This document shows, piece after piece, positions 1 through 46,645 of a stretch of DNA of 46,645 nt. Position 1 is the first letter of the stretch. Each line of letters opens with the position of its first letter. This DNA is from Rubrivivax sp. (GTDB lineage: Bacteria > Pseudomonadota > Gammaproteobacteria > Burkholderiales > Burkholderiaceae_C), in NCBI GenBank assembly GCA_020848515.1, contig JADLIA010000030.1, positions 1 to 46,645 on the forward strand, read 5' to 3'. The translations under genes and the position numbers were made by a program. Under the pieces are notes generated by a model, which did no database searches, was not told where the DNA came from, and saw only the letters and a program-made list of their open reading frames with translations.

Positions 1-1949
1 AGGTAGCCCGACTGGATCCAGCGCACCATGCCGGACACCCAACCCACCAGGCGCCAGGAGCCATTGACCAGCAGGCCGTCGATCAGCGCACGATCGCCCG
101 CCTTCCACAGACCGGTGCCGAGCAGACGCGCACCTCGCGCCACCACGTTTTCGTTGAACCAGTCCAGGTAATACTTGTTCTCCAGCAGGCTGTAGACGGG
201 CCGGAAAGCGCGCTGAATGGCGGCCGGCAGGGCCGGGTTCACCATGTACATGTAGTAGGCGCATGCCACGCCAGCCAGCGCCAGCCAGAACGGCGGTGCC
301 ACGAAGCCGTGCAGCGCCATCGGGACCCAGCCGTGGATCTTCTCGGCCAGCACCGCCATGGCAGGATGGCGCGCCGCATCCACATGGATCACGTCGTTGA
401 GCCGGAAGAAATCGCCGAACAGCATCGGCATCAGCGTGATGGCGCCGATCACCACGGAGGGAATGGCCAGCAGCACCAGCGGCAACCAGACCACCCAGGG
501 CGTCTCGTGCGGTTTCGCATCGTGGCCATGGCCGTGGTGATCGTCATGGTGGTGGGCGTCGGGGTTCTGGTCGTAGCGCTCCTGACCGTGAAAGACCAGG
601 AAGTACAGACGGAACGAATAGAAGGCGGTGACGAAGACCCCGGCCAGCACCGCGAAGTACGCGAACCCGGCGCCGGGCAGCTTGCTGGCATGCACCGCCT
701 CGATGATGGCGTCCTTCGAGTAGAAGCCGGAGAAGAACGGCGTGCCGATCAGCGCCAGCGAGCCCAGCAGGAAGGTGATCCAGGTGATCGGCATGTACTT
801 GCGCACGCCACCCATCCAGCGGATGTCCTGGTTGTGGTGCAGGCCGATGATCACCGAGCCCGCCGCCAGGAACAGCAGGGCCTTGAAGAAGGCATGCGTC
901 ATCAGGTGGAACACCGCCACCGAATACGCCGACGCACCCAGCGCCACCGTCATGTACCCCAGCTGCGACAGGGTGGAATAGGCCACCACGCGCTTGATGT
1001 CGTTCTGGATGATGCCCAGAAAGCCCATGAACAGCGCCGTGATCGCACCGATCACCAGCACGAAGTTCAGCGCCGCATCCGACAGCTCGAACAGCGGCGA
1101 CATGCGCGCCACCATGAAGATGCCCGCGGTCACCATGGTCGCCGCGTGGATCAGGGCGGAAATGGGTGTCGGACCTTCCATCGAGTCGGGCAGCCACACG
1201 TGCAGCGGGAACTGGGCGGATTTGCCCATGGCGCCTATGAACAGGCAGATGCAGATCACGGTGACCAGCAGCCAGTCCGTCCCTGGAAAGCCCAGGCCCG
1301 CAAGCTGACCCGCCTTGCCGAACACCTCGGCGTAGTTCAGGCTGCCGGCGTAGGCGGCGATCAGACCGATGCCGAGGATGAAGCCGAAGTCGCCCACGCG
1401 GTTGACCAGGAAGGCCTTCAGGTTGGCGAAGATGGCCGTCGGCCGGTTGAACCAGAAGCCGATCAGCAGATAGGACACCAGGCCCACGGCTTCCCAGCCG
1501 AAGAACAGTTGCAGGAAGTTGTTGCTCATCACGAGCATCAACATCGAGAACGTGAACAGCGAGATGTACGAGAAGAAGCGGTTGTAGCCATCGTCGTCGG
1601 CCATGTAGCCGATGGTGTAGATGTGCACCATCAGTGACACGAAGGTCACCACGCACATCATGGTGGCGGTCAGGCTGTCGATCAGGAAGCCGACTTCCAT
1701 CTTCAGTCCGCCCACCACCATCCACTCGTAGAGGGTGCCTTCGAAGCGTGCACCGGCGATCACGCTTTGCAGGGTCAGCGCCGACAGCACGAACGCGATC
1801 AGCACCCCGAGGATGGTGACCGTGTGCGAGGCCGTGCGGCCGATGCGGTTGCCGCCGAACGCGGTACCCAGGATGCCCGCGATCAGCGAACCCGCCAGGG
1901 GCGCCAGCGGCACCGCCAGCAGTGTGGCTGCAGAAAGGGTCTGACTCAT
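1..1949 (-). CDS. nuoL: NADH-quinone oxidoreductase subunit L (3' end beyond window)
   Basis: Proton-pumping antiporter-like subunit of the complex I membrane arm. The frame reads from ATG at 1949 (MSQTLSAATLLAVPLAP...) to base 1 without a stop, about 649 residues; the C-terminus lies outside the window. Family hallmarks are visible: the conserved Glu in a 'FFGWEAVGLVSYLLIGFW' helix, 'GKSAQFPLHVWLPDSMEGPT', and 'SALIHAATMVTAGIFMVARM' with the pumping-helix Lys/His residues. A His/Asp-rich loop lies at about residues 465-482. It follows nuoK by 7 nt, with GAAGGG upstream as a plausible ribosome site. It differs from the Mrp-type paralogues further along the window by its nuo context. Identification is very secure. 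Confidence 0.97.
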   Translation of the reverse strand, partial: MSQTLSAATLLAVPLAPLAGSLIAGILGTAFGGNRIGRTASHTVTILGVLIAFVLSALTLQSVIAGARFEGTLYEWMVVGGLKMEVGFLIDSLTATMMCVVTFVSLMVHIYTIGYMADDDGYNRFFSYISLFTFSMLMLVMSNNFLQLFFGWEAVGLVSYLLIGFWFNRPTAIFANLKAFLVNRVGDFGFILGIGLIAAYAGSLNYAEVFGKAGQLAGLGFPGTDWLLVTVICICLFIGAMGKSAQFPLHVWLPDSMEGPTPISALIHAATMVTAGIFMVARMSPLFELSDAALNFVLVIGAITALFMGFLGIIQNDIKRVVAYSTLSQLGYMTVALGASAYSVAVFHLMTHAFFKALLFLAAGSVIIGLHHNQDIRWMGGVRKYMPITWITFLLGSLALIGTPFFSGFYSKDAIIEAVHASKLPGAGFAYFAVLAGVFVTAFYSFRLYFLVFHGQERYDQNPDAHHHDDHHGHGHDAKPHETPWVVWLPLVLLAIPSVVIGAITLMPMLFGDFFRLNDVIHVDAARHPAMAVLAEKIHGWVPMALHGFVAPPFWLALAGVACAYYMYMVNPALPAAIQRAFRPVYSLLENKYYLDWFNENVVARGARLLGTGLWKAGDRALIDGLLVNGSWRLVGWVSGMVRWIQSGY

Positions 1950-1956
1950 GACTCTG

Positions 1957-2265
1957 TTAACCCTTCAACGAATTGATTTCGTCCACGTTGATGCTGGACT
2001 TGGCGCGGAACAGCAGCATCAGGATCGCCAGGCCAATGGCCGCTTCGGCCGCCGCCACGGTCAGGATGAAGAACACGAACACCTGACCGTGCATATCGCC
2101 CAGGTAATGCGAAAACGCCACGAAATTCATGTTGATGGCCAGCAGCATCAGTTCGATGGCCATGAGCAGCACGATGATGTTCTTGCGGTTGAGAAAGATC
2201 CCCACCACGGCAAGAGAAAACAGGATGGCGCCCAGCGTCAGAAAGTGGGCCAGCGTCAGCGTCAT
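1957..2265 (-). CDS. nuoK: NADH-quinone oxidoreductase subunit K
   Basis: A 102-residue membrane subunit of complex I with three transmembrane helices. The conserved glutamates of this MrpC-like subunit are visible in '[19 protein letters not shown]' and '[14 protein letters not shown]'. Length matches the family (about 100 aa). Its ATG overlaps the nuoJ stop by 4 bases (ATGA at 2262-2265), indicating translational coupling inside the nuo operon. Confidence 0.97.
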
Positions 2266-2933
2266 GGTTTGACCTCCTCCACGAGGGCCGCGGCGGGCGG
2301 CTCGACCGGCAGCGGCGCCTGCGTGGGCGCCAGCTTGAGCACCTGCAGGCGGTCGCTCGCCTTGACCCTGACCTGCAGGCTGGGATCGACCTTCTTGGTG
2401 TCCTTGCGCTCACGCAGGGTCAACGCGATGGCCGCCACCATGGCGATCAGCAACAGGACCGCGGCGATTTCCACCGGATACAGGTACTTGGTGTAGAGCA
2501 GCGTACCCAGCACCTTGGTGTTGGAGTACTGCACCACCTGCCCCGCGGCATTGGTCATGGTCTCGGGCACCTGGGGCGCTTCGCTGAGGCGGAAGCCACC
2601 GAACAGCACCACCGCCATTTCGAGCGTGATCAAGGCACCGATCGCCAGCGCCAGCGGCACATGGCGCCAGAAGCCCTGCCGCACGGTGTCGATGTGGATG
2701 TCCAGCATCATCACCACGAACAGGAACAACACCATCACCGCGCCCAGGTAGACCAACACCAGCGCGATGCCGAGGAACTCCGCCTTCAGCAGCAGCCAGA
2801 TGCCGGCCGCCTGCGAGAAGGTGAGCATCAGGTACAGCACCGCGTGCACCGGGTTGCGCGCGGTGATCACCCGGAATGCCGAAAACAGCATCACCAGGGC
2901 GAACACGTAGAAAAAGCCGGTCTTGACGTCCAT
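2262..2933 (-). CDS. nuoJ: NADH-quinone oxidoreductase subunit J
   Basis: A 223-residue membrane subunit of complex I. The first 170 residues carry five hydrophobic helices, including '[31 protein letters not shown]', the family's best conserved stretch. The last 45 or so residues form a charged, Pro/Ala-rich tail ([17 protein letters not shown] onwards) that makes it longer than the E. coli protein (184 aa). It overlaps nuoK by 4 bases and follows nuoI with a 34-nt gap. Confidence 0.95.
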
Positions 2934-2967
2934 GGGTCTTGTCTAGTGGTGGGCCAGCCAGCGCGGG

Positions 2968-3477
2968 TCAGCGGTACCTGGCATCTGCCGCCTTGGCGGC
3001 GGCGATTTCAGATTCGTAGCGATCGCCCACGGCCAGCAGCATGTCCTTGGTGAAATACAGGTCACCCCGCTTCTCGCCGTGGTACTCGAGGATGTGGGTC
3101 TCGACGATCGAGTCGACCGGACAGCTCTCTTCGCAGAAGCCGCAGAAGATGCACTTGGTCAGATCGATGTCGTAGCGGGTGGTGCGACGCGAACCGTCGG
3201 CGCGCTCGCCGGCCTCGATGGTGATGGCCATGGCCGGGCATACGGCCTCGCACAGCTTGCAGGCGATGCAGCGCTCTTCGCCGTTGTCGTAGCGGCGCAG
3301 CGCATGCAGGCCGCGAAAGCGCGGCGACAGCGGGGTTTTTTCCTCGGGGTACTGGATGGTGACCTTGCGCCGGAAGGCGTAGCGCCCGGTCAGGGCCATG
3401 CCCTTGAACAATTCCACGAGCACGAAGCTCTTGAGGAAATCGCGGAGCGAAAACGGTGAAGCAGTGACGGAAGCCAT
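2968..3477 (-). CDS. nuoI: NADH-quinone oxidoreductase subunit I, 2x[4Fe-4S] ferredoxin-like
   Basis: A 169-residue peripheral-arm subunit that carries the N6a/N6b [4Fe-4S] clusters and passes electrons from NuoG toward NuoB. Two ferredoxin motifs are explicit: [12 protein letters not shown] and [12 protein letters not shown]. An N-terminal amphipathic stretch ([19 protein letters not shown]) probably anchors it to the membrane arm. The frame is open further upstream, but ATG at 3477 gives the family's usual length and start and lies just after the nuoH stop. Confidence 0.96.
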
Positions 3478-3491
3478 GACGAACCCTGCGG

Positions 3492-4568
3492 TCAGTGCCA
3501 GATGTTCCAGGGGCTGTGCATCCACAGGCCCACGACGATCAGCCAGATGAGCGTCACCGGGATGAAGATCTTCCAGCCCAGGCGCATGATCTGGTCGTAG
3601 CGGTAACGTGGGAAGGTGGCACGGATCCAGATGAACATCGACACCACGATGAAGGTCTTGATGCCCAGCCAGATCCATCCCGGAATGAAGTCCAGCGCAC
3701 CGATCGGAGGCAACCAGCCGCCCAGGAACATCAACACGGCGAGGATCGACACCAGCCACATGCTGGCGTACTCGGCCAGGAAGAAGGTGGCAAAGCCCAT
3801 GCCGGAATACTCGACCATGTGCCCGGCCACGATCTCGGCCTCACCCTCGGCCATGTCGAACGGATGGCGGTTGACCTCGGCCACCACCGAGATCAGGTAG
3901 ACCATGAAGATCGGCAACAGCGGCAGCCAGTTCCAGGACAGGAAGCCGAGGCCCTTGTCGGCCGCCATGCCCTTGGCCTGCCCCATCACGATGTCGGTCA
4001 GGTTCATGCTGCCCGACACCATCAGCACCACCAGGAAGCAGAAGCCCAGCGCGATCTCGTAGCTGACCATCTGCGCCGATGCGCGCAGGGCACCCAGGAT
4101 CGGGTACTTGGAGTTGGAAGCCCAGCCGGCGATGATGACGCCATAGACCTCGATCGACGTGATCGCCAGCACCAGCAGCAGACCGGCATTGATGTTGGCC
4201 AGCGCAGCCTCGGGGCCGAACGGGATTACCACCCAGGCGGCCAGCGCCGGCATGATGGCCATGACGGGACCGATGAAGAACAGCCCCTTGGCCGCTGCCG
4301 TGGGACGAATGATTTCCTTGGTCAGCAGCTTGACGGCGTCGGCGATGGGTTGCAGCAAGCCGGCCGGACCGACCCGATTGGGCCCCAGACGCGCCTGCAT
4401 GAAACCCAGCAGCCGCCGCTCCCACAGGGTCAGGTACGCCACCGCGCCCATCAGCGGCAGCAGCAGCACGACGATCTTGATCAGGCTCCAGACCACCGGC
4501 CAGGCGATGCCGCTCCACCAGCTGCCGGCAAACAGGTGCAGGCCGACGTTGTAGATGGCGTCGATCAT
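3492..4568 (-). CDS. nuoH: NADH-quinone oxidoreductase subunit H
   Basis: A 358-residue membrane subunit at the junction of the two complex I arms; it lines the ubiquinone tunnel. About eight transmembrane helices are visible, plus the hallmark loops '[19 protein letters not shown]' and '[20 protein letters not shown]', which carry the acidic quinone-site residues. ATG at 4568 overlaps the nuoG stop (4565-4567) by an ATGA junction; the longer upstream open frame is only antisense of nuoG. Confidence 0.97.
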
Positions 4569-6679
4569 GCGCTTGCTCCTTCCAGGGCGTCGGCGGTCTG
4601 CTGCAGCGACGGCGCCCGGCGCACGATGCCGTCGAGCTGGTAGATGCCCACAGGGGGAACGTGCACAGCGCCCGCGCGGATCTGGATTGCGGCCGTCGTG
4701 CGGTTGCTCAGGCGTGCGGCCGGCACGAACTCGGACACGCTGCCGCCCAGCGCATGGGCCAGCACCTCCTGCGAGGTCTCGAAGGCCGGTTGCACCACCT
4801 GCAGCAGGTCGGCCAGCACGCGCAGCACCTTCCAGCCCGGGCGCGTATCGCCCAGCGGCCGCACCACGGCATGGAAGCTCTGCACCCTGCCCTCGGCATT
4901 GATGAAGGTGCCCGAGGTTTCGGTGAACGGGGCGATCGGCAGCAGCACGTCGCTGATGTCCAGGTTGGCCTTGAACGGACTGAGCGTGACCACCAGGCCG
5001 CAGCCCTGCCGCTGCAGGGGCGCCGAATCGGCGCCTGGCTCGCAGGCCAGCAGCAGCAGCGCGTCCACATCGCCCGCCAGCATCCGGGCGGCGTTCAGGC
5101 CGCCCTTGCCCGGTACGGCGTGCACCACCTGTGCGCCCACCGTGTTGGCCGCCTCGGTGAGCCAACCCACGGTGGCGCCGGTCTGCTCGCCGATCCATTG
5201 GCACAAGGCCAGCAACACCGAAGCCTGAGCGTGGTGTGCCGCCGCATTGCCCAGCAAGATCGCCTTGCGCTCACCCGACTGCAGGCTGCCGGCCAGCGCG
5301 CGGGCCGAATCGGTGGCCTGACCAGCCACCGGGGCGGGCACGCCCTTGTCGGCCGCCAGCACCGTCGCCACATCGGCCAGGGCCTGCGCCCAGTCGCCCG
5401 CTTCGACCGCCTGCACGGCGCGCAGCGGCATGGCCCAGGCCGTGTCGGTCTTCAACAATGCTCTTGAAGTGATAGCTGCCACCGCACAGCCATGGCGGGC
5501 TGCCTGCCGAATTCTTTGCGCGAACAGCGGATGGTCCTTGCGCAGGTTCGACCCCACCACCAGCACCGATTGCAACTCGGACAGGGAGGCGACCGAAGTA
5601 CCCAGCCAGCGCACCCCCTCGGGCGCGGGGAATTCGCTGTGGCGCAGGCGATGGTCGATGTTTTCGCTGCCCAGCCCGCGCACCAGCGAAGCCGCCAGAT
5701 GCAGTTCTTCAAGCGTGCTGTGCGGACTGACCAGGGCACCGATGCGGCCCGCGCCGTGGCTGGCACGGATCTCGCTCAAGCCGTTGGCCACGTGCTCCAG
5801 CGCGGTCTGCCAGTCGACCTCCCGCCACACGCCGTCCTGCTTGAGCATGGGCTTGGTCAAGCGTTGCTCGCCGTTCAGCGCTTCGTAGGAGAAGCGGTCG
5901 CGATCGGCGATCCAGCATTCGTTGACGGCCTCGTTCTCGAGGGGAACGACGCGCATCACCTGATGGTTCTTGACTTGCACCACCAGGTTGGCGCCGGTCG
6001 AGTCGTGCGGGCTGATGCTCTTGCGGCGCGACAGCTCCCAGGTACGGGCACTGAAGCGAAACGGTTTGCTGGTGAGTGCGCCTACCGGACAGATATCGAT
6101 CATGTTGCCCGACAGTTCGGAATCGACCGACTGCCCGACGAAGGTCTCGATCTCGGAGTGTTCGCCCCGGTTGGACATGCCCAATTCCATCGCGCCGGCG
6201 ATCTCCTGGCCGAAGCGGACGCAGCGGGTGCAGTGAATGCAGCGCGTCATCTCCTTCATGGAAATGAGCGGCCCGACATTCTTGGGCGCGACCACGCGCT
6301 TTTCGTCGCCGTAGCGCGAGCCGGAGGCCCCATAGCCGACCGCCAGGTCCTGCAGCTGGCATTCGCCGCCCTGGTCGCAGATCGGGCAGTCGAGCGGGTG
6401 ATTGATGAGCAGGAACTCCATCACCGACTTCTGCGCCTTGATCGCCTTGTCGCTCTTGGTACGCACCACCATGCCCTGCGTCACGGGGGTGGCGCAAGCC
6501 GGCATGGGCTTGGGAGCCTTTTCGACGTCCACCAGGCACATGCGGCAGTTGGCGGCAATGGACAGCTTCTTGTGATAGCAGAAGTGCGGGATGTATATGT
6601 CCGCCTTCTCGGCCGCATGCATCACCATGCTGCCTTCAGGCACCTCGACCTTCTTGCCGTCTATTTCGAGTTCAACCAT
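4565..6679 (-). CDS. nuoG: NADH-quinone oxidoreductase subunit G
   Basis: A 704-residue, molybdopterin-oxidoreductase-fold subunit of complex I that holds several Fe-S clusters. The N-terminal [2Fe-2S] domain has C34, C45, C48 and C62. Next come the H/C3 cluster segment ([18 protein letters not shown]), [13 protein letters not shown] and ICPVGAL, then the degenerate molybdopterin-like domain. ATG at 6679 starts the canonical ferredoxin domain ([17 protein letters not shown]); upstream extension is not needed. It follows nuoF by 23 nt. Bases about 5458-5500, inside the variable C-terminal half, contain a weak match to the dispersed ATAGCTG repeat; I do not count it as a certain copy. Confidence 0.97.
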
Positions 6680-6702
6680 GGGCTTGTCCGATTCGGTTCG
6701 CT

Positions 6703-8049
6703 TCAGCTCGTCAGCGTCTGTGCGGCGTCGATCTTGGCCGCGAATTCGTGCCGGAAATGCTTGATCATGGCGCGCACCGGCATCGCCGCGGCGTCGCCCA
6801 GCGCGCAGATGGTGCGGCCCATGATGTTCTCGGCCACGTTGTCGAGCTTGTCCAGGTCTTCGGCGCGCCCCTGACCCTCCTGGATGCGATCGACCATGCG
6901 CCACAGCCAGCCGGTGCCTTCGCGACACGGCGTGCACTGACCGCACGATTCGTGCATGTAGAAGTACGACAGGCGGCGCAGGGTTTCGACCATGTCGCGC
7001 GACTCGTCCATCACGATCACGGCACCCGAGCCCAGCATGGAGCCGGCCTTGGCGATGGAGTCGTAGTCCATCGTGCATTGCATGATGATGTCGGCCGGCA
7101 GCACCGGCGAGGACGAGCCGCCCGGGATGACCGCCTTCAGCGTCTTGCCGCCGCGCACGCCACCGGCCAGTTCGAGCAGCTTGGCAAACGGCGTGCCGAG
7201 CGGAATTTCGTAGTTGCCGGGGCGCGCCACGTCGCCCTGGATGGAGAAGATCTTGGTGCCGCCGTTGTTGGGTTTGCCGCACTCCAGGTAGGCCTGACCG
7301 CCGTGGCGAATGATCCAGGGCGTGGCCGCAAAGGTTTCCGTGTTGTTGATGGTGGTCGGCTTGCCGTACAGGCCGAAACTGGCCGGGAACGGCGGCTTGA
7401 AGCGCGGCTGACCCTTCTTGCCCTCGAGCGACTCCAGCAGCGCGGTTTCCTCGCCGCAGATGTAGGCACCGAAGCCGTGGTGCGCGTGCAACTGGAAATC
7501 GAAGCCGCTGCCCATGATGCCCTGGCCCAGGTAGCCGGCCTCGCGTGCCTGCTCGATGGCGGCTTCAAAGCGTTCGTAGACCCGGAAGATCTCGCCGTGG
7601 ATGTAGTTGTAGCCCACGCTGGCACCCATGGCGTAGGCGGCGATCGCCATGCCCTCGATCACCGCATGCGGGTTGTGCATCAGGATGTCGCGGTCCTTGA
7701 AGGTACCCGGTTCGCCCTCGTCGGAGTTGCACACCAGGTACTTTTGGCCCGGGAAGTTGCGCGGCATGAAGCTCCACTTGAGGCCGGTCGGGAACCCCGC
7801 GCCGCCGCGGCCACGCAGGCTCGACGCCTTCAGCTCGGCGATCACCTCGTCCTGCGTCATGCCGGGCCCACCGTCCTGGCCCAGCACCTTGCGCAGCGCC
7901 TGGTAGCCGCCGCGTGCTTCGTAGTCCTTCAGGCCCCAGTTGGTGCCGTCCAGCCCGGCATAAATCTGTGGATGGATGTGGCGACCGTGGAAGCAGGTCT
8001 CCAGGCCCCTGGCCTGGAACTGCGCGAGGATGTCTTGCACACGAGCCAT
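6703..8049 (-). CDS. nuoF: NADH-quinone oxidoreductase subunit F (NADH/FMN-binding)
   Basis: A 448-residue subunit that oxidises NADH through FMN and passes electrons to the N3 cluster. Visible motifs are the NADH/FMN glycine-rich segment [15 protein letters not shown], the acidic [31 protein letters not shown], and the [4Fe-4S] ligand set [15 protein letters not shown]. Length is standard. It begins 3 nt after the nuoE stop, so the two are almost certainly translated together. Confidence 0.97.
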
Positions 8050-8052
8050 GAA

Positions 8053-8571
8053 TCAGTCCTCCGCGTGGCGCAGGCCATTGACCAGCTGATCCAGCTTGTC
8101 GTTGGACATGAAGCTGCACATGTGGCGGTCGTTGACCAGCATCACCGGCGCGTCACCACAGGCACCCAGGCACTCGCAGGCCTGCACCGTGAACAGGCCA
8201 TCGGCGGTGGTTTCACCCGGCTGCACGCCGAGCGTCTCGCACAGGTGCTCCAGCGCCTGCGGCCCGCCGGCGAACATGCACGGCGCATTGGTGCACACGT
8301 TCAGCTTGAAGCGGCCGACCGGCTGCTGGTTGTACATGTTGTAGAAGGTCGTGACCTCATGCACCGCCATCACCGGCATGCCCAGGTAGGCCGCCACCGC
8401 CCGTTCGCTGTCGGGGCTGACCCAGCCCTGCTCCTGCTGCACGATGGCCAGGCAGGCCATCACGGCCGACTGCTTCTGGTCGGCAGGGTACTTGGCGACC
8501 TCGCGCGCAAAACGCGCCAGCGTGGCTTGCGAAAACGGTGTCGCAGTGGAAGGGGCAACTGCACTGCTCAT
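8053..8571 (-). CDS. nuoE: NADH-quinone oxidoreductase subunit E, [2Fe-2S]
   Basis: A 172-residue thioredoxin-fold subunit binding the N1a [2Fe-2S] cluster beside the flavin site. The ligand motifs are CTNAPC (C-x4-C) and CECLGAC (C-x3-C). The helical N-terminus with '[23 protein letters not shown]' is typical. ATG at 8571 overlaps the nuoD stop by 4 bases. Confidence 0.96.
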
Positions 8572-9821
8572 CGATCGATCTCTCCAAACACGACGTCCAT
8601 CGTCCCGATGATGGCCACGGCGTCGGCCAGCATGTGACCCTTGGTCAGCTCATCGAACGCGGACAGATGGGCAAAACCGGGCGCTCGGATCTTCATCCGA
8701 TAGGGCTTGTTGGCGCCATCGCTGATGAGGTAGATGCCGAACTCGCCCTTGGGGTGTTCGACCGCCGCGTAGGCTTCGCCCTCCGGCACGTGCATGCCTT
8801 CGGAAAACAGCTTGAAGTGGTGGATCAGGTCCTCCATGCCCGACTTCATGCGTTCCCGCGGCGGCGGCGCCACCTTGTGGTTGTCCACGATCACCGGACC
8901 AGGGTTGGCACGCAGCCAGTCGACACACTGTTTGATGATGCGGTTGGATTCGCGCATTTCCTGCACGCGCACCAGGTAGCGGTCGTAGCTGTCGCCCGTC
9001 TTGCCCACCGGGATGTCGAAATCCAGGGCAGCGTAGACGTCGTAGGGCTGCGTCTTGCGCAGGTCCCACGCGATGCCGGAGCCGCGCAGCATGGGGCCGG
9101 TCAGGCTCAGGTTGAGTGCGCGCTCGGGCGTCACCACGCCGATGCCCACGGTGCGCTGCTTCCAGATGCGGTTGTCGGTGAGCAGCGTCTCGTATTCGTC
9201 CATCAGGACCGGGAAACGCTTGGTGAAGTCGTCGATGAAGTCCAGCAGCGAACCCTGGCGGTTGGCGTTGATCGCGTCCAGCGACTTGCTGCTGCGGATC
9301 TTGCTGGACTTGTACAGCGCCATGCTGTCGGGCAGGTCACGGTACACGCCACCGGGGCGGAAATACGCCGCGTGCATGCGCGCGCCCGACACCGCTTCGT
9401 ACATGTCGAACAGGTCCTCCCGCTCACGGAAGGTGTAGAGCAGCATGGTCGAGGCGCCGCAGTCGTGGCCGTGCGAACCCAGCCACATCAGGTGGTTGAG
9501 CAGGCGCGTGATCTCGGCGAACATGACGCGGATGTACTGCGCCCGGATCGGCACTTCGATGCCGAGCAGCTTTTCGATCGCCAGACAGTAGGCGTGCTCG
9601 TTGCACATCATGGACACGTAGTCGAGACGGTCCATGTAGGGCAGCGACTGGATGTAGGTCTTGTGCTCGGCCAGCTTCTCGGTGGCGCGGTGCAACAGCC
9701 CGATGTGCGGGTCGGCACGGTGGATCACCTCGCCGTCCATCTCCAGCACCAGACGCAGTACGCCGTGCGCCGCCGGGTGCTGCGGCCCGAAGTTGAGGGT
9801 GTAGTTCTTGATGTCCGCCAT
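8568..9821 (-). CDS. nuoD: NADH-quinone oxidoreductase subunit D
   Basis: A 417-residue 49-kDa-type subunit forming the ubiquinone-binding cavity with NuoB. It has the family's N-terminal '[15 protein letters not shown]' quinone-site loop (His and following residues), '[18 protein letters not shown]', '[17 protein letters not shown]', and the C-terminal '[12 protein letters not shown]' end. Length and both ends agree with the family. It lies 5 nt downstream of nuoC and overlaps nuoE by 4 bases. Confidence 0.97.
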
Positions 9822-9826
9822 GATGG

Positions 9827-10441
9827 TCAGTGCAGGCCGCCGTAGTTGTCTTCGCGGATCACGCGCGGCGTGATTTCGCGCGGCTCGATCGTCACCGGCT
9901 CGTAGATCACGCGCTGGCGCTCGGCGTCGTAGCGCATCTCGACATGACCGGTCAGCGGGAAATCCTTGCGGAACGGATGACCGATGAAGCCATAGTCGGT
10001 CAGGATGCGACGCAGGTCGGCGTGCCCCTCGAACACGATGCCGTAGAGGTCGAAGGCCTCGCGCTCGAACCAGTCGGCCCCGCTCCAGAGGTCGGTGACC
10101 GAGCGGATGACCGGGAATTCATCGTCGGTGCAGAACACACGCACACGCAGGCGCTGGTTCAGACTGACCGACAGCAGATGCACGACGACGGCAAAGCGCG
10201 GGCCTTCCCAACGGCCATCGCCATAGGTGGAGTAATCCACCCCGCACAGGTCGATCAACTGTTCGAAACGGCACCCGGCGGCGTCGCGCAACAGGCGCAT
10301 CACCTGGTGGTATTCGCCCGCCGACACACTGACCGTGACCTCACCTCGGGCCACGTCGATGTGCTGCACCAGCTCGCCCAGCGCGCTGGCCACGGTGTCG
10401 TTCAGAACTTCAGGGGCAATGGCGTGCTTGGTCATGCTCAT
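9827..10441 (-). CDS. nuoC: NADH-quinone oxidoreductase subunit C
   Basis: A 204-residue 30-kDa subunit of the complex I peripheral arm. The signature '[29 protein letters not shown]' matches the ERExxDxxG family pattern, followed by '[12 protein letters not shown]'. NuoC and NuoD are separate here, unlike the fused E. coli NuoCD. ATG at 10441 overlaps the nuoB stop (ATGA). Confidence 0.96.
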
Positions 10442-10917
10442 ACCCGCGCGATGGTGTGGGTGCGGCGCACCTTCTGCTGCAGCTGGATGATCCCGTACAG
10501 CAGCGCCTCTGCCGTCGGGGGGCAGCCCGGAACGTAGACGTCCACCGGCACCACGCGGTCGCAGCCGCGCACCACGGAATAGCTGTAGTGGTAATAGCCG
10601 CCACCGTTGGCGCAGGAGCCCATGCTGAGCACCCAGCGCGGCTCGGCCATCTGGTCATACACCTTGCGCAGTGCCGGCGCCATCTTGTTGCACAGAGTGC
10701 CGGCAACGATCATCAGGTCGGACTGGCGCGGACTGGCGCGAAACACTTCGGCGCCAAACCGGGCAATGTCATAGCGCGATGCGGCGGCGTGCATCATCTC
10801 CACCGCGCAACAGGCCAGACCGAAAGTCACCGGCCAGATGGAGCCCGTCTTGGCCCAGTTCACCGCCGCGTCCACGCCGGTGAGCAAGAAGCCCTTTTGC
10901 TGAAACTCTGAATTCAT
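10438..10917 (-). CDS. nuoB: NADH-quinone oxidoreductase subunit B (N2 cluster)
   Basis: A 159-residue subunit binding the terminal [4Fe-4S] cluster N2, which reduces ubiquinone. The four cluster Cys are visible as the tandem pair C36-C37 ([10 protein letters not shown]), C102 (MGSCANGGG) and C132 (YVPGCPP). I chose ATG at 10917 over the in-frame ATG at 10935 because AGGA lies 9 nt upstream of 10917 and no ribosome site is seen before 10935. The longer form would add MTGHPH. Confidence 0.93.
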
Positions 10918-10956
10918 GTGCGGATGTCCTGTCATGGCGCGCGCCGGGCGCGCGGC

Positions 10957-11316
10957 TCACTCCCAATCGAGCGCGCCCTTCTTCCACTCGTAGACGAAGC
11001 CGACCACCAAGATGGCCAGAAAGATGAGCACGGCAACAAACCCGACCAGGCCCACCTCACGCAGCGACACCGCCCAGGGAAAGAGGAACGCGATCTCGAG
11101 GTCGAACAGGATGAAAAGGATCGCCACCAGGTAGTAGCGCACGTCGAACTTCATGCGCGCGTCCTCGAAGGCTTCGAAGCCGCATTCGTAGGGCGAGTTC
11201 TTGGCCGCATCGGCCTTGTGCGGCTTGAGGAAGTTGCCCATGCCCAGCAGGAGAGCCCCGACAGCCAGACCCACCAGGATGAACAGCAGGACGGGGAGAT
11301 ACTGAGCGAGATTCAT
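10957..11316 (-). CDS. nuoA: NADH-quinone oxidoreductase subunit A
   Basis: A 119-residue membrane subunit with three helices and the conserved quinone-site loop '[21 protein letters not shown]', followed by '[14 protein letters not shown]'. The start at 11316 ([12 protein letters not shown]) gives standard length; the frame is open upstream but that part lies between tRNA-Leu and nuoA and has no family match. It is the first nuo gene, 58 bp downstream of tRNA-Leu, so the tRNA and operon may share a transcript. Confidence 0.95.
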
Positions 11317-11374
11317 CGGGCTTCTTCGTCTGGGTGAACCACGGACCTGGGACACCCGCGGTTCGTTGTCGTTC

Positions 11375-11459
11375 TGGTGCCGTCGGCGAGACTCGAACTC
11401 GCACAGCTTTCGCCACTACCCCCTCAAGATAGCGTGTCTACCAATTTCACCACGACGGC
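11375..11459 (-). tRNA. tRNA-Leu (anticodon GAG), CCA encoded
   Basis: Read on the minus strand, an 85-nt class II tRNA folds completely. The 7-bp acceptor is GCCGTCG/CGACGGC, the D arm contains TTGGTAGAC, and the anticodon stem CTATC/GGTAG encloses loop TTGAGGG with GAG at positions 34-36. A long variable arm (TGGCGAAAGCTGT) and the T arm GCGAG-TTCGAGT-CTCGC follow. The discriminator is A and the 3' CCA is encoded (11375-11377). It reads CUC/CUU leucine codons. The position between secG and nuoA is conserved in Burkholderiales. Confidence 0.95.
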
Positions 11460-11530
11460 ATTGGGTGGCTCTTGCGCGACGTCAGCGTGAACGCCTTCGC
11501 ACTCGCAGGAGCAGCTAAGAGTTTACCCTG

Positions 11531-11567
11531 AAAACCGGCCGTTACAGAGAGGAAACGGTCGATTTTT
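11531..11567 (-). terminator. Possible intrinsic terminator after secG
   Basis: On the minus strand a 7-bp stem (GACCGTT / AACGGCC with one G-T pair; 11554-11560 with 11537-11543) is followed by GG and a short T run (11531-11534). The plus-strand reading also ends in five T (11563-11567), so the element looks bidirectional. It lies just downstream of the secG stop and before tRNA-Leu. The T run is short, so read-through into the tRNA/nuo unit is possible. Confidence 0.45.
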
Positions 11568-11585
11568 CAAGGGCTGACGAGCCCC

Positions 11586-12029
11586 TTACTGGCCCGGAAT
11601 CTGACCCGCTCCGCTGGCGGCCGGTGCCGCCGGTGTGGCGGGCCTGGACGGCTCGGTGGCCGGTGCCGGCGTGCCGCCGGACGGGATGGCGTCGGCCGCG
11701 GTGGCGGGCGCCGCCGCCGAGGCACCGGCGGCCGGCGCCGTGACCGCGGCACGGTCCAGCACGCTGCCACTGTCGGCCGGCGCGCTGCGCACGCTGAAGC
11801 CGAAATACGCCAGCGCCAGGGTGCAGACGAAGAACACCGTGGCCAGCACCGCTGTGGTGCGCGACAGGAAGTTGGCGCCGCCGGTGGCCCCGAACAGGCT
11901 GCCCGAGGCGCCGCTGCCGAAGGCCGTGCCCATGTCGGCACCCTTGCCATGCTGCACCAGGATCAGACCGATCATCGCCAGTGCCGACAGCAGCTGCACC
12001 ACCAGGATCAGGTTCAAGACGACATTCAT
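11586..12029 (-). CDS. secG: Protein-export membrane protein SecG
   Basis: A 147-residue accessory subunit of the SecYEG translocon. There are two transmembrane helices (about residues 3-22 and 55-77) linked by the family loop 'LVQHGKGADMGTAFGSGASGSLFG'. The C-terminal 60 residues are an Ala/Pro/Thr low-complexity tail, so the protein is longer than the usual 75-120 aa; such tails occur in betaproteobacterial SecG. ATG at 12029 has GGAG 8 nt upstream, and that GGAG lies within a copy of the dispersed repeat (12036-12068). tpiA lies 40 nt upstream. Confidence 0.95.
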   Translation of the reverse strand: MNVVLNLILVVQLLSALAMIGLILVQHGKGADMGTAFGSGASGSLFGATGGANFLSRTTAVLATVFFVCTLALAYFGFSVRSAPADSGSVLDRAAVTAPAAGASAAAPATAADAIPSGGTPAPATEPSRPATPAAPAASGAGQIPGQ

Positions 12030-12035
12030 TCCAGT

Positions 12036-12068
12036 TACTCCAAAATCAATAGCATGTGGCGCACGCCC
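12036..12068 (+). repeat. Dispersed ATAGC repeat, truncated copy A (secG leader)
   Basis: The plus-strand reading TTACTCC-AAAATCAATAGC-ATGTGGCGC matches the left half of the family (ACTCCTATTTTGATAGCTGCTGGCGC). The right half is lost at the tpiA 3' end. Its CTCC, read on the minus strand as GGAG, is the apparent secG ribosome site. Confidence 0.6.
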
Positions 12069-12069
12069 G

Positions 12070-12822
12070 TCATGCGGCGGCGGCCACGATGGTCAGGAAA
12101 TCCGGGGCCTTGAGGGCGGCGCCCCCGATCAGCCCGCCGTCGATGTCGGGCTGCGCCAGCAGCTCGGCGGCGTTGCCCGCGTTCATGCTGCCCCCGTAGA
12201 GGATGCGCACGTGTTCGGCCTGGGCACCGGCGGCGCGCAGTTGCGCACGCAGCACCGCATGCACGCTCTGCGCCTGCGCCGGCGTGGCGGTCTGGCCGGT
12301 ACCGATGGCCCACACGGGTTCATAGGCGACCACGGTTTCATTGATGGCGTGACCGTTGAGATGGAGCACCGCCGACAGCTGGCGCTTGACGATGAATTCG
12401 GTCAGGCCCTCTTCGCGCTCGCGCAGCGTCTCGCCGACGCAGACGATGGGCGTGATGCCGGCCGCCAGCGCACGCCTGACCTTGAGCGCCACCTGCAGGT
12501 CGGTCTCGCCCTGGTGCTGGCGCCGTTCGCTGTGGCCCACGATGGCGTAGCGCACGCCGAAGTCTTTCAGCATGGTGGCCGAGACGTCACCGGTGAAGGC
12601 ACCGCCTTCGTGCTGCGACAGGTCCTGCGCGCCCAGCGCAATCGCCGTCTGGCCCGCCAGCAGTTGCTGCAGCTGCCCCAGATAGACCGAGGGCGGGCAC
12701 ACGGCGACGTCGCACGCCGGCTGGCCGACACCCTGGCGCAGCGCCTGCACCAGCGCCTGGTTGGCCGCCAGACTGCCGTTCATCTTCCAGTTGCCGGCAA
12801 CGAGTTTCTTTCTTTCGCTCAT
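12070..12822 (-). CDS. tpiA: Triosephosphate isomerase
   Basis: A 250-residue TIM-barrel glycolytic enzyme interconverting dihydroxyacetone phosphate and glyceraldehyde 3-phosphate. Active-site residues are all present: N11 and K13 in 'AGNWKMNG', H97 in 'IVGHSERR', E168 in '[12 protein letters not shown]' (with mobile loop 6), and the phosphate loop 'ILYGGSMN'. Length is standard. ATG at 12822 overlaps the stop of the upstream quinone oxidoreductase gene (ATGA), so the two are translationally coupled. Confidence 0.97.
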
Positions 12823-13838
12823 GGTTGGCTCCAGGTCAGCACAAGCTTGCCGATCAGCTGACCGCTTTCCATCAGGGCATGGGCCCGGGCAGCGCCGCTG
12901 GGCAGGCCATCGCCCGCCTCCAGCGCCGGCCATACCTGGTGAATCACCGGCCTGACACGCCCCTGCTCCAGCCACGGCCAGACGCGCTGGCGCAGGGCCT
13001 GCGCAATGGCGGCCTTGAACGCGACCGGGCGTGGCCGCAGGGTGGAGCCGGTGATCGTCAGGCGCCGGCGCAACACCAGACCGGCGTTGAACTGGCTGCG
13101 CGTGCCGCCCTGCACGGCGATGATGACCAGGCGACCGTCTTCGGCCAGGCATTCGACCTCGCGCTGCACGTAGTCGCCCGCCACCATGTCGAGGATGACG
13201 TCGACGCCGCGCCCGCCGGTGAGCTGCAGCGCCTGCTGCGCGAAGTCCTGCGTGCGGTGGTTGATGGCGTGGTCGGCGCCCAGGCGGAGTGCGGCGGCAC
13301 ACTTGTCGTCCGAACCGGCGGTGACGATCACGGTGGCGCCCGCAGCCTTGGCCAGCTGGATGGCGGTGACGCCGATGCCACTGGTGCCGCCCTGCACCAG
13401 CAGGGTTTCGCCGGCCTGCAGGCGCCCGCGGTCGAACACGTTGCTCCAGACAGTGAAAAAGGTTTCCGGCAGCGCCGCCGCCTCGACGTCGGAGCAGCCC
13501 GCAGGCACCGGCAGGCACTGCGCCACCGGGGCCACGCAAACCTCGGCATAGCCGCCACCGGCCACCAGCGCGCACACGCGCTGGCCGAGCTGCAAGCCGG
13601 CCGCAGACAGCGCAGCGGCGTCGCCGGACTCGATCACCCCGGCCACTTCCAGCCCGGGCAGGTCGGACGCACCGGGCGGCGCCGGGTAGTGGCCGGCACG
13701 CTGCAGCACGTCCGGGCGATTGACGCCCGAGGCGCTGACGCGGATCCGCAGCTCACCCGGGCCGGCCTGCGGCAGCGGGCGCTCGGCCGGCACCAGCACG
13801 GCCGGCTCGCCGGGTTCGCGGATCTCGATGCATTTCAT
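12819..13838 (-). CDS. NAD(P)H:quinone oxidoreductase, zinc-free medium-chain (PIG3-like)
   Basis: A 339-residue medium-chain dehydrogenase/reductase of the zeta-crystallin/PIG3 type, expected to reduce quinones or enones with NADPH. Visible are the GroES-like N-terminus ('[22 protein letters not shown]'), the nucleotide-binding '[34 protein letters not shown]', and '[16 protein letters not shown]'. The structural zinc cysteines of alcohol dehydrogenases are absent. Start: ATG at 13838 ([12 protein letters not shown]) fits the family; an in-frame ATG 39 nt upstream lies inside the repeat copy B. That copy's GGAG is 12 nt upstream of the chosen start. The gene overlaps tpiA by 4 bases. The exact substrate is unknown. 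Confidence 0.88.
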
Positions 13839-13840
13839 GG

Positions 13841-13900
13841 CCAGATAGGGCTCCAGCGCTCGTCCGTACTGCGCCAAAAGCTATGCTTTATATAGCAATC
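13841..13900 (-). repeat. Dispersed ATAGC repeat, copy B (pnp/quinone oxidoreductase spacer)
   Basis: The minus-strand reading is TTGCTATATAAAGCATAGC-TTTTGGCGC, then a loop, then GAGCGCTGGAGCC. It begins on the last bases of the pnp stop codon and fills the whole 60-nt spacer, ending 2 nt before the next start codon. It contains the putative ribosome site GGAG (13851-13854). Confidence 0.75.
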
Positions 13901-16181
13901 AGATCTGCGGCGACGGCAGCTCGGGGGCGGCCTCAGGTGCGCCGGCGGCGGGTGCCGGACGCTCTTCGCGCTCACCGCGATCCTCACGCGGCGCACGCTC
14001 CCTGCGCTCGCCACGCTCACCGCGCGGGGGACGATCGCCGCGCGGCGGACGCTCGTCGCTGCCTTCCAGATGCGCCGGGCGCTCCAGCAGCGCCTTCATC
14101 GACAGCTTGATGCGGCCCTTGTCGTCGGTCTCCAGCACCTTGACCTTGACCACCTGGCCTTCCTGCAGGTAGTCGCTGACCTTTTCGACGCGCTCGTGGG
14201 CGATCTGGCTGATGTGCAGCAGGCCGTCCTTGCCGGGCAGGATGTTGACCAGGGCGCCGAACTCCAGCAGCTTGGTGACCGGGCCTTCGTAGACCTTGCC
14301 CACTTCGGCCTCGGCGGTGATCTCCTCGATGCGGCGCCGGGCGTGGTCGGCCTTGGCGGCGTCGGTGCTGGCGATGGTGATGGTGCCGTCCTCGGCGATG
14401 TCGATGGTGGTGCCGGTTTCTTCGGTCAGGGCGCGGATGGTGGCGCCGCCCTTGCCGATCACGTCGCGGATCTTCTCGGGGTTGATCTTCATCGTGTAGA
14501 GCTTGGGCGCGTAGCTCGAGATCTCGGTGCGCGCCTGGCCCATGGCCTCCTGCATCTTGCCCAGGATGTGCATGCGCGCTTCCTTGGCCTGCGCCAGCGC
14601 CACCTGCATGATCTCCTTGGTGATGCCCTGGATCTTGATGTCCATCTGCAGCGCGGTGATGCCGGCGGTGGTGCCGGCCACCTTGAAGTCCATGTCGCCC
14701 AGGTGGTCCTCGTCGCCCAGGATGTCGGTGAGCACGGCGAACTTGTTGTCTTCCTTGATCAGGCCCATGGCGATGCCGGCCACGTGCGCCTTCATGGGTA
14801 CGCCGGCGTCCATCAGCGACAGGCAGCCACCGCACACCGAGGCCATCGAGCTGGAGCCGTTGGATTCGGTGATCTCGCTCACCACGCGGATGGTGTAGGG
14901 GAACTCATCCTTGGCTGGCAGCAGCGGGATCAGTGCGCGCTTGGCCAGGCGACCGTGGCCGACCTCGCGGCGCTTGGTCGAGCCCATGCGACCCACCTCG
15001 CCCGTGGCAAACGGCGGCATGTTGTAGTGAAACAGGAAGCGGTCCTCGAACTCGCCGGCCAGCGCGTCGATGCGCTGCGCGTCGCGCTCGGTGCCCAGCG
15101 TGGTCACCACCAGGGCCTGCGTCTCGCCACGCGTGAACAGCGCCGAGCCGTGTGTGCGCGGCAGCACACTGTTGCGGATTTCGATCGGGCGCACGGTGCG
15201 CGTGTCGCGGCCGTCGATGCGCGGCTCGCCGGCCAGGATCTGGCCGCGCACGATGCGCGCCTCGATCTCGAACAGCAGGTTGTCGAGCTTGACCGGGTCG
15301 AACGCCACGCCCTGCTCGGTCAGCGCGGCCTTGACGCCGGCATAGGCCTCGCGGCAAGCCTGGGTGCGCGCCTGCTTGCTGCGAATCTGGTAGGCGGCGC
15401 GCAGCGGGCCCTCGGCGGCGGCGTTGACCTGGGCGATGAAGGCTTGGTCCTTGGCTTCCGGCACCCAGGTGCCGTTGTCGGCCCACAGCGGCTTGCCGGC
15501 TTCGCGCACCAGCTCGTGAATGGCGTTGATGGCGATCTGGCCCTGCTGGTGACCGAACACCACGGCGCCCAGCATCACGTCCTCGGACAGTTGATCGGCT
15601 TCGCTTTCCACCATCAGCACGGCGGCCTCGGTGCCAGCCACCACCAGGTCGAGCTGGCTGCTCTTGCGCGCCGTCGGACCCGGGTTGAGCACGTATTCGC
15701 CGTTGATGTAACCGACCCGCGCGGCACCGATCGGGCCGTTGAACGGGATGCCGCTGATCGACAGCGCAGCGCTGACGCCGATCATGGCCGCGATGTCGGC
15801 ATCCACCTCGGGGTTGAGCGAGACGGTGTGGATCACCACATGCACTTCGTTGAAGAAACCTTCGGGGAACAGCGGGCGGATCGGGCGGTCGATCAGGCGG
15901 GACGTCAGCGTCTCCAGCTCGCTCGGCTTGGCCTCGCGCTTGAAGAAGCTGCCCGGGATCTTGCCGGCGGCGTAGGTCTTTTCGATGTAGTCGACCGTCA
16001 GCGGGAAGAAGTCCTGCCCCGGCTTGGCGCTCTTGCTGGCAGCCACGGTGGCCAGAATCACGGTGCCGTCGATGTCGACCAGCACGGCACCGGTGGCCTG
16101 GCGGGCGATCTCGCCGGTTTCCATCACCACCGTCTTGTCGCCCCACTGAAACGACTTGGTGATCTTGTTGAACATGCTCAT
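13899..16181 (-). CDS. pnp: Polyribonucleotide nucleotidyltransferase (PNPase)
   Basis: A 760-residue 3'-5' phosphorolytic exoribonuclease of the RNA degradosome. Two RNase PH domains are present (residues about 14-230 and 315-545; second-core motifs '[14 protein letters not shown]', '[14 protein letters not shown]', 'SDILG'-like '[21 protein letters not shown]'). A KH domain follows ('[22 protein letters not shown]'), then S1 ('[33 protein letters not shown]'). The last 55 or so residues are an Arg/Gly/Glu/Pro-rich disordered tail, so it exceeds the roughly 711-aa E. coli enzyme. ATG at 16181 has GGAG 5 nt upstream, within repeat copy C. It lies downstream of rpsO, as in most proteobacteria. 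Confidence 0.97.
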
Positions 16182-16186
16182 GATTG

Positions 16187-16241
16187 CTCCTATATTGATA
16201 GCTGTTTGCGCTTGCTGCACAAACGTTGGAGCCGGATTTGT
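16187..16241 (+). repeat. Dispersed ATAGC repeat, copy C (pnp leader)
   Basis: The plus-strand reading is CTCCTATATTGATAGCTG-TTTGCGCTTG-loop-CAAACGTTGGAGCC-GGATTTG. It keeps the family layout but with mismatches in the stem. On the minus strand its left end gives GGAG for pnp translation. It lies in the pnp 5' untranslated region, where pnp mRNA is commonly autoregulated. Confidence 0.75.
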
Positions 16242-16314
16242 TTCAGAACACGATGCCATTCCAGAACCTGCCGGTGAAGGACGAAAGGTCGTGGAATGAC
16301 ACAGCTTCAGCTTC

Positions 16315-16384
16315 TGAAAACCCCGCGCTCCGGGTTGAAAAAAGACAAAAACGCCTGAGCCCTGGGAGGCGTCAGGCGTTTGCG
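16315..16384 (-). terminator. Rho-independent terminator downstream of rpsO, with second hairpin
   Basis: On the minus strand, 12 nt after the rpsO stop, AAACGCCTGA (16372-16381) pairs with TCAGGCGTTT (16348-16358 region) around a short GC loop. A T-rich run (16341-16350) follows, giving a strong intrinsic terminator. A weaker second hairpin (AACCC/GGGTT, 16319-16336) followed by TTTTC lies just beyond. Together they should separate rpsO from pnp, leaving partial read-through. Confidence 0.85.
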
Positions 16385-16396
16385 CTCATCACGGGC

Positions 16397-16663
16397 TTAC
16401 TTGCGCAGACCCAGCTTGGCGATCAGGGCCAGGTAGCGGTCGGCGTCCTTGGCCTTCAGGTAGTCCAGCAGCTTGCGACGGCGGCTGACCATGCGCAGCA
16501 GGCCGCGGCGGCCGTGGTGGTCCTTGGCGTGTTCCTTGAAGTGCGGCGTCAGCTCGTTGATGCGCGCCGTCAGCAGCGCCACCTGAACTTCGGGGCTGCC
16601 GGTGTCATTGGCGGCGCGCGCGTTGTCTTTGACCACGGCGGCCTTGTTCTCCTTGGAGATCAT
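16397..16663 (-). CDS. rpsO: 30S ribosomal protein S15
   Basis: An 88-residue primary 16S rRNA-binding protein that nucleates assembly of the 30S platform. The family core is unmistakable: '[24 protein letters not shown]', '[24 protein letters not shown]' and the C-terminal 'LIAKLGLRK'. ATG at 16663 has GAGG 8 nt upstream and gives standard length. The gene precedes pnp, the usual proteobacterial order, with a terminator between. Confidence 0.98.
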
Positions 16664-16745
16664 CTCAATGTCCTCGTTCCAAAGGGTTTGACTTGCGTGG
16701 CGCACCGGAACTGCACGCCACGTGCGCTCTGCAACACGCAAAGCC

Positions 16746-16760
16746 TTGAAATTATAGCGC
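16746..16760 (-). promoter_or_regulatory. Probable rpsO promoter -10 (TATAAT)
   Basis: The minus strand reads CGCTATAATTTC, a perfect -10 hexamer at 16751-16756, about 88 nt upstream of the rpsO start and just beyond the rhodanese stop. I could not find a good -35 at 16-18 nt, so the call rests on the -10 and position. Confidence 0.5.
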
Positions 16761-16798
16761 GGTCAGCACCCTGCCCGCACCCTACTGGTACCGGCGAC

Positions 16799-17356
16799 TC
16801 AGTTGCCGGGCTGGCGGTCGACGCGGTACACCTTGCCCGGACTCATCTTGGCGCTCCAGGGCAGGCCACTGTTTTGCCAGCCGTTCTGGATGCGCAGGCC
16901 GGCCTGCGGCCCGTCCTTGAGCGCCGCGCCCTGAAAGCCGTTGATCACGTAGCGCGCGTTCGGCAGGCCGTTTTCGCGCAGCAGACGCGCGCTGGGCTCA
17001 CCGCGCTCACTGCCCGAGCGGCACAGGGTGATGACCTCGGCATCCATGCCCATGCCGCGGCGCGCCAGCTCGGCCTTGATCTGCGCCACGAAATCGGGGT
17101 TCGGGTAGAGCCGGAATATCCCGCGCTGCTCGTCCCATTTCGAGCGGTCCACCATCATGAACGGGATGTTGGTGTGCACCACATCGGTGAAGCCAATGAA
17201 CATGATTTCCACCGGGTCGCGCACGTCGACGAACAGCACACCCGGGGCATTGCTCTGCACCTTTTCATACGCCTCGCGGGCTGAAATGCCCGTCTCCACG
17301 GCCCCGGCGGACCAGCCGGCCAGCCCCAGCGCCACCGCGATCAGCAGCTTCTTCAT
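16799..17356 (-). CDS. Secreted (periplasmic) rhodanese-like protein
   Basis: A 185-residue protein with a clear Sec signal peptide (MKKLLIAVALGLAGWSAGAVE, cleavage near residue 19) and one rhodanese domain. It contains 'GVLFVDVRDPVEIMFIGF' and the active-site loop with C112 (LCRSGSERGEPSARLL), then 'YVINGFQGA'. It would be a periplasmic single-domain sulfurtransferase or persulfide carrier; the acceptor is unknown. ATG at 17356 is preceded by GGAG at 8 nt. It stands alone between speE (103 nt upstream) and rpsO and has its own promoter-like region with two palindromes. Confidence 0.88.
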   Translation of the reverse strand: MKKLLIAVALGLAGWSAGAVETGISAREAYEKVQSNAPGVLFVDVRDPVEIMFIGFTDVVHTNIPFMMVDRSKWDEQRGIFRLYPNPDFVAQIKAELARRGMGMDAEVITLCRSGSERGEPSARLLRENGLPNARYVINGFQGAALKDGPQAGLRIQNGWQNSGLPWSAKMSPGKVYRVDRQPGN

Positions 17357-17382
17357 CGCATGGACTCCACAAGTTGACGAGG

Positions 17383-17417
17383 GTCGTATGCTACGACTGT
17401 TTGCGCAATTACGCAAA
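17383..17417 (-). promoter_or_regulatory. Putative rhodanese-gene promoter overlapped by two palindromes
   Basis: On the minus strand TTGCGT (17411-17416) and TAGCAT (17388-17393) are 17 nt apart. Two perfect inverted repeats cover them: TTTGCG-N6-CGCAAA (17400-17405/17412-17417) over the -35, and GTCGTA-N3-TACGAC (17383-17388/17392-17397) over the -10. The ATG follows about 30 nt later with GGAG. An operator role is inferred; no cognate regulator is nearby. Confidence 0.5.
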
Positions 17418-17459
17418 TTGTAGAATTTCGCCCGCGACCGACACCGCTGCGGGCGCGGC

Positions 17460-18431
17460 TCAGCCGCGCACCAGCCGCAGCGTGCGCTCTGCGCCGGGGT
17501 CCAGGCTCGGATCGTCCAGGCTGTCGCCGTCCACCACCGGGCGCGCCGGCTCGGCCAGCAGGCGCCGCACGAACGGCGGCAGGCTGAGCAGCGCCAGGTG
17601 CGTGTCGCCGCTGTAGAGCTGCAGATCGTTCAGGCCGTGGCGCGCCAGACGGGCGTCGACCTCGGCCGCCGTCAGCGCCAGCGGGTCGGCGCGGTCGGAC
17701 GCCATCGCCATCGCCCACAACGTCCCGTACAGTGGCACGTACTGCAGAAACGGTCGCACCACCGGGAACACGCTGCGCAGCGACGCCAGCAGGCGCGCCA
17801 TGGTCGCGCCGCGATGGATCGGCGACTGCACGTGCAGCGACAGCACCCCACCGGGCCGCAGCGCACGCCGGCAGGCACGGTAGAACTCGCAGGTGTACAG
17901 CGCCACGGCGGGGCCGAAAGGGTCGGTCAGATCAAGCACGATCTGGTCGAACCGGCTCTCGCACGACTCGATGAAGGCGCGGCCGTCACCCAGGCGCAGC
18001 TCCAGGCGAGGGTCATCCCAAGCGCCGCGATGCACGGCCGGCAGCCATGCGCGCGCCATGTCGATCACGTCACGGTCCAGCTCGGCCAGCACCACCCGCG
18101 CCATGTTCGGGTAGCGCAGCAGATGGTGCGCCGCGCCACCGTCGCCCCCGCCCACGACCAGCGCCTGGCGCGGATCGCCATGGGCGATGGCGGGCAGGTG
18201 CACCATCGGCTCGTGATAGAAGAACTCGTCGCGCTCCGAGGTCATGAAGCAACCGTCGATGCGCATGGCGCGGCCGAACAGCGGCGTGTCCACGATTTCG
18301 ATGTGCTGCATGGACGAGCGGCGCTCGGCCAGCAACCCGGTGGTACGCAGATAGAAGCCGAAGTCGGGCGACAACTGCTCGACGGCGAATTGGCCGCCGG
18401 TGCCGATCGACGCGCTCATCGGCGCGCTCAT
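17460..18431 (-). CDS. speE: Spermidine synthase-like aminopropyltransferase
   Basis: A 323-residue polyamine aminopropyltransferase expected to move the aminopropyl group of decarboxylated SAM to putrescine or a related diamine. Residues 66-76 carry 'ERDEFFYHEPM', 94-99 the SAM-binding GGGDGG, and 167-170 DLTD with the catalytic Asp (D167) of the DxTDP signature, followed by 'PFGPAVALYTCEFYRACRRAL'. It overlaps the speD stop by ATGA at 18428-18431, which fits its substrate being made by SpeD. An alternative start (MSASIG, four codons in) is possible. The acceptor amine cannot be told from sequence. Confidence 0.9.
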   Translation of the reverse strand: MSAPMSASIGTGGQFAVEQLSPDFGFYLRTTGLLAERRSSMQHIEIVDTPLFGRAMRIDGCFMTSERDEFFYHEPMVHLPAIAHGDPRQALVVGGGDGGAAHHLLRYPNMARVVLAELDRDVIDMARAWLPAVHRGAWDDPRLELRLGDGRAFIESCESRFDQIVLDLTDPFGPAVALYTCEFYRACRRALRPGGVLSLHVQSPIHRGATMARLLASLRSVFPVVRPFLQYVPLYGTLWAMAMASDRADPLALTAAEVDARLARHGLNDLQLYSGDTHLALLSLPPFVRRLLAEPARPVVDGDSLDDPSLDPGAERTLRLVRG

Positions 18432-18871
18432 GCGCGCACGACGCGGTGCAGATGCGGATCGGCCGGCTGAAAGGCCTGCATCAAGGCGTCGAACAGGCGC
18501 TCGGCCTTGGCAGAGTTGTCGTTGGTGTAGCTGCACACGTACACGTCGAGCGTGACGTAGTTGTCTTCGGGCCAGGTGTGCAGGGCCAGGTGCGACTCGG
18601 CCAGCACCACGGCCCCGGTCACGCCCTCGCCTTCACCAAAGCTGTGAAACAGGCTGCCCACCGTGGTCAGGCCGGCGTCGGCCACGGCCTGCTTGCAAAA
18701 GGCCTCCAGCGTGGCGGCGTCGGTCATCAGTCGGGTGTCGCCACGACAGCCGTACAGATCGCCAATCAGATGCAGACCGGGCGCCATGCGCGCAACCGCA
18801 TGCGCGCTGCGCAGCGTGGCGCCTGAGGCAACCACGGGGGTGGGGGAATCGGTGTGAGGCAGAACGCGCAT
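18428..18871 (-). CDS. speD: S-adenosylmethionine decarboxylase proenzyme
   Basis: A 147-residue, pyruvoyl-dependent SAM decarboxylase of the small prokaryotic class. The self-processing site is visible as 'VLAESHLALHTWPEDNY': cleavage before S93 would create the pyruvoyl group, with H98 nearby and C113 in the 'YVCSY' strand. It supplies decarboxylated SAM to SpeE, with which it overlaps by 4 bases. ATG at 18871 has GGAG 7 nt upstream; the longer open frame upstream is non-coding spacer. Confidence 0.92.
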   Translation of the reverse strand: MRVLPHTDSPTPVVASGATLRSAHAVARMAPGLHLIGDLYGCRGDTRLMTDAATLEAFCKQAVADAGLTTVGSLFHSFGEGEGVTGAVVLAESHLALHTWPEDNYVTLDVYVCSYTNDNSAKAERLFDALMQAFQPADPHLHRVVRA

Positions 18872-19042
18872 GACACATCTCCACGAGCAAGGTGGCAAAC
18901 AGGGCACGCCGCCCAGCGGCAGCGGCCACGGAAACCGCTGACCAGGCCCCATCCGAAAACGGCGCGCCTGCGCGGAAACGAAAGTCCGCCCAACACGGCT
19001 GCGCTCACACCGAAGCGGGTTGCAGCACTGGGCGGAAGATGG

Positions 19043-19064
19043 CCCGGGCCGCCAAGGGCCCGGG
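19043..19064. other. GC-rich hairpin between livF and speD
   Basis: CCCGGGCC and GGCCCGGG (19043-19050/19057-19064) form a perfect 8-bp inverted repeat with a 6-nt loop in the 257-bp spacer between livF and speD. No T run follows on either strand, so it is not a classical intrinsic terminator. It may protect or end the liv transcript, or structure the speD leader. Confidence 0.4.
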
Positions 19065-19128
19065 TAACCTAGCAGTTTAATGCCTTTGTCGGCCGAAGGC
19101 AAACCTGCTGCACCAAAGGCTGCCCTGT

Positions 19129-19833
19129 TCAAGCCGACAGGTAGCGCTGCATCAGGGACCGCTGGTCGCGCAGTTCCTCGGAGCTGCCGCTCCAGGCCAC
19201 CTGGCCCTTCTCGACGATGTGGTGGCGCTCAGCCAGTTCCAGCAACGGCGCCAGGTTCTTGTCGACCACCAGAATCGCCATGCCTTCGGCCTTGATCTGT
19301 CGCAGCGCAAGCCAGATCTCACGCCGCACCAGGGGCGACAACCCTTCCGTGGCCTCGTCCAGGATGAGCAACTCAGGGTTGGTCATCAGAGCACGTCCAA
19401 TGGCCAGCATCTGCTGCTCGCCGCCGGACAGCTGGTTGCCGAAGTTGGACGCCCGTTCGGCCAGGCGGGGAAACAGCGCGTGCACCCGCGCCAGCGTCCA
19501 GGCATGGGACGAACCGCCGCCGCGCCCGGTGGCCACCAGGTTCTCGCGCACGGTGAGGTTGGGAAACACCTGCCGGCCTTCCGGCACCAGGCCCAGGCCG
19601 AGCCGCGCCATCGCATGGGGGGGGCGCCCCTGGACGGTGCGCCCCTTCCAGCGCACCACGCCGCCCCATGGGCGCAGAAGCCCCATGATGGTCTTGATGG
19701 TGGTGGTCTTGCCCATGCCGTTGCGCCCCAGCAAGGTGACGCATTGACCGGGTGCCACCGCCAGGCCGATGTCGAACAGCACCTGGCTCTGACCGTAGCC
19801 GGCGGCAAGGCCTTCCACCTCAAGCAGGTTCAC
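19129..19833 (-). CDS. livF: ABC transporter ATP-binding protein, LivF type
   Basis: A 234-residue ATPase of a branched-chain-amino-acid-type (HAAT family) importer. Walker A is GRNGMGKTT, the Q-loop region 'LGLVPEGRQVFPNLTVRENL' is typical of LivF, the signature is LSGGEQQMLAIGRAL, and Walker B is LLILDEATEGL. The start is GTG at 19833, overlapping the livG stop by 4 bases. It is the last gene of the transporter operon. Confidence 0.94.
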   Translation of the reverse strand: MNLLEVEGLAAGYGQSQVLFDIGLAVAPGQCVTLLGRNGMGKTTTIKTIMGLLRPWGGVVRWKGRTVQGRPPHAMARLGLGLVPEGRQVFPNLTVRENLVATGRGGGSSHAWTLARVHALFPRLAERASNFGNQLSGGEQQMLAIGRALMTNPELLILDEATEGLSPLVRREIWLALRQIKAEGMAILVVDKNLAPLLELAERHHIVEKGQVAWSGSSEELRDQRSLMQRYLSA

Positions 19834-20594
19834 GCCGGAATCTCCTCGTCGCCCAGATAGGCTTCCCGCACCAGTGGGTGCGCCTTGACGGTCGCAGGGT
19901 CACCGCAGCAGATGACCTTGCCGTGAAACAGCACGCTGATGCGATCGGCCAGGGCAAACACCGCCCCCATGTCGTGCTCGACCAGCAGAATGCCGTACTG
20001 CCCCTTCAGGCGCTGCAACAGAGCCACCAGTTGCGACGATTCGACCGCCCCCATGCCCGCCATGGGCTCGTCCAGCAGCAACACGCTGGGCTGCATGGCC
20101 AGAGCCATGGCCATTTCGAGCTGGCGTTGCTGACCGTAGGCGAGCGCCGCCGCATGGACATCACGCTGCGCACTCAGCCCGACCCGCTCGATCACCTCAT
20201 CGGCACGCTCCACCAGTTCAGCCGTATCGCTGGCCGGTCGCCAGAAATGGAAGGCATGACCCAGGCAGCCCTGCACCGCAAGAATCACGTTTTCCAGCAC
20301 GGTGAAAGCGCCGATGACCGAGGTGATCTGATAGGAGCGCCCAAGGCCCGCGCGGGCGCGCTCGGGCACGCTCAGTCCGTCGATGGACTGCCCCTGCAGC
20401 CGGATGCTGCCCTCGTCGCTGGCCACCTCTCCCACGATCTGGCCGATCAGGGTGGTCTTGCCTGCGCCATTGGGGCCGATGATGGCATGCACCTCGCCTG
20501 GCAGCACGTCCAGATCCACATGATCGGTCACCAGCAAGCCACCGTAGCGCTTGACCAGACCCCGCAGGCTCAGCAAGGGCTGCGACTGCGTCAC
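19830..20594 (-). CDS. livG: ABC transporter ATP-binding protein, LivG type
   Basis: A 254-residue partner ATPase. Walker A is GPNGAGKTT, the signature region is 'LAYGQQRQLEMAMALAMQP' (a divergent but normal LivG form), Walker B is LLLDEPMAGM, and the LivG C-terminus 'LVREAYLGDE' is present. The start is GTG at 20594, one base after the livM stop, with a purine-rich GGGAGGG upstream. It overlaps livF by 4 bases. Confidence 0.94.
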   Translation of the reverse strand: MTQSQPLLSLRGLVKRYGGLLVTDHVDLDVLPGEVHAIIGPNGAGKTTLIGQIVGEVASDEGSIRLQGQSIDGLSVPERARAGLGRSYQITSVIGAFTVLENVILAVQGCLGHAFHFWRPASDTAELVERADEVIERVGLSAQRDVHAAALAYGQQRQLEMAMALAMQPSVLLLDEPMAGMGAVESSQLVALLQRLKGQYGILLVEHDMGAVFALADRISVLFHGKVICCGDPATVKAHPLVREAYLGDEEIPA

Positions 20595-20595
20595 T

Positions 20596-21606
20596 TCAAT
20601 GCCCTCCCCTGGCTGCCGGCACGTCGGAGACGATGCCCCACAGCCCGTTCTTCAGAAACAGCACGATGACGACGATGACCGGACCCATGATGACCAGCCA
20701 GTGGTCGGTGAGCGCCTTGAGCCCCTCCTCCAGCAGCAGAAACACCAGCGCCCCTACGACCGGCCCCACCAGCGTGCCCATGCCGCCCAGCAACACCATC
20801 ACGATGAGCTCGCCCGAAACCGTCCAGGCCATGTAGGCCGGCGACGCAAACGAGGTCAGGTTGGCCAGGAAATAACCCGCCAGGGCGCACAGCAGGGCCG
20901 ACGCCACATAGCCCGCCAGGCGATAGCCCAGTGGCGGCGTGCCGACCGCGCGCACCCGCCTTTCATTGATCATCGTGGCGCGCAGCACCAGGCCAAAACG
21001 CGACGCCACGACGCGACGCAACAGCCACAGCGCCAGGCCCAGCGCAAGCAGCATCGACAGGTACAAGGCGGTCTTGTTCCCCGTCAGGGCGCCGAAGCGA
21101 GACAGATGGACGATGCTCAACCCCTCGTCGCCGCCATACTGCTTCAGACCTACGGCGACGAAGAACAACATCTGCGCAAACGCCAGCGTGATCATGATGA
21201 ACGCAATGCCCTGGGTGCGCAGCGCAATGAGCCCCACCGGGATGGCAACCGCCACCGTGAGGGCAGCCACCAGCAGCAGATGCACCAGCCCATTGTCCAG
21301 GCCATGGTGCGAAGCGATGGCCACCACATATGCGCCGATGCCGAGGTACATGGCATGCCCGAAACTCACCATGCCTCCGTACCCCAACGCCAGATTCAGT
21401 CCCACCGCAGCCAGCGCAAACACCAGAATGCGGCCCATCAGGATCAGGACGTAGCTGTCGCCGGTCAGCCAGGCGTACAGCGGCACCAGCACGAAGAAGG
21501 CCGCCAGCAACACCGTGAGGACGGTTCGCCAGCGCGCCTTGGAAAGCCCCAGCAACGTCGGTGCCAGGCGATCCGCAGCGTGCACACCCACCGAAGACGA
21601 AACCAT
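20596..21606 (-). CDS. livM: ABC transporter permease, LivM type
   Basis: A 336-residue inner-membrane permease with about ten hydrophobic segments and the family core 'AAVGLNLALGYGGMVSFGHAMYLGIGAY' and 'GGMGTLVGPVVGALVFLLLEE'. ATG at 21606 has AAGGGG upstream and fits family length. The 233-bp spacer to livH (21607-21839) has no further gene that I can support and no clear terminator. Confidence 0.93.
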   Translation of the reverse strand: MVSSSVGVHAADRLAPTLLGLSKARWRTVLTVLLAAFFVLVPLYAWLTGDSYVLILMGRILVFALAAVGLNLALGYGGMVSFGHAMYLGIGAYVVAIASHHGLDNGLVHLLLVAALTVAVAIPVGLIALRTQGIAFIMITLAFAQMLFFVAVGLKQYGGDEGLSIVHLSRFGALTGNKTALYLSMLLALGLALWLLRRVVASRFGLVLRATMINERRVRAVGTPPLGYRLAGYVASALLCALAGYFLANLTSFASPAYMAWTVSGELIVMVLLGGMGTLVGPVVGALVFLLLEEGLKALTDHWLVIMGPVIVVIVLFLKNGLWGIVSDVPAARGGH

Positions 21607-21839
21607 GTTCCGCCCCTTCAGTCCCGGAAACAGCCGCTGGGCGCGTCCGCCCGCGCCATGATCGGCGCGACCGTCAACACGCGGCGACGCCGCAGGGCGC
21701 CGCCCGCAAGGCGTGGCAGACGCCATGCTGACGGTCGGGCCGCGCACTCACCCGGCAGGTGCAGGCCAGCGAAGCAGTGAATCCCAGTGTTCATGCGGCT
21801 CTCAGGATGAGGGGAAGTGATCGAGGACCGTTGCTGGGC

Positions 21840-22760
21840 TCAGCGCTTCCTGACCGGAAACAGGCCATCCGGCTTGAGCGCCAGCACCACCGCCATCAGC
21901 ACATAGACGGCCAGCGACGACAGCGCCGGCCCCAGCGTGTTGGCCATTTCGGGCGCCAGCGCGCCGCGCAGCAGCGCCGGCACCAGCGTGCGCCCCACGG
22001 TATCGACCACGCCGACCACCAGCGCGCCCAGGAAGGCACCACGGATCGACCCGATGCCCCCGATCACGATGACCACCAGCGTGGTGATCAGGATCGGATC
22101 ACCCATGCCCGGCTGCACCGACATGATCGGGCCCACCATGGCGCCCGCCAGACCGGCCAGACCGGCGCCCAGCGCGAAGATGAATGTGTTGAGCCAGCCG
22201 ATGTTCACCCCCAGTGCCGACACCATGGCGCGGTTGCTGGCACCGGCACGGATCAGCATGCCCACGCGCGTGCGCTCGATCAGCAGATACAGACACGCCG
22301 CCACGGCCAGCCCGACGACGATGATCAGCATCCGGTACACCGGGTAGTTGATGCCCAGCAAGGGCACGGAAGCCGCAAGCGATTCGGGCAGTTCCATGAA
22401 CACCGGCGAGGCGCCCCAGATCATGCGCGCCAGTTCGTTGGCAAACAGCACCAGACCGAAGGTGGCCAGCACATGGTCCAGGTGGTCGCGCGGGTAGAGG
22501 GCAAACAGACCGACGCGATCGACCAGCGCGCCAAGCACGAACGCTCCACCAAAGCCCCCCAGCACCGCCAGCAGGAAGGATCCGCTGGCGTTCCAGGCGG
22601 CGGCGGCGAAGTAGGCGCCGAACATGTAGAGCGCGCCGTGCGCCAGGTTGACGAAGCTCATGATGCCGAACACCAGCGTCAGGCCGGCCGCCATCAGAAA
22701 CAGCAGCACCCCGAACTGCAGGCCATTGAGCGTCTGTATCAGCAGCAGCTCAGGTGTCAT
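21840..22760 (-). CDS. livH: ABC transporter permease, LivH type
   Basis: A 306-residue inner-membrane permease. The typical N-terminus 'QTLNGLQFGVLLFLMAAGLTLVFGIMSFVNLAHGALYMFGAY' and the late 'VVIVIGGIGSIRGAFLGALVVGVVDTVGR' loop identify the LivH branch. It pairs with LivM and receives substrate from the LivK-type protein encoded 253 bp upstream. ATG at 22760 is the natural start. Confidence 0.94.
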   Translation of the reverse strand: MTPELLLIQTLNGLQFGVLLFLMAAGLTLVFGIMSFVNLAHGALYMFGAYFAAAAWNASGSFLLAVLGGFGGAFVLGALVDRVGLFALYPRDHLDHVLATFGLVLFANELARMIWGASPVFMELPESLAASVPLLGINYPVYRMLIIVVGLAVAACLYLLIERTRVGMLIRAGASNRAMVSALGVNIGWLNTFIFALGAGLAGLAGAMVGPIMSVQPGMGDPILITTLVVIVIGGIGSIRGAFLGALVVGVVDTVGRTLVPALLRGALAPEMANTLGPALSSLAVYVLMAVVLALKPDGLFPVRKR

Positions 22761-22966
22761 GCGGCACCCGGCGATCCACGCGGGACGACATCACAGGCAC
22801 GGGCTCACCTTGCCGCGCAACCGGGTTGCAGCGCCGTGCATCGGCCTGCGGGCATCGGGCCGTCACCTGCCCGCGGCACCGCCCCTGCCGGCGACGACCG
22901 CTCGCCCGCCATGCCCAGGCGCGTGCGCCGGCCCGAACGGTCAGCCCGACCCAACGCATGCACCGC

Positions 22967-22983
22967 ATGCGGACGGTCCGCAT
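22967..22983. other. Perfect palindrome in the livK-livH spacer
   Basis: ATGCGGAC and GTCCGCAT flank a single central base in the 253-bp spacer between the binding-protein gene and livH. As RNA it could form a short hairpin that stabilises the upstream livK message; as DNA it resembles a regulator half-site pair. No T run is present. I see no gene in the rest of 22761-23013. Confidence 0.4.
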
Positions 22984-23013
22984 CGGCGTCAACCCTTTCG
23001 AGCGGTGAAGGCA

Positions 23014-24177
23014 TCAGAGCTTGCATTCGCCCACATAGGCGTCACGGTGTGCCCTGAGGGGCGTGGCGATGGTCTTGAGCGAGACCCGGCCAGCACTGTC
23101 CTTGGCGACCTCGAAGACATGGAAATCCTGGATCGGAAATCCGTTGACATCGAACTTGAAGGGCCCGCGCAGCGAGGCGTAGTCGGCCGCCCGCAGCGCC
23201 GTGCGCAGCGCCTGCTTGTCCGCCACCTTGCCGCCGGTCTTCTTGAGCGCGCTGTCGATCAGCAATGCCGAGTCGTACGCCTGTGCGGCGTACTGCGAGG
23301 GGATGCGGTTGTATTTCTTCTCGAACGCGGCGACGAAGGCCTTGCTGGTGGCGTTGTTGAAGTCAGGCCCCCAGAACGTGCCGGTGACGGCGCCCAGCGC
23401 GATCTCCTTGAGGGCCGGCAACGTGGTACCGTCCACCGTCGAGGCGGACACCAGGGGGACCTTGCCCAGCAGGCCGGCCTGCCGGTACTGCTTGATGAAG
23501 TTCACGCCCATGCCGCCGGGATAGAACACGTACACCACGTCCGGGCTGGCGGCCTGCAGCTGCGCCAGTTCGGCGGAGTAATCGGGTTGATTCAGCTGCG
23601 TGTACACCTCGCCCACCACGCTGCCCTTGTACTGGCGCTTGAAGCCGGCGATCTGGTCACGCCCCGACTGGTAGTTGGGCGCCAGCAGGTAGGCCTTCTT
23701 GTAGCCCTTGTCGTTGGCGAAGGCGCCCATGACTTCCGCCTGCTGATCGTTCTGCCAGGAGGCGAAGAAGAAACCCTTGCTGCACTGCTTGCCCGCCAGC
23801 GGCGCGGGACCGGCGTTGGAGCCAACGTAGGTCATGTCGGCGTCCGCGAGCGGTTTGGCAATGGCCATCATGACGTTGGAAAACGTCACGCCGGCAACGA
23901 TATCCACCTTGTCCTTCTCGATGAACTTCTGCACGATCTGCACGCCCACATCGGGTTTGAGCTGATCGTCTTCCTTGATCAGATCGATCTTCTGGCCGCC
24001 GAGCTTGCCGCCGTTCTGCTCCAGCGCCAGCATGAAGCCGTCGTACATGTCCTGACCCAGCGCGGCGGCGCTGCCCGACATGGTGGCCATGAACCCGATC
24101 TTCACGTCGGCCAGGGCGTGGCTCGCCAGCATGGACAGTGCCGCGGCTGCAATCACGTTGCGCACAGTGGATTTCAT
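23014..24177 (-). CDS. livK: ABC transporter substrate-binding protein, LivK/HAAT type
   Basis: A 387-residue periplasmic binding protein with a signal peptide (MKSTVRNVIAAAALSMLASHALADVKIGF, cleavage after ALA near residue 23). The type I periplasmic-binding fold is shown by 'IGFMATMSGSAAALGQDMYDGFMLALEQNGGKLGG', 'YKKAYLLAPNYQSGRDQIAGFKRQY' and 'DSALLIDSALKKTGG'. It begins 48 nt after nbaD, with GGAG as ribosome site, so it is probably co-transcribed with the aromatic catabolic genes. That suggests an aromatic (anthranilate/kynurenine-like) ligand rather than leucine; this is inference from context only. Confidence 0.9.
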   Translation of the reverse strand: MKSTVRNVIAAAALSMLASHALADVKIGFMATMSGSAAALGQDMYDGFMLALEQNGGKLGGQKIDLIKEDDQLKPDVGVQIVQKFIEKDKVDIVAGVTFSNVMMAIAKPLADADMTYVGSNAGPAPLAGKQCSKGFFFASWQNDQQAEVMGAFANDKGYKKAYLLAPNYQSGRDQIAGFKRQYKGSVVGEVYTQLNQPDYSAELAQLQAASPDVVYVFYPGGMGVNFIKQYRQAGLLGKVPLVSASTVDGTTLPALKEIALGAVTGTFWGPDFNNATSKAFVAAFEKKYNRIPSQYAAQAYDSALLIDSALKKTGGKVADKQALRTALRAADYASLRGPFKFDVNGFPIQDFHVFEVAKDSAGRVSLKTIATPLRAHRDAYVGECKL

Positions 24178-24225
24178 CTGTTGTCTCCAGTTGTTGTTTG
24201 ACGGTTGAAATATAGCGTGTGCCGC

Positions 24226-25245
24226 TCACCCCTCGGGCAGGGCGAAGAAGCGGCGCGCGTTGTCGCTCAGGATCTGCGCGCGCTGGCTGCCCGACAGGAA
24301 GTCGACCCCACGCACCAGCGACCCGACCTGCTGCTCGCCCAGCGGGAACGGGTAGTCCGAGCCGAGCATGACGTTGTCCACCCCCATCACGTCGATCAAC
24401 AGGTGCAAGGCCCGCGGGTCGAACACGATGGCGTCGGTATGCAGGCGGCGCGCGTACTCGGACGGCGGGCGCGGGCAATCCTTGCGCACGATGTCGCGCT
24501 GCCGCCAGGCGTTGTCGGCGCGGCCCAGCAGATAGGCAAAACTGCCGCCACCGTGGGCAAAGCAGATACGCAGGGATGTCGGAATGCGCTCCAGCGCGCC
24601 GGAGAGGATCAGCGACATCATGCCCAGCTGTGTCTCGGCGGCCATCGACACCAGCCAGGGCAGCATCCATTGCTTCATGCGCCCGGGCCCGCCCATCATG
24701 TCCCAGGGGTGGACAAGCACCGGAATGCGGTGGTCCGCGCAGTGAATCAGGAAGTCGACCAGGTCGGGGTGGTCCAGGTCCTTGTCGCCCACGTGGTTGC
24801 CGATCTGCACACCCACGCAACCGGCGGCCATGGCCCGGCTGGCTTCCGCGCACGCCCGTGCGGTGTCCTGCAGCGGCACCTGGGCCAACGCCTTCAGCCG
24901 TGTCGGGTGACGGGCGCAGAACGACAGCGCCTTGTCGTTCATCTGCGCCGCCCAGTCAGCGGCACGCCCGGCCTCCCAGGCGTAGCCGAACATGATCGGC
25001 GTGGCGCACACGAGCTGCAGCGCAATGCCCTGGGCGTCCAGTTCGGCGACGCGGAAATCCGCGTCCCACAACGCCCGATAGACGGGTCGGAACTCGCGCT
25101 CGCCCACCATGATCTGGCCGGTTTCGCCACCGGCGTCGATGCGCAGCCAGGGCGCCCGCTCGCGCTCCACCGCGGCGGCTTCCTGCTGGCCGATCTGCGG
25201 CAGGAAATGCGCATGGATATCGATCATCGACAAGGCGCCGCTCAT
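24226..25245 (-). CDS. nbaD: 2-amino-3-carboxymuconate-6-semialdehyde decarboxylase (ACMSD)
   Basis: A 339-residue amidohydrolase-fold, metal-dependent decarboxylase converting 2-amino-3-carboxymuconate semialdehyde to 2-aminomuconate semialdehyde. Metal ligands are visible: H11 and H13 in 'IDIHAHFLP', His in '[11 protein letters not shown]', His in '[15 protein letters not shown]', and the late Asp in '[12 protein letters not shown]'. It overlaps the 3-hydroxyanthranilate dioxygenase stop (ATGA at 25242-25245), and that enzyme makes its substrate, which supports the specific assignment. Confidence 0.92.
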
Positions 25246-25805
25246 GCGTGGGCCTCACGGATGGCGTGCCACGCGGCGTAGTCCTTGCCAGGGTGCACGG
25301 TGCCGCAGTGCGGACAGGTGCGTTCGGCGTCGCTCAGGGCGTAGAACTTCTGGTAGGTGGCCGGCAGGTCGGCCACCAGATCTTTCAGCTCCATCGAGGC
25401 TCCCCAGACCAGAGCCGCACATCGGGGGCAGTACCAGTTGAGCGTGTCGATGGCGCCCTGGGGTCGCTTGAGCTCGACCAGAAAGCACAGGCCATGGGGG
25501 TCGGGGCGCTGCGGCGAGTGCTGCAGATGCGGCTCCATCAGCCAGACGTCGCCCTCCTTCAGGTCGATGCGATCGAACTTGCCACGGTCCCAGATGTTGA
25601 GGTAGGCGGTGCCCCGGATCTGATAGAAGATTTCTTCCGTCGGGTTGTCATGGAAGTCGGTGCGCGTGTTGCCACCACCCACCATGTTGATGATGTAGTT
25701 GCCGTCAGGAAACAGGGCCGCATTGCACACCGGTGGCCGCAGGCGGTCGCTGTGGGCGCCGACCCAGTCCATCAGGTTCTTGGGGAGGCCGTATTTCGGC
25801 TGCAT
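25242..25805 (-). CDS. nbaC: 3-hydroxyanthranilate 3,4-dioxygenase
   Basis: A 187-residue cupin extradiol dioxygenase that opens the ring of 3-hydroxyanthranilate. Iron ligands H52, E58 and H96 (in '[15 protein letters not shown]' and 'EPHLQHSP') and substrate-contact R48, R100 and E111 align, offset by one, with those I recall for the Cupriavidus enzyme. A second, rubredoxin-like iron site (C126-x2-C129 and a later CPHC) marks the bacterial form. It lies 11 nt after the RidA-like gene and overlaps nbaD. Confidence 0.95.
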
Positions 25806-25816
25806 GGTCGTCTCCT

Positions 25817-26272
25817 TCAGCGTGGCTGGCCCGTGCCGGGCCGGGGGTGGTAGGCGGTGGCCTTGATTTCGATCAGCAGATGCGGGTGGGGCAGCTGATG
25901 CACCGCCACCGTGGTGCGCGTCGGGCCTTCGTAGTCGAAAAACTCTGCCCAGGTTTCGTTGAAGCCGCCGAAATCGTTCATGTTGACCAGGAACACCTGG
26001 GCTTCCACCAGGTCGGACAGCTGCGCACCCTGGCTGAGCAGGATGTCGCGAATGTTCTCGATCACGGCGCGCGTCTGCGCCCGGATGTCCAGGTTGGTCA
26101 CGCCCAGCGCGTCGACCTGCACGCCAGCGAAGCTGTTGTCCGGCCGGCGCGAGCTGGTGCCCGACACAAAAAGAAAGTCGCCCGCCCGCTTGATGTGCGG
26201 AAAGCGCCCGCGCGGCGTGGCTTTGCCGGCCACCACGCTGGCCTGGGTTGAGCGGTTGAAAGTGGCGGTCAT
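25817..26272 (-). CDS. nbaF: RidA-family protein, probable 2-aminomuconate deaminase
   Basis: A 151-residue YjgF/YER057c/UK114 (RidA) fold protein. The motifs '[13 protein letters not shown]', '[46 protein letters not shown]' and the C-terminal '[13 protein letters not shown]' are visible. Generic RidA proteins hydrolyse enamines/imines. Here the neighbours (nbaC, nbaD, nbaE, kynU) point to the branch that deaminates 2-aminomuconate. The family is certain; the specific substrate rests on context. Confidence 0.87.
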
Positions 26273-26297
26273 GGAGGTTTCCTTCAGGATGCTGCGA

Positions 26298-27551
26298 TCA
26301 CGTCACGGCGCCACGTTGGCGGTACCGAGGCTGGTCCCATTCGCGCTGGGTCAGCACTGCCTTGAGGTGCTGCACCGCATCCCAGATGTCGACAAAGCGC
26401 AGGTACAGCGGGGTCACACCAAAGCGCGCCACCTCGGGCTCGCGGTAGTCGCCGATCACGCCGCGCGCGATCAGCGCCTGCACCACGGCGTAGCCCTCGG
26501 GGTGGCGGAAACTGACATGGCTGCCGCGCTGCGCGTGCTCGCGCGGGGTGACCAGGGTCAGGCCCTGGCCGGCGCACTCCTGCTCGACCAGGGCGATGAA
26601 CAGGTCGGTCAGCGCCAGCGACTTGCGCCGCAGCTTGTGCATGTCGGTCTTGGCGAAGATCTCCAGGCCGCAGGCCACCAGGCCCAGCGAGACGATGGGT
26701 TGGGTACCGCACAGGAAGCCGCGGATACCCCGATCCGGCGCGTAGTCGACCGCCATGTCGAAGGGCCTGGCATGGCCCCACCAGCCCGACAGCGGCTGCC
26801 AGAAATCGGCCCGGTGGCGCGGCTTGGCCCACAGCATGGCGGGCGAGCCGGGGCCGCCGTTGAGGTACTTGTAGGTGCAGCCGACGGCAAAGTCGGCGTC
26901 GGCGGCCTCGAGGTCGATCGGCACGGCGCCGATCGAGTGGCACAGGTCCCAGACGATCAGCGCGCCGGCGGCGTGGGCCTGCTGGCTGGCGGCGGACAGG
27001 TCCCACTGGTAGCCGGTGCGGTAGTTGACGTGCGAAAGCAGCACCACCGCGGTTTGCTCGCCCAGCCGCGAGGGCAGGTCTTCTGGGCGGTCGATCAGCT
27101 CCAGCGTGTAGCCACGGTCCATGAAGCCCAGCAGGCCCTGCACCATGTACAGGTCGGTCGGAAAGGCGTCACGCTCGGCAAGAATCACTTTGCGCTCGGG
27201 CTGCCGACGCTGCTGAATGCGCACCGCGTTGGCCAGCACCTTGTACAGGTTGAGCGAGGTGGTGTCGGTGACCACGATCTCGCCCGCGCCCGCCCCGACC
27301 AGCGGCGCCAGCTGGTCACCGAGCCGGGTCGGCAGCTGCCACCAGCCGGCCTTGTTCCAGCTGTTGATCAGATCGACGCCCCACTGACGGGCGATGATGT
27401 CCTGCGCCCGCGCCAGCGCGTTGCGGGGCATGGCGCCCAGCGAATTGCCGTCGAGGTAGATGGTGCCTGCGGGCAGGTCGAATTCGTCTCTCAAAGCGGC
27501 CAGTTCGTCGGCCTGGTCCCAGGTCTGGCACTGTTGCAGGGTGATCGGCAT
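26298..27551 (-). CDS. kynU: Kynureninase
   Basis: A 417-residue PLP enzyme (fold type I) cleaving kynurenine to anthranilate and alanine, or 3-hydroxykynurenine to 3-hydroxyanthranilate. The Schiff-base lysine is K228 in '[16 protein letters not shown]', D202 lies in '[10 protein letters not shown]', and '[12 protein letters not shown]' is the usual N-terminal signature. The start at 27551 is fixed by AAGGAG 5 nt upstream; an earlier in-frame ATG overlaps the upstream gene's last codons. In an operon with 3-hydroxyanthranilate genes, activity on 3-hydroxykynurenine is plausible. Confidence 0.95.
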
Positions 27552-27583
27552 GACGGCTCCTTGGGCAAGGCTGGCGACGGGCA

Positions 27584-29071
27584 TCAGACCTTGATGCAGA
27601 TGTTGGTGGTTTCGGAATAGAAGTCGAGCGACCAGCGCCCGCCCTCGCGCCCGATGCCCGACAGCCTGGTGCCGCCAAAGGGCGTGCGCAGATCGCGCGA
27701 GAACCAGGTGTTGACCCAGACGATGCCCACGTGCAGCTGGGGTGCCACGCGGTGTGCGCGCGACAGGTTGCTGGTCCAGACGGTGGCGGCCAGGCCGTAG
27801 TCGCTGTCGTTGGCGCGGCGCAGCACCTCGTCCTCGCTGTCGAAGGGGCTCAGGTGGCAGACCGGGCCGAACACCTCCTCGCGCACGCAGCGCGCGCTGT
27901 CGGGCAGGCCTGTCCACAGCGTGGGTTGCACGAAGGCCCCGTTATCGCGCGCGTCGCCAAACTTCGGCACGCCGCCGCCGGTCACCACGGTGGCGCCTTC
28001 TTCCACCGCCAGCCTGAAGTAGGACAGCACCTTCTCGCGGTGCTCGCGCGAGATCAGCGAGCCCATGGCCACGTCCGGCTCGTCGGGCCAACCGATCTTG
28101 AGCGACTCGGTCTTGGCCTTGAGCGCGGCGACGAAGCGCTCGAAGATCGATCGCTCGACGAACACCCGCTCGGGACACAGACACACCTGGCCGGTGTTGG
28201 TGAAAAGCGCGCGCGCCATGCCCTCCACCGTGGGTTCGAAATCGCAGTCGGCAAACACGATGGCGGCGTTCTTGCCACCCAGCTCGAACGAGACTTCCTT
28301 CACCCCCGGCGCCACGGCCTGCATGATGGCCGCGCCGGTGCGCGATTCGCCGGTGAAGGTGACGGCATCGATGCCCGGGTGCGTGGTCAGCGCCTCGCCG
28401 GCCGAGCCGGGGCCGAAGCCATGCACCACGTTGAACACGCCCGGCGGCACGCCAGCCTCGTGGAAGGCCTCGGCGATCAGCACCGCCGACGAGGGCGTTT
28501 CCTCGGACGGCTTGCACACGATGGTGTTGCCGCAGATCAGCGCCGGCGCCGCCTTCCAGGTGAGCGAGAGGATGGGCAGGTTCCAGGGCGAGATGCTGGC
28601 CACCACGCCCAGCGGCTTGCGCTTGGTGTAGTTGATCAGCTCGCTGCCGTCGGGCAGGTGGGTTTCGTAGAACTCGCCGTGCGCGGTCTTGCCCAGGTCG
28701 GCAAAGCTGCGGAAGTTGGCGATGCCGCGGTAGACGTCGAGCTTGCGCGCCTGCTCCACCGGGCGTCCGGTGTCGGCCACCTCGGCCTGCAGAAACTCGT
28801 CGAAGCGCCGGGCAATGATGTCGGCCACGCGGTGCAGCGCCTCGGCGCGCTGCTCCACCCTGGTGCGGCCCCAGGGGCCTTCATCCAGCGCGCGGCGCGC
28901 GGCGCGCACGGCGCGGTCGACCAGGGCGGCGTCGGCCTCGTGCACCTTGGCCAGCACGCTGCCGTCGATCGGGCTGACGTTGTCGAAGGTCCTGCCGGTT
29001 TCTACGAATTCGCCATCCACATAGTTGCGCAGCGAGCCCAGCGTGGCGGGCAGTGCGAAAGATCGTCCCAA
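27584..29071 (-). CDS. nbaE: 2-aminomuconate 6-semialdehyde dehydrogenase (aldehyde dehydrogenase family)
   Basis: A 495-residue NAD-dependent aldehyde dehydrogenase of the 2-hydroxy/2-aminomuconate-semialdehyde branch. Catalytic residues are C297 (NTGQVCLCP), E263 (FELGGKN) and N164 (SPWNLP). The start codon is TTG at 29071, with GAGGAG 6 nt upstream and no alternative ATG nearby. It is the first gene of the catabolic operon, preceded by a sigma-70-like promoter and a LysR-type palindrome. Its product would act on the ACMSD product; assignment between amino- and hydroxymuconate substrates relies on the operon. Confidence 0.9.
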
Positions 29072-29127
29072 GACGCGCTCCTCGTGCCGTCCGGGTCACA
29101 CCTGCCCCGTGACGTCTGATATCGCGC

Positions 29128-29156
29128 AGTCTAGGCAGGCCACCTGCGGCTGGCAA
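29128..29156 (-). promoter_or_regulatory. Promoter of the nbaE-kynU-nbaFCD operon
   Basis: The minus strand has TTGCCA (29151-29156), 17 nt, then TAGACT (29128-29133), a good sigma-70 match. Transcription would start near 29121, leaving a leader of about 50 nt before the TTG start codon. Confidence 0.65.
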
Positions 29157-29172
29157 ATGAGTTCGGGTGACT

Positions 29173-29197
29173 CATCTATAACTCTCGGATATAGATG
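29173..29197 (-). promoter_or_regulatory. LysR-type operator upstream of nbaE
   Basis: CATCTATA and TATAGATG form a perfect 8-bp inverted repeat around 9 bases, with an inner T-N11-A pattern. The centre is about 64 bp upstream of the predicted start point, the usual place for a LysR-type recognition site. The LysR gene ends 18 bp away. Confidence 0.65.
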
Positions 29198-29214
29198 TTC
29201 GCCGAGCCCGCCGC

Positions 29215-30231
29215 TCAGGACAGATCCAAACCTGCGCCCCGCTGCAAGGCGTCGCCGACCGCATGCAAGGCATCGATCAGATGCTGCAGGGCCATGTTCA
29301 TTCCCTGCTCGGCGCGCCGGGTATAGCCGAGCGCGCTGAATGACCCCAGGCTGGGCAGCGGCAGAACGACCACCAGACCGGCACTGGCCAAGCGCGTAGC
29401 CACCGAGTGCGGCATCAGCGCCACCATCGGGCGACGCGCGAGCAGACCCACGTTGGTCAGGATGGAGATCGATTCGACGCGGCTGCGCGGCAGACTCAGC
29501 CCTTCGCGCTCGAACAAGGCGCGCACGGCCGGATAGGCCACGGCGTCCGGTGTCGGCACGATCCACTCGAACCGGTGCAGTTCGGCCACGCGCACGTCGG
29601 TCCGGTGCGCCAGCGGGTGGTCGGGTCCGACCACCACGCTCATGCCTTCGTCGTACAGCGGCACATGCACCAGGCGCGTGCCGGGAGCGGCATCCTTTGT
29701 GGCGGCCGACGCATTGGCCGGCAGATACCCCACCATGAGATCGATCTCGCCGCGCGCCAAGGCCGGAAACAACACCGAATTGGGCCCCACCCGAATCGTC
29801 ACCAGGACGTCCGGTGCCATGTCGCGCAAGCGCGAAATCGCCTCCGGCAGCAGCGCCACCGTGGCACTCAGCATGGCCCCCACCACCACGCGTCCAGCGG
29901 TGCCCCCGTGCCAGGCGTTGAGTTCGTCGGCCATGTCTTGCAGACCGGAGGTCATGGCACGCGCGTGGCGGGCGAAGAGCTGGCCCAACTCCGTCAGTGT
30001 CACGCCGTGTTTGCCGCGCACGAACAGGGCCCCGCCGAGCTGCTGTTCCAGCTCGCGCAGCGACTTGCTGACCGCCGGCTGGGTGATGGCCAGCTCGCGC
30101 GAAGCGGCCAGAATGGAGCCGGTTTCCAGCACCTTTTCGAACAGGTCGAGCTGCGCCAGACGCAGCCGTCGCGACAACGACGCACCGGACAGCGCTGGCA
30201 CACGCCGGCGCGGGCGCGACCCCGGGTTCAT
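29215..30231 (-). CDS. LysR-family transcriptional regulator
   Basis: A 338-residue LysR-type regulator. It has an N-terminal winged helix-turn-helix at about residues 25-85 ('RLAQLDLFEKVLETGSILAASRELAITQPAVSKSLRELEQQLGGALFVR') and a two-lobe effector-binding domain from about 115. The Arg/Pro-rich first 20 residues are longer than usual. ATG at 30231 overlaps the aminotransferase stop (ATGA). Lying directly upstream of the catabolic operon in the same direction, it is the obvious candidate regulator, probably responding to a kynurenine-pathway intermediate (inferred). The tandem rather than divergent arrangement is less common for the family. Confidence 0.92.
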   Translation of the reverse strand: MNPGSRPRRRVPALSGASLSRRLRLAQLDLFEKVLETGSILAASRELAITQPAVSKSLRELEQQLGGALFVRGKHGVTLTELGQLFARHARAMTSGLQDMADELNAWHGGTAGRVVVGAMLSATVALLPEAISRLRDMAPDVLVTIRVGPNSVLFPALARGEIDLMVGYLPANASAATKDAAPGTRLVHVPLYDEGMSVVVGPDHPLAHRTDVRVAELHRFEWIVPTPDAVAYPAVRALFEREGLSLPRSRVESISILTNVGLLARRPMVALMPHSVATRLASAGLVVVLPLPSLGSFSALGYTRRAEQGMNMALQHLIDALHAVGDALQRGAGLDLS

Positions 30232-31418
30232 GGGGCGGGCGCGGCGGTCCGCAGCCAGCGGTGCAGTCGATCCACGCCCTGCCGCAGCCGCGCCACGTCG
30301 CGCGAAGCAAAGCACCAGCGCAGCCAGCCCTCGGCCTGCGGCGCAAACGCCACGCCCGGCGCCAGCCCCAGCCCGGCTTCCTGCACCAGGCGCTTGGCCA
30401 GCTGCAGTGAATCGTTCTGGCCGACAAGGCGCAGAAAGGCGTACATGCCGCCGGGCGCGCGACCGACCTGCACCCCGGGCACGGCCTGCAGCAGCGGCAC
30501 CAGGGTGTCGCGACAGTGCCGCAGGTGCGCCACGATGCGCGGCGTGATGGCCTCGGTCTGCGCCAGCGCCACCAGGGCGGCGCGCTGCACGAACACTGGC
30601 GCGCAGGAGGTGTTGAACTCCAGCAGCTTGCCGACCTGCGGCGTCATGGCCGGCGGCATCACCAGCCAGCCCAGGCGCCAGCCGGTCATCAGAAAGGCCT
30701 TGGAAAAGCTCTGCACCACCACCAGCCGGTCGTCCGGCGCGGCGATGTCGAGAAAGCTCGGCGCCGCGCCGTTGGCGGTGTCGTCGCGGAAGTACAGACG
30801 CTCGTAGACCTCGTCCGACAGGATCCAGGTGCCGGTCTGGCGGCAATGCGCCAGGATTGCCTGCTGCTCGGCCCGCGTCAGCGTCCAGCCGGTCGGGTTG
30901 TTGGGCGAGTTCAGCACCAGCAGCCGCGTGCGCGGCGTGATGGCGGCCAGCAAGGCCGGCACGTCGAGCTGCCAGGCGCCTTCGGCGTCGGGTTGCAGCG
31001 CCACACAACGCAGCTGGGCACCCAGGATGCGCGGCTGCGCCGTCAGGTTGGGCCACACGGGGGTGACGGCCAGCACCTCGTCCCCGGCGTCGATCAGCGC
31101 CTGCATGGCGACGATCAGCGCGTTCACCCCGCCTGAGGTGATGGCCAGCCGCTGCGGCGCCAGCTCGCCGTGCAGGCGGCTGGCGTAGGCCGCCACCGCC
31201 TCGCGCAGCTCGGGCAGGCCCAGGTTGTGGGAATAGAAGGTCTCGCCCGCCTGCAGCGAGGCGATGCCGGCGGCGCGCACCGCCTCGGGCGTGACCTCGT
31301 CGCTCTCGCCGAACCAGAACGGCAGCACGTCGGCGCGGCCCATGCCGGCGTTGGCGACTTCGCGGATCTTGGATTCTTCGAGGTTCAGGACGGCTTGACG
31401 CATCGGTGACGGACTCAT
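30228..31418 (-). CDS. PLP-dependent aminotransferase, class I/II
   Basis: A 396-residue fold-type I aminotransferase. The PLP lysine is K240 in 'SFSKAFLMTGWRLGW'; 'NSPNNPTGW' (N174 region) and 'SDEVYERLYF' (D202, Y205) are classical, as is the C-terminal substrate Arg in 'WLRWCFAS'. It overlaps the lysR gene. The substrate is not evident; an aspartate-type role or transamination of an aromatic amino acid or kynurenine linked to the neighbouring pathway is possible, but nothing in the sequence settles it. ATG at 31418 lacks a clear ribosome site; MRQAV, five codons in, is an alternative start. Confidence 0.88.
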   Translation of the reverse strand: MSPSPMRQAVLNLEESKIREVANAGMGRADVLPFWFGESDEVTPEAVRAAGIASLQAGETFYSHNLGLPELREAVAAYASRLHGELAPQRLAITSGGVNALIVAMQALIDAGDEVLAVTPVWPNLTAQPRILGAQLRCVALQPDAEGAWQLDVPALLAAITPRTRLLVLNSPNNPTGWTLTRAEQQAILAHCRQTGTWILSDEVYERLYFRDDTANGAAPSFLDIAAPDDRLVVVQSFSKAFLMTGWRLGWLVMPPAMTPQVGKLLEFNTSCAPVFVQRAALVALAQTEAITPRIVAHLRHCRDTLVPLLQAVPGVQVGRAPGGMYAFLRLVGQNDSLQLAKRLVQEAGLGLAPGVAFAPQAEGWLRWCFASRDVARLRQGVDRLHRWLRTAAPAP

Positions 31419-31487
31419 TTAATTCGGCAGGGCGCGAGCATCGCATATCCCGTGCGAGCGCGGCCCTGCACCAGCGGAAAGACCACC

Positions 31488-31757
31488 ATGCCCCTGCCCA
31501 CGCGCCGCCTGGCCGCCATCGCCCTGCTCGCCACGCTGATCGCCTCGCCCACGCTGGCCCTGGCCAAGAAAGAAGGCGCGGGCAAGACACCGCGCAGCGG
31601 CGCCGGCTCACGCGGCGTGCGCCTGAAGCCTTCGCCCACCGCCACCTATGCCAGCGGCGAATCGCCGGCCGAGCGCCAGCGCAACGAGGACGCGCGCCTG
31701 CGCCGCGAATGCCGCGGCCGCCCCAACGCCGGCGCCTGCCTGGGTTACACGCGCTGA
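31488..31757 (+). CDS. Small secreted basic protein of unknown function
   Basis: An 89-residue protein with a signal peptide (MPLPTRRLAAIALLATLIASPTLALAKK, probable cleavage after ALA), then a short basic, Gly/Ser-rich stretch and a charged helix (ESPAERQRNEDARLRREC). It ends in CRGRPNAGACLGYTR with two cysteines, which could form a disulfide. ATG at 31488 is chosen because it begins the signal peptide. It diverges from the aminotransferase gene across 69 bp and is followed at 13 nt by repeat copy D. I do not recognise a named domain. Confidence 0.7.
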   Translation: MPLPTRRLAAIALLATLIASPTLALAKKEGAGKTPRSGAGSRGVRLKPSPTATYASGESPAERQRNEDARLRRECRGRPNAGACLGYTR

Positions 31758-31770
31758 AAGCGGCCCTGAT

Positions 31771-31828
31771 AACTCCTGAATGCATAGCTGCTGGCGCTTG
31801 CCCAGCAAGCGCCGGAGCCATTTTTTAT
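31771..31828 (+). repeat. Dispersed ATAGC repeat, copy D (near-ideal hairpin with T run)
   Basis: AACTCCTGAATGCATAGCTG is followed by CTGGCGCTTG-CCCAG-CAAGCGCCGG, then AGCC and six T. The 10-bp stem (one G-T pair) plus T run looks like an intrinsic terminator for the small secreted-protein gene that ends 14 bp upstream. It is the best reference copy of the family in this window. Confidence 0.8.
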
Positions 31829-31899
31829 CTGACATCGGCATCCGAACACCGATGCCCCCACACCGCCCCCTACCCCACACCGACCAGGACACCGCAACG

Positions 31900-32367
31900 A
31901 TGTTGGCGGATTTCGTGGTGAGCATCGATCATGGCCAGGTGGTGGTCCACGGCGAAGGCGAGCCGGGCGCCGGCCTGCTGTGGACCGACGAGCATGTGGC
32001 GCAGGGTTTTGCCTGGAGCGAAAAGCTGCTGACTCTGGGCGTGCCGGACCACGACGGCGAGTGCCGCATCCAGGTCGAACTGGTGCCCGAGGCCACAGTC
32101 AGCGCACAGGCGCTGTGGGCGGTGCAGATGCCGCTGGAGGTCACCCAGCCGCTGCACGTCGGGGCGCTTTTTGAGCGTCACCGCGTCGTCGTGCCGAACG
32201 GTCGCTACGCCCTGCTCTACCAGGCGCTGCCCGGCACGCAGGGTGAGGCCTATGTGCTGCGGCTGAGCTTGGCGGCCACGCCGCAGCCCGCGTTCCGCAT
32301 CCTGCGCACAGGCGGTGACGTGACCGCCGATGCCGTGTTGCGCCGCGACGCGCAGTTGCTGGGCTGA
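31900..32367 (+). CDS. ComJ-like protein (competence/nuclease-inhibitor family)
   Basis: A 155-residue, predicted cytoplasmic protein. From memory it resembles Bacillus ComJ, the inhibitor of the DNA-entry nuclease. Shared landmarks are 'LLWTDEHVAQGFAWSEKLLTLG' (Bacillus: WTDEAIEKGYA), then 'VTQPLHVGALFERHRVVVPNGRYALLYQALPG' (Bacillus: VPFHV...LPKGDYQL). ATG at 31900 has AGGA 10 nt upstream; an in-frame ATG at 31852 and one inside repeat copy D are less likely starts. No NucA-like nuclease gene is next to it. The family assignment is fairly good; the function here is open. Confidence 0.65.
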   Translation: MLADFVVSIDHGQVVVHGEGEPGAGLLWTDEHVAQGFAWSEKLLTLGVPDHDGECRIQVELVPEATVSAQALWAVQMPLEVTQPLHVGALFERHRVVVPNGRYALLYQALPGTQGEAYVLRLSLAATPQPAFRILRTGGDVTADAVLRRDAQLLG

Positions 32368-32539
32368 GCCTGCAAGCGGCCGCAGGGCGCACCTGCCCGC
32401 AACGCGATCGGCGCGCCCGGCAAGGCGCGACGCCGCCGCCAACGCGTGCCCGCAGGCAGCAGCGCGGCCAGCCCCACCCGATCGGGACCTGGCCGGGGCA
32501 CCGTGTGGCACCGATCGTGCACCCTCCCGGAAACTTCAC

Positions 32540-32595
32540 CAACGATAGCTGCCGGCGCTTGCCCAGCAAGCGCCAGAGCCCGATTTGATATTGAT
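32540..32595 (+). repeat. Dispersed ATAGC repeat, copy E (convergent spacer)
   Basis: It reads CGATAGCTGCCGGCGCTTG-CCCAG-CAAGCGCCAGAGCCC-GATTTGATATTG. The perfect 8-bp GGCGCTTG/CAAGCGCC stem is preserved. It sits in the 293-bp spacer between the convergent comJ-like and htrA genes. The rest of that spacer (32368-32539, 32596-32660) holds no supportable gene. Confidence 0.8.
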
Positions 32596-32660
32596 GACCC
32601 CTTCCCCTGCGGTGATCGAAGCGCCGCGAGGTCGTGGGTCATTCAGAAGCCGGGCAGGTT

Positions 32661-34151
32661 TCAAGCCAGCGGCACCGGCACGAACAGTTGCTGGCCGTCA
32701 CGCTCGATCAGCAGCGCCACCGACTTGTCCGCCTTGGCCAGCACGGCGCGCAGCTTCTCGACGCTGCTGGCCGGCTGGCCGTTGATCGACAGCACGACGT
32801 CGCCCGGCTGCACCCCGGCCAGCGCGGCGGCGCCGCTGGCCTGCTCGACCACCAGACCCTCGTCCAGCCTGGTCTGGCGCTTCTCGTCGGCTTGCAGCGG
32901 CCGCAGTGACAGCCCCAGCTTGCCGTGGCTGGCCGCGCTGCCCTGCGCCAGCGCGGTGTCGGCAGGCCGCGCGCCCTGCAGCGTGGCGCTCAGCTGCTCG
33001 GGCCGGCCCTGGCGCCAGACCTCCAGCGCCAGCTTGTCGCCGGGCCGGGCCAGCGCGATGCGGGCGGGCAGGTCGCCCGAATCGACGATCGCCTGGCCAT
33101 TGGCGCGCAGGATCACGTCGCCCGCCTTCAGGCCGGCGCGCTCGGCCGCGCTGCCAGGCTCGACCTGCGCCACCAGCGCGCCCTCGGGTTTGGGCAGCTT
33201 GAACGAGTCGGCCAGGGCCTGGTTGACCGACTGGATGGTCACGCCCAGGCGTGCGTGCTCGACCTTGCCGTGCGCGACGAGCTGCTGCTCGACGTGCCTG
33301 GCCAGCTCGATCGGGATGGCGAACGACACCCCCTGGTAGCCGCCCGAGCGGCTGTAGATCTGCGAGTTGATGCCCACCACCTCGCCGCGCGCATTGAACA
33401 GCGGCCCGCCCGAGTTGCCGGGGTTGACCGCCACGTCGGTCTGGATGAAGGGCACCGCGCTGTCGTCCGGCAGCGAGCGGCCCTTGGCACTGACCACGCC
33501 CACCGTCACGGTGTTCTCGAAGCCGAACGGCGAGCCGATCGCCAGCACCCAGTCGCCGGGGCGCAGCGCCTGGCTGCTGCCCAGCGGCACGGTGGGCAGC
33601 CCGGTGGCATCGATCTTCAGCACCGCCACGTCGGTCTTGTCGTCGCGCCCCAGCACCTTGGCCTGGAACTCGCGCCGGTCGGTCAGCTTGACGTTGACGG
33701 TCCTGGCGTTGCGCACCACGTGGGCGTTGGTCAGGATCACGCCGTCCGGGCTGACGATGAAGCCCGAGCCCTGACCATGCATCGGCACCGCGCCGGGCCC
33801 GCCGGGGCCGGGCGGGGCGAACTGGAACGCGCCGGGCGGCAAGCCGAAGCGGCGCAGAAAGTCCTGCAGCCCCGGGTCGATCCGAGCGCCCGGGCCGCTG
33901 TCGGCACCCTCGTCGGCGACCGGCTGCACGCCGCGGGTGCTGATGTTGACGACGGCGCCGCCGTAGCGCGCGGCAATGGCGGCGAAGTCGGGTGTCGCCA
34001 CGGCCGCCGGCGCCACCGCCTGCACGGCCGCGCTCGGCTGCGCCTGGGCGGGCGTCAGCTCCTGCACCGCCGCCACGCCGGCGCCGCCGATCACCCCCGC
34101 CGCCAGCAGGGCGGCAAACAGACGTGAGGATTTCAAGGTCAAACGGTTCAT
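32661..34151 (-). CDS. HtrA/DegP-family periplasmic serine protease (Do-like)
   Basis: A 496-residue periplasmic protease/chaperone for misfolded envelope proteins. An N-terminal hydrophobic signal segment (about residues 9-38, [22 protein letters not shown]) is followed by a trypsin-like domain with the triad H144 (TNAHVV), D174 (KTDVAVL) and S247 (GNSGGP). Two PDZ domains follow, around 'GSAAERAGLKAGDVILRANGQ' and 'ALAGVQPGDVVLSINGQPASS'. ATG at 34151 has AAGGA 6 nt upstream. It lies 159 bp downstream of the sensor-kinase gene in the same direction, so the two-component system may control it. Confidence 0.94.
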   Translation of the reverse strand: MNRLTLKSSRLFAALLAAGVIGGAGVAAVQELTPAQAQPSAAVQAVAPAAVATPDFAAIAARYGGAVVNISTRGVQPVADEGADSGPGARIDPGLQDFLRRFGLPPGAFQFAPPGPGGPGAVPMHGQGSGFIVSPDGVILTNAHVVRNARTVNVKLTDRREFQAKVLGRDDKTDVAVLKIDATGLPTVPLGSSQALRPGDWVLAIGSPFGFENTVTVGVVSAKGRSLPDDSAVPFIQTDVAVNPGNSGGPLFNARGEVVGINSQIYSRSGGYQGVSFAIPIELARHVEQQLVAHGKVEHARLGVTIQSVNQALADSFKLPKPEGALVAQVEPGSAAERAGLKAGDVILRANGQAIVDSGDLPARIALARPGDKLALEVWRQGRPEQLSATLQGARPADTALAQGSAASHGKLGLSLRPLQADEKRQTRLDEGLVVEQASGAAALAGVQPGDVVLSINGQPASSVEKLRAVLAKADKSVALLIERDGQQLFVPVPLA

Positions 34152-34250
34152 CACAGTTCCTTTCAGCAAGACGCTCCGTCAGCGGAGCCGTGGCGGCACT
34201 GTGATGGATGGGAATTAGGCCAGGCTTAAGACCACGCCAGGGCTGCTGAA

Positions 34251-34306
34251 TACTATGATTTCAATAGCTTTTGGCGCTTGTCTGGCGTGCTCTGGATGCC
34301 TAAAAC
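34251..34306 (+). repeat. Dispersed ATAGC repeat, copy F (degenerate)
   Basis: It reads TACTATGATTTCAATAGCTT, TTGGCGCTTG, then a diverged right arm (GGCGTGCTCTGGATGCC). It keeps the CTAT..ATAG and GGCGCTTG left parts, but the stem is largely lost. It lies between the sensor kinase stop (34311) and the htrA start (34151), on the opposite strand to both genes. Confidence 0.6.
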
Positions 34307-34310
34307 ACCA

Positions 34311-35711
34311 TCAGTCCTCAGGCCCGGCGGCGGCCGGCCAGATCACCGCCAGCCGCGCCCCGCCCAGGCGCGGCGAGGCTTGCACCACCACCTGCGCGCC
34401 ATGCCGACGTGCCACCGCCTGCACGATCGCCAGGCCCAGGCCGCTGCCGTGGCCGGCGGCGCCCGGCACACGGTAGAAGCGGTCGAGCACGCGCTGGCGC
34501 TCGGCCGCTGGGATGCCGGGGCCGCTGTCTTCCACCGCCAGCTCGGCCACGCCGTCGGGCCGACGCTGCACCGCCACGCACACCTGCCCGCCCGCCGGCG
34601 TGTGGCGCAAGGCGTTGTCGATCAGGTTGCGCAGCAGCACCGCCAGCGCCTGCGGCCGGGCGTCCAGCCACAGCGACGCATCACCTTCCAGCCGCAGGGC
34701 GATGCCGCGCGCCTGCGCCTCGGCGTCGGCCTCCTGCAGCGCCTGGCGCGCCAGCACGGGCAGATCGACCGGCTCGCGCACCGCGTCCGCATCGCCATCG
34801 TGGCGTGCCAGCGCCAGCAACTGCTCGACCAGGCGCGTGGCGCGATCGACCCCGGCCAGCAGCCGCCCGGTGGCCACGGCGCGCGCCTGCTCGGTGTCGG
34901 CGCGCTGCAGGCTCTGCACCTGCAGGCGCAGTGCGGCCAGCGGTGAGCGCAGCTCGTGCGCGGCGTCGGCGGTGAAGTCGGCCAGTTGCTGCCAGGCGGC
35001 CGCCAGGCGCGCCAGCAGCCCGTTCATCCCGGTCACCAGCGGCAACACCTCGGCCGGCAGACCGCCAGTCGGCAACGGTGCCAGGTCGGCGGCACCACGC
35101 GCGGCCAACTGGCGGCGCAGGCGCTCGATCGGCGCCAGCGCGCGCCCCACCACCCACCACACGATCAGCATCAGCAGCGGCGCCAGCAGCGCCACCGGCA
35201 GCACCGCGCGCAGCGCCAGCTGGCCGGCGATGCGCCGGCGCGCGCGCTCGGCCTGCGCGATCTGGATCACCTGGCTGGGTGTCTCCAGCGCGTACACGCG
35301 CCAGTCCTCGTCGCCGGCGCGCAGGTGGGAAAAGCCGATCACCGTCTGCGGCGGCAGCAGCCGCGCCGAGGGCGAGCGGTACAGCATGATGCCGTCGGCG
35401 CGCCAGACCTGGATGATCAGCTCCTCGGCGCCGCGCGTGGCCGCCAGCGCGTCGTCGCCCAGCACGCTGGCAGCCAGGCCGCCGGTGAGCGACAGCGCGA
35501 TGCGCTCCATCTGCGCATCGAACACCGCCTCGGTCTCGGCCAGCGCCGTGCGCCAGGTGATGGCCGCCTGCAGCGCCGCCGTCAGCAGCACCGCCAGCAG
35601 CAGCAGCGCCGTCAGGCGGGCGCGCAGCGAAGGGGCCGGCGTCTTCAAGTGTTTTTGGCTCTCAGCGCTTGATGGACTTACGCTGGCAGCTTCCATTCCA
35701 GGAGCACTCAT
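34311..35711 (-). CDS. Two-component sensor histidine kinase (QseC/PmrB-like)
   Basis: A 466-residue inner-membrane kinase. TM1 is at about residues 33-53, a periplasmic sensor of about 110 residues follows, TM2 is at about 167-190, HAMP at about 190-243, and the dimerisation domain has phospho-acceptor H252 (TADAAHELRSPLAALRLQ). The HATPase has the N box 'NLIDNALRHTP', 'DSGPGI' and 'GSGLGLAIVQAV'. ATG at 35711 overlaps the response-regulator stop. Residues about 3-22 are encoded by repeat copy G, so the cytoplasmic N-terminal tail is probably repeat-derived. The stimulus is unknown; the HtrA and cation-antiporter neighbours suggest envelope or ionic stress. Confidence 0.93.
   Translation of the reverse strand: MSAPGMEAASVSPSSAESQKHLKTPAPSLRARLTALLLLAVLLTAALQAAITWRTALAETEAVFDAQMERIALSLTGGLAASVLGDDALAATRGAEELIIQVWRADGIMLYRSPSARLLPPQTVIGFSHLRAGDEDWRVYALETPSQVIQIAQAERARRRIAGQLALRAVLPVALLAPLLMLIVWWVVGRALAPIERLRRQLAARGAADLAPLPTGGLPAEVLPLVTGMNGLLARLAAAWQQLADFTADAAHELRSPLAALRLQVQSLQRADTEQARAVATGRLLAGVDRATRLVEQLLALARHDGDADAVREPVDLPVLARQALQEADAEAQARGIALRLEGDASLWLDARPQALAVLLRNLIDNALRHTPAGGQVCVAVQRRPDGVAELAVEDSGPGIPAAERQRVLDRFYRVPGAAGHGSGLGLAIVQAVARRHGAQVVVQASPRLGGARLAVIWPAAAGPED
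35647..35706 (-). repeat. Dispersed ATAGC repeat, copy G (inside sensor-kinase CDS)
   Basis: The minus-strand reading is GCTCCTGGAATGGAAGCTG-CCAGCGTAAG-loop-AAGCGCTGAGAGCC-AAAAACA. The layout matches the family although ATAGCTG has become GAAGCTG. The copy is translated as about residues 3-22 of the kinase (PGMEAASVSPSSAESQK region). Confidence 0.65.
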
Positions 35712-36385
35712 GAACCCGACTCAGGCGGCGCCACCGGCACCAGGTAGCCCAGACCGCGCACGTTCTCGATCAGCCCGGCGCCCAGCTTCTTGCGCACGCC
35801 GTGGATGTAGACCTCCACCGCGTTGCTGCTGACCTCGTCGCGCCAGGCGTAGAGCTTGTCTTCCAGCTGCTGGCGCGACAGCACCCGGCCCGGGCGTGCC
35901 AGCAGGGGTTCCAGCACCGCCCATTCGCGCGCCGACAGCTGCACCGGCTGGCCGCGCAGCGTGACTTCGCGCGTGCTGGGGACGATGCGCACCTCGCCCC
36001 ATTCGTAGGCCGGCTCGGCGCGCCCGTCGGCGCGGCGCAGCAGCGCACGCACGCGCGCCAGCAGTTCATCCAGGTCGTAGGGCTTGACGATGTAGTCGTC
36101 GGCGCCGGCGTCCAGCCCGGCCACGCGGTCGGCCACGGCGTCGCGCGCGGTGGCGATCAGCACCGGCAGCCGCTGGTGGTCGGCGCGCAGCTGCCGCAGC
36201 ACGCTCAGACCGTCCTGGCGCGGCAGGCCCAGGTCGAGCAGCAGCAGATCGTAGGGGGCGGTGGCCAGCGCCGTCAGCGCCACGGCGCCGTCACGCACCC
36301 AGTCCACCGCGTGGTGCTCGGCGCGCAGCGCGTCCAGCACCACCTCGCCGATCATGGCGTCGTCTTCCACCAGCAGCATCCGCAT
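35708..36385 (-). CDS. OmpR-family response regulator
   Basis: A 225-residue response regulator. The receiver domain has acidic E7-D8-D9, phospho-acceptor D51 (LLLLDLGLP), T79/A80 in 'VLIATARD' and K101 (YIVKPYDL). The C-terminal winged-helix DNA-binding domain covers about 125-220 ('VQLSAREWAVLEPLLARPGRVLSRQQLEDKLYAW', 'NAVEVYIHGVRKKLG', 'IENVRGLGYLV'). Start ATG at 36385, or the next in-frame ATG two codons later; neither has a strong ribosome site. It overlaps the kinase gene by ATGA and is divergent from the Mrp antiporter operon. Confidence 0.94.
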   Translation of the reverse strand: MRMLLVEDDAMIGEVVLDALRAEHHAVDWVRDGAVALTALATAPYDLLLLDLGLPRQDGLSVLRQLRADHQRLPVLIATARDAVADRVAGLDAGADDYIVKPYDLDELLARVRALLRRADGRAEPAYEWGEVRIVPSTREVTLRGQPVQLSAREWAVLEPLLARPGRVLSRQQLEDKLYAWRDEVSSNAVEVYIHGVRKKLGAGLIENVRGLGYLVPVAPPESGS

Positions 36386-36418
36386 GCCGGCATTGTGAGG
36401 CCGCACGACAGCTTCCAC

Positions 36419-36475
36419 AAAACTCCTATTTTGATAGCTTCTGGCGCTTGTCCCACAAGCGCCCAAGCCATGAAT
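36419..36475 (+). repeat. Dispersed ATAGC repeat, copy H (divergent spacer)
   Basis: AAAACTCCTATTTTGATAGC is followed by TTCTGGCGCTTG-TCCCA-CAAGCGCCCAAGCC. It is a near-consensus left end with an intact GGCGCTTG/CAAGCGCC stem. It fills much of the 172-bp divergent spacer between the response regulator and the antiporter operon. Confidence 0.8.
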
Positions 36476-36480
36476 GGCAC

Positions 36481-36489
36481 TGGTATATT
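36481..36489 (+). promoter_or_regulatory. Candidate extended -10 promoter of the Mrp/Pha operon
   Basis: TGG-TATATT gives a TGn extended -10, 69 bp upstream of the phaAB start and directly after repeat copy H. No clear -35 is seen 17 nt upstream. It is offered as the best candidate in this spacer. Confidence 0.4.
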
Positions 36490-36557
36490 CGGTGCTGCAG
36501 CGGCGACCCGGGAACACCTGCCGCCGCGCCCGCCCCGCCGATCGCCCCAGCCACCCG

Positions 36558-39485
36558 ATGGACCTCATCTACCTGTTGTTGCTCCCCTTCGCCGGCAGCC
36601 TGGTGGCGGCGCTGCTGCCCACGCATGCGCGCAACGCGGCGGCGGGCTGGGCGGCCCTGGTGGGCGCCGCGGCGCTGGTGTGGGTGGCCACGCGCTACCC
36701 GGCGCTGCAGGGCGGCGCCGTACTGCGCCAGGAGCTGCGCTGGCTGCCCTCGGCCGGCATCGACTTCTCGCTGCGCATGGACGGCTTTGCCTGGATGTTC
36801 GCCCTGCTGGTGACCGGCATCGGCACCCTGGTGGCACTGTACGCGCGCTACTACATGAGCCGCGAAGACCCGGTGCCGCGCTTTTTTTCGTTCTTCCTCG
36901 CCTTCATGGGCGCAATGCTGGGCGTGGTGCTGTCGGGCAATGTGGTGCAACTGGCGTTCTTCTGGGAGCTGACCAGCCTGTTTTCCTTCCTGCTGATCGG
37001 CTACTGGCACCACCGCAAGGACGCCCGCCGCGGCGCACGCATGGCGCTCACCGTGACCGGCGCCGGCGGCCTGGCGCTGCTGGCCGGTGTGCTGCTGCTG
37101 GGTCACATCGCGGGCAGCTACCGGCTGGACGACATCCTGGGTGCGGGCGAACAGATCCGGGCGCACCGCCTGTACGTCCCCATGATGCTGCTGGTGCTGC
37201 TGGGGGCGCTGACCAAGAGCGCACAGTTTCCGTTCCACTTCTGGCTGCCGCACGCCATGGCGGCGCCCACGCCGGTGTCGGCCTACCTGCATTCGGCCAC
37301 CATGGTCAAGGCCGGGGTGTTCCTGCTGGCCCGGCTGTGGCCGGCGCTGGCGGGCAGCGAAGCCTGGTTCTGGATCGTCGCCAGCGCCGGCCTGTTGACG
37401 CTGCTGCTGGGCGCCCTGCTGGCGATGTTCCAGAACGACCTCAAGGGGCTGCTGGCCTACTCGACCATCAGCCACCTGGGCCTGATCACCCTGCTGCTGG
37501 GCCTGGGCAGCGAGCTGGCGGCGGTGGCGGCGGTGTTCCACATCATGAACCACGCCACCTTCAAGGCCTCGCTGTTCATGGCCGTCGGCATCATCGACCA
37601 CGAAACCGGCACCCGCGATCTGCGGCGCCTGTCCGGCCTGTGGCAGGCCATGCCGATCACCGGCACGCTGGCGTTCGTGGCCAGCGCCGCCATGGCCGGC
37701 GTGCCGCTCTTGAACGGCTTTCTGTCCAAGGAAATGTTCTTTGCCGAAACCGTGCACCTGAGCCGCAACCCGACGCTCGACATCGGCTTGCCCGTCGTCG
37801 CCACGCTGGCCGGCGTTTTTGCCGTGGTGTATTCGCTGCGTTTCGCGGTCGGCGTGTTCCTCGGCCCGCCGGCCAGGGACCTGCCGCTGACGCCCCACGA
37901 ACCGTCGCGCTGGATGCGCGCACCGGTCGAGGTGCTGGTGCTGGTGTGCCTGCTGGTGGGCGTGCTGCCGCAATGGGCCATCGGCGCGGCGCTGGAGCTG
38001 GCGGCCCGCCCGGTGGTGGGCGGGGCGATGCCGGCCTACAGCCTGGCGATCTGGCATGGGATCAACAAGCCGCTGCTGATGAGCCTGATCGCCCTGGTCG
38101 GCGGCGTGGCCATGTTCCTGTGGGGCCGGCAGCGCCTGGCCGCGGGCGACCTGCGGCTGCTGGCGCTGCCGCGCCGGCTGGACGGGCAGCGGCTGTTCCA
38201 GCGCCTGCTGCTGGGTCTGGACCGCGCCAGCCGCGGCCTGCTCAGGCGTCTGAGCACGCCACGCCTGCAGCCACAGTTGCTGGTGGTGGTGCTGGCGGCC
38301 ATCGTGCTGGGCGCGGCGGCGCTGTGGCCGACCGGCATCAGCTGGGGCGAACGCGAGCGCGTGCCCGGCAGCGCGGCGTTTGCCCTGCTGTGGGTGCTCG
38401 GTGGGCTGGCCGCCCTGGGCACCGCTCACCAGGCCAAGTTCCACCGGCTGGCGGCACTGATCATGCTGGGCGCAGTGGGCCTGGTGGTGAGCCTGAGCTT
38501 CGTCTGGCTGTCGGCGCCCGACCTGGCGCTGACCCAGCTGACGGTGGAGGTGGTCACCACCATCCTGTTTTTGCTGGGTCTGCGCTGGCTGCCCAAGCGC
38601 ATGCCGCAGCCAGGCCAGCGCCTGCACCCGCGGGTGCGCGCACGGCGCCTGCGCGACCTGCTGGTGGCCGGGGTTGCCGGCACCGGCATGGCGGCGCTGG
38701 CCTACGCCATGATGACGCGCCCGGCGCCGCAGAGCATCGCGCCCTTCTTCATCGACCGCGCGCTGCCCGAAGGCGGCGGCAACAACGTGGTCAACGTGAT
38801 GCTGGTGGACTTCCGTGCCTTCGACACCCTGGGCGAAATCACCGTGCTGGGCATCGTGGCGCTCACCGTGTACGCCCTGCTGCGGCGCTTTCGTCCGCCG
38901 CGCGAGATGGCCACGCTGCCGCCGCAGCAACGCGCCATCGCCTCCGATCTGGTGAGCGACCTGATCAATCCGCGCACGGCACAGGACACGGCGCTGGGCT
39001 ACATGCTGGTGCCGGCGGTGCTGGTGCGCCTGCTGCTGCCGGTGGCGGCGGTGATCGCCATGCACCTGTTCATGCGCGGGCACAACCAGCCCGGGGGTGG
39101 CTTCGTCGCCGGTCTGGTGGTGGCGATCGCCTTCATCGCCCAATACATCGTGGCCGGCACGCTGTGGGTGGAAGCGCATCTGCAACTGAAGGTGATCCGC
39201 TGGATCGCCCTCGGCCTGCTGCTGGCCGCGCTCACCGGTCTGGGCTCGCTGCCACTGGGCTTTCCGCTGCTGACCACGCACACCGCGCACCTGCACCTGC
39301 CGCTGCTGGGCGATGTCCACCTGCCCAGCGCGCTGTTTTTCGACCTGGGGGTATTCGCCGTGGTGGTGGGCGCCACGCTGCTGATCCTGACGGCGCTGGC
39401 GCACCAGTCGGTGCGCGCGTATCGCCAGGCACCGGAGACGATGGCCACCGACGCTCCCGCCCACCGCCTGCCGGAGGTCGGCTGA
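36558..39485 (+). CDS. phaAB: Multisubunit cation/H+ antiporter subunit A-B fusion (MrpA/PhaAB)
   Basis: A 975-residue, many-helix membrane protein. The NuoL-like first part has 'FFWELTSLFSFLLIGYW', 'KSAQFPFHFWLPHAMAAPTPVSAYLHSATMVKAGVFLLARL' and 'LKGLLAYSTISHLG'. The MrpA-specific C-terminal region follows ('SAPDLALTQLTVEVVTTILFLLGLRWLPKR', 'VDFRAFDTLGEITVLGIVALTVYALLRR'). An MrpB-like domain comes last (about 830-960; 'GHNQPGGGFVAGLVVAIAFI'). The A-B fusion marks a group 2 (Pha-type) antiporter. It exchanges Na+ or K+ for protons. ATG at 36558 gives the family N-terminus; the ribosome site is weak. Confidence 0.93.
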   Translation: MDLIYLLLLPFAGSLVAALLPTHARNAAAGWAALVGAAALVWVATRYPALQGGAVLRQELRWLPSAGIDFSLRMDGFAWMFALLVTGIGTLVALYARYYMSREDPVPRFFSFFLAFMGAMLGVVLSGNVVQLAFFWELTSLFSFLLIGYWHHRKDARRGARMALTVTGAGGLALLAGVLLLGHIAGSYRLDDILGAGEQIRAHRLYVPMMLLVLLGALTKSAQFPFHFWLPHAMAAPTPVSAYLHSATMVKAGVFLLARLWPALAGSEAWFWIVASAGLLTLLLGALLAMFQNDLKGLLAYSTISHLGLITLLLGLGSELAAVAAVFHIMNHATFKASLFMAVGIIDHETGTRDLRRLSGLWQAMPITGTLAFVASAAMAGVPLLNGFLSKEMFFAETVHLSRNPTLDIGLPVVATLAGVFAVVYSLRFAVGVFLGPPARDLPLTPHEPSRWMRAPVEVLVLVCLLVGVLPQWAIGAALELAARPVVGGAMPAYSLAIWHGINKPLLMSLIALVGGVAMFLWGRQRLAAGDLRLLALPRRLDGQRLFQRLLLGLDRASRGLLRRLSTPRLQPQLLVVVLAAIVLGAAALWPTGISWGERERVPGSAAFALLWVLGGLAALGTAHQAKFHRLAALIMLGAVGLVVSLSFVWLSAPDLALTQLTVEVVTTILFLLGLRWLPKRMPQPGQRLHPRVRARRLRDLLVAGVAGTGMAALAYAMMTRPAPQSIAPFFIDRALPEGGGNNVVNVMLVDFRAFDTLGEITVLGIVALTVYALLRRFRPPREMATLPPQQRAIASDLVSDLINPRTAQDTALGYMLVPAVLVRLLLPVAAVIAMHLFMRGHNQPGGGFVAGLVVAIAFIAQYIVAGTLWVEAHLQLKVIRWIALGLLLAALTGLGSLPLGFPLLTTHTAHLHLPLLGDVHLPSALFFDLGVFAVVVGATLLILTALAHQSVRAYRQAPETMATDAPAHRLPEVG

Positions 39486-39486
39486 G

Positions 39487-39879
39487 ATGGAAGTGATCCT
39501 GGCCCTGGCCATCGGCGTGCTGGGCGGTTGCGGTGTGTGGCTGGTGCTGCGTCCGCGCACCTTCCAGGTGCTGATGGGGTTGTCGCTGCTGTCGTACGCG
39601 GTCAACCTGTTCATCTTTGCCATGGGCAGCCTGTTCGAGGACAAGCCCCCCATCGTGCAGCCCGGCCTGACTCCCAGCCTGGAGCACTACACCGACCCGA
39701 TGCCGCAGGCGCTGGTGCTGACCGCCATCGTGATCGGCTTTGCCACCTCGGCCCTGTTTCTGGTGGTGCTGATGGCCGCGCGCGGCCTGGCCGACAACGA
39801 CCACGTGGACGGCGACAACGTCGACGACAACACGGCCCTGCCCCTGCGTCGCGACGACGCCGGAGGGCCACCCCGGTGA
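39487..39879 (+). CDS. phaC: Cation/H+ antiporter subunit C (MrpC/PhaC)
   Basis: A 130-residue NuoK-like membrane subunit with three helices and the signature 'VLMGLSLLSYAVNLFIFAMG', then 'PMPQALVLTAIVIGFATSALFLVVL'. A charged Asp-rich C-terminal tail (DNDHVDGDNVDDN) follows. It starts 1 nt after the phaAB stop, and its stop overlaps the GTG start of phaD. Confidence 0.94.
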   Translation: MEVILALAIGVLGGCGVWLVLRPRTFQVLMGLSLLSYAVNLFIFAMGSLFEDKPPIVQPGLTPSLEHYTDPMPQALVLTAIVIGFATSALFLVVLMAARGLADNDHVDGDNVDDNTALPLRRDDAGGPPR

Positions 39880-41585
39880 ACCTGTCCGCGTGGATCGAGT
39901 CCCTGATGCCGCACCTGGTGGTGGCGCCCATCCTGTTGCCCATGCTGACGGCCGCGCTGATGCTGCTGCTGGGCGACACGCGCCGGCCGCTGAAGGCCGC
40001 GCTCAACGTGCTGGCCAGCGCCGCCGGCGTGCTGGTGGCTGCCGCGCTGGTGCTGCAGGTGCAGCGCAGTGGCGCGGCGCAGTCGATCGGCGTCTACCTG
40101 CCTGGCAACTGGCCCGTGCCCTATGGCATCGTGCTGGTGGCCGACCGGCTGTCGGCCATGATGCTGCTGCTGGGCAGCCTGCTCGGGCTGGCCGGCGTGC
40201 TCTACGCCAGCGCGCGCTGGCACCGGGCCGGGGTGCACTTTCACCCGCTGTACCAGTTGCAGCTGATGGGCCTGGCCGGCGCCTTCCTGACGGCCGACCT
40301 GTTCAACCTGTTCGTGTTCTTCGAGATCATGCTGACGGCCTCCTACGGCCTGCTGCTGCATGGGTCCGGTTGGCCGCGCGTGCGCGCCGGCCTGCACTAC
40401 ATCGCCATCAACCTGATGGCGTCCAGCCTGTTCCTGATCGGGGTGGCCATGCTGTACGGCATCACCGGCACGCTCAACATGGCCGACATGGCCATCATCG
40501 TGCCGACCATCGCCGAGGACGATCGCGGTCTGCTGCACGCCGGCGCCGCCATCCTGGCGATCGCCTTCCTGGTCAAGGCCGCCGCCTGGCCGTTCAATGC
40601 CTGGCTGCCGGCCGCCTATGCCAGCGCGGCGGCGCCGGTGGCGGCGCTGTTTGCGGTCATGACCAAGCTGGGCGTGTACGCCATCCTGCGCCTGTGGACG
40701 CTGCTGTTCCCGCAGGACGCCGGCATCTCCGCGTTGTTCGGCGGCCCGGTGCTGATCGGGCTGGGCATGCTCACCCTGGGCTTCGGCGTGATCGGCGTGA
40801 TCGCGGTGCAGCAGCTGGGGCGCATGGCGGCGTTCTGTGCCATCGTGTCGTCGGGCACGCTGCTGGCCGCAATCGGCTTCGGTCGGCCGGCGGTGACGGG
40901 CGGCGCGCTGTACTACGCGCTGGGCTCCACGCTGGCGGTGGGCGCCTTCTTTCTGCTGGTGGAGCTGATCGACCGCGCACGCGACGTCGAAGAGCAGCCG
41001 GTGTACGTGGGCGAGTCCGACCCGGACGACGAACCGTTTGCCTTCCCGGTCGATCTGGTGCCCACGCACGGCGTCAACCTCGACGACGACGAAGAGGCGC
41101 TGATCGGCCGCGCCATTCCGGCCGCCATGGCCTTCCTGGGGCTGGCCTTCATCGTCTGCGCGCTCACCATTGCCGGCCTGCCGCCCATGGCCGGCTTCGT
41201 CGGCAAGGTGGTGATGCTGTCGGCGCTGCTCAACCCGGCCGGCTTCGGCGTGCAGGCACCCGTTTCGCCGGCCGCCTGGCTGCTGCTGGCGCTGCTGGTG
41301 ACGGGCGGGTTGCTGACCATCATCGCCATGTCGCGCGCCGGCATACGCTGCTTCTGGGCGCCGGCCGGCCGGCCACCGCCGCGCCTGCGCATCATCGAAA
41401 CCCTGCCGATCGCCCTGCTGCTGCTGCCCATCGGCGTGCTGGTGTGGCAGGCCGACGCCGTGCTGCGCTACGCCAACGCCACCGCGCGCCACCTGCACGA
41501 CCCGCGCGACTACATCGGCAGCGTGATGGCGGCGCGGCCGCAGCCTTCGCCCCACGCCAGCGACCAGGGAGGACTGCGCCGATGA
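39876..41585 (+). CDS. phaD: Cation/H+ antiporter subunit D (MrpD/PhaD)
   Basis: A 569-residue NuoM/N-like antiporter subunit. Landmarks are 'DLFNLFVFFEIMLTASYGLLLHG', 'KAAAWPFNAWLPAAYASAAAPVAALFAVMTKLGVYAILRL' and 'LTIAGLPPMAGFVGKVVML'. An acidic cytoplasmic loop (VGESDPDDEP..DDDEEA) lies late in the protein. The start is GTG at 39876, overlapping the phaC stop (GTGA), with GGAGGG 8 nt upstream; an ATG ten codons later is possible but has no ribosome site. Confidence 0.94.
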   Translation: MNLSAWIESLMPHLVVAPILLPMLTAALMLLLGDTRRPLKAALNVLASAAGVLVAAALVLQVQRSGAAQSIGVYLPGNWPVPYGIVLVADRLSAMMLLLGSLLGLAGVLYASARWHRAGVHFHPLYQLQLMGLAGAFLTADLFNLFVFFEIMLTASYGLLLHGSGWPRVRAGLHYIAINLMASSLFLIGVAMLYGITGTLNMADMAIIVPTIAEDDRGLLHAGAAILAIAFLVKAAAWPFNAWLPAAYASAAAPVAALFAVMTKLGVYAILRLWTLLFPQDAGISALFGGPVLIGLGMLTLGFGVIGVIAVQQLGRMAAFCAIVSSGTLLAAIGFGRPAVTGGALYYALGSTLAVGAFFLLVELIDRARDVEEQPVYVGESDPDDEPFAFPVDLVPTHGVNLDDDEEALIGRAIPAAMAFLGLAFIVCALTIAGLPPMAGFVGKVVMLSALLNPAGFGVQAPVSPAAWLLLALLVTGGLLTIIAMSRAGIRCFWAPAGRPPPRLRIIETLPIALLLLPIGVLVWQADAVLRYANATARHLHDPRDYIGSVMAARPQPSPHASDQGGLRR

Positions 41586-42073
41586 GACGCTGGCTGCCCG
41601 CACCGCTGCTGACGGCGGCGCTGATCCTGCTGTGGCTGGTGCTGAACCGGCCGTTCAGCCTGGGACAGCTGCCGCTGGCGCTGCTGTTCGGCGTGGCGGC
41701 GCCGGCGCTGCTGGCACCGCTGCGCCCGGCGCGCCCGCGGATACGGCACCCGCTGAAGGTGCTGCGACTGATCCTGACCGTGGGTCACGACGTGTTGGTG
41801 TCGAGCCTGGACGTGTTCTGGACCCTGGTGCGCAACCACAGCCGACCCGTCCACAGCCGCTTCGTCGTGATTCCGCTGACGCTGCGCGACCCTACCGCGC
41901 TGGCCTCGCTCACCATGATCACCACCGTGGTGCCCGGCACCGTCTGGTGCGAACTGGCGCGCGACTGCAGCGCCATGCTGCTGCACGTGTGGCATGTGCC
42001 CGATGAGGCCGAATTCGTCGCCTTCTTCAAACGACGCTACGAACAACCGCTGAAGGAGATCTTCGAGTCATGA
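41582..42073 (+). CDS. phaE: Cation/H+ antiporter subunit E (MrpE/PhaE)
   Basis: A 163-residue subunit with two N-terminal helices and a cytoplasmic domain. Family signature parts are 'KVLRLILTVGHDVLVSSLDVFWTLV', 'SRFVVIPLTLRDPTALASLTMITTVVPGTVWCEL' and 'EAEFVAFFKRRYEQPLKEIFE'. It overlaps phaD (ATGA at 41582-41585) and phaF by 4 bases each. Confidence 0.94.
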   Translation: MRRWLPAPLLTAALILLWLVLNRPFSLGQLPLALLFGVAAPALLAPLRPARPRIRHPLKVLRLILTVGHDVLVSSLDVFWTLVRNHSRPVHSRFVVIPLTLRDPTALASLTMITTVVPGTVWCELARDCSAMLLHVWHVPDEAEFVAFFKRRYEQPLKEIFES

Positions 42074-42348
42074 GCCCCCTGCTCTCCGGCGCGCTGGCCC
42101 TGACGCTGGGTGCCTACGCCGTCGCCATGCTGATCGCCCTGTGGCGCGTGCTGCGCGGCCCGACGGCACAGGACCGCGTGCTGGCGCTGGACATGATCTA
42201 CGTCATCGCCATGCTGATCATGCTGGTGCTGGGCATCCGCCACGCCAGCGACCTGTATTTCGAGGCCGCCCTGCTGATCGCCCTGTTCGGTTTCGTCGGT
42301 TCGGCGGCGATGGCCAAGTTCCTGCTGCGCGGCGAGGTGATCGAATGA
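42070..42348 (+). CDS. phaF: Cation/H+ antiporter subunit F (MrpF/PhaF)
   Basis: A 92-residue, three-helix subunit with the family's 'LWRVLRGPTAQDRVLALDMIYVIAMLIMLVLG' and 'YFEAALLIALFGFVGSAAMAKFL'. It has 4-base overlaps with phaE and phaG. Length is as expected. Confidence 0.95.
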   Translation: MSPLLSGALALTLGAYAVAMLIALWRVLRGPTAQDRVLALDMIYVIAMLIMLVLGIRHASDLYFEAALLIALFGFVGSAAMAKFLLRGEVIE

Positions 42349-42713
42349 GCGCCGACGCCCTGCCGCAATGGCTGCAGTGGCTGATCGCCGGCCTGCTGCT
42401 GGCCAGCGGCGTGTTCGCTCTGGCGGCCGCCTGGGGCCTGGTGCGGCTGTCCAGCTTCTACCAGCGCATGCACCCACCGGCCCTGGTGTACGTGGGCTCC
42501 TCCTGGTGCGTGACCCTGGCTTCGATCCTGTTCTTTTCGGGCCAGCAGCAGGGGCCGCAACTGCACGTGTGGATCATCATCATCCTGTTGTCCATCACGG
42601 TGCCGATCACCACCGTGCTGCTGAGCCGCGCGGCGCTGTTTCGCCACCGCGTCGCCGGCCGCACCGACGTGCCGGAGGCACTGCGGCCGCAGGCACCGGC
42701 GCCACAGGACTGA
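42345..42713 (+). CDS. phaG: Cation/H+ antiporter subunit G (MrpG/PhaG)
   Basis: A 122-residue, three-helix subunit with 'GVFALAAAWGLVRLSSFYQRMHPPALV', the typical MrpG 'RMHxP' element, and 'VPITTVLLSRAALFR'. It ends the operon, completing all seven Mrp functions in six genes. The frame is open upstream, but ATG at 42345 (overlap ATGA) fits the family. The 99-bp spacer downstream is mostly repeat copy I. Confidence 0.94.
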   Translation: MSADALPQWLQWLIAGLLLASGVFALAAAWGLVRLSSFYQRMHPPALVYVGSSWCVTLASILFFSGQQQGPQLHVWIIIILLSITVPITTVLLSRAALFRHRVAGRTDVPEALRPQAPAPQD

Positions 42714-42760
42714 ACCGGCGGGTGCCCCACACCCCCTTTTGGCGATCAGACATCGAATCG

Positions 42761-42814
42761 CCGCTCAGCGCTTGTTCAAACTGCGCCAACAGCTATATTC
42801 CTGATAGCAAATTC
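42761..42814 (-). repeat. Dispersed ATAGC repeat, copy I (phaG/acyl-CoA synthetase convergent spacer)
   Basis: The minus-strand reading is ATTTGCTATCAGGAATATAGC, TGTTGGCGC, loop, AAGCGCTGAGC. It begins immediately at the stop codon of the acyl-CoA synthetase gene, as copy B does at the pnp stop. The GCGC core stem is kept through wobble pairs. Confidence 0.75.
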
Positions 42815-44456
42815 AGACATCGATCGCCGCGGCCGAACCCGCCTGTTTGCGCAGCTCGAACTTCTGGATCTTGCCGGTGCTGGTCTTGGGCAGCTCACCG
42901 AACACGATGGCGCGTGGCACTTTGAAGCCGGCCAGGTGCTGCTTGCAGTGCGCCACGATGTCGGCTTCGCTGACCTCGGCACCGGGTTTGAGCTCAAGAA
43001 AGGCGCAAGGCGTTTCGCCCCACTTCGGGTCGGGCTTGGCGACCACCGCCGCGGCCAGCACGGCGGGGTGGCGGTACAGCACGTCTTCGACCTCGATGGA
43101 AGAGATGTTCTCGCCGCCCGAAATGATGATGTCCTTGCTGCGGTCCTTGATCTTGATGTAGCCGTCGGGGTACTGCACCGCCAGGTCGCCGCTGTGGAAC
43201 CAGCCGCCACGGAAGGCTTCCTCGGTGGCACCGGGGTTCTTCAGGTAGCCCTTCATGGCGATGTTGCCGCGGAACATGATTTCGCCCATGGTTTCGCCGT
43301 CCATCGGCACCGGCTGCAGGGTCTCGGGGTCGAGCACGCGCGCGTCGCGCTGCAGGTGGTAGCGCACGCCCTGGCGCGCGTTCAGCGCCGCGCGCTCGCC
43401 AATAGCCAGTTGCTCCCACGCCTCGTGCTTGGCGCACACGGTGGCCGGGCCATAAACCTCGGTCAGGCCGTAGACGTGGGTCAGATCGAACCCCAGGCGC
43501 TCCATGCCCTCGATCATCGAGGCCGGCGGCGCCGCGCCCGCCACCATGCATTTGACGCCGCTGGGCACACCGGCCTTCAGCTCGTCCGGTGCGTTGACCA
43601 GCAGGCCGTGCACGATGGGCGCGCCGCAGTAGTGCGTCACGCCATGCTGGCGGATGGCGTCGAAGATCGCCCGCGCCTCGACCCGGCGCAGGCACACGTT
43701 CACACCGGCGCGCGCCGCCACCGTCCACGGAAAGCACCAGCCGTTGCAGTGGAACATCGGCAGCGTCCACAGATAGACCGCGTGCTTGGGCATGTCCCAT
43801 TCCAAGATGTTGCTGATGGCATTGATGGCCGCGCCGCGGTGGTGGTAGACCACGCCCTTGGGGTTGCCGGTGGTGCCGCTGGTGTAGTTGAGCGCGATGG
43901 CGTCCCACTCGTCGCCCGGATAGTCCCACTCGAAGCCGGCGTCGCCCTGCGCCACGAAGGCCTCGTAGCCGATGCTGCCGATCGGCTGCCCCGGGCCGTA
44001 CAGCGCGTCCTCGACGTCGATCACCAGCAGCGGCGCCTTCGACTGGCGCAGCGCCAGCGCCTTCTTCATGATGCCCGCGAACTCGGGGTCGACGATGACC
44101 GCCTTGGCCTCGCCGTGGTCCAGCATGAAGGCCACCGCCTCGGGGTCGAGCCGGGTGTTGAGCGTGTTGAGCACGGCGCCGGCCATCGGCACGCCGAAAT
44201 GCGCCTCGACCATGGGCGGGGTGTTGGGCAGCATCACGGCCACGGTGTCGTTCCTGCCGATGCCGTGCCTCTGCAGGCTGCTGGCCAGCTGGCGACAGCG
44301 CGCATAGGTCTGGCCCCAGCTCTGGCGCAGCTCGCCATGCACGATGGCCAGGCGGCCCGGATACAGCTCGGCCGTGCGCTGGATGAAGGCCAGCGGCGTC
44401 AGTGCAGCATGGTTGGCCGGGTTGCGAGGCAGATCGGTGTCGAAGATGCTGGGCAT
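42813..44456 (-). CDS. AMP-binding acyl-CoA synthetase (fatty-acid/short- to medium-chain type)
   Basis: A 547-residue ANL-superfamily ligase forming an acyl-AMP and then an acyl-CoA. Motifs are the P-loop YTSGTTGNPKG, 'VYGLTEVYGPATVC', the hinge region 'YPDGYIKIKDRSKDIIISGGENISS', and catalytic Lys in 'PKTSTGKIQKFELR'. The closest group by memory is the AlkK/FadK-like set ('TLPMFHCNGWCFPW', 'GAPIVHGLLVNAPDELK'). ATG at 44456 has AGGAG 6 nt upstream. It is a stand-alone gene, convergent with the antiporter operon and divergent from dnaG. Chain-length preference is not evident. Confidence 0.9.
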   Translation of the reverse strand: MPSIFDTDLPRNPANHAALTPLAFIQRTAELYPGRLAIVHGELRQSWGQTYARCRQLASSLQRHGIGRNDTVAVMLPNTPPMVEAHFGVPMAGAVLNTLNTRLDPEAVAFMLDHGEAKAVIVDPEFAGIMKKALALRQSKAPLLVIDVEDALYGPGQPIGSIGYEAFVAQGDAGFEWDYPGDEWDAIALNYTSGTTGNPKGVVYHHRGAAINAISNILEWDMPKHAVYLWTLPMFHCNGWCFPWTVAARAGVNVCLRRVEARAIFDAIRQHGVTHYCGAPIVHGLLVNAPDELKAGVPSGVKCMVAGAAPPASMIEGMERLGFDLTHVYGLTEVYGPATVCAKHEAWEQLAIGERAALNARQGVRYHLQRDARVLDPETLQPVPMDGETMGEIMFRGNIAMKGYLKNPGATEEAFRGGWFHSGDLAVQYPDGYIKIKDRSKDIIISGGENISSIEVEDVLYRHPAVLAAAVVAKPDPKWGETPCAFLELKPGAEVSEADIVAHCKQHLAGFKVPRAIVFGELPKTSTGKIQKFELRKQAGSAAAIDV

Positions 44457-44588
44457 GCCTGTCTCCTGGAAAGGGAACGCGCGGGGGCGGGACGCCCGAT
44501 CATAGTCAGCGGCCTGACGGGCAGCTGGCGCCGGTCCCGTGCCTGCCCGGAACCCCGCAGCGCGCGGCACGTCGATCGGCTCGATCGC

Positions 44589-44618
44589 CTGACGTCCCCG
44601 AGATGGCCCGGGCAAAAT
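44589..44618 (+). promoter_or_regulatory. Candidate dnaG promoter giving a nearly leaderless mRNA
   Basis: CTGACG (44589-44594) and CAAAAT (44613-44618) are separated by 18 nt. The start point would fall 6-7 nt later, at or next to the GTG start codon at 44625. No ribosome site precedes that GTG, which is consistent with a leaderless transcript. The hexamers are imperfect. Confidence 0.35.
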
Positions 44619-44624
44619 AGCCTC

Positions 44625-46439
44625 GTGGCCATTCCGCAGCACTTTCTCCAGGAGCTCCTGGCGCGCGCCGACATCGTCGAGATCGTCGGCCGCTACGTGC
44701 CGCTCAAGAAGACCGGCGCCAATTTTTCCGGCCTGTGTCCGTTCCATGGCGAAAAGACGCCGTCGTTCACCGTCAGCCCGTCCAAGCAGTTCTACCACTG
44801 CTTCGGCTGCGGCAAGAACGGCAACGCCATCGGCTTTCTGATGGACCACACCGGCGCCGGCTTCGTCGAGACGGTGCACGAACTGGCCCAGCAATACGGC
44901 CTGCAGGTGCCCGAGGACGAACGCAGCCCGGCCGAGCGCGCCCGCGCCGCCGAGCAGACCGAGCAGCGCGCCAGCCTGACCGACGTGCTGGCCCGCGCCG
45001 CCGACGCCTGGCGCAAGCAGCTCAAGGCCTCGCCACGAGCCATCGACTACCTCAAGCGGCGCGGCCTGTCGGGCCAGGTGGCGCGCCAGTTCGGCCTGGG
45101 CTACGCGCCCGAGGGCTGGCGCGGCCTGGCCAGCGTGTTCCCGGACTACGCCGACCCCCTGCTGGTGGAAAGCGGGCTGGTCATCGTGTCGGAGGACGAC
45201 GAAGGCAAGCGCTACGACCGTTTCCGCGATCGCATCATGTTCCCCATCCGCTCGGTCAAGGGCGAAGTGATCGGCTTCGGTGGCCGCGTGCTGGGCGACG
45301 ATAAGCCCAAATACCTGAACTCTCCCGAAACCCCGGTGTTTCACAAGGGCCGCGAGTTGTACGGCCTGTTCGAAGCGCGCACCGCGCTGCGCGAGCAGGG
45401 CTACGCGCTGGTGGTGGAAGGCTACATGGACGTGGTGGCGCTGGCGCAGCAGGGCCTGGGAAACGCCGTCGCCACCCTGGGCACAGCCTGCACGCCCGAG
45501 CACGTGCACAAGCTGTTTCGCTTCACCGACCACGTCGTGTTCAGCTTCGACGGCGACGCCGCCGGCCGACGCGCGGCCCACAAGGCGCTGGAAGCCGCCC
45601 TGCCCCTGGCCACCGACACCCGCAGCGTGAAGTTCCTGTTTCTGCCGCCCGAGCACGACCCCGACAGCTTCGTGCGTGCCGAGGGGGTCGAGGCCTTCGC
45701 CCAGGCGGTGCGTGACGCCGTGCCGCTGTCGCGCTTCCTGCTGGACGCGGCGGCCGAGGACTGCGACCTGCAGACCGCCGAAGGCCGCTCGCGCTTCGCG
45801 GCCCGGGCCCGGCCACTGTGGCAGTTGCTGCCCGCGGGGGCGCTGGCGGCACAGCTGCTGGGCGACATCGCCGCGCAGGTGCAGATCGGCACGCACGAGC
45901 TGGAGCAACTGTGGGGCTTGCGTCGGATGCCCCGAGGACGATATGAAAATGATAGCAATTCGCGCGCATCCCATAAGGCAAGAGAGCCGAAAACACCCAC
46001 AAGACCCGTGGCCGTCCGGCACGCCCCGCGGCGCGCGCCCTCGCCGCGCGCCAGCCGTGCCCTGCAGATCGTGCTGACCGAGCCGAGCGCCTGGGACCGC
46101 CTGACACAAAGCGATCAGCACCTGCTGTGCGACCTGCCGGCGCCCCTGGGCGCGCTGTTCACCTGGCTGGCCGGCCAGCACCTGGAGTACGGCCCTCAGC
46201 CGTGGAGCGCGCTGCGCGAAGCCCTGCGCGGACACCCGCAAGAGGCCTTCGCCGTCGAGCTGCTGGAGCGCCTGCCGCCCGACATCGAGAGCGACGCCGA
46301 GGAGCTGTCGCGCATCCTGGCGCTGGAGCACGACGCCCGCTACGCCGCCGAGCGGCAGCGCCTGGCCGCCGACGCGGCTGCCGGAGACACCGCCGCCTAC
46401 GCCCGGTTGCGTGAAATGCCGGTCACCCGCCCGCGCTGA
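44625..46439 (+). CDS. dnaG: DNA primase
   Basis: A 604-residue replication primase. The CHC2 zinc finger has C38-x2-H41 and C59-x2-C62 ('LCPFHGEKTPSF', 'YHCFGCGKNGNAI'). The RNA polymerase core has 'RFRDRIMFPI' and 'GGRVLGDDKPKYLNSPETPVFHKG'. The TOPRIM metal residues are E in 'VVEGYMDVVAL' and DxD in 'FSFDGDAAGRRAA'. A C-terminal helicase-binding domain spans about 480-604. Residues about 440-457 in the linker are encoded by repeat copy J. GTG at 44625 begins the conserved N-terminus (MAIPQHFLQELL); no Shine-Dalgarno is seen. Confidence 0.96.
   Translation: MAIPQHFLQELLARADIVEIVGRYVPLKKTGANFSGLCPFHGEKTPSFTVSPSKQFYHCFGCGKNGNAIGFLMDHTGAGFVETVHELAQQYGLQVPEDERSPAERARAAEQTEQRASLTDVLARAADAWRKQLKASPRAIDYLKRRGLSGQVARQFGLGYAPEGWRGLASVFPDYADPLLVESGLVIVSEDDEGKRYDRFRDRIMFPIRSVKGEVIGFGGRVLGDDKPKYLNSPETPVFHKGRELYGLFEARTALREQGYALVVEGYMDVVALAQQGLGNAVATLGTACTPEHVHKLFRFTDHVVFSFDGDAAGRRAAHKALEAALPLATDTRSVKFLFLPPEHDPDSFVRAEGVEAFAQAVRDAVPLSRFLLDAAAEDCDLQTAEGRSRFAARARPLWQLLPAGALAAQLLGDIAAQVQIGTHELEQLWGLRRMPRGRYENDSNSRASHKAREPKTPTRPVAVRHAPRRAPSPRASRALQIVLTEPSAWDRLTQSDQHLLCDLPAPLGALFTWLAGQHLEYGPQPWSALREALRGHPQEAFAVELLERLPPDIESDAEELSRILALEHDARYAAERQRLAADAAAGDTAAYARLREMPVTRPR
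45941..45995 (+). repeat. Dispersed ATAGC repeat, copy J (inside dnaG)
   Basis: ATATGAAAATGATAGC, AATTCGCGC, loop, AAGGCAAGAGAGCC, GAAAACA match the family order GATAGC / GCGC / loop / GC / GAGCC / A-T-rich tail. It is translated in frame as residues about 440-457 of DnaG (YENDSNSRASHKAREPK), a hydrophilic linker segment. Confidence 0.7.
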
Positions 46440-46494
46440 ACCGACCCACTCCCCACCGACGGCGGGCGCGGCGGCGTCGCCAATCCCTTGGGGA

Positions 46495-46519
46495 CCTTGA
46501 AATGGGTCCTTGAAATGGG
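46495..46519 (+). repeat. Tandem repeat of CCTTGAAATGGG, two copies
   Basis: Identical 12-mers at 46495-46506 and 46508-46519 (13-bp period) sit just upstream of the terminal promoter. Each contains TTGAAA, usable as a -35, and CTTGAA, which also resembles a sigma-32 -35. Confidence 0.7.
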
Positions 46520-46536
46520 GCGGATCGTGCTATAAT
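46510..46536 (+). promoter_or_regulatory. Strong sigma-70 promoter after dnaG, probably for rpoD
   Basis: TTGAAA (46510-46515) lies 15 nt before a perfect TATAAT (46531-46536) with an extended TGC element (46528-46530), which can compensate for the short spacer. A sigma-70 gene normally follows dnaG; it would lie beyond the window. The -10 is part of repeat copy K. Confidence 0.7.
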
Positions 46537-46560
46537 TAATAGCTTGTCACTGGCAAGAGC
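46527..46560 (+). repeat. Dispersed ATAGC repeat, copy K (forms the promoter -10)
   Basis: GTGCTATAATTAATAGCTTG, TCACTGGC, AAGAGC resembles the TTGCTAT-N-ATAGCT form of the family seen in copies B and I, with a shortened right arm. The palindrome GCTAT..ATAGC has here become a TATAAT box. Confidence 0.55.
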
Positions 46561-46645
46561 GACAGCAGCACCTCCGGACCGGCCACGCGCCCGCGTCACG
46601 CGCGACACCCCCACAGCGGGGACGGCCACCTTACCGCAAGGACTG
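46537..46645 (+). other. Probable 5' leader of the gene after dnaG
   Basis: About 100 bases downstream of the terminal promoter up to the window edge contain no start codon with a ribosome site that I can support. This is presumably the untranslated leader of rpoD. A short GC-rich hairpin (CCCC-ACA-GCGGGG region, near 46611-46621) is the only visible structure. Confidence 0.4.

Follow-up and report, generated by a model that had tools for sequence, protein, structure and literature searches.

A dispersed modular palindrome in Comamonadaceae genomes as a candidate recognition site for a DNA-reading factor

The closest described counterparts of the element analysed here are two motif pairs reported in 2017 (PMC5217627), ATAGCT(N)22CAAAAG in Polaromonas naphthalenivorans CJ2 and GCTTAT(N)5AAGCG in Acidovorax ebreus TPSY. 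The accessible text of that study presents statistical motifs with more than 100 copies, mostly intergenic, many in convergent and few in divergent spacers (in A. ebreus 44 convergent, 4 divergent and 59 co-oriented), and leaves their function open. They share with our element the ATAGCT core or a similar hairpin, and we infer from these letters that they belong to the same family; in the accessible text, however, they stand as two unconnected motifs, without a family, a modular structure, orthology or lineage modules. In the literature covered, mostly without subscription journals and preprints, matching motifs were found in PMC5217627 alone.

The REP/BIME repeats and their RAYT proteins, as described in the accessible part of PMC2817692, resemble the element: both are imperfect palindromes that begin with a 4-nt head and occur in large numbers outside genes. 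A further likeness is that a copy or remnant often lies directly after a RAYT gene, and the element also exceeds the 100 extragenic copies that mark a REP family. The REP head is GT(A/G)G before a GC-rich palindrome; that of the element is mostly ATAG. Yet the near-identical copies of REP families are absent, doublets or clusters are lacking here (a few close inverted pairs occur in one compared genome, G299, and one in another, G015), stems do not covary within the genome, and RAYT genes are mostly bounded by another palindrome. DNA uptake sequences are short motifs of about 10-12 bp, and the Neisseria DNA uptake sequences and Pasteurellaceae USS occur as dispersed copies with lineage dialects. 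The element is likewise dispersed with lineage dialects but is longer, its conserved letters spanning about -16 to +53, is modular, and avoids divergent spacers. BRE, a dispersed repeat also counted in Comamonadaceae, appears distinct from it by the description in the accessible part of PMC3110155 (about 90 bp, 69% GC, often tandem, at most 29 copies). Finally, the DUF1010 (PF06231) ORF of class 1 integron cassettes contains an element copy, the peptide core ASSAC.AS.TSY being its reverse-strand translation; this copy is a passenger, not the dispersed chromosomal form. In locus L231 the element (1496-1538) lies inside the DUF1010 frame (1352-1597) and not at the cassette end, where an attC site would sit. 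Phage records gave no match to the element.

The window, a stretch of 46,645 nucleotides from a Rubrivivax genome (G000; other G-numbers denote other genomes compared), had been credited in the initial annotation with eleven copies, A to K. Nine of these places are borne out, eight (A-F, H and I) as strong matches to an iterated nhmmer profile and G through orthologous spacers, while J (45941) and K (46527) have no profile match at E<=1. The layout had been read correctly: CTCCT or GCTAT, an A/T run, ATAGCTG, GGCGCTTG, a loop, CAAGCGC, GGAGCC and a second A/T run. Over 740 kb of the genome, window included, the profile gave 195 matches at E<0.01, or 179 elements once opposite-strand self-matches were merged, and 0 matches up to E=1 in the reversed-sequence control. 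A 17-mer allowed up to 3 mismatches matches 12 times in the window against a mean of 3.2 expected, and the nuo operon holds no profile match, in line with the initial reading. Scanned with Rfam 15 covariance models at E<=5, the window gave four matches, all of them away from the repeat copies; a general repeat listing of the window consists mostly of coding similarity.

Copy A (12038-12085, plus strand, E 7e-6) lies between two minus-strand genes named by eye, overlapping the 3' end of a tpiA-like gene (12070-12822), with a secG-like gene (11586-12029) on its other side; the orthologous spacer has matches in 4 of 13 other species (G015, G301, G146 and G310). The ACTCC..ATAGC part of this copy was also seen by eye in the spacers of further species. 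Copy B (13845-13896, minus strand, E 7e-11) is directly downstream of a pnp-like gene, and six other species have matches at E<0.001 in that spacer; an alignment that mixed this copy with pnp-leader copies of other genomes was left out of the analysis. Copy C (16186-16240, plus strand, E 3e-11) occupies the rpsO-pnp spacer, immediately before the pnp start; matches at E<=0.1 occur there in 10 of 13 other species, and the copy is worn in G303, G316 and G323. Two copies sit in tandem spacers, D (31773-31825, plus strand, E 2e-12) and F (34252-34301, plus strand, E 2e-8), the latter without a match in the orthologous spacer of the six other species compared, and two in convergent spacers, E (32541-32587, plus strand, E 9e-12) and I (42757-42807, minus strand, E 1e-5). 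Copy G (35657-35705, minus strand) is weak (E 0.19) and most likely a worn copy, since seven of the eight other species compared have an element in that spacer (E 2e-10 to 1e-2). Copy H (36423-36469, plus strand, E 5e-9), in a divergent spacer, has matches in G015, G321 and G301, a weak one in G315 and none in G230, G312, G146 or G323.

Genome-wide, the 17-mer has 259 near-matches versus 2 for the reversed control. The earlier description of a family of dispersed copies that lie mainly between genes, on either strand, is borne out, and their number is far above chance. The density is about 2.4 elements per 10 kb, ranging from 0.8 to 3.1 per 10 kb among sampled blocks of 54-100 kb. With genes called under a codon-position prior, 117 of the 179 elements lie in spacers of at least 60 bp and 51 have their midpoint inside called genes; occupied spacers of at least 60 bp number 81/218 tandem, 28/64 convergent and 8/82 divergent. 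Orientation relative to transcription is even in tandem spacers (41:40), and strand relative to local GC skew is 193:224. None of the 117 occupied spacers holds two elements, versus 18.5 expected, and only 9 of 139 gaps are shorter than 1 kb versus 32 expected. We also considered a Shine-Dalgarno role, as CTCCT reads AGGAG on the other strand and the copies at pnp and secG immediately precede start codons; as a general role it was rejected, nine of 12 intergenic CTCC-type copies facing a neighbour's stop codon.

The copies in this genome are old singletons that lie mainly between genes, seldom in divergent spacers, and show no strand preference; eight core letters are nearly invariant in them while the letters between drift. 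The profile holds 55.7 bits over 70 positions. At position 0 A makes up 82% and G 17%, the head being ATAG in most copies, and the core letters (positions 2-5 and 10-13) stand at 89-100% in seven genomes of six genera. No copy pair exceeds 77% identity over 70 nt in any of these seven genomes. When half-models were used, the 41 copies found by the right half only had A2, G3, C4, G10, C11 and G12 in 41/41 and T5 and C13 in 40/41, with positions 8, 16 and 20 matching in 26-30, and the 57 found by the left half only had the letters of positions 10-13 in 56-57. Position 9 depends on the genome: G makes up 71% here but 5% in the sister species G015, where C has 55%, and A has 71% in G283. This shift was noticed post hoc, after the tables had been inspected.

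Orthologous copies were compared for 25 G015 elements whose flanks are syntenic on either side in the stretches of our genome that were covered; 13 have an element there, all 13 in the same orientation. At ten core letters (the eight together with -11 and -10) these orthologs agree in 129/130 cases versus 96% for unrelated copies; the other letters agree at 56% versus 41%, and position 9 in only 2/13 versus 15%. To enter this set an element needed a profile match in each genome, a condition that favours intact cores; the half-models answer this ascertainment bias only in part. Because 12 of the 25 are without a match in our genome (two of these 12 being one inverted pair and one having weak flank matches), element turnover between the two species is real.

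The initial annotation had taken the stem pairing to be kept by compensating changes under selection for a hairpin, and had named the lack of an excess of paired substitutions as the finding that would count against it. Within this genome there is no such excess, and by that test this part of the reading fails: at seven variable stem pairs of the 121 copies that retain both GCGC arms, 512 of 847 cells are paired versus 508.6 (sd 8.3) for randomised partners, and the observed value was reached in 176 of 500 shuffles. The strongest couplings join adjacent letters, not stem partners. Some pairing is kept between lineages, because pooling seven genomes gives 1004 paired cells versus 967 (sd 11), with 0 of 500 shuffles reaching the observed value, and G283 and G270 are singly marginal (22 and 30 of 500 shuffles). 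Folding varies from copy to copy: shuffled versions are clearly outdone by D, E and H (z -4.1 to -5.1) but not by C and F (z -0.1 and 0.5), and five copies from G064 range from -2.3 to 1.6. The palindrome is clear in this genus and weak in G064, where some copies fold into a weak hairpin. In the pnp leader, several stem changes look matched by eye.

The family is present, as the initial annotation had suggested, in the Comamonadaceae part of the GTDB family. A 17-bp palindrome, GCTAY-N7-RTAGC, exceeds its control more than twofold in 29 of 110 family genomes and lies above control in three more, and GCTATNNNWNNNATAGC occurs 70-314 times versus 0-1 for control in 10/10 genomes picked for enrichment. 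This palindrome is joined to lineage-specific central modules: one central 20-mer has 593 copies in G064 and 0-1 in 13 other genomes, and another central pattern has 351 and 163 copies in two g20 genomes, three in a third and at most two in 13 others. Within the genus, 17-mer counts run from 0 to 647 over 29 genomes, with near-absence in some sister species, and the high-copy genomes cluster on a pnp tree; G015, G309 and G299 are among the high-copy members, and G300, G303, G316 and G323 among the low-copy ones.

Altogether, we tentatively favour, at a little less than even confidence, a model whereby the element is a double-stranded DNA recognition site of roughly 65 bp for a putative trans-acting factor. 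As the sites are old, their fixed letters near-unchanged and their middle variable by lineage, the evidence points more towards a reading protein than towards an ordinary mobile repeat. In this model, the site would comprise a constant left palindrome (RCTAY-N7-RTAGCT), a central module with lineage-specific letters (in this genus GCGCTTG-N5-CAAGCGC) and, to the right, a flank of the form GGAGCC..ATTT, and would be read by a DNA-binding protein whose specificity shifted between lineages. The putative reader would act at gene ends on a chromosome-wide scale, with gene-boundary or nucleoid organisation a more likely role than DNA uptake; the pnp and secG copies, also part of mRNA leaders, may have been co-opted as leader structures. 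Against the model stand the length of the element, which is great for a plain protein site, the turnover of copies between sister species, the pairing kept in pooled genomes, and element remnants after many RAYT genes.

Those remnants favour a rival reading, itself rather unlikely, namely that the copies are REP-like non-autonomous elements, an ATAG/GTAG-like head followed by an imperfect palindrome, that were moved, perhaps long ago, by RAYT, the module following the RAYT of each lineage. RTAG does stand immediately before the palindrome of these abundant extragenic copies, coevolution of RAYT and REP is known (accessible part of PMC2817692), and 221 of 299 family genomes carry a Y1_Tnp domain. 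Six high-copy genomes had seemed RAYT-less by PF01797 alone; a protein query overturned this for G000, G095, G196 and G141, where full-length relatives had been missed by the profile, and gave a partial match in G256 and none at E<=1 in G270 (one contig, 155 matches, intact core). The initial annotation had proposed looking for a linked REP-type transposase, and the outcome is divided. Visual inspection of 21 RAYT neighbourhoods shows, in 14 of them, a reversed copy of the element or what is left of one, no more than about 60 nt past the stop codon (13 of 14 genomes with at least 22 17-mer matches, G128 being doubtful, and one of seven with at most two); by profile, 0/21 have strong matches close on both sides, G120 alone has a match at E<0.01 within 100 nt downstream, and the RAYT of our own genome lacks a neighbouring element. 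In G190 a strong copy in the opposite orientation also stands about 160 nt upstream of RAYT, and in G146 one stands about 0.7 kb upstream. The 14 cases are dependent through shared descent, finding a copy beside a gene is nothing unusual (37-44% of the non-divergent spacers of this genome have one), and in 18 of 21 neighbourhoods RAYT has another palindrome (of AATTGGGGTCAGA..CCAATT type, by eye) to one or both sides, for the most part beyond the element remnant. Moreover, E. coli K-12 REPs have a median best identity of 0.96 over 36 nt, 94% of them at >=0.85, whereas a 36-copy subsample treated by the same method here has 0.79 and 19%, and 16/32 E. coli REPs have a neighbour within 200 bp, unlike the solitary elements of our spacers.

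That the copies are DNA uptake (self-recognition) sequences, their lineage dialects kept by biased uptake in transformation, would fit the lack of strand bias, the more even than random spacing, the lineage-specific letters, the near-absence from some sister species and the lack of young duplicates; the much greater length and the avoidance of divergent spacers, which uptake would not predict, make it improbable. A hairpin that acts at the RNA level, in mRNA leaders or at 3' ends, we consider quite improbable too: the strong folding of D, E and H, the leader copies of pnp and secG that persist across the genus and the apparently matched changes in the pnp leader speak for it, but orientation in tandem spacers ignores transcription, stem partners do not covary within the genome, C and F do not outdo their shuffles, and the G064 copies give mixed values. 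Very improbable, finally, is that these are neutral relics of an old mobile-element burst decaying without function; the age of the copies and the clustering of high-copy genomes agree with this, but neutral decay would not keep eight letters nearly fixed beside letters at background level.

Taken further, a protein-read recognition site might be a family-wide genome tag, an extension that we offer as speculative and rather doubtful. A constant palindromic anchor would carry an exchangeable module of about 20 bp, specific to the lineage, and hundreds of loci would change theirs together as a putative DNA-reading factor evolves fast; this factor would be either a new DNA-binding protein or a RAYT that has become a resident reader, and non-promoter spacers would hold about one tag each. 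In the eight loci examined, what databases list as the DUF1010 peptide core is a translation of an element copy. The lineage-specific modules offer a natural experiment on coevolution of factor and site, and high- and low-copy sister species a direct route to the factor. If the recognition-site model is right, a non-coding feature that is among the most abundant in many Comamonadaceae genomes would be a selected DNA site and not transposition debris, and a DNA-reading system used at hundreds of gene ends would await discovery.

We tentatively, at slightly below an even chance, favor a model in which the ~65-bp intergenic elements are putative sites in double-stranded DNA that a protein would recognise; a dyad anchor, a fixed core, free letters, regular spacing, letters specific to a lineage and the lack of strand preference would all fit such a reading. 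Each site would consist of the dyad anchor and the fixed core letters, with free letters between them. Taking the A of ATAGCT as position 0, the conserved stretch extends from about -16 to +53 and comprises RCTAY (-12 to -8), an A/T-rich gap, RTAGCT (0 to 5), a first GCGC arm (10-13), a variable loop, a second GCGC arm (25-28), GGAGCC (around 30-35), ATTT (38-41) and AA (49-50). Two palindromes are present, one of 17 bp formed by RCTAY and RTAGC, the other GCGCTTG-N5-CAAGCGC.

In the source genome (2.48-Mb draft, 186 contigs, 77% complete; the window is contig C30), the 17-letter pattern ATAGCTNNTNGCGCTTG with at most one mismatch has 259 matches versus 2 when read backwards. An iterated profile search of 740 kb of this genome (39 stretches plus the window) gave 195 matches at E<0.01, corresponding to 179 distinct elements, and none in the reversed 740-kb sequence. 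Nine of the eleven copies (A-K) listed in the initial annotation hold, copy G as a weak profile match in the window supported by its orthologs, while J and K lack a profile match. Copy K (46527-46560) contains, by eye, TATAAT and, 15 bp upstream of it, TTGAAA; for a sigma-70 promoter this spacing would be short. Separately, a ZMP/ZTP riboswitch match at 13118-13249 on the minus strand (31.4 bits, below the gathering score of 39) lies inside a gene and is probably due to chance.

Selection on a hairpin, previously proposed from compensating stem changes, is not borne out within the genome, where stem partners vary independently (512 of 847 cells paired versus 508.6 in shuffles, sd 8.3). The tightest letter couplings are between adjacent positions, the second GCGC arm is 81-89% conserved versus 98-100% for the first, and the second arm is no better kept in orthologs (74% identity) than in unrelated copies (73%). 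Copies D, E and H fold well (z -4.1 to -5.1 versus shuffles); C and F fold no better than shuffles. With seven genomes pooled, 1004 of 1610 cells are paired versus 967 in shuffles, a value reached by 0 of 500 shuffles; this excess arises because consensus letters differ among lineages, and it is weak evidence that stem symmetry is kept over long times.

The core was assessed with half-models, i.e. the left or right half of the element alone, to avoid selecting for core letters. All 41 copies found by the right half only carry AGC at 2-4 and GCG at 10-12, and all 57 found by the left half only carry GCG at 10-12; the letters between core positions vary. Across all seven genomes, the eight core letters (2-5, 10-13) are 89-100% conserved, C at -11 85-94% and T at -10 71-97%. 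Among 25 elements of the sister species G015 with both flanks syntenic in the sampled stretches, 13 have a counterpart in the source genome, in the same orientation in 13 of 13. Ten core letters are identical at 129 of 130 positions in these pairs versus 96% for unrelated copies, and non-core letters at 56% versus 41%. The 13 copies are therefore older than the species split and their core has been kept, with the reservation that a pair was counted only where both orthologs matched the profile. For the remaining 12 G015 elements, two of which form one inverted pair and one of which has weak flank matches, the source genome gave no profile match; by eye, two of the corresponding source-genome spacers resemble worn copies and most are without trace.

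Other letters differ by lineage. At position 9, G makes up 71% of the letters in the source genome but 5% in G015, in which C and T prevail, and A makes up 71% in another family genome, G283; this position agrees in 2 of 13 ortholog pairs, no more than in unrelated copies (15%). Gene conversion does not account for the pattern, since under it the free letters would also become uniform, which they are not. In 29 of 110 family genomes the count of the left palindrome by itself, GCTAYNNNNNNNRTAGC, is more than double that of its control (maximum 708 versus 61), and in most others it is far under control; the stricter GCTATNNNWNNNATAGC occurs 70-314 times versus 0 or 1 for the control in ten genomes chosen for enrichment. 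The central modules around GCTATNNNWNNNATAGC differ between genera: a 20-mer counted 593 times in G064 occurs 0-1 times per genome in 13 others, and a second pattern is found 351 and 163 times in two members of one genus, 3 times in a third member and no more than twice per genome in 13 others. Many G064 copies are exact over the 20-mer with varying flanking letters, the ten loci inspected all being drawn from exact 20-mer matches.

At least 20 matches to the 17-mer occur in 38 of 299 genomes of the GTDB family Burkholderiaceae_C; outside it, 2 of 243 genomes have one match each to the exact pattern. Within the genus, 29 genomes, of which several are incomplete, have from 0 to 647 matches. A tree of the pnp proteins from 25 of these and five outgroups shows the high- and low-copy genomes in clusters and requires four changes, of which well-supported branches force two; three members with few copies fall among the outgroups, and the genus is therefore not one clade there. 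Phage records searched gave no match. Matches occur in 32 of 72,556 plasmids, in 26 cases inside a DUF1010 gene, and the two plasmid loci inspected are class 1 integron cassettes. In all eight DUF1010 (PF06231) loci read, six chromosomal and both plasmid cassettes (L231 1352-1597, L232 1051-1296, L234-L239), the element lies inside the frame, as the repeat's reverse-strand translation. DUF1010, a Pfam family annotated on cassettes of class 1 integrons, is also found in Comamonadaceae chromosomal clusters resembling cassette arrays, and may be something other than a normal family of proteins.

The pnp-leader copy is at the same place in 10 of 13 other genus members (E<=0.1) and worn in G303, G316 and G323. 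By eye, pnp leaders of many Variovorax, Acidovorax and Comamonas contain a similar CTCCT..TTGATAGC..hairpin..GGAG; the secG leader behaves similarly, and these copies may have been co-opted as structures of the leader. In six Variovorax genomes (loci L182, L197, L203, L208, L221, L222; ~19,300-20,400, minus strand), a mostly complete GCTAT..ATAGC palindrome lies, apparently at the same place, upstream of TGGCACG-N4-TTGC, which we take to be a sigma-54-like motif. A different, GC-rich repeat, GGCCGCGGAGCAGGC.. and GGGGGGAAG.CGCCGCAGGCGACTCAGGGGGG, whole or in part, occurs in spacer 35 of G015, G321, G312 and G315 and is possibly the published BRE.

Two motifs reported as potentially novel in section 13 of PMC5217627, ATAGCT(N)22CAAAAG of Polaromonas naphthalenivorans (125 copies) and GCTTAT(N)5AAGCG of Acidovorax ebreus (114 copies; 107 intergenic, namely 44 convergent, 4 divergent and 59 co-oriented), would, from their letters, fit well into the element family, and their spacer statistics agree with those of the element; the literature searched, as far as its available text goes, gave no further description. 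Counting spacers of at least 60 bp in the source genome, elements are present in 81 of the 218 tandem spacers, in 28 of the 64 convergent ones and in 8 of the 82 divergent ones (divergent under-occupied, Fisher p 4e-6 versus convergent and 1e-6 versus tandem), and in tandem spacers 41 lie with and 40 against transcription. These 117 elements occupy 117 separate spacers; random placement gives a mean of 18.5 doubly occupied spacers and a minimum of 9 (2000 draws). Close inverted pairs are present in G299, and one in the G015 stretches. The midpoints of 51 of the 179 elements lie within called genes, some of them probably over-extended calls, and the remaining 11 are in shorter spacers or at stretch ends.

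The element is not an active repeat family. Among the 26-179 elements per genome in seven genomes, no pair exceeds 77% identity over 70 nt, whereas for E. coli K-12 repetitive extragenic palindromes (REPs; 36 copies in 200 kb, same method) the best identity over 36 nt has a median of 0.96, and 16 of 32 neighbours are less than 200 bp apart. This lack of any sign of recent copying speaks against the main rival, a REP-like origin via a REP-associated tyrosine transposase (RAYT), which we regard as rather unlikely. Full-length RAYT genes are common in the family; the Y1_Tnp domain occurs in 221 of 299 genomes, to which a protein query adds four. By eye, 18 of the 21 RAYT loci (L081-L100 and L325) have, on one or both sides of the gene, a palindrome of the RAYT's own type, AATTGGGGTCAGA..CCAATT or AATTGGGGTCAGATTCCAATT, possibly the cognate REP; a conserved GATGTGTCCC stretch lies just after the stop codon. 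A reversed element or apparent left-end remnant (AGCTAT-N-TTTGATGTGTCCC) lies, by eye, between stop codon and palindrome in 14 of 21, which exceeds the 37-44% expected for any non-divergent spacer, although the cases share descent.

Such reversed copies or remnants adjoin the RAYT in 13 of 14 genomes with at least 22 17-mer matches (G128 doubtful) versus 1 of 7 with at most 2; only the G120 copy reaches E<0.01 (G146, 0.014; G072, 0.038), and G190 has an additional strong copy upstream in opposite orientation. This adjacency is suggestive, and the reading of the flanks raised the odds of a RAYT origin. The source genome's own RAYT has neither element nor remnant beside it, and G270, which has 155 matches and in which the core is intact, gave no RAYT match at E<=1. 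DNA uptake sequences would fit several features of the element and seem distinctly improbable. A RAYT gives the best account of the first origin of so many copies, as reading of the sites by a protein does of their upkeep, and the two could both be true in sequence.
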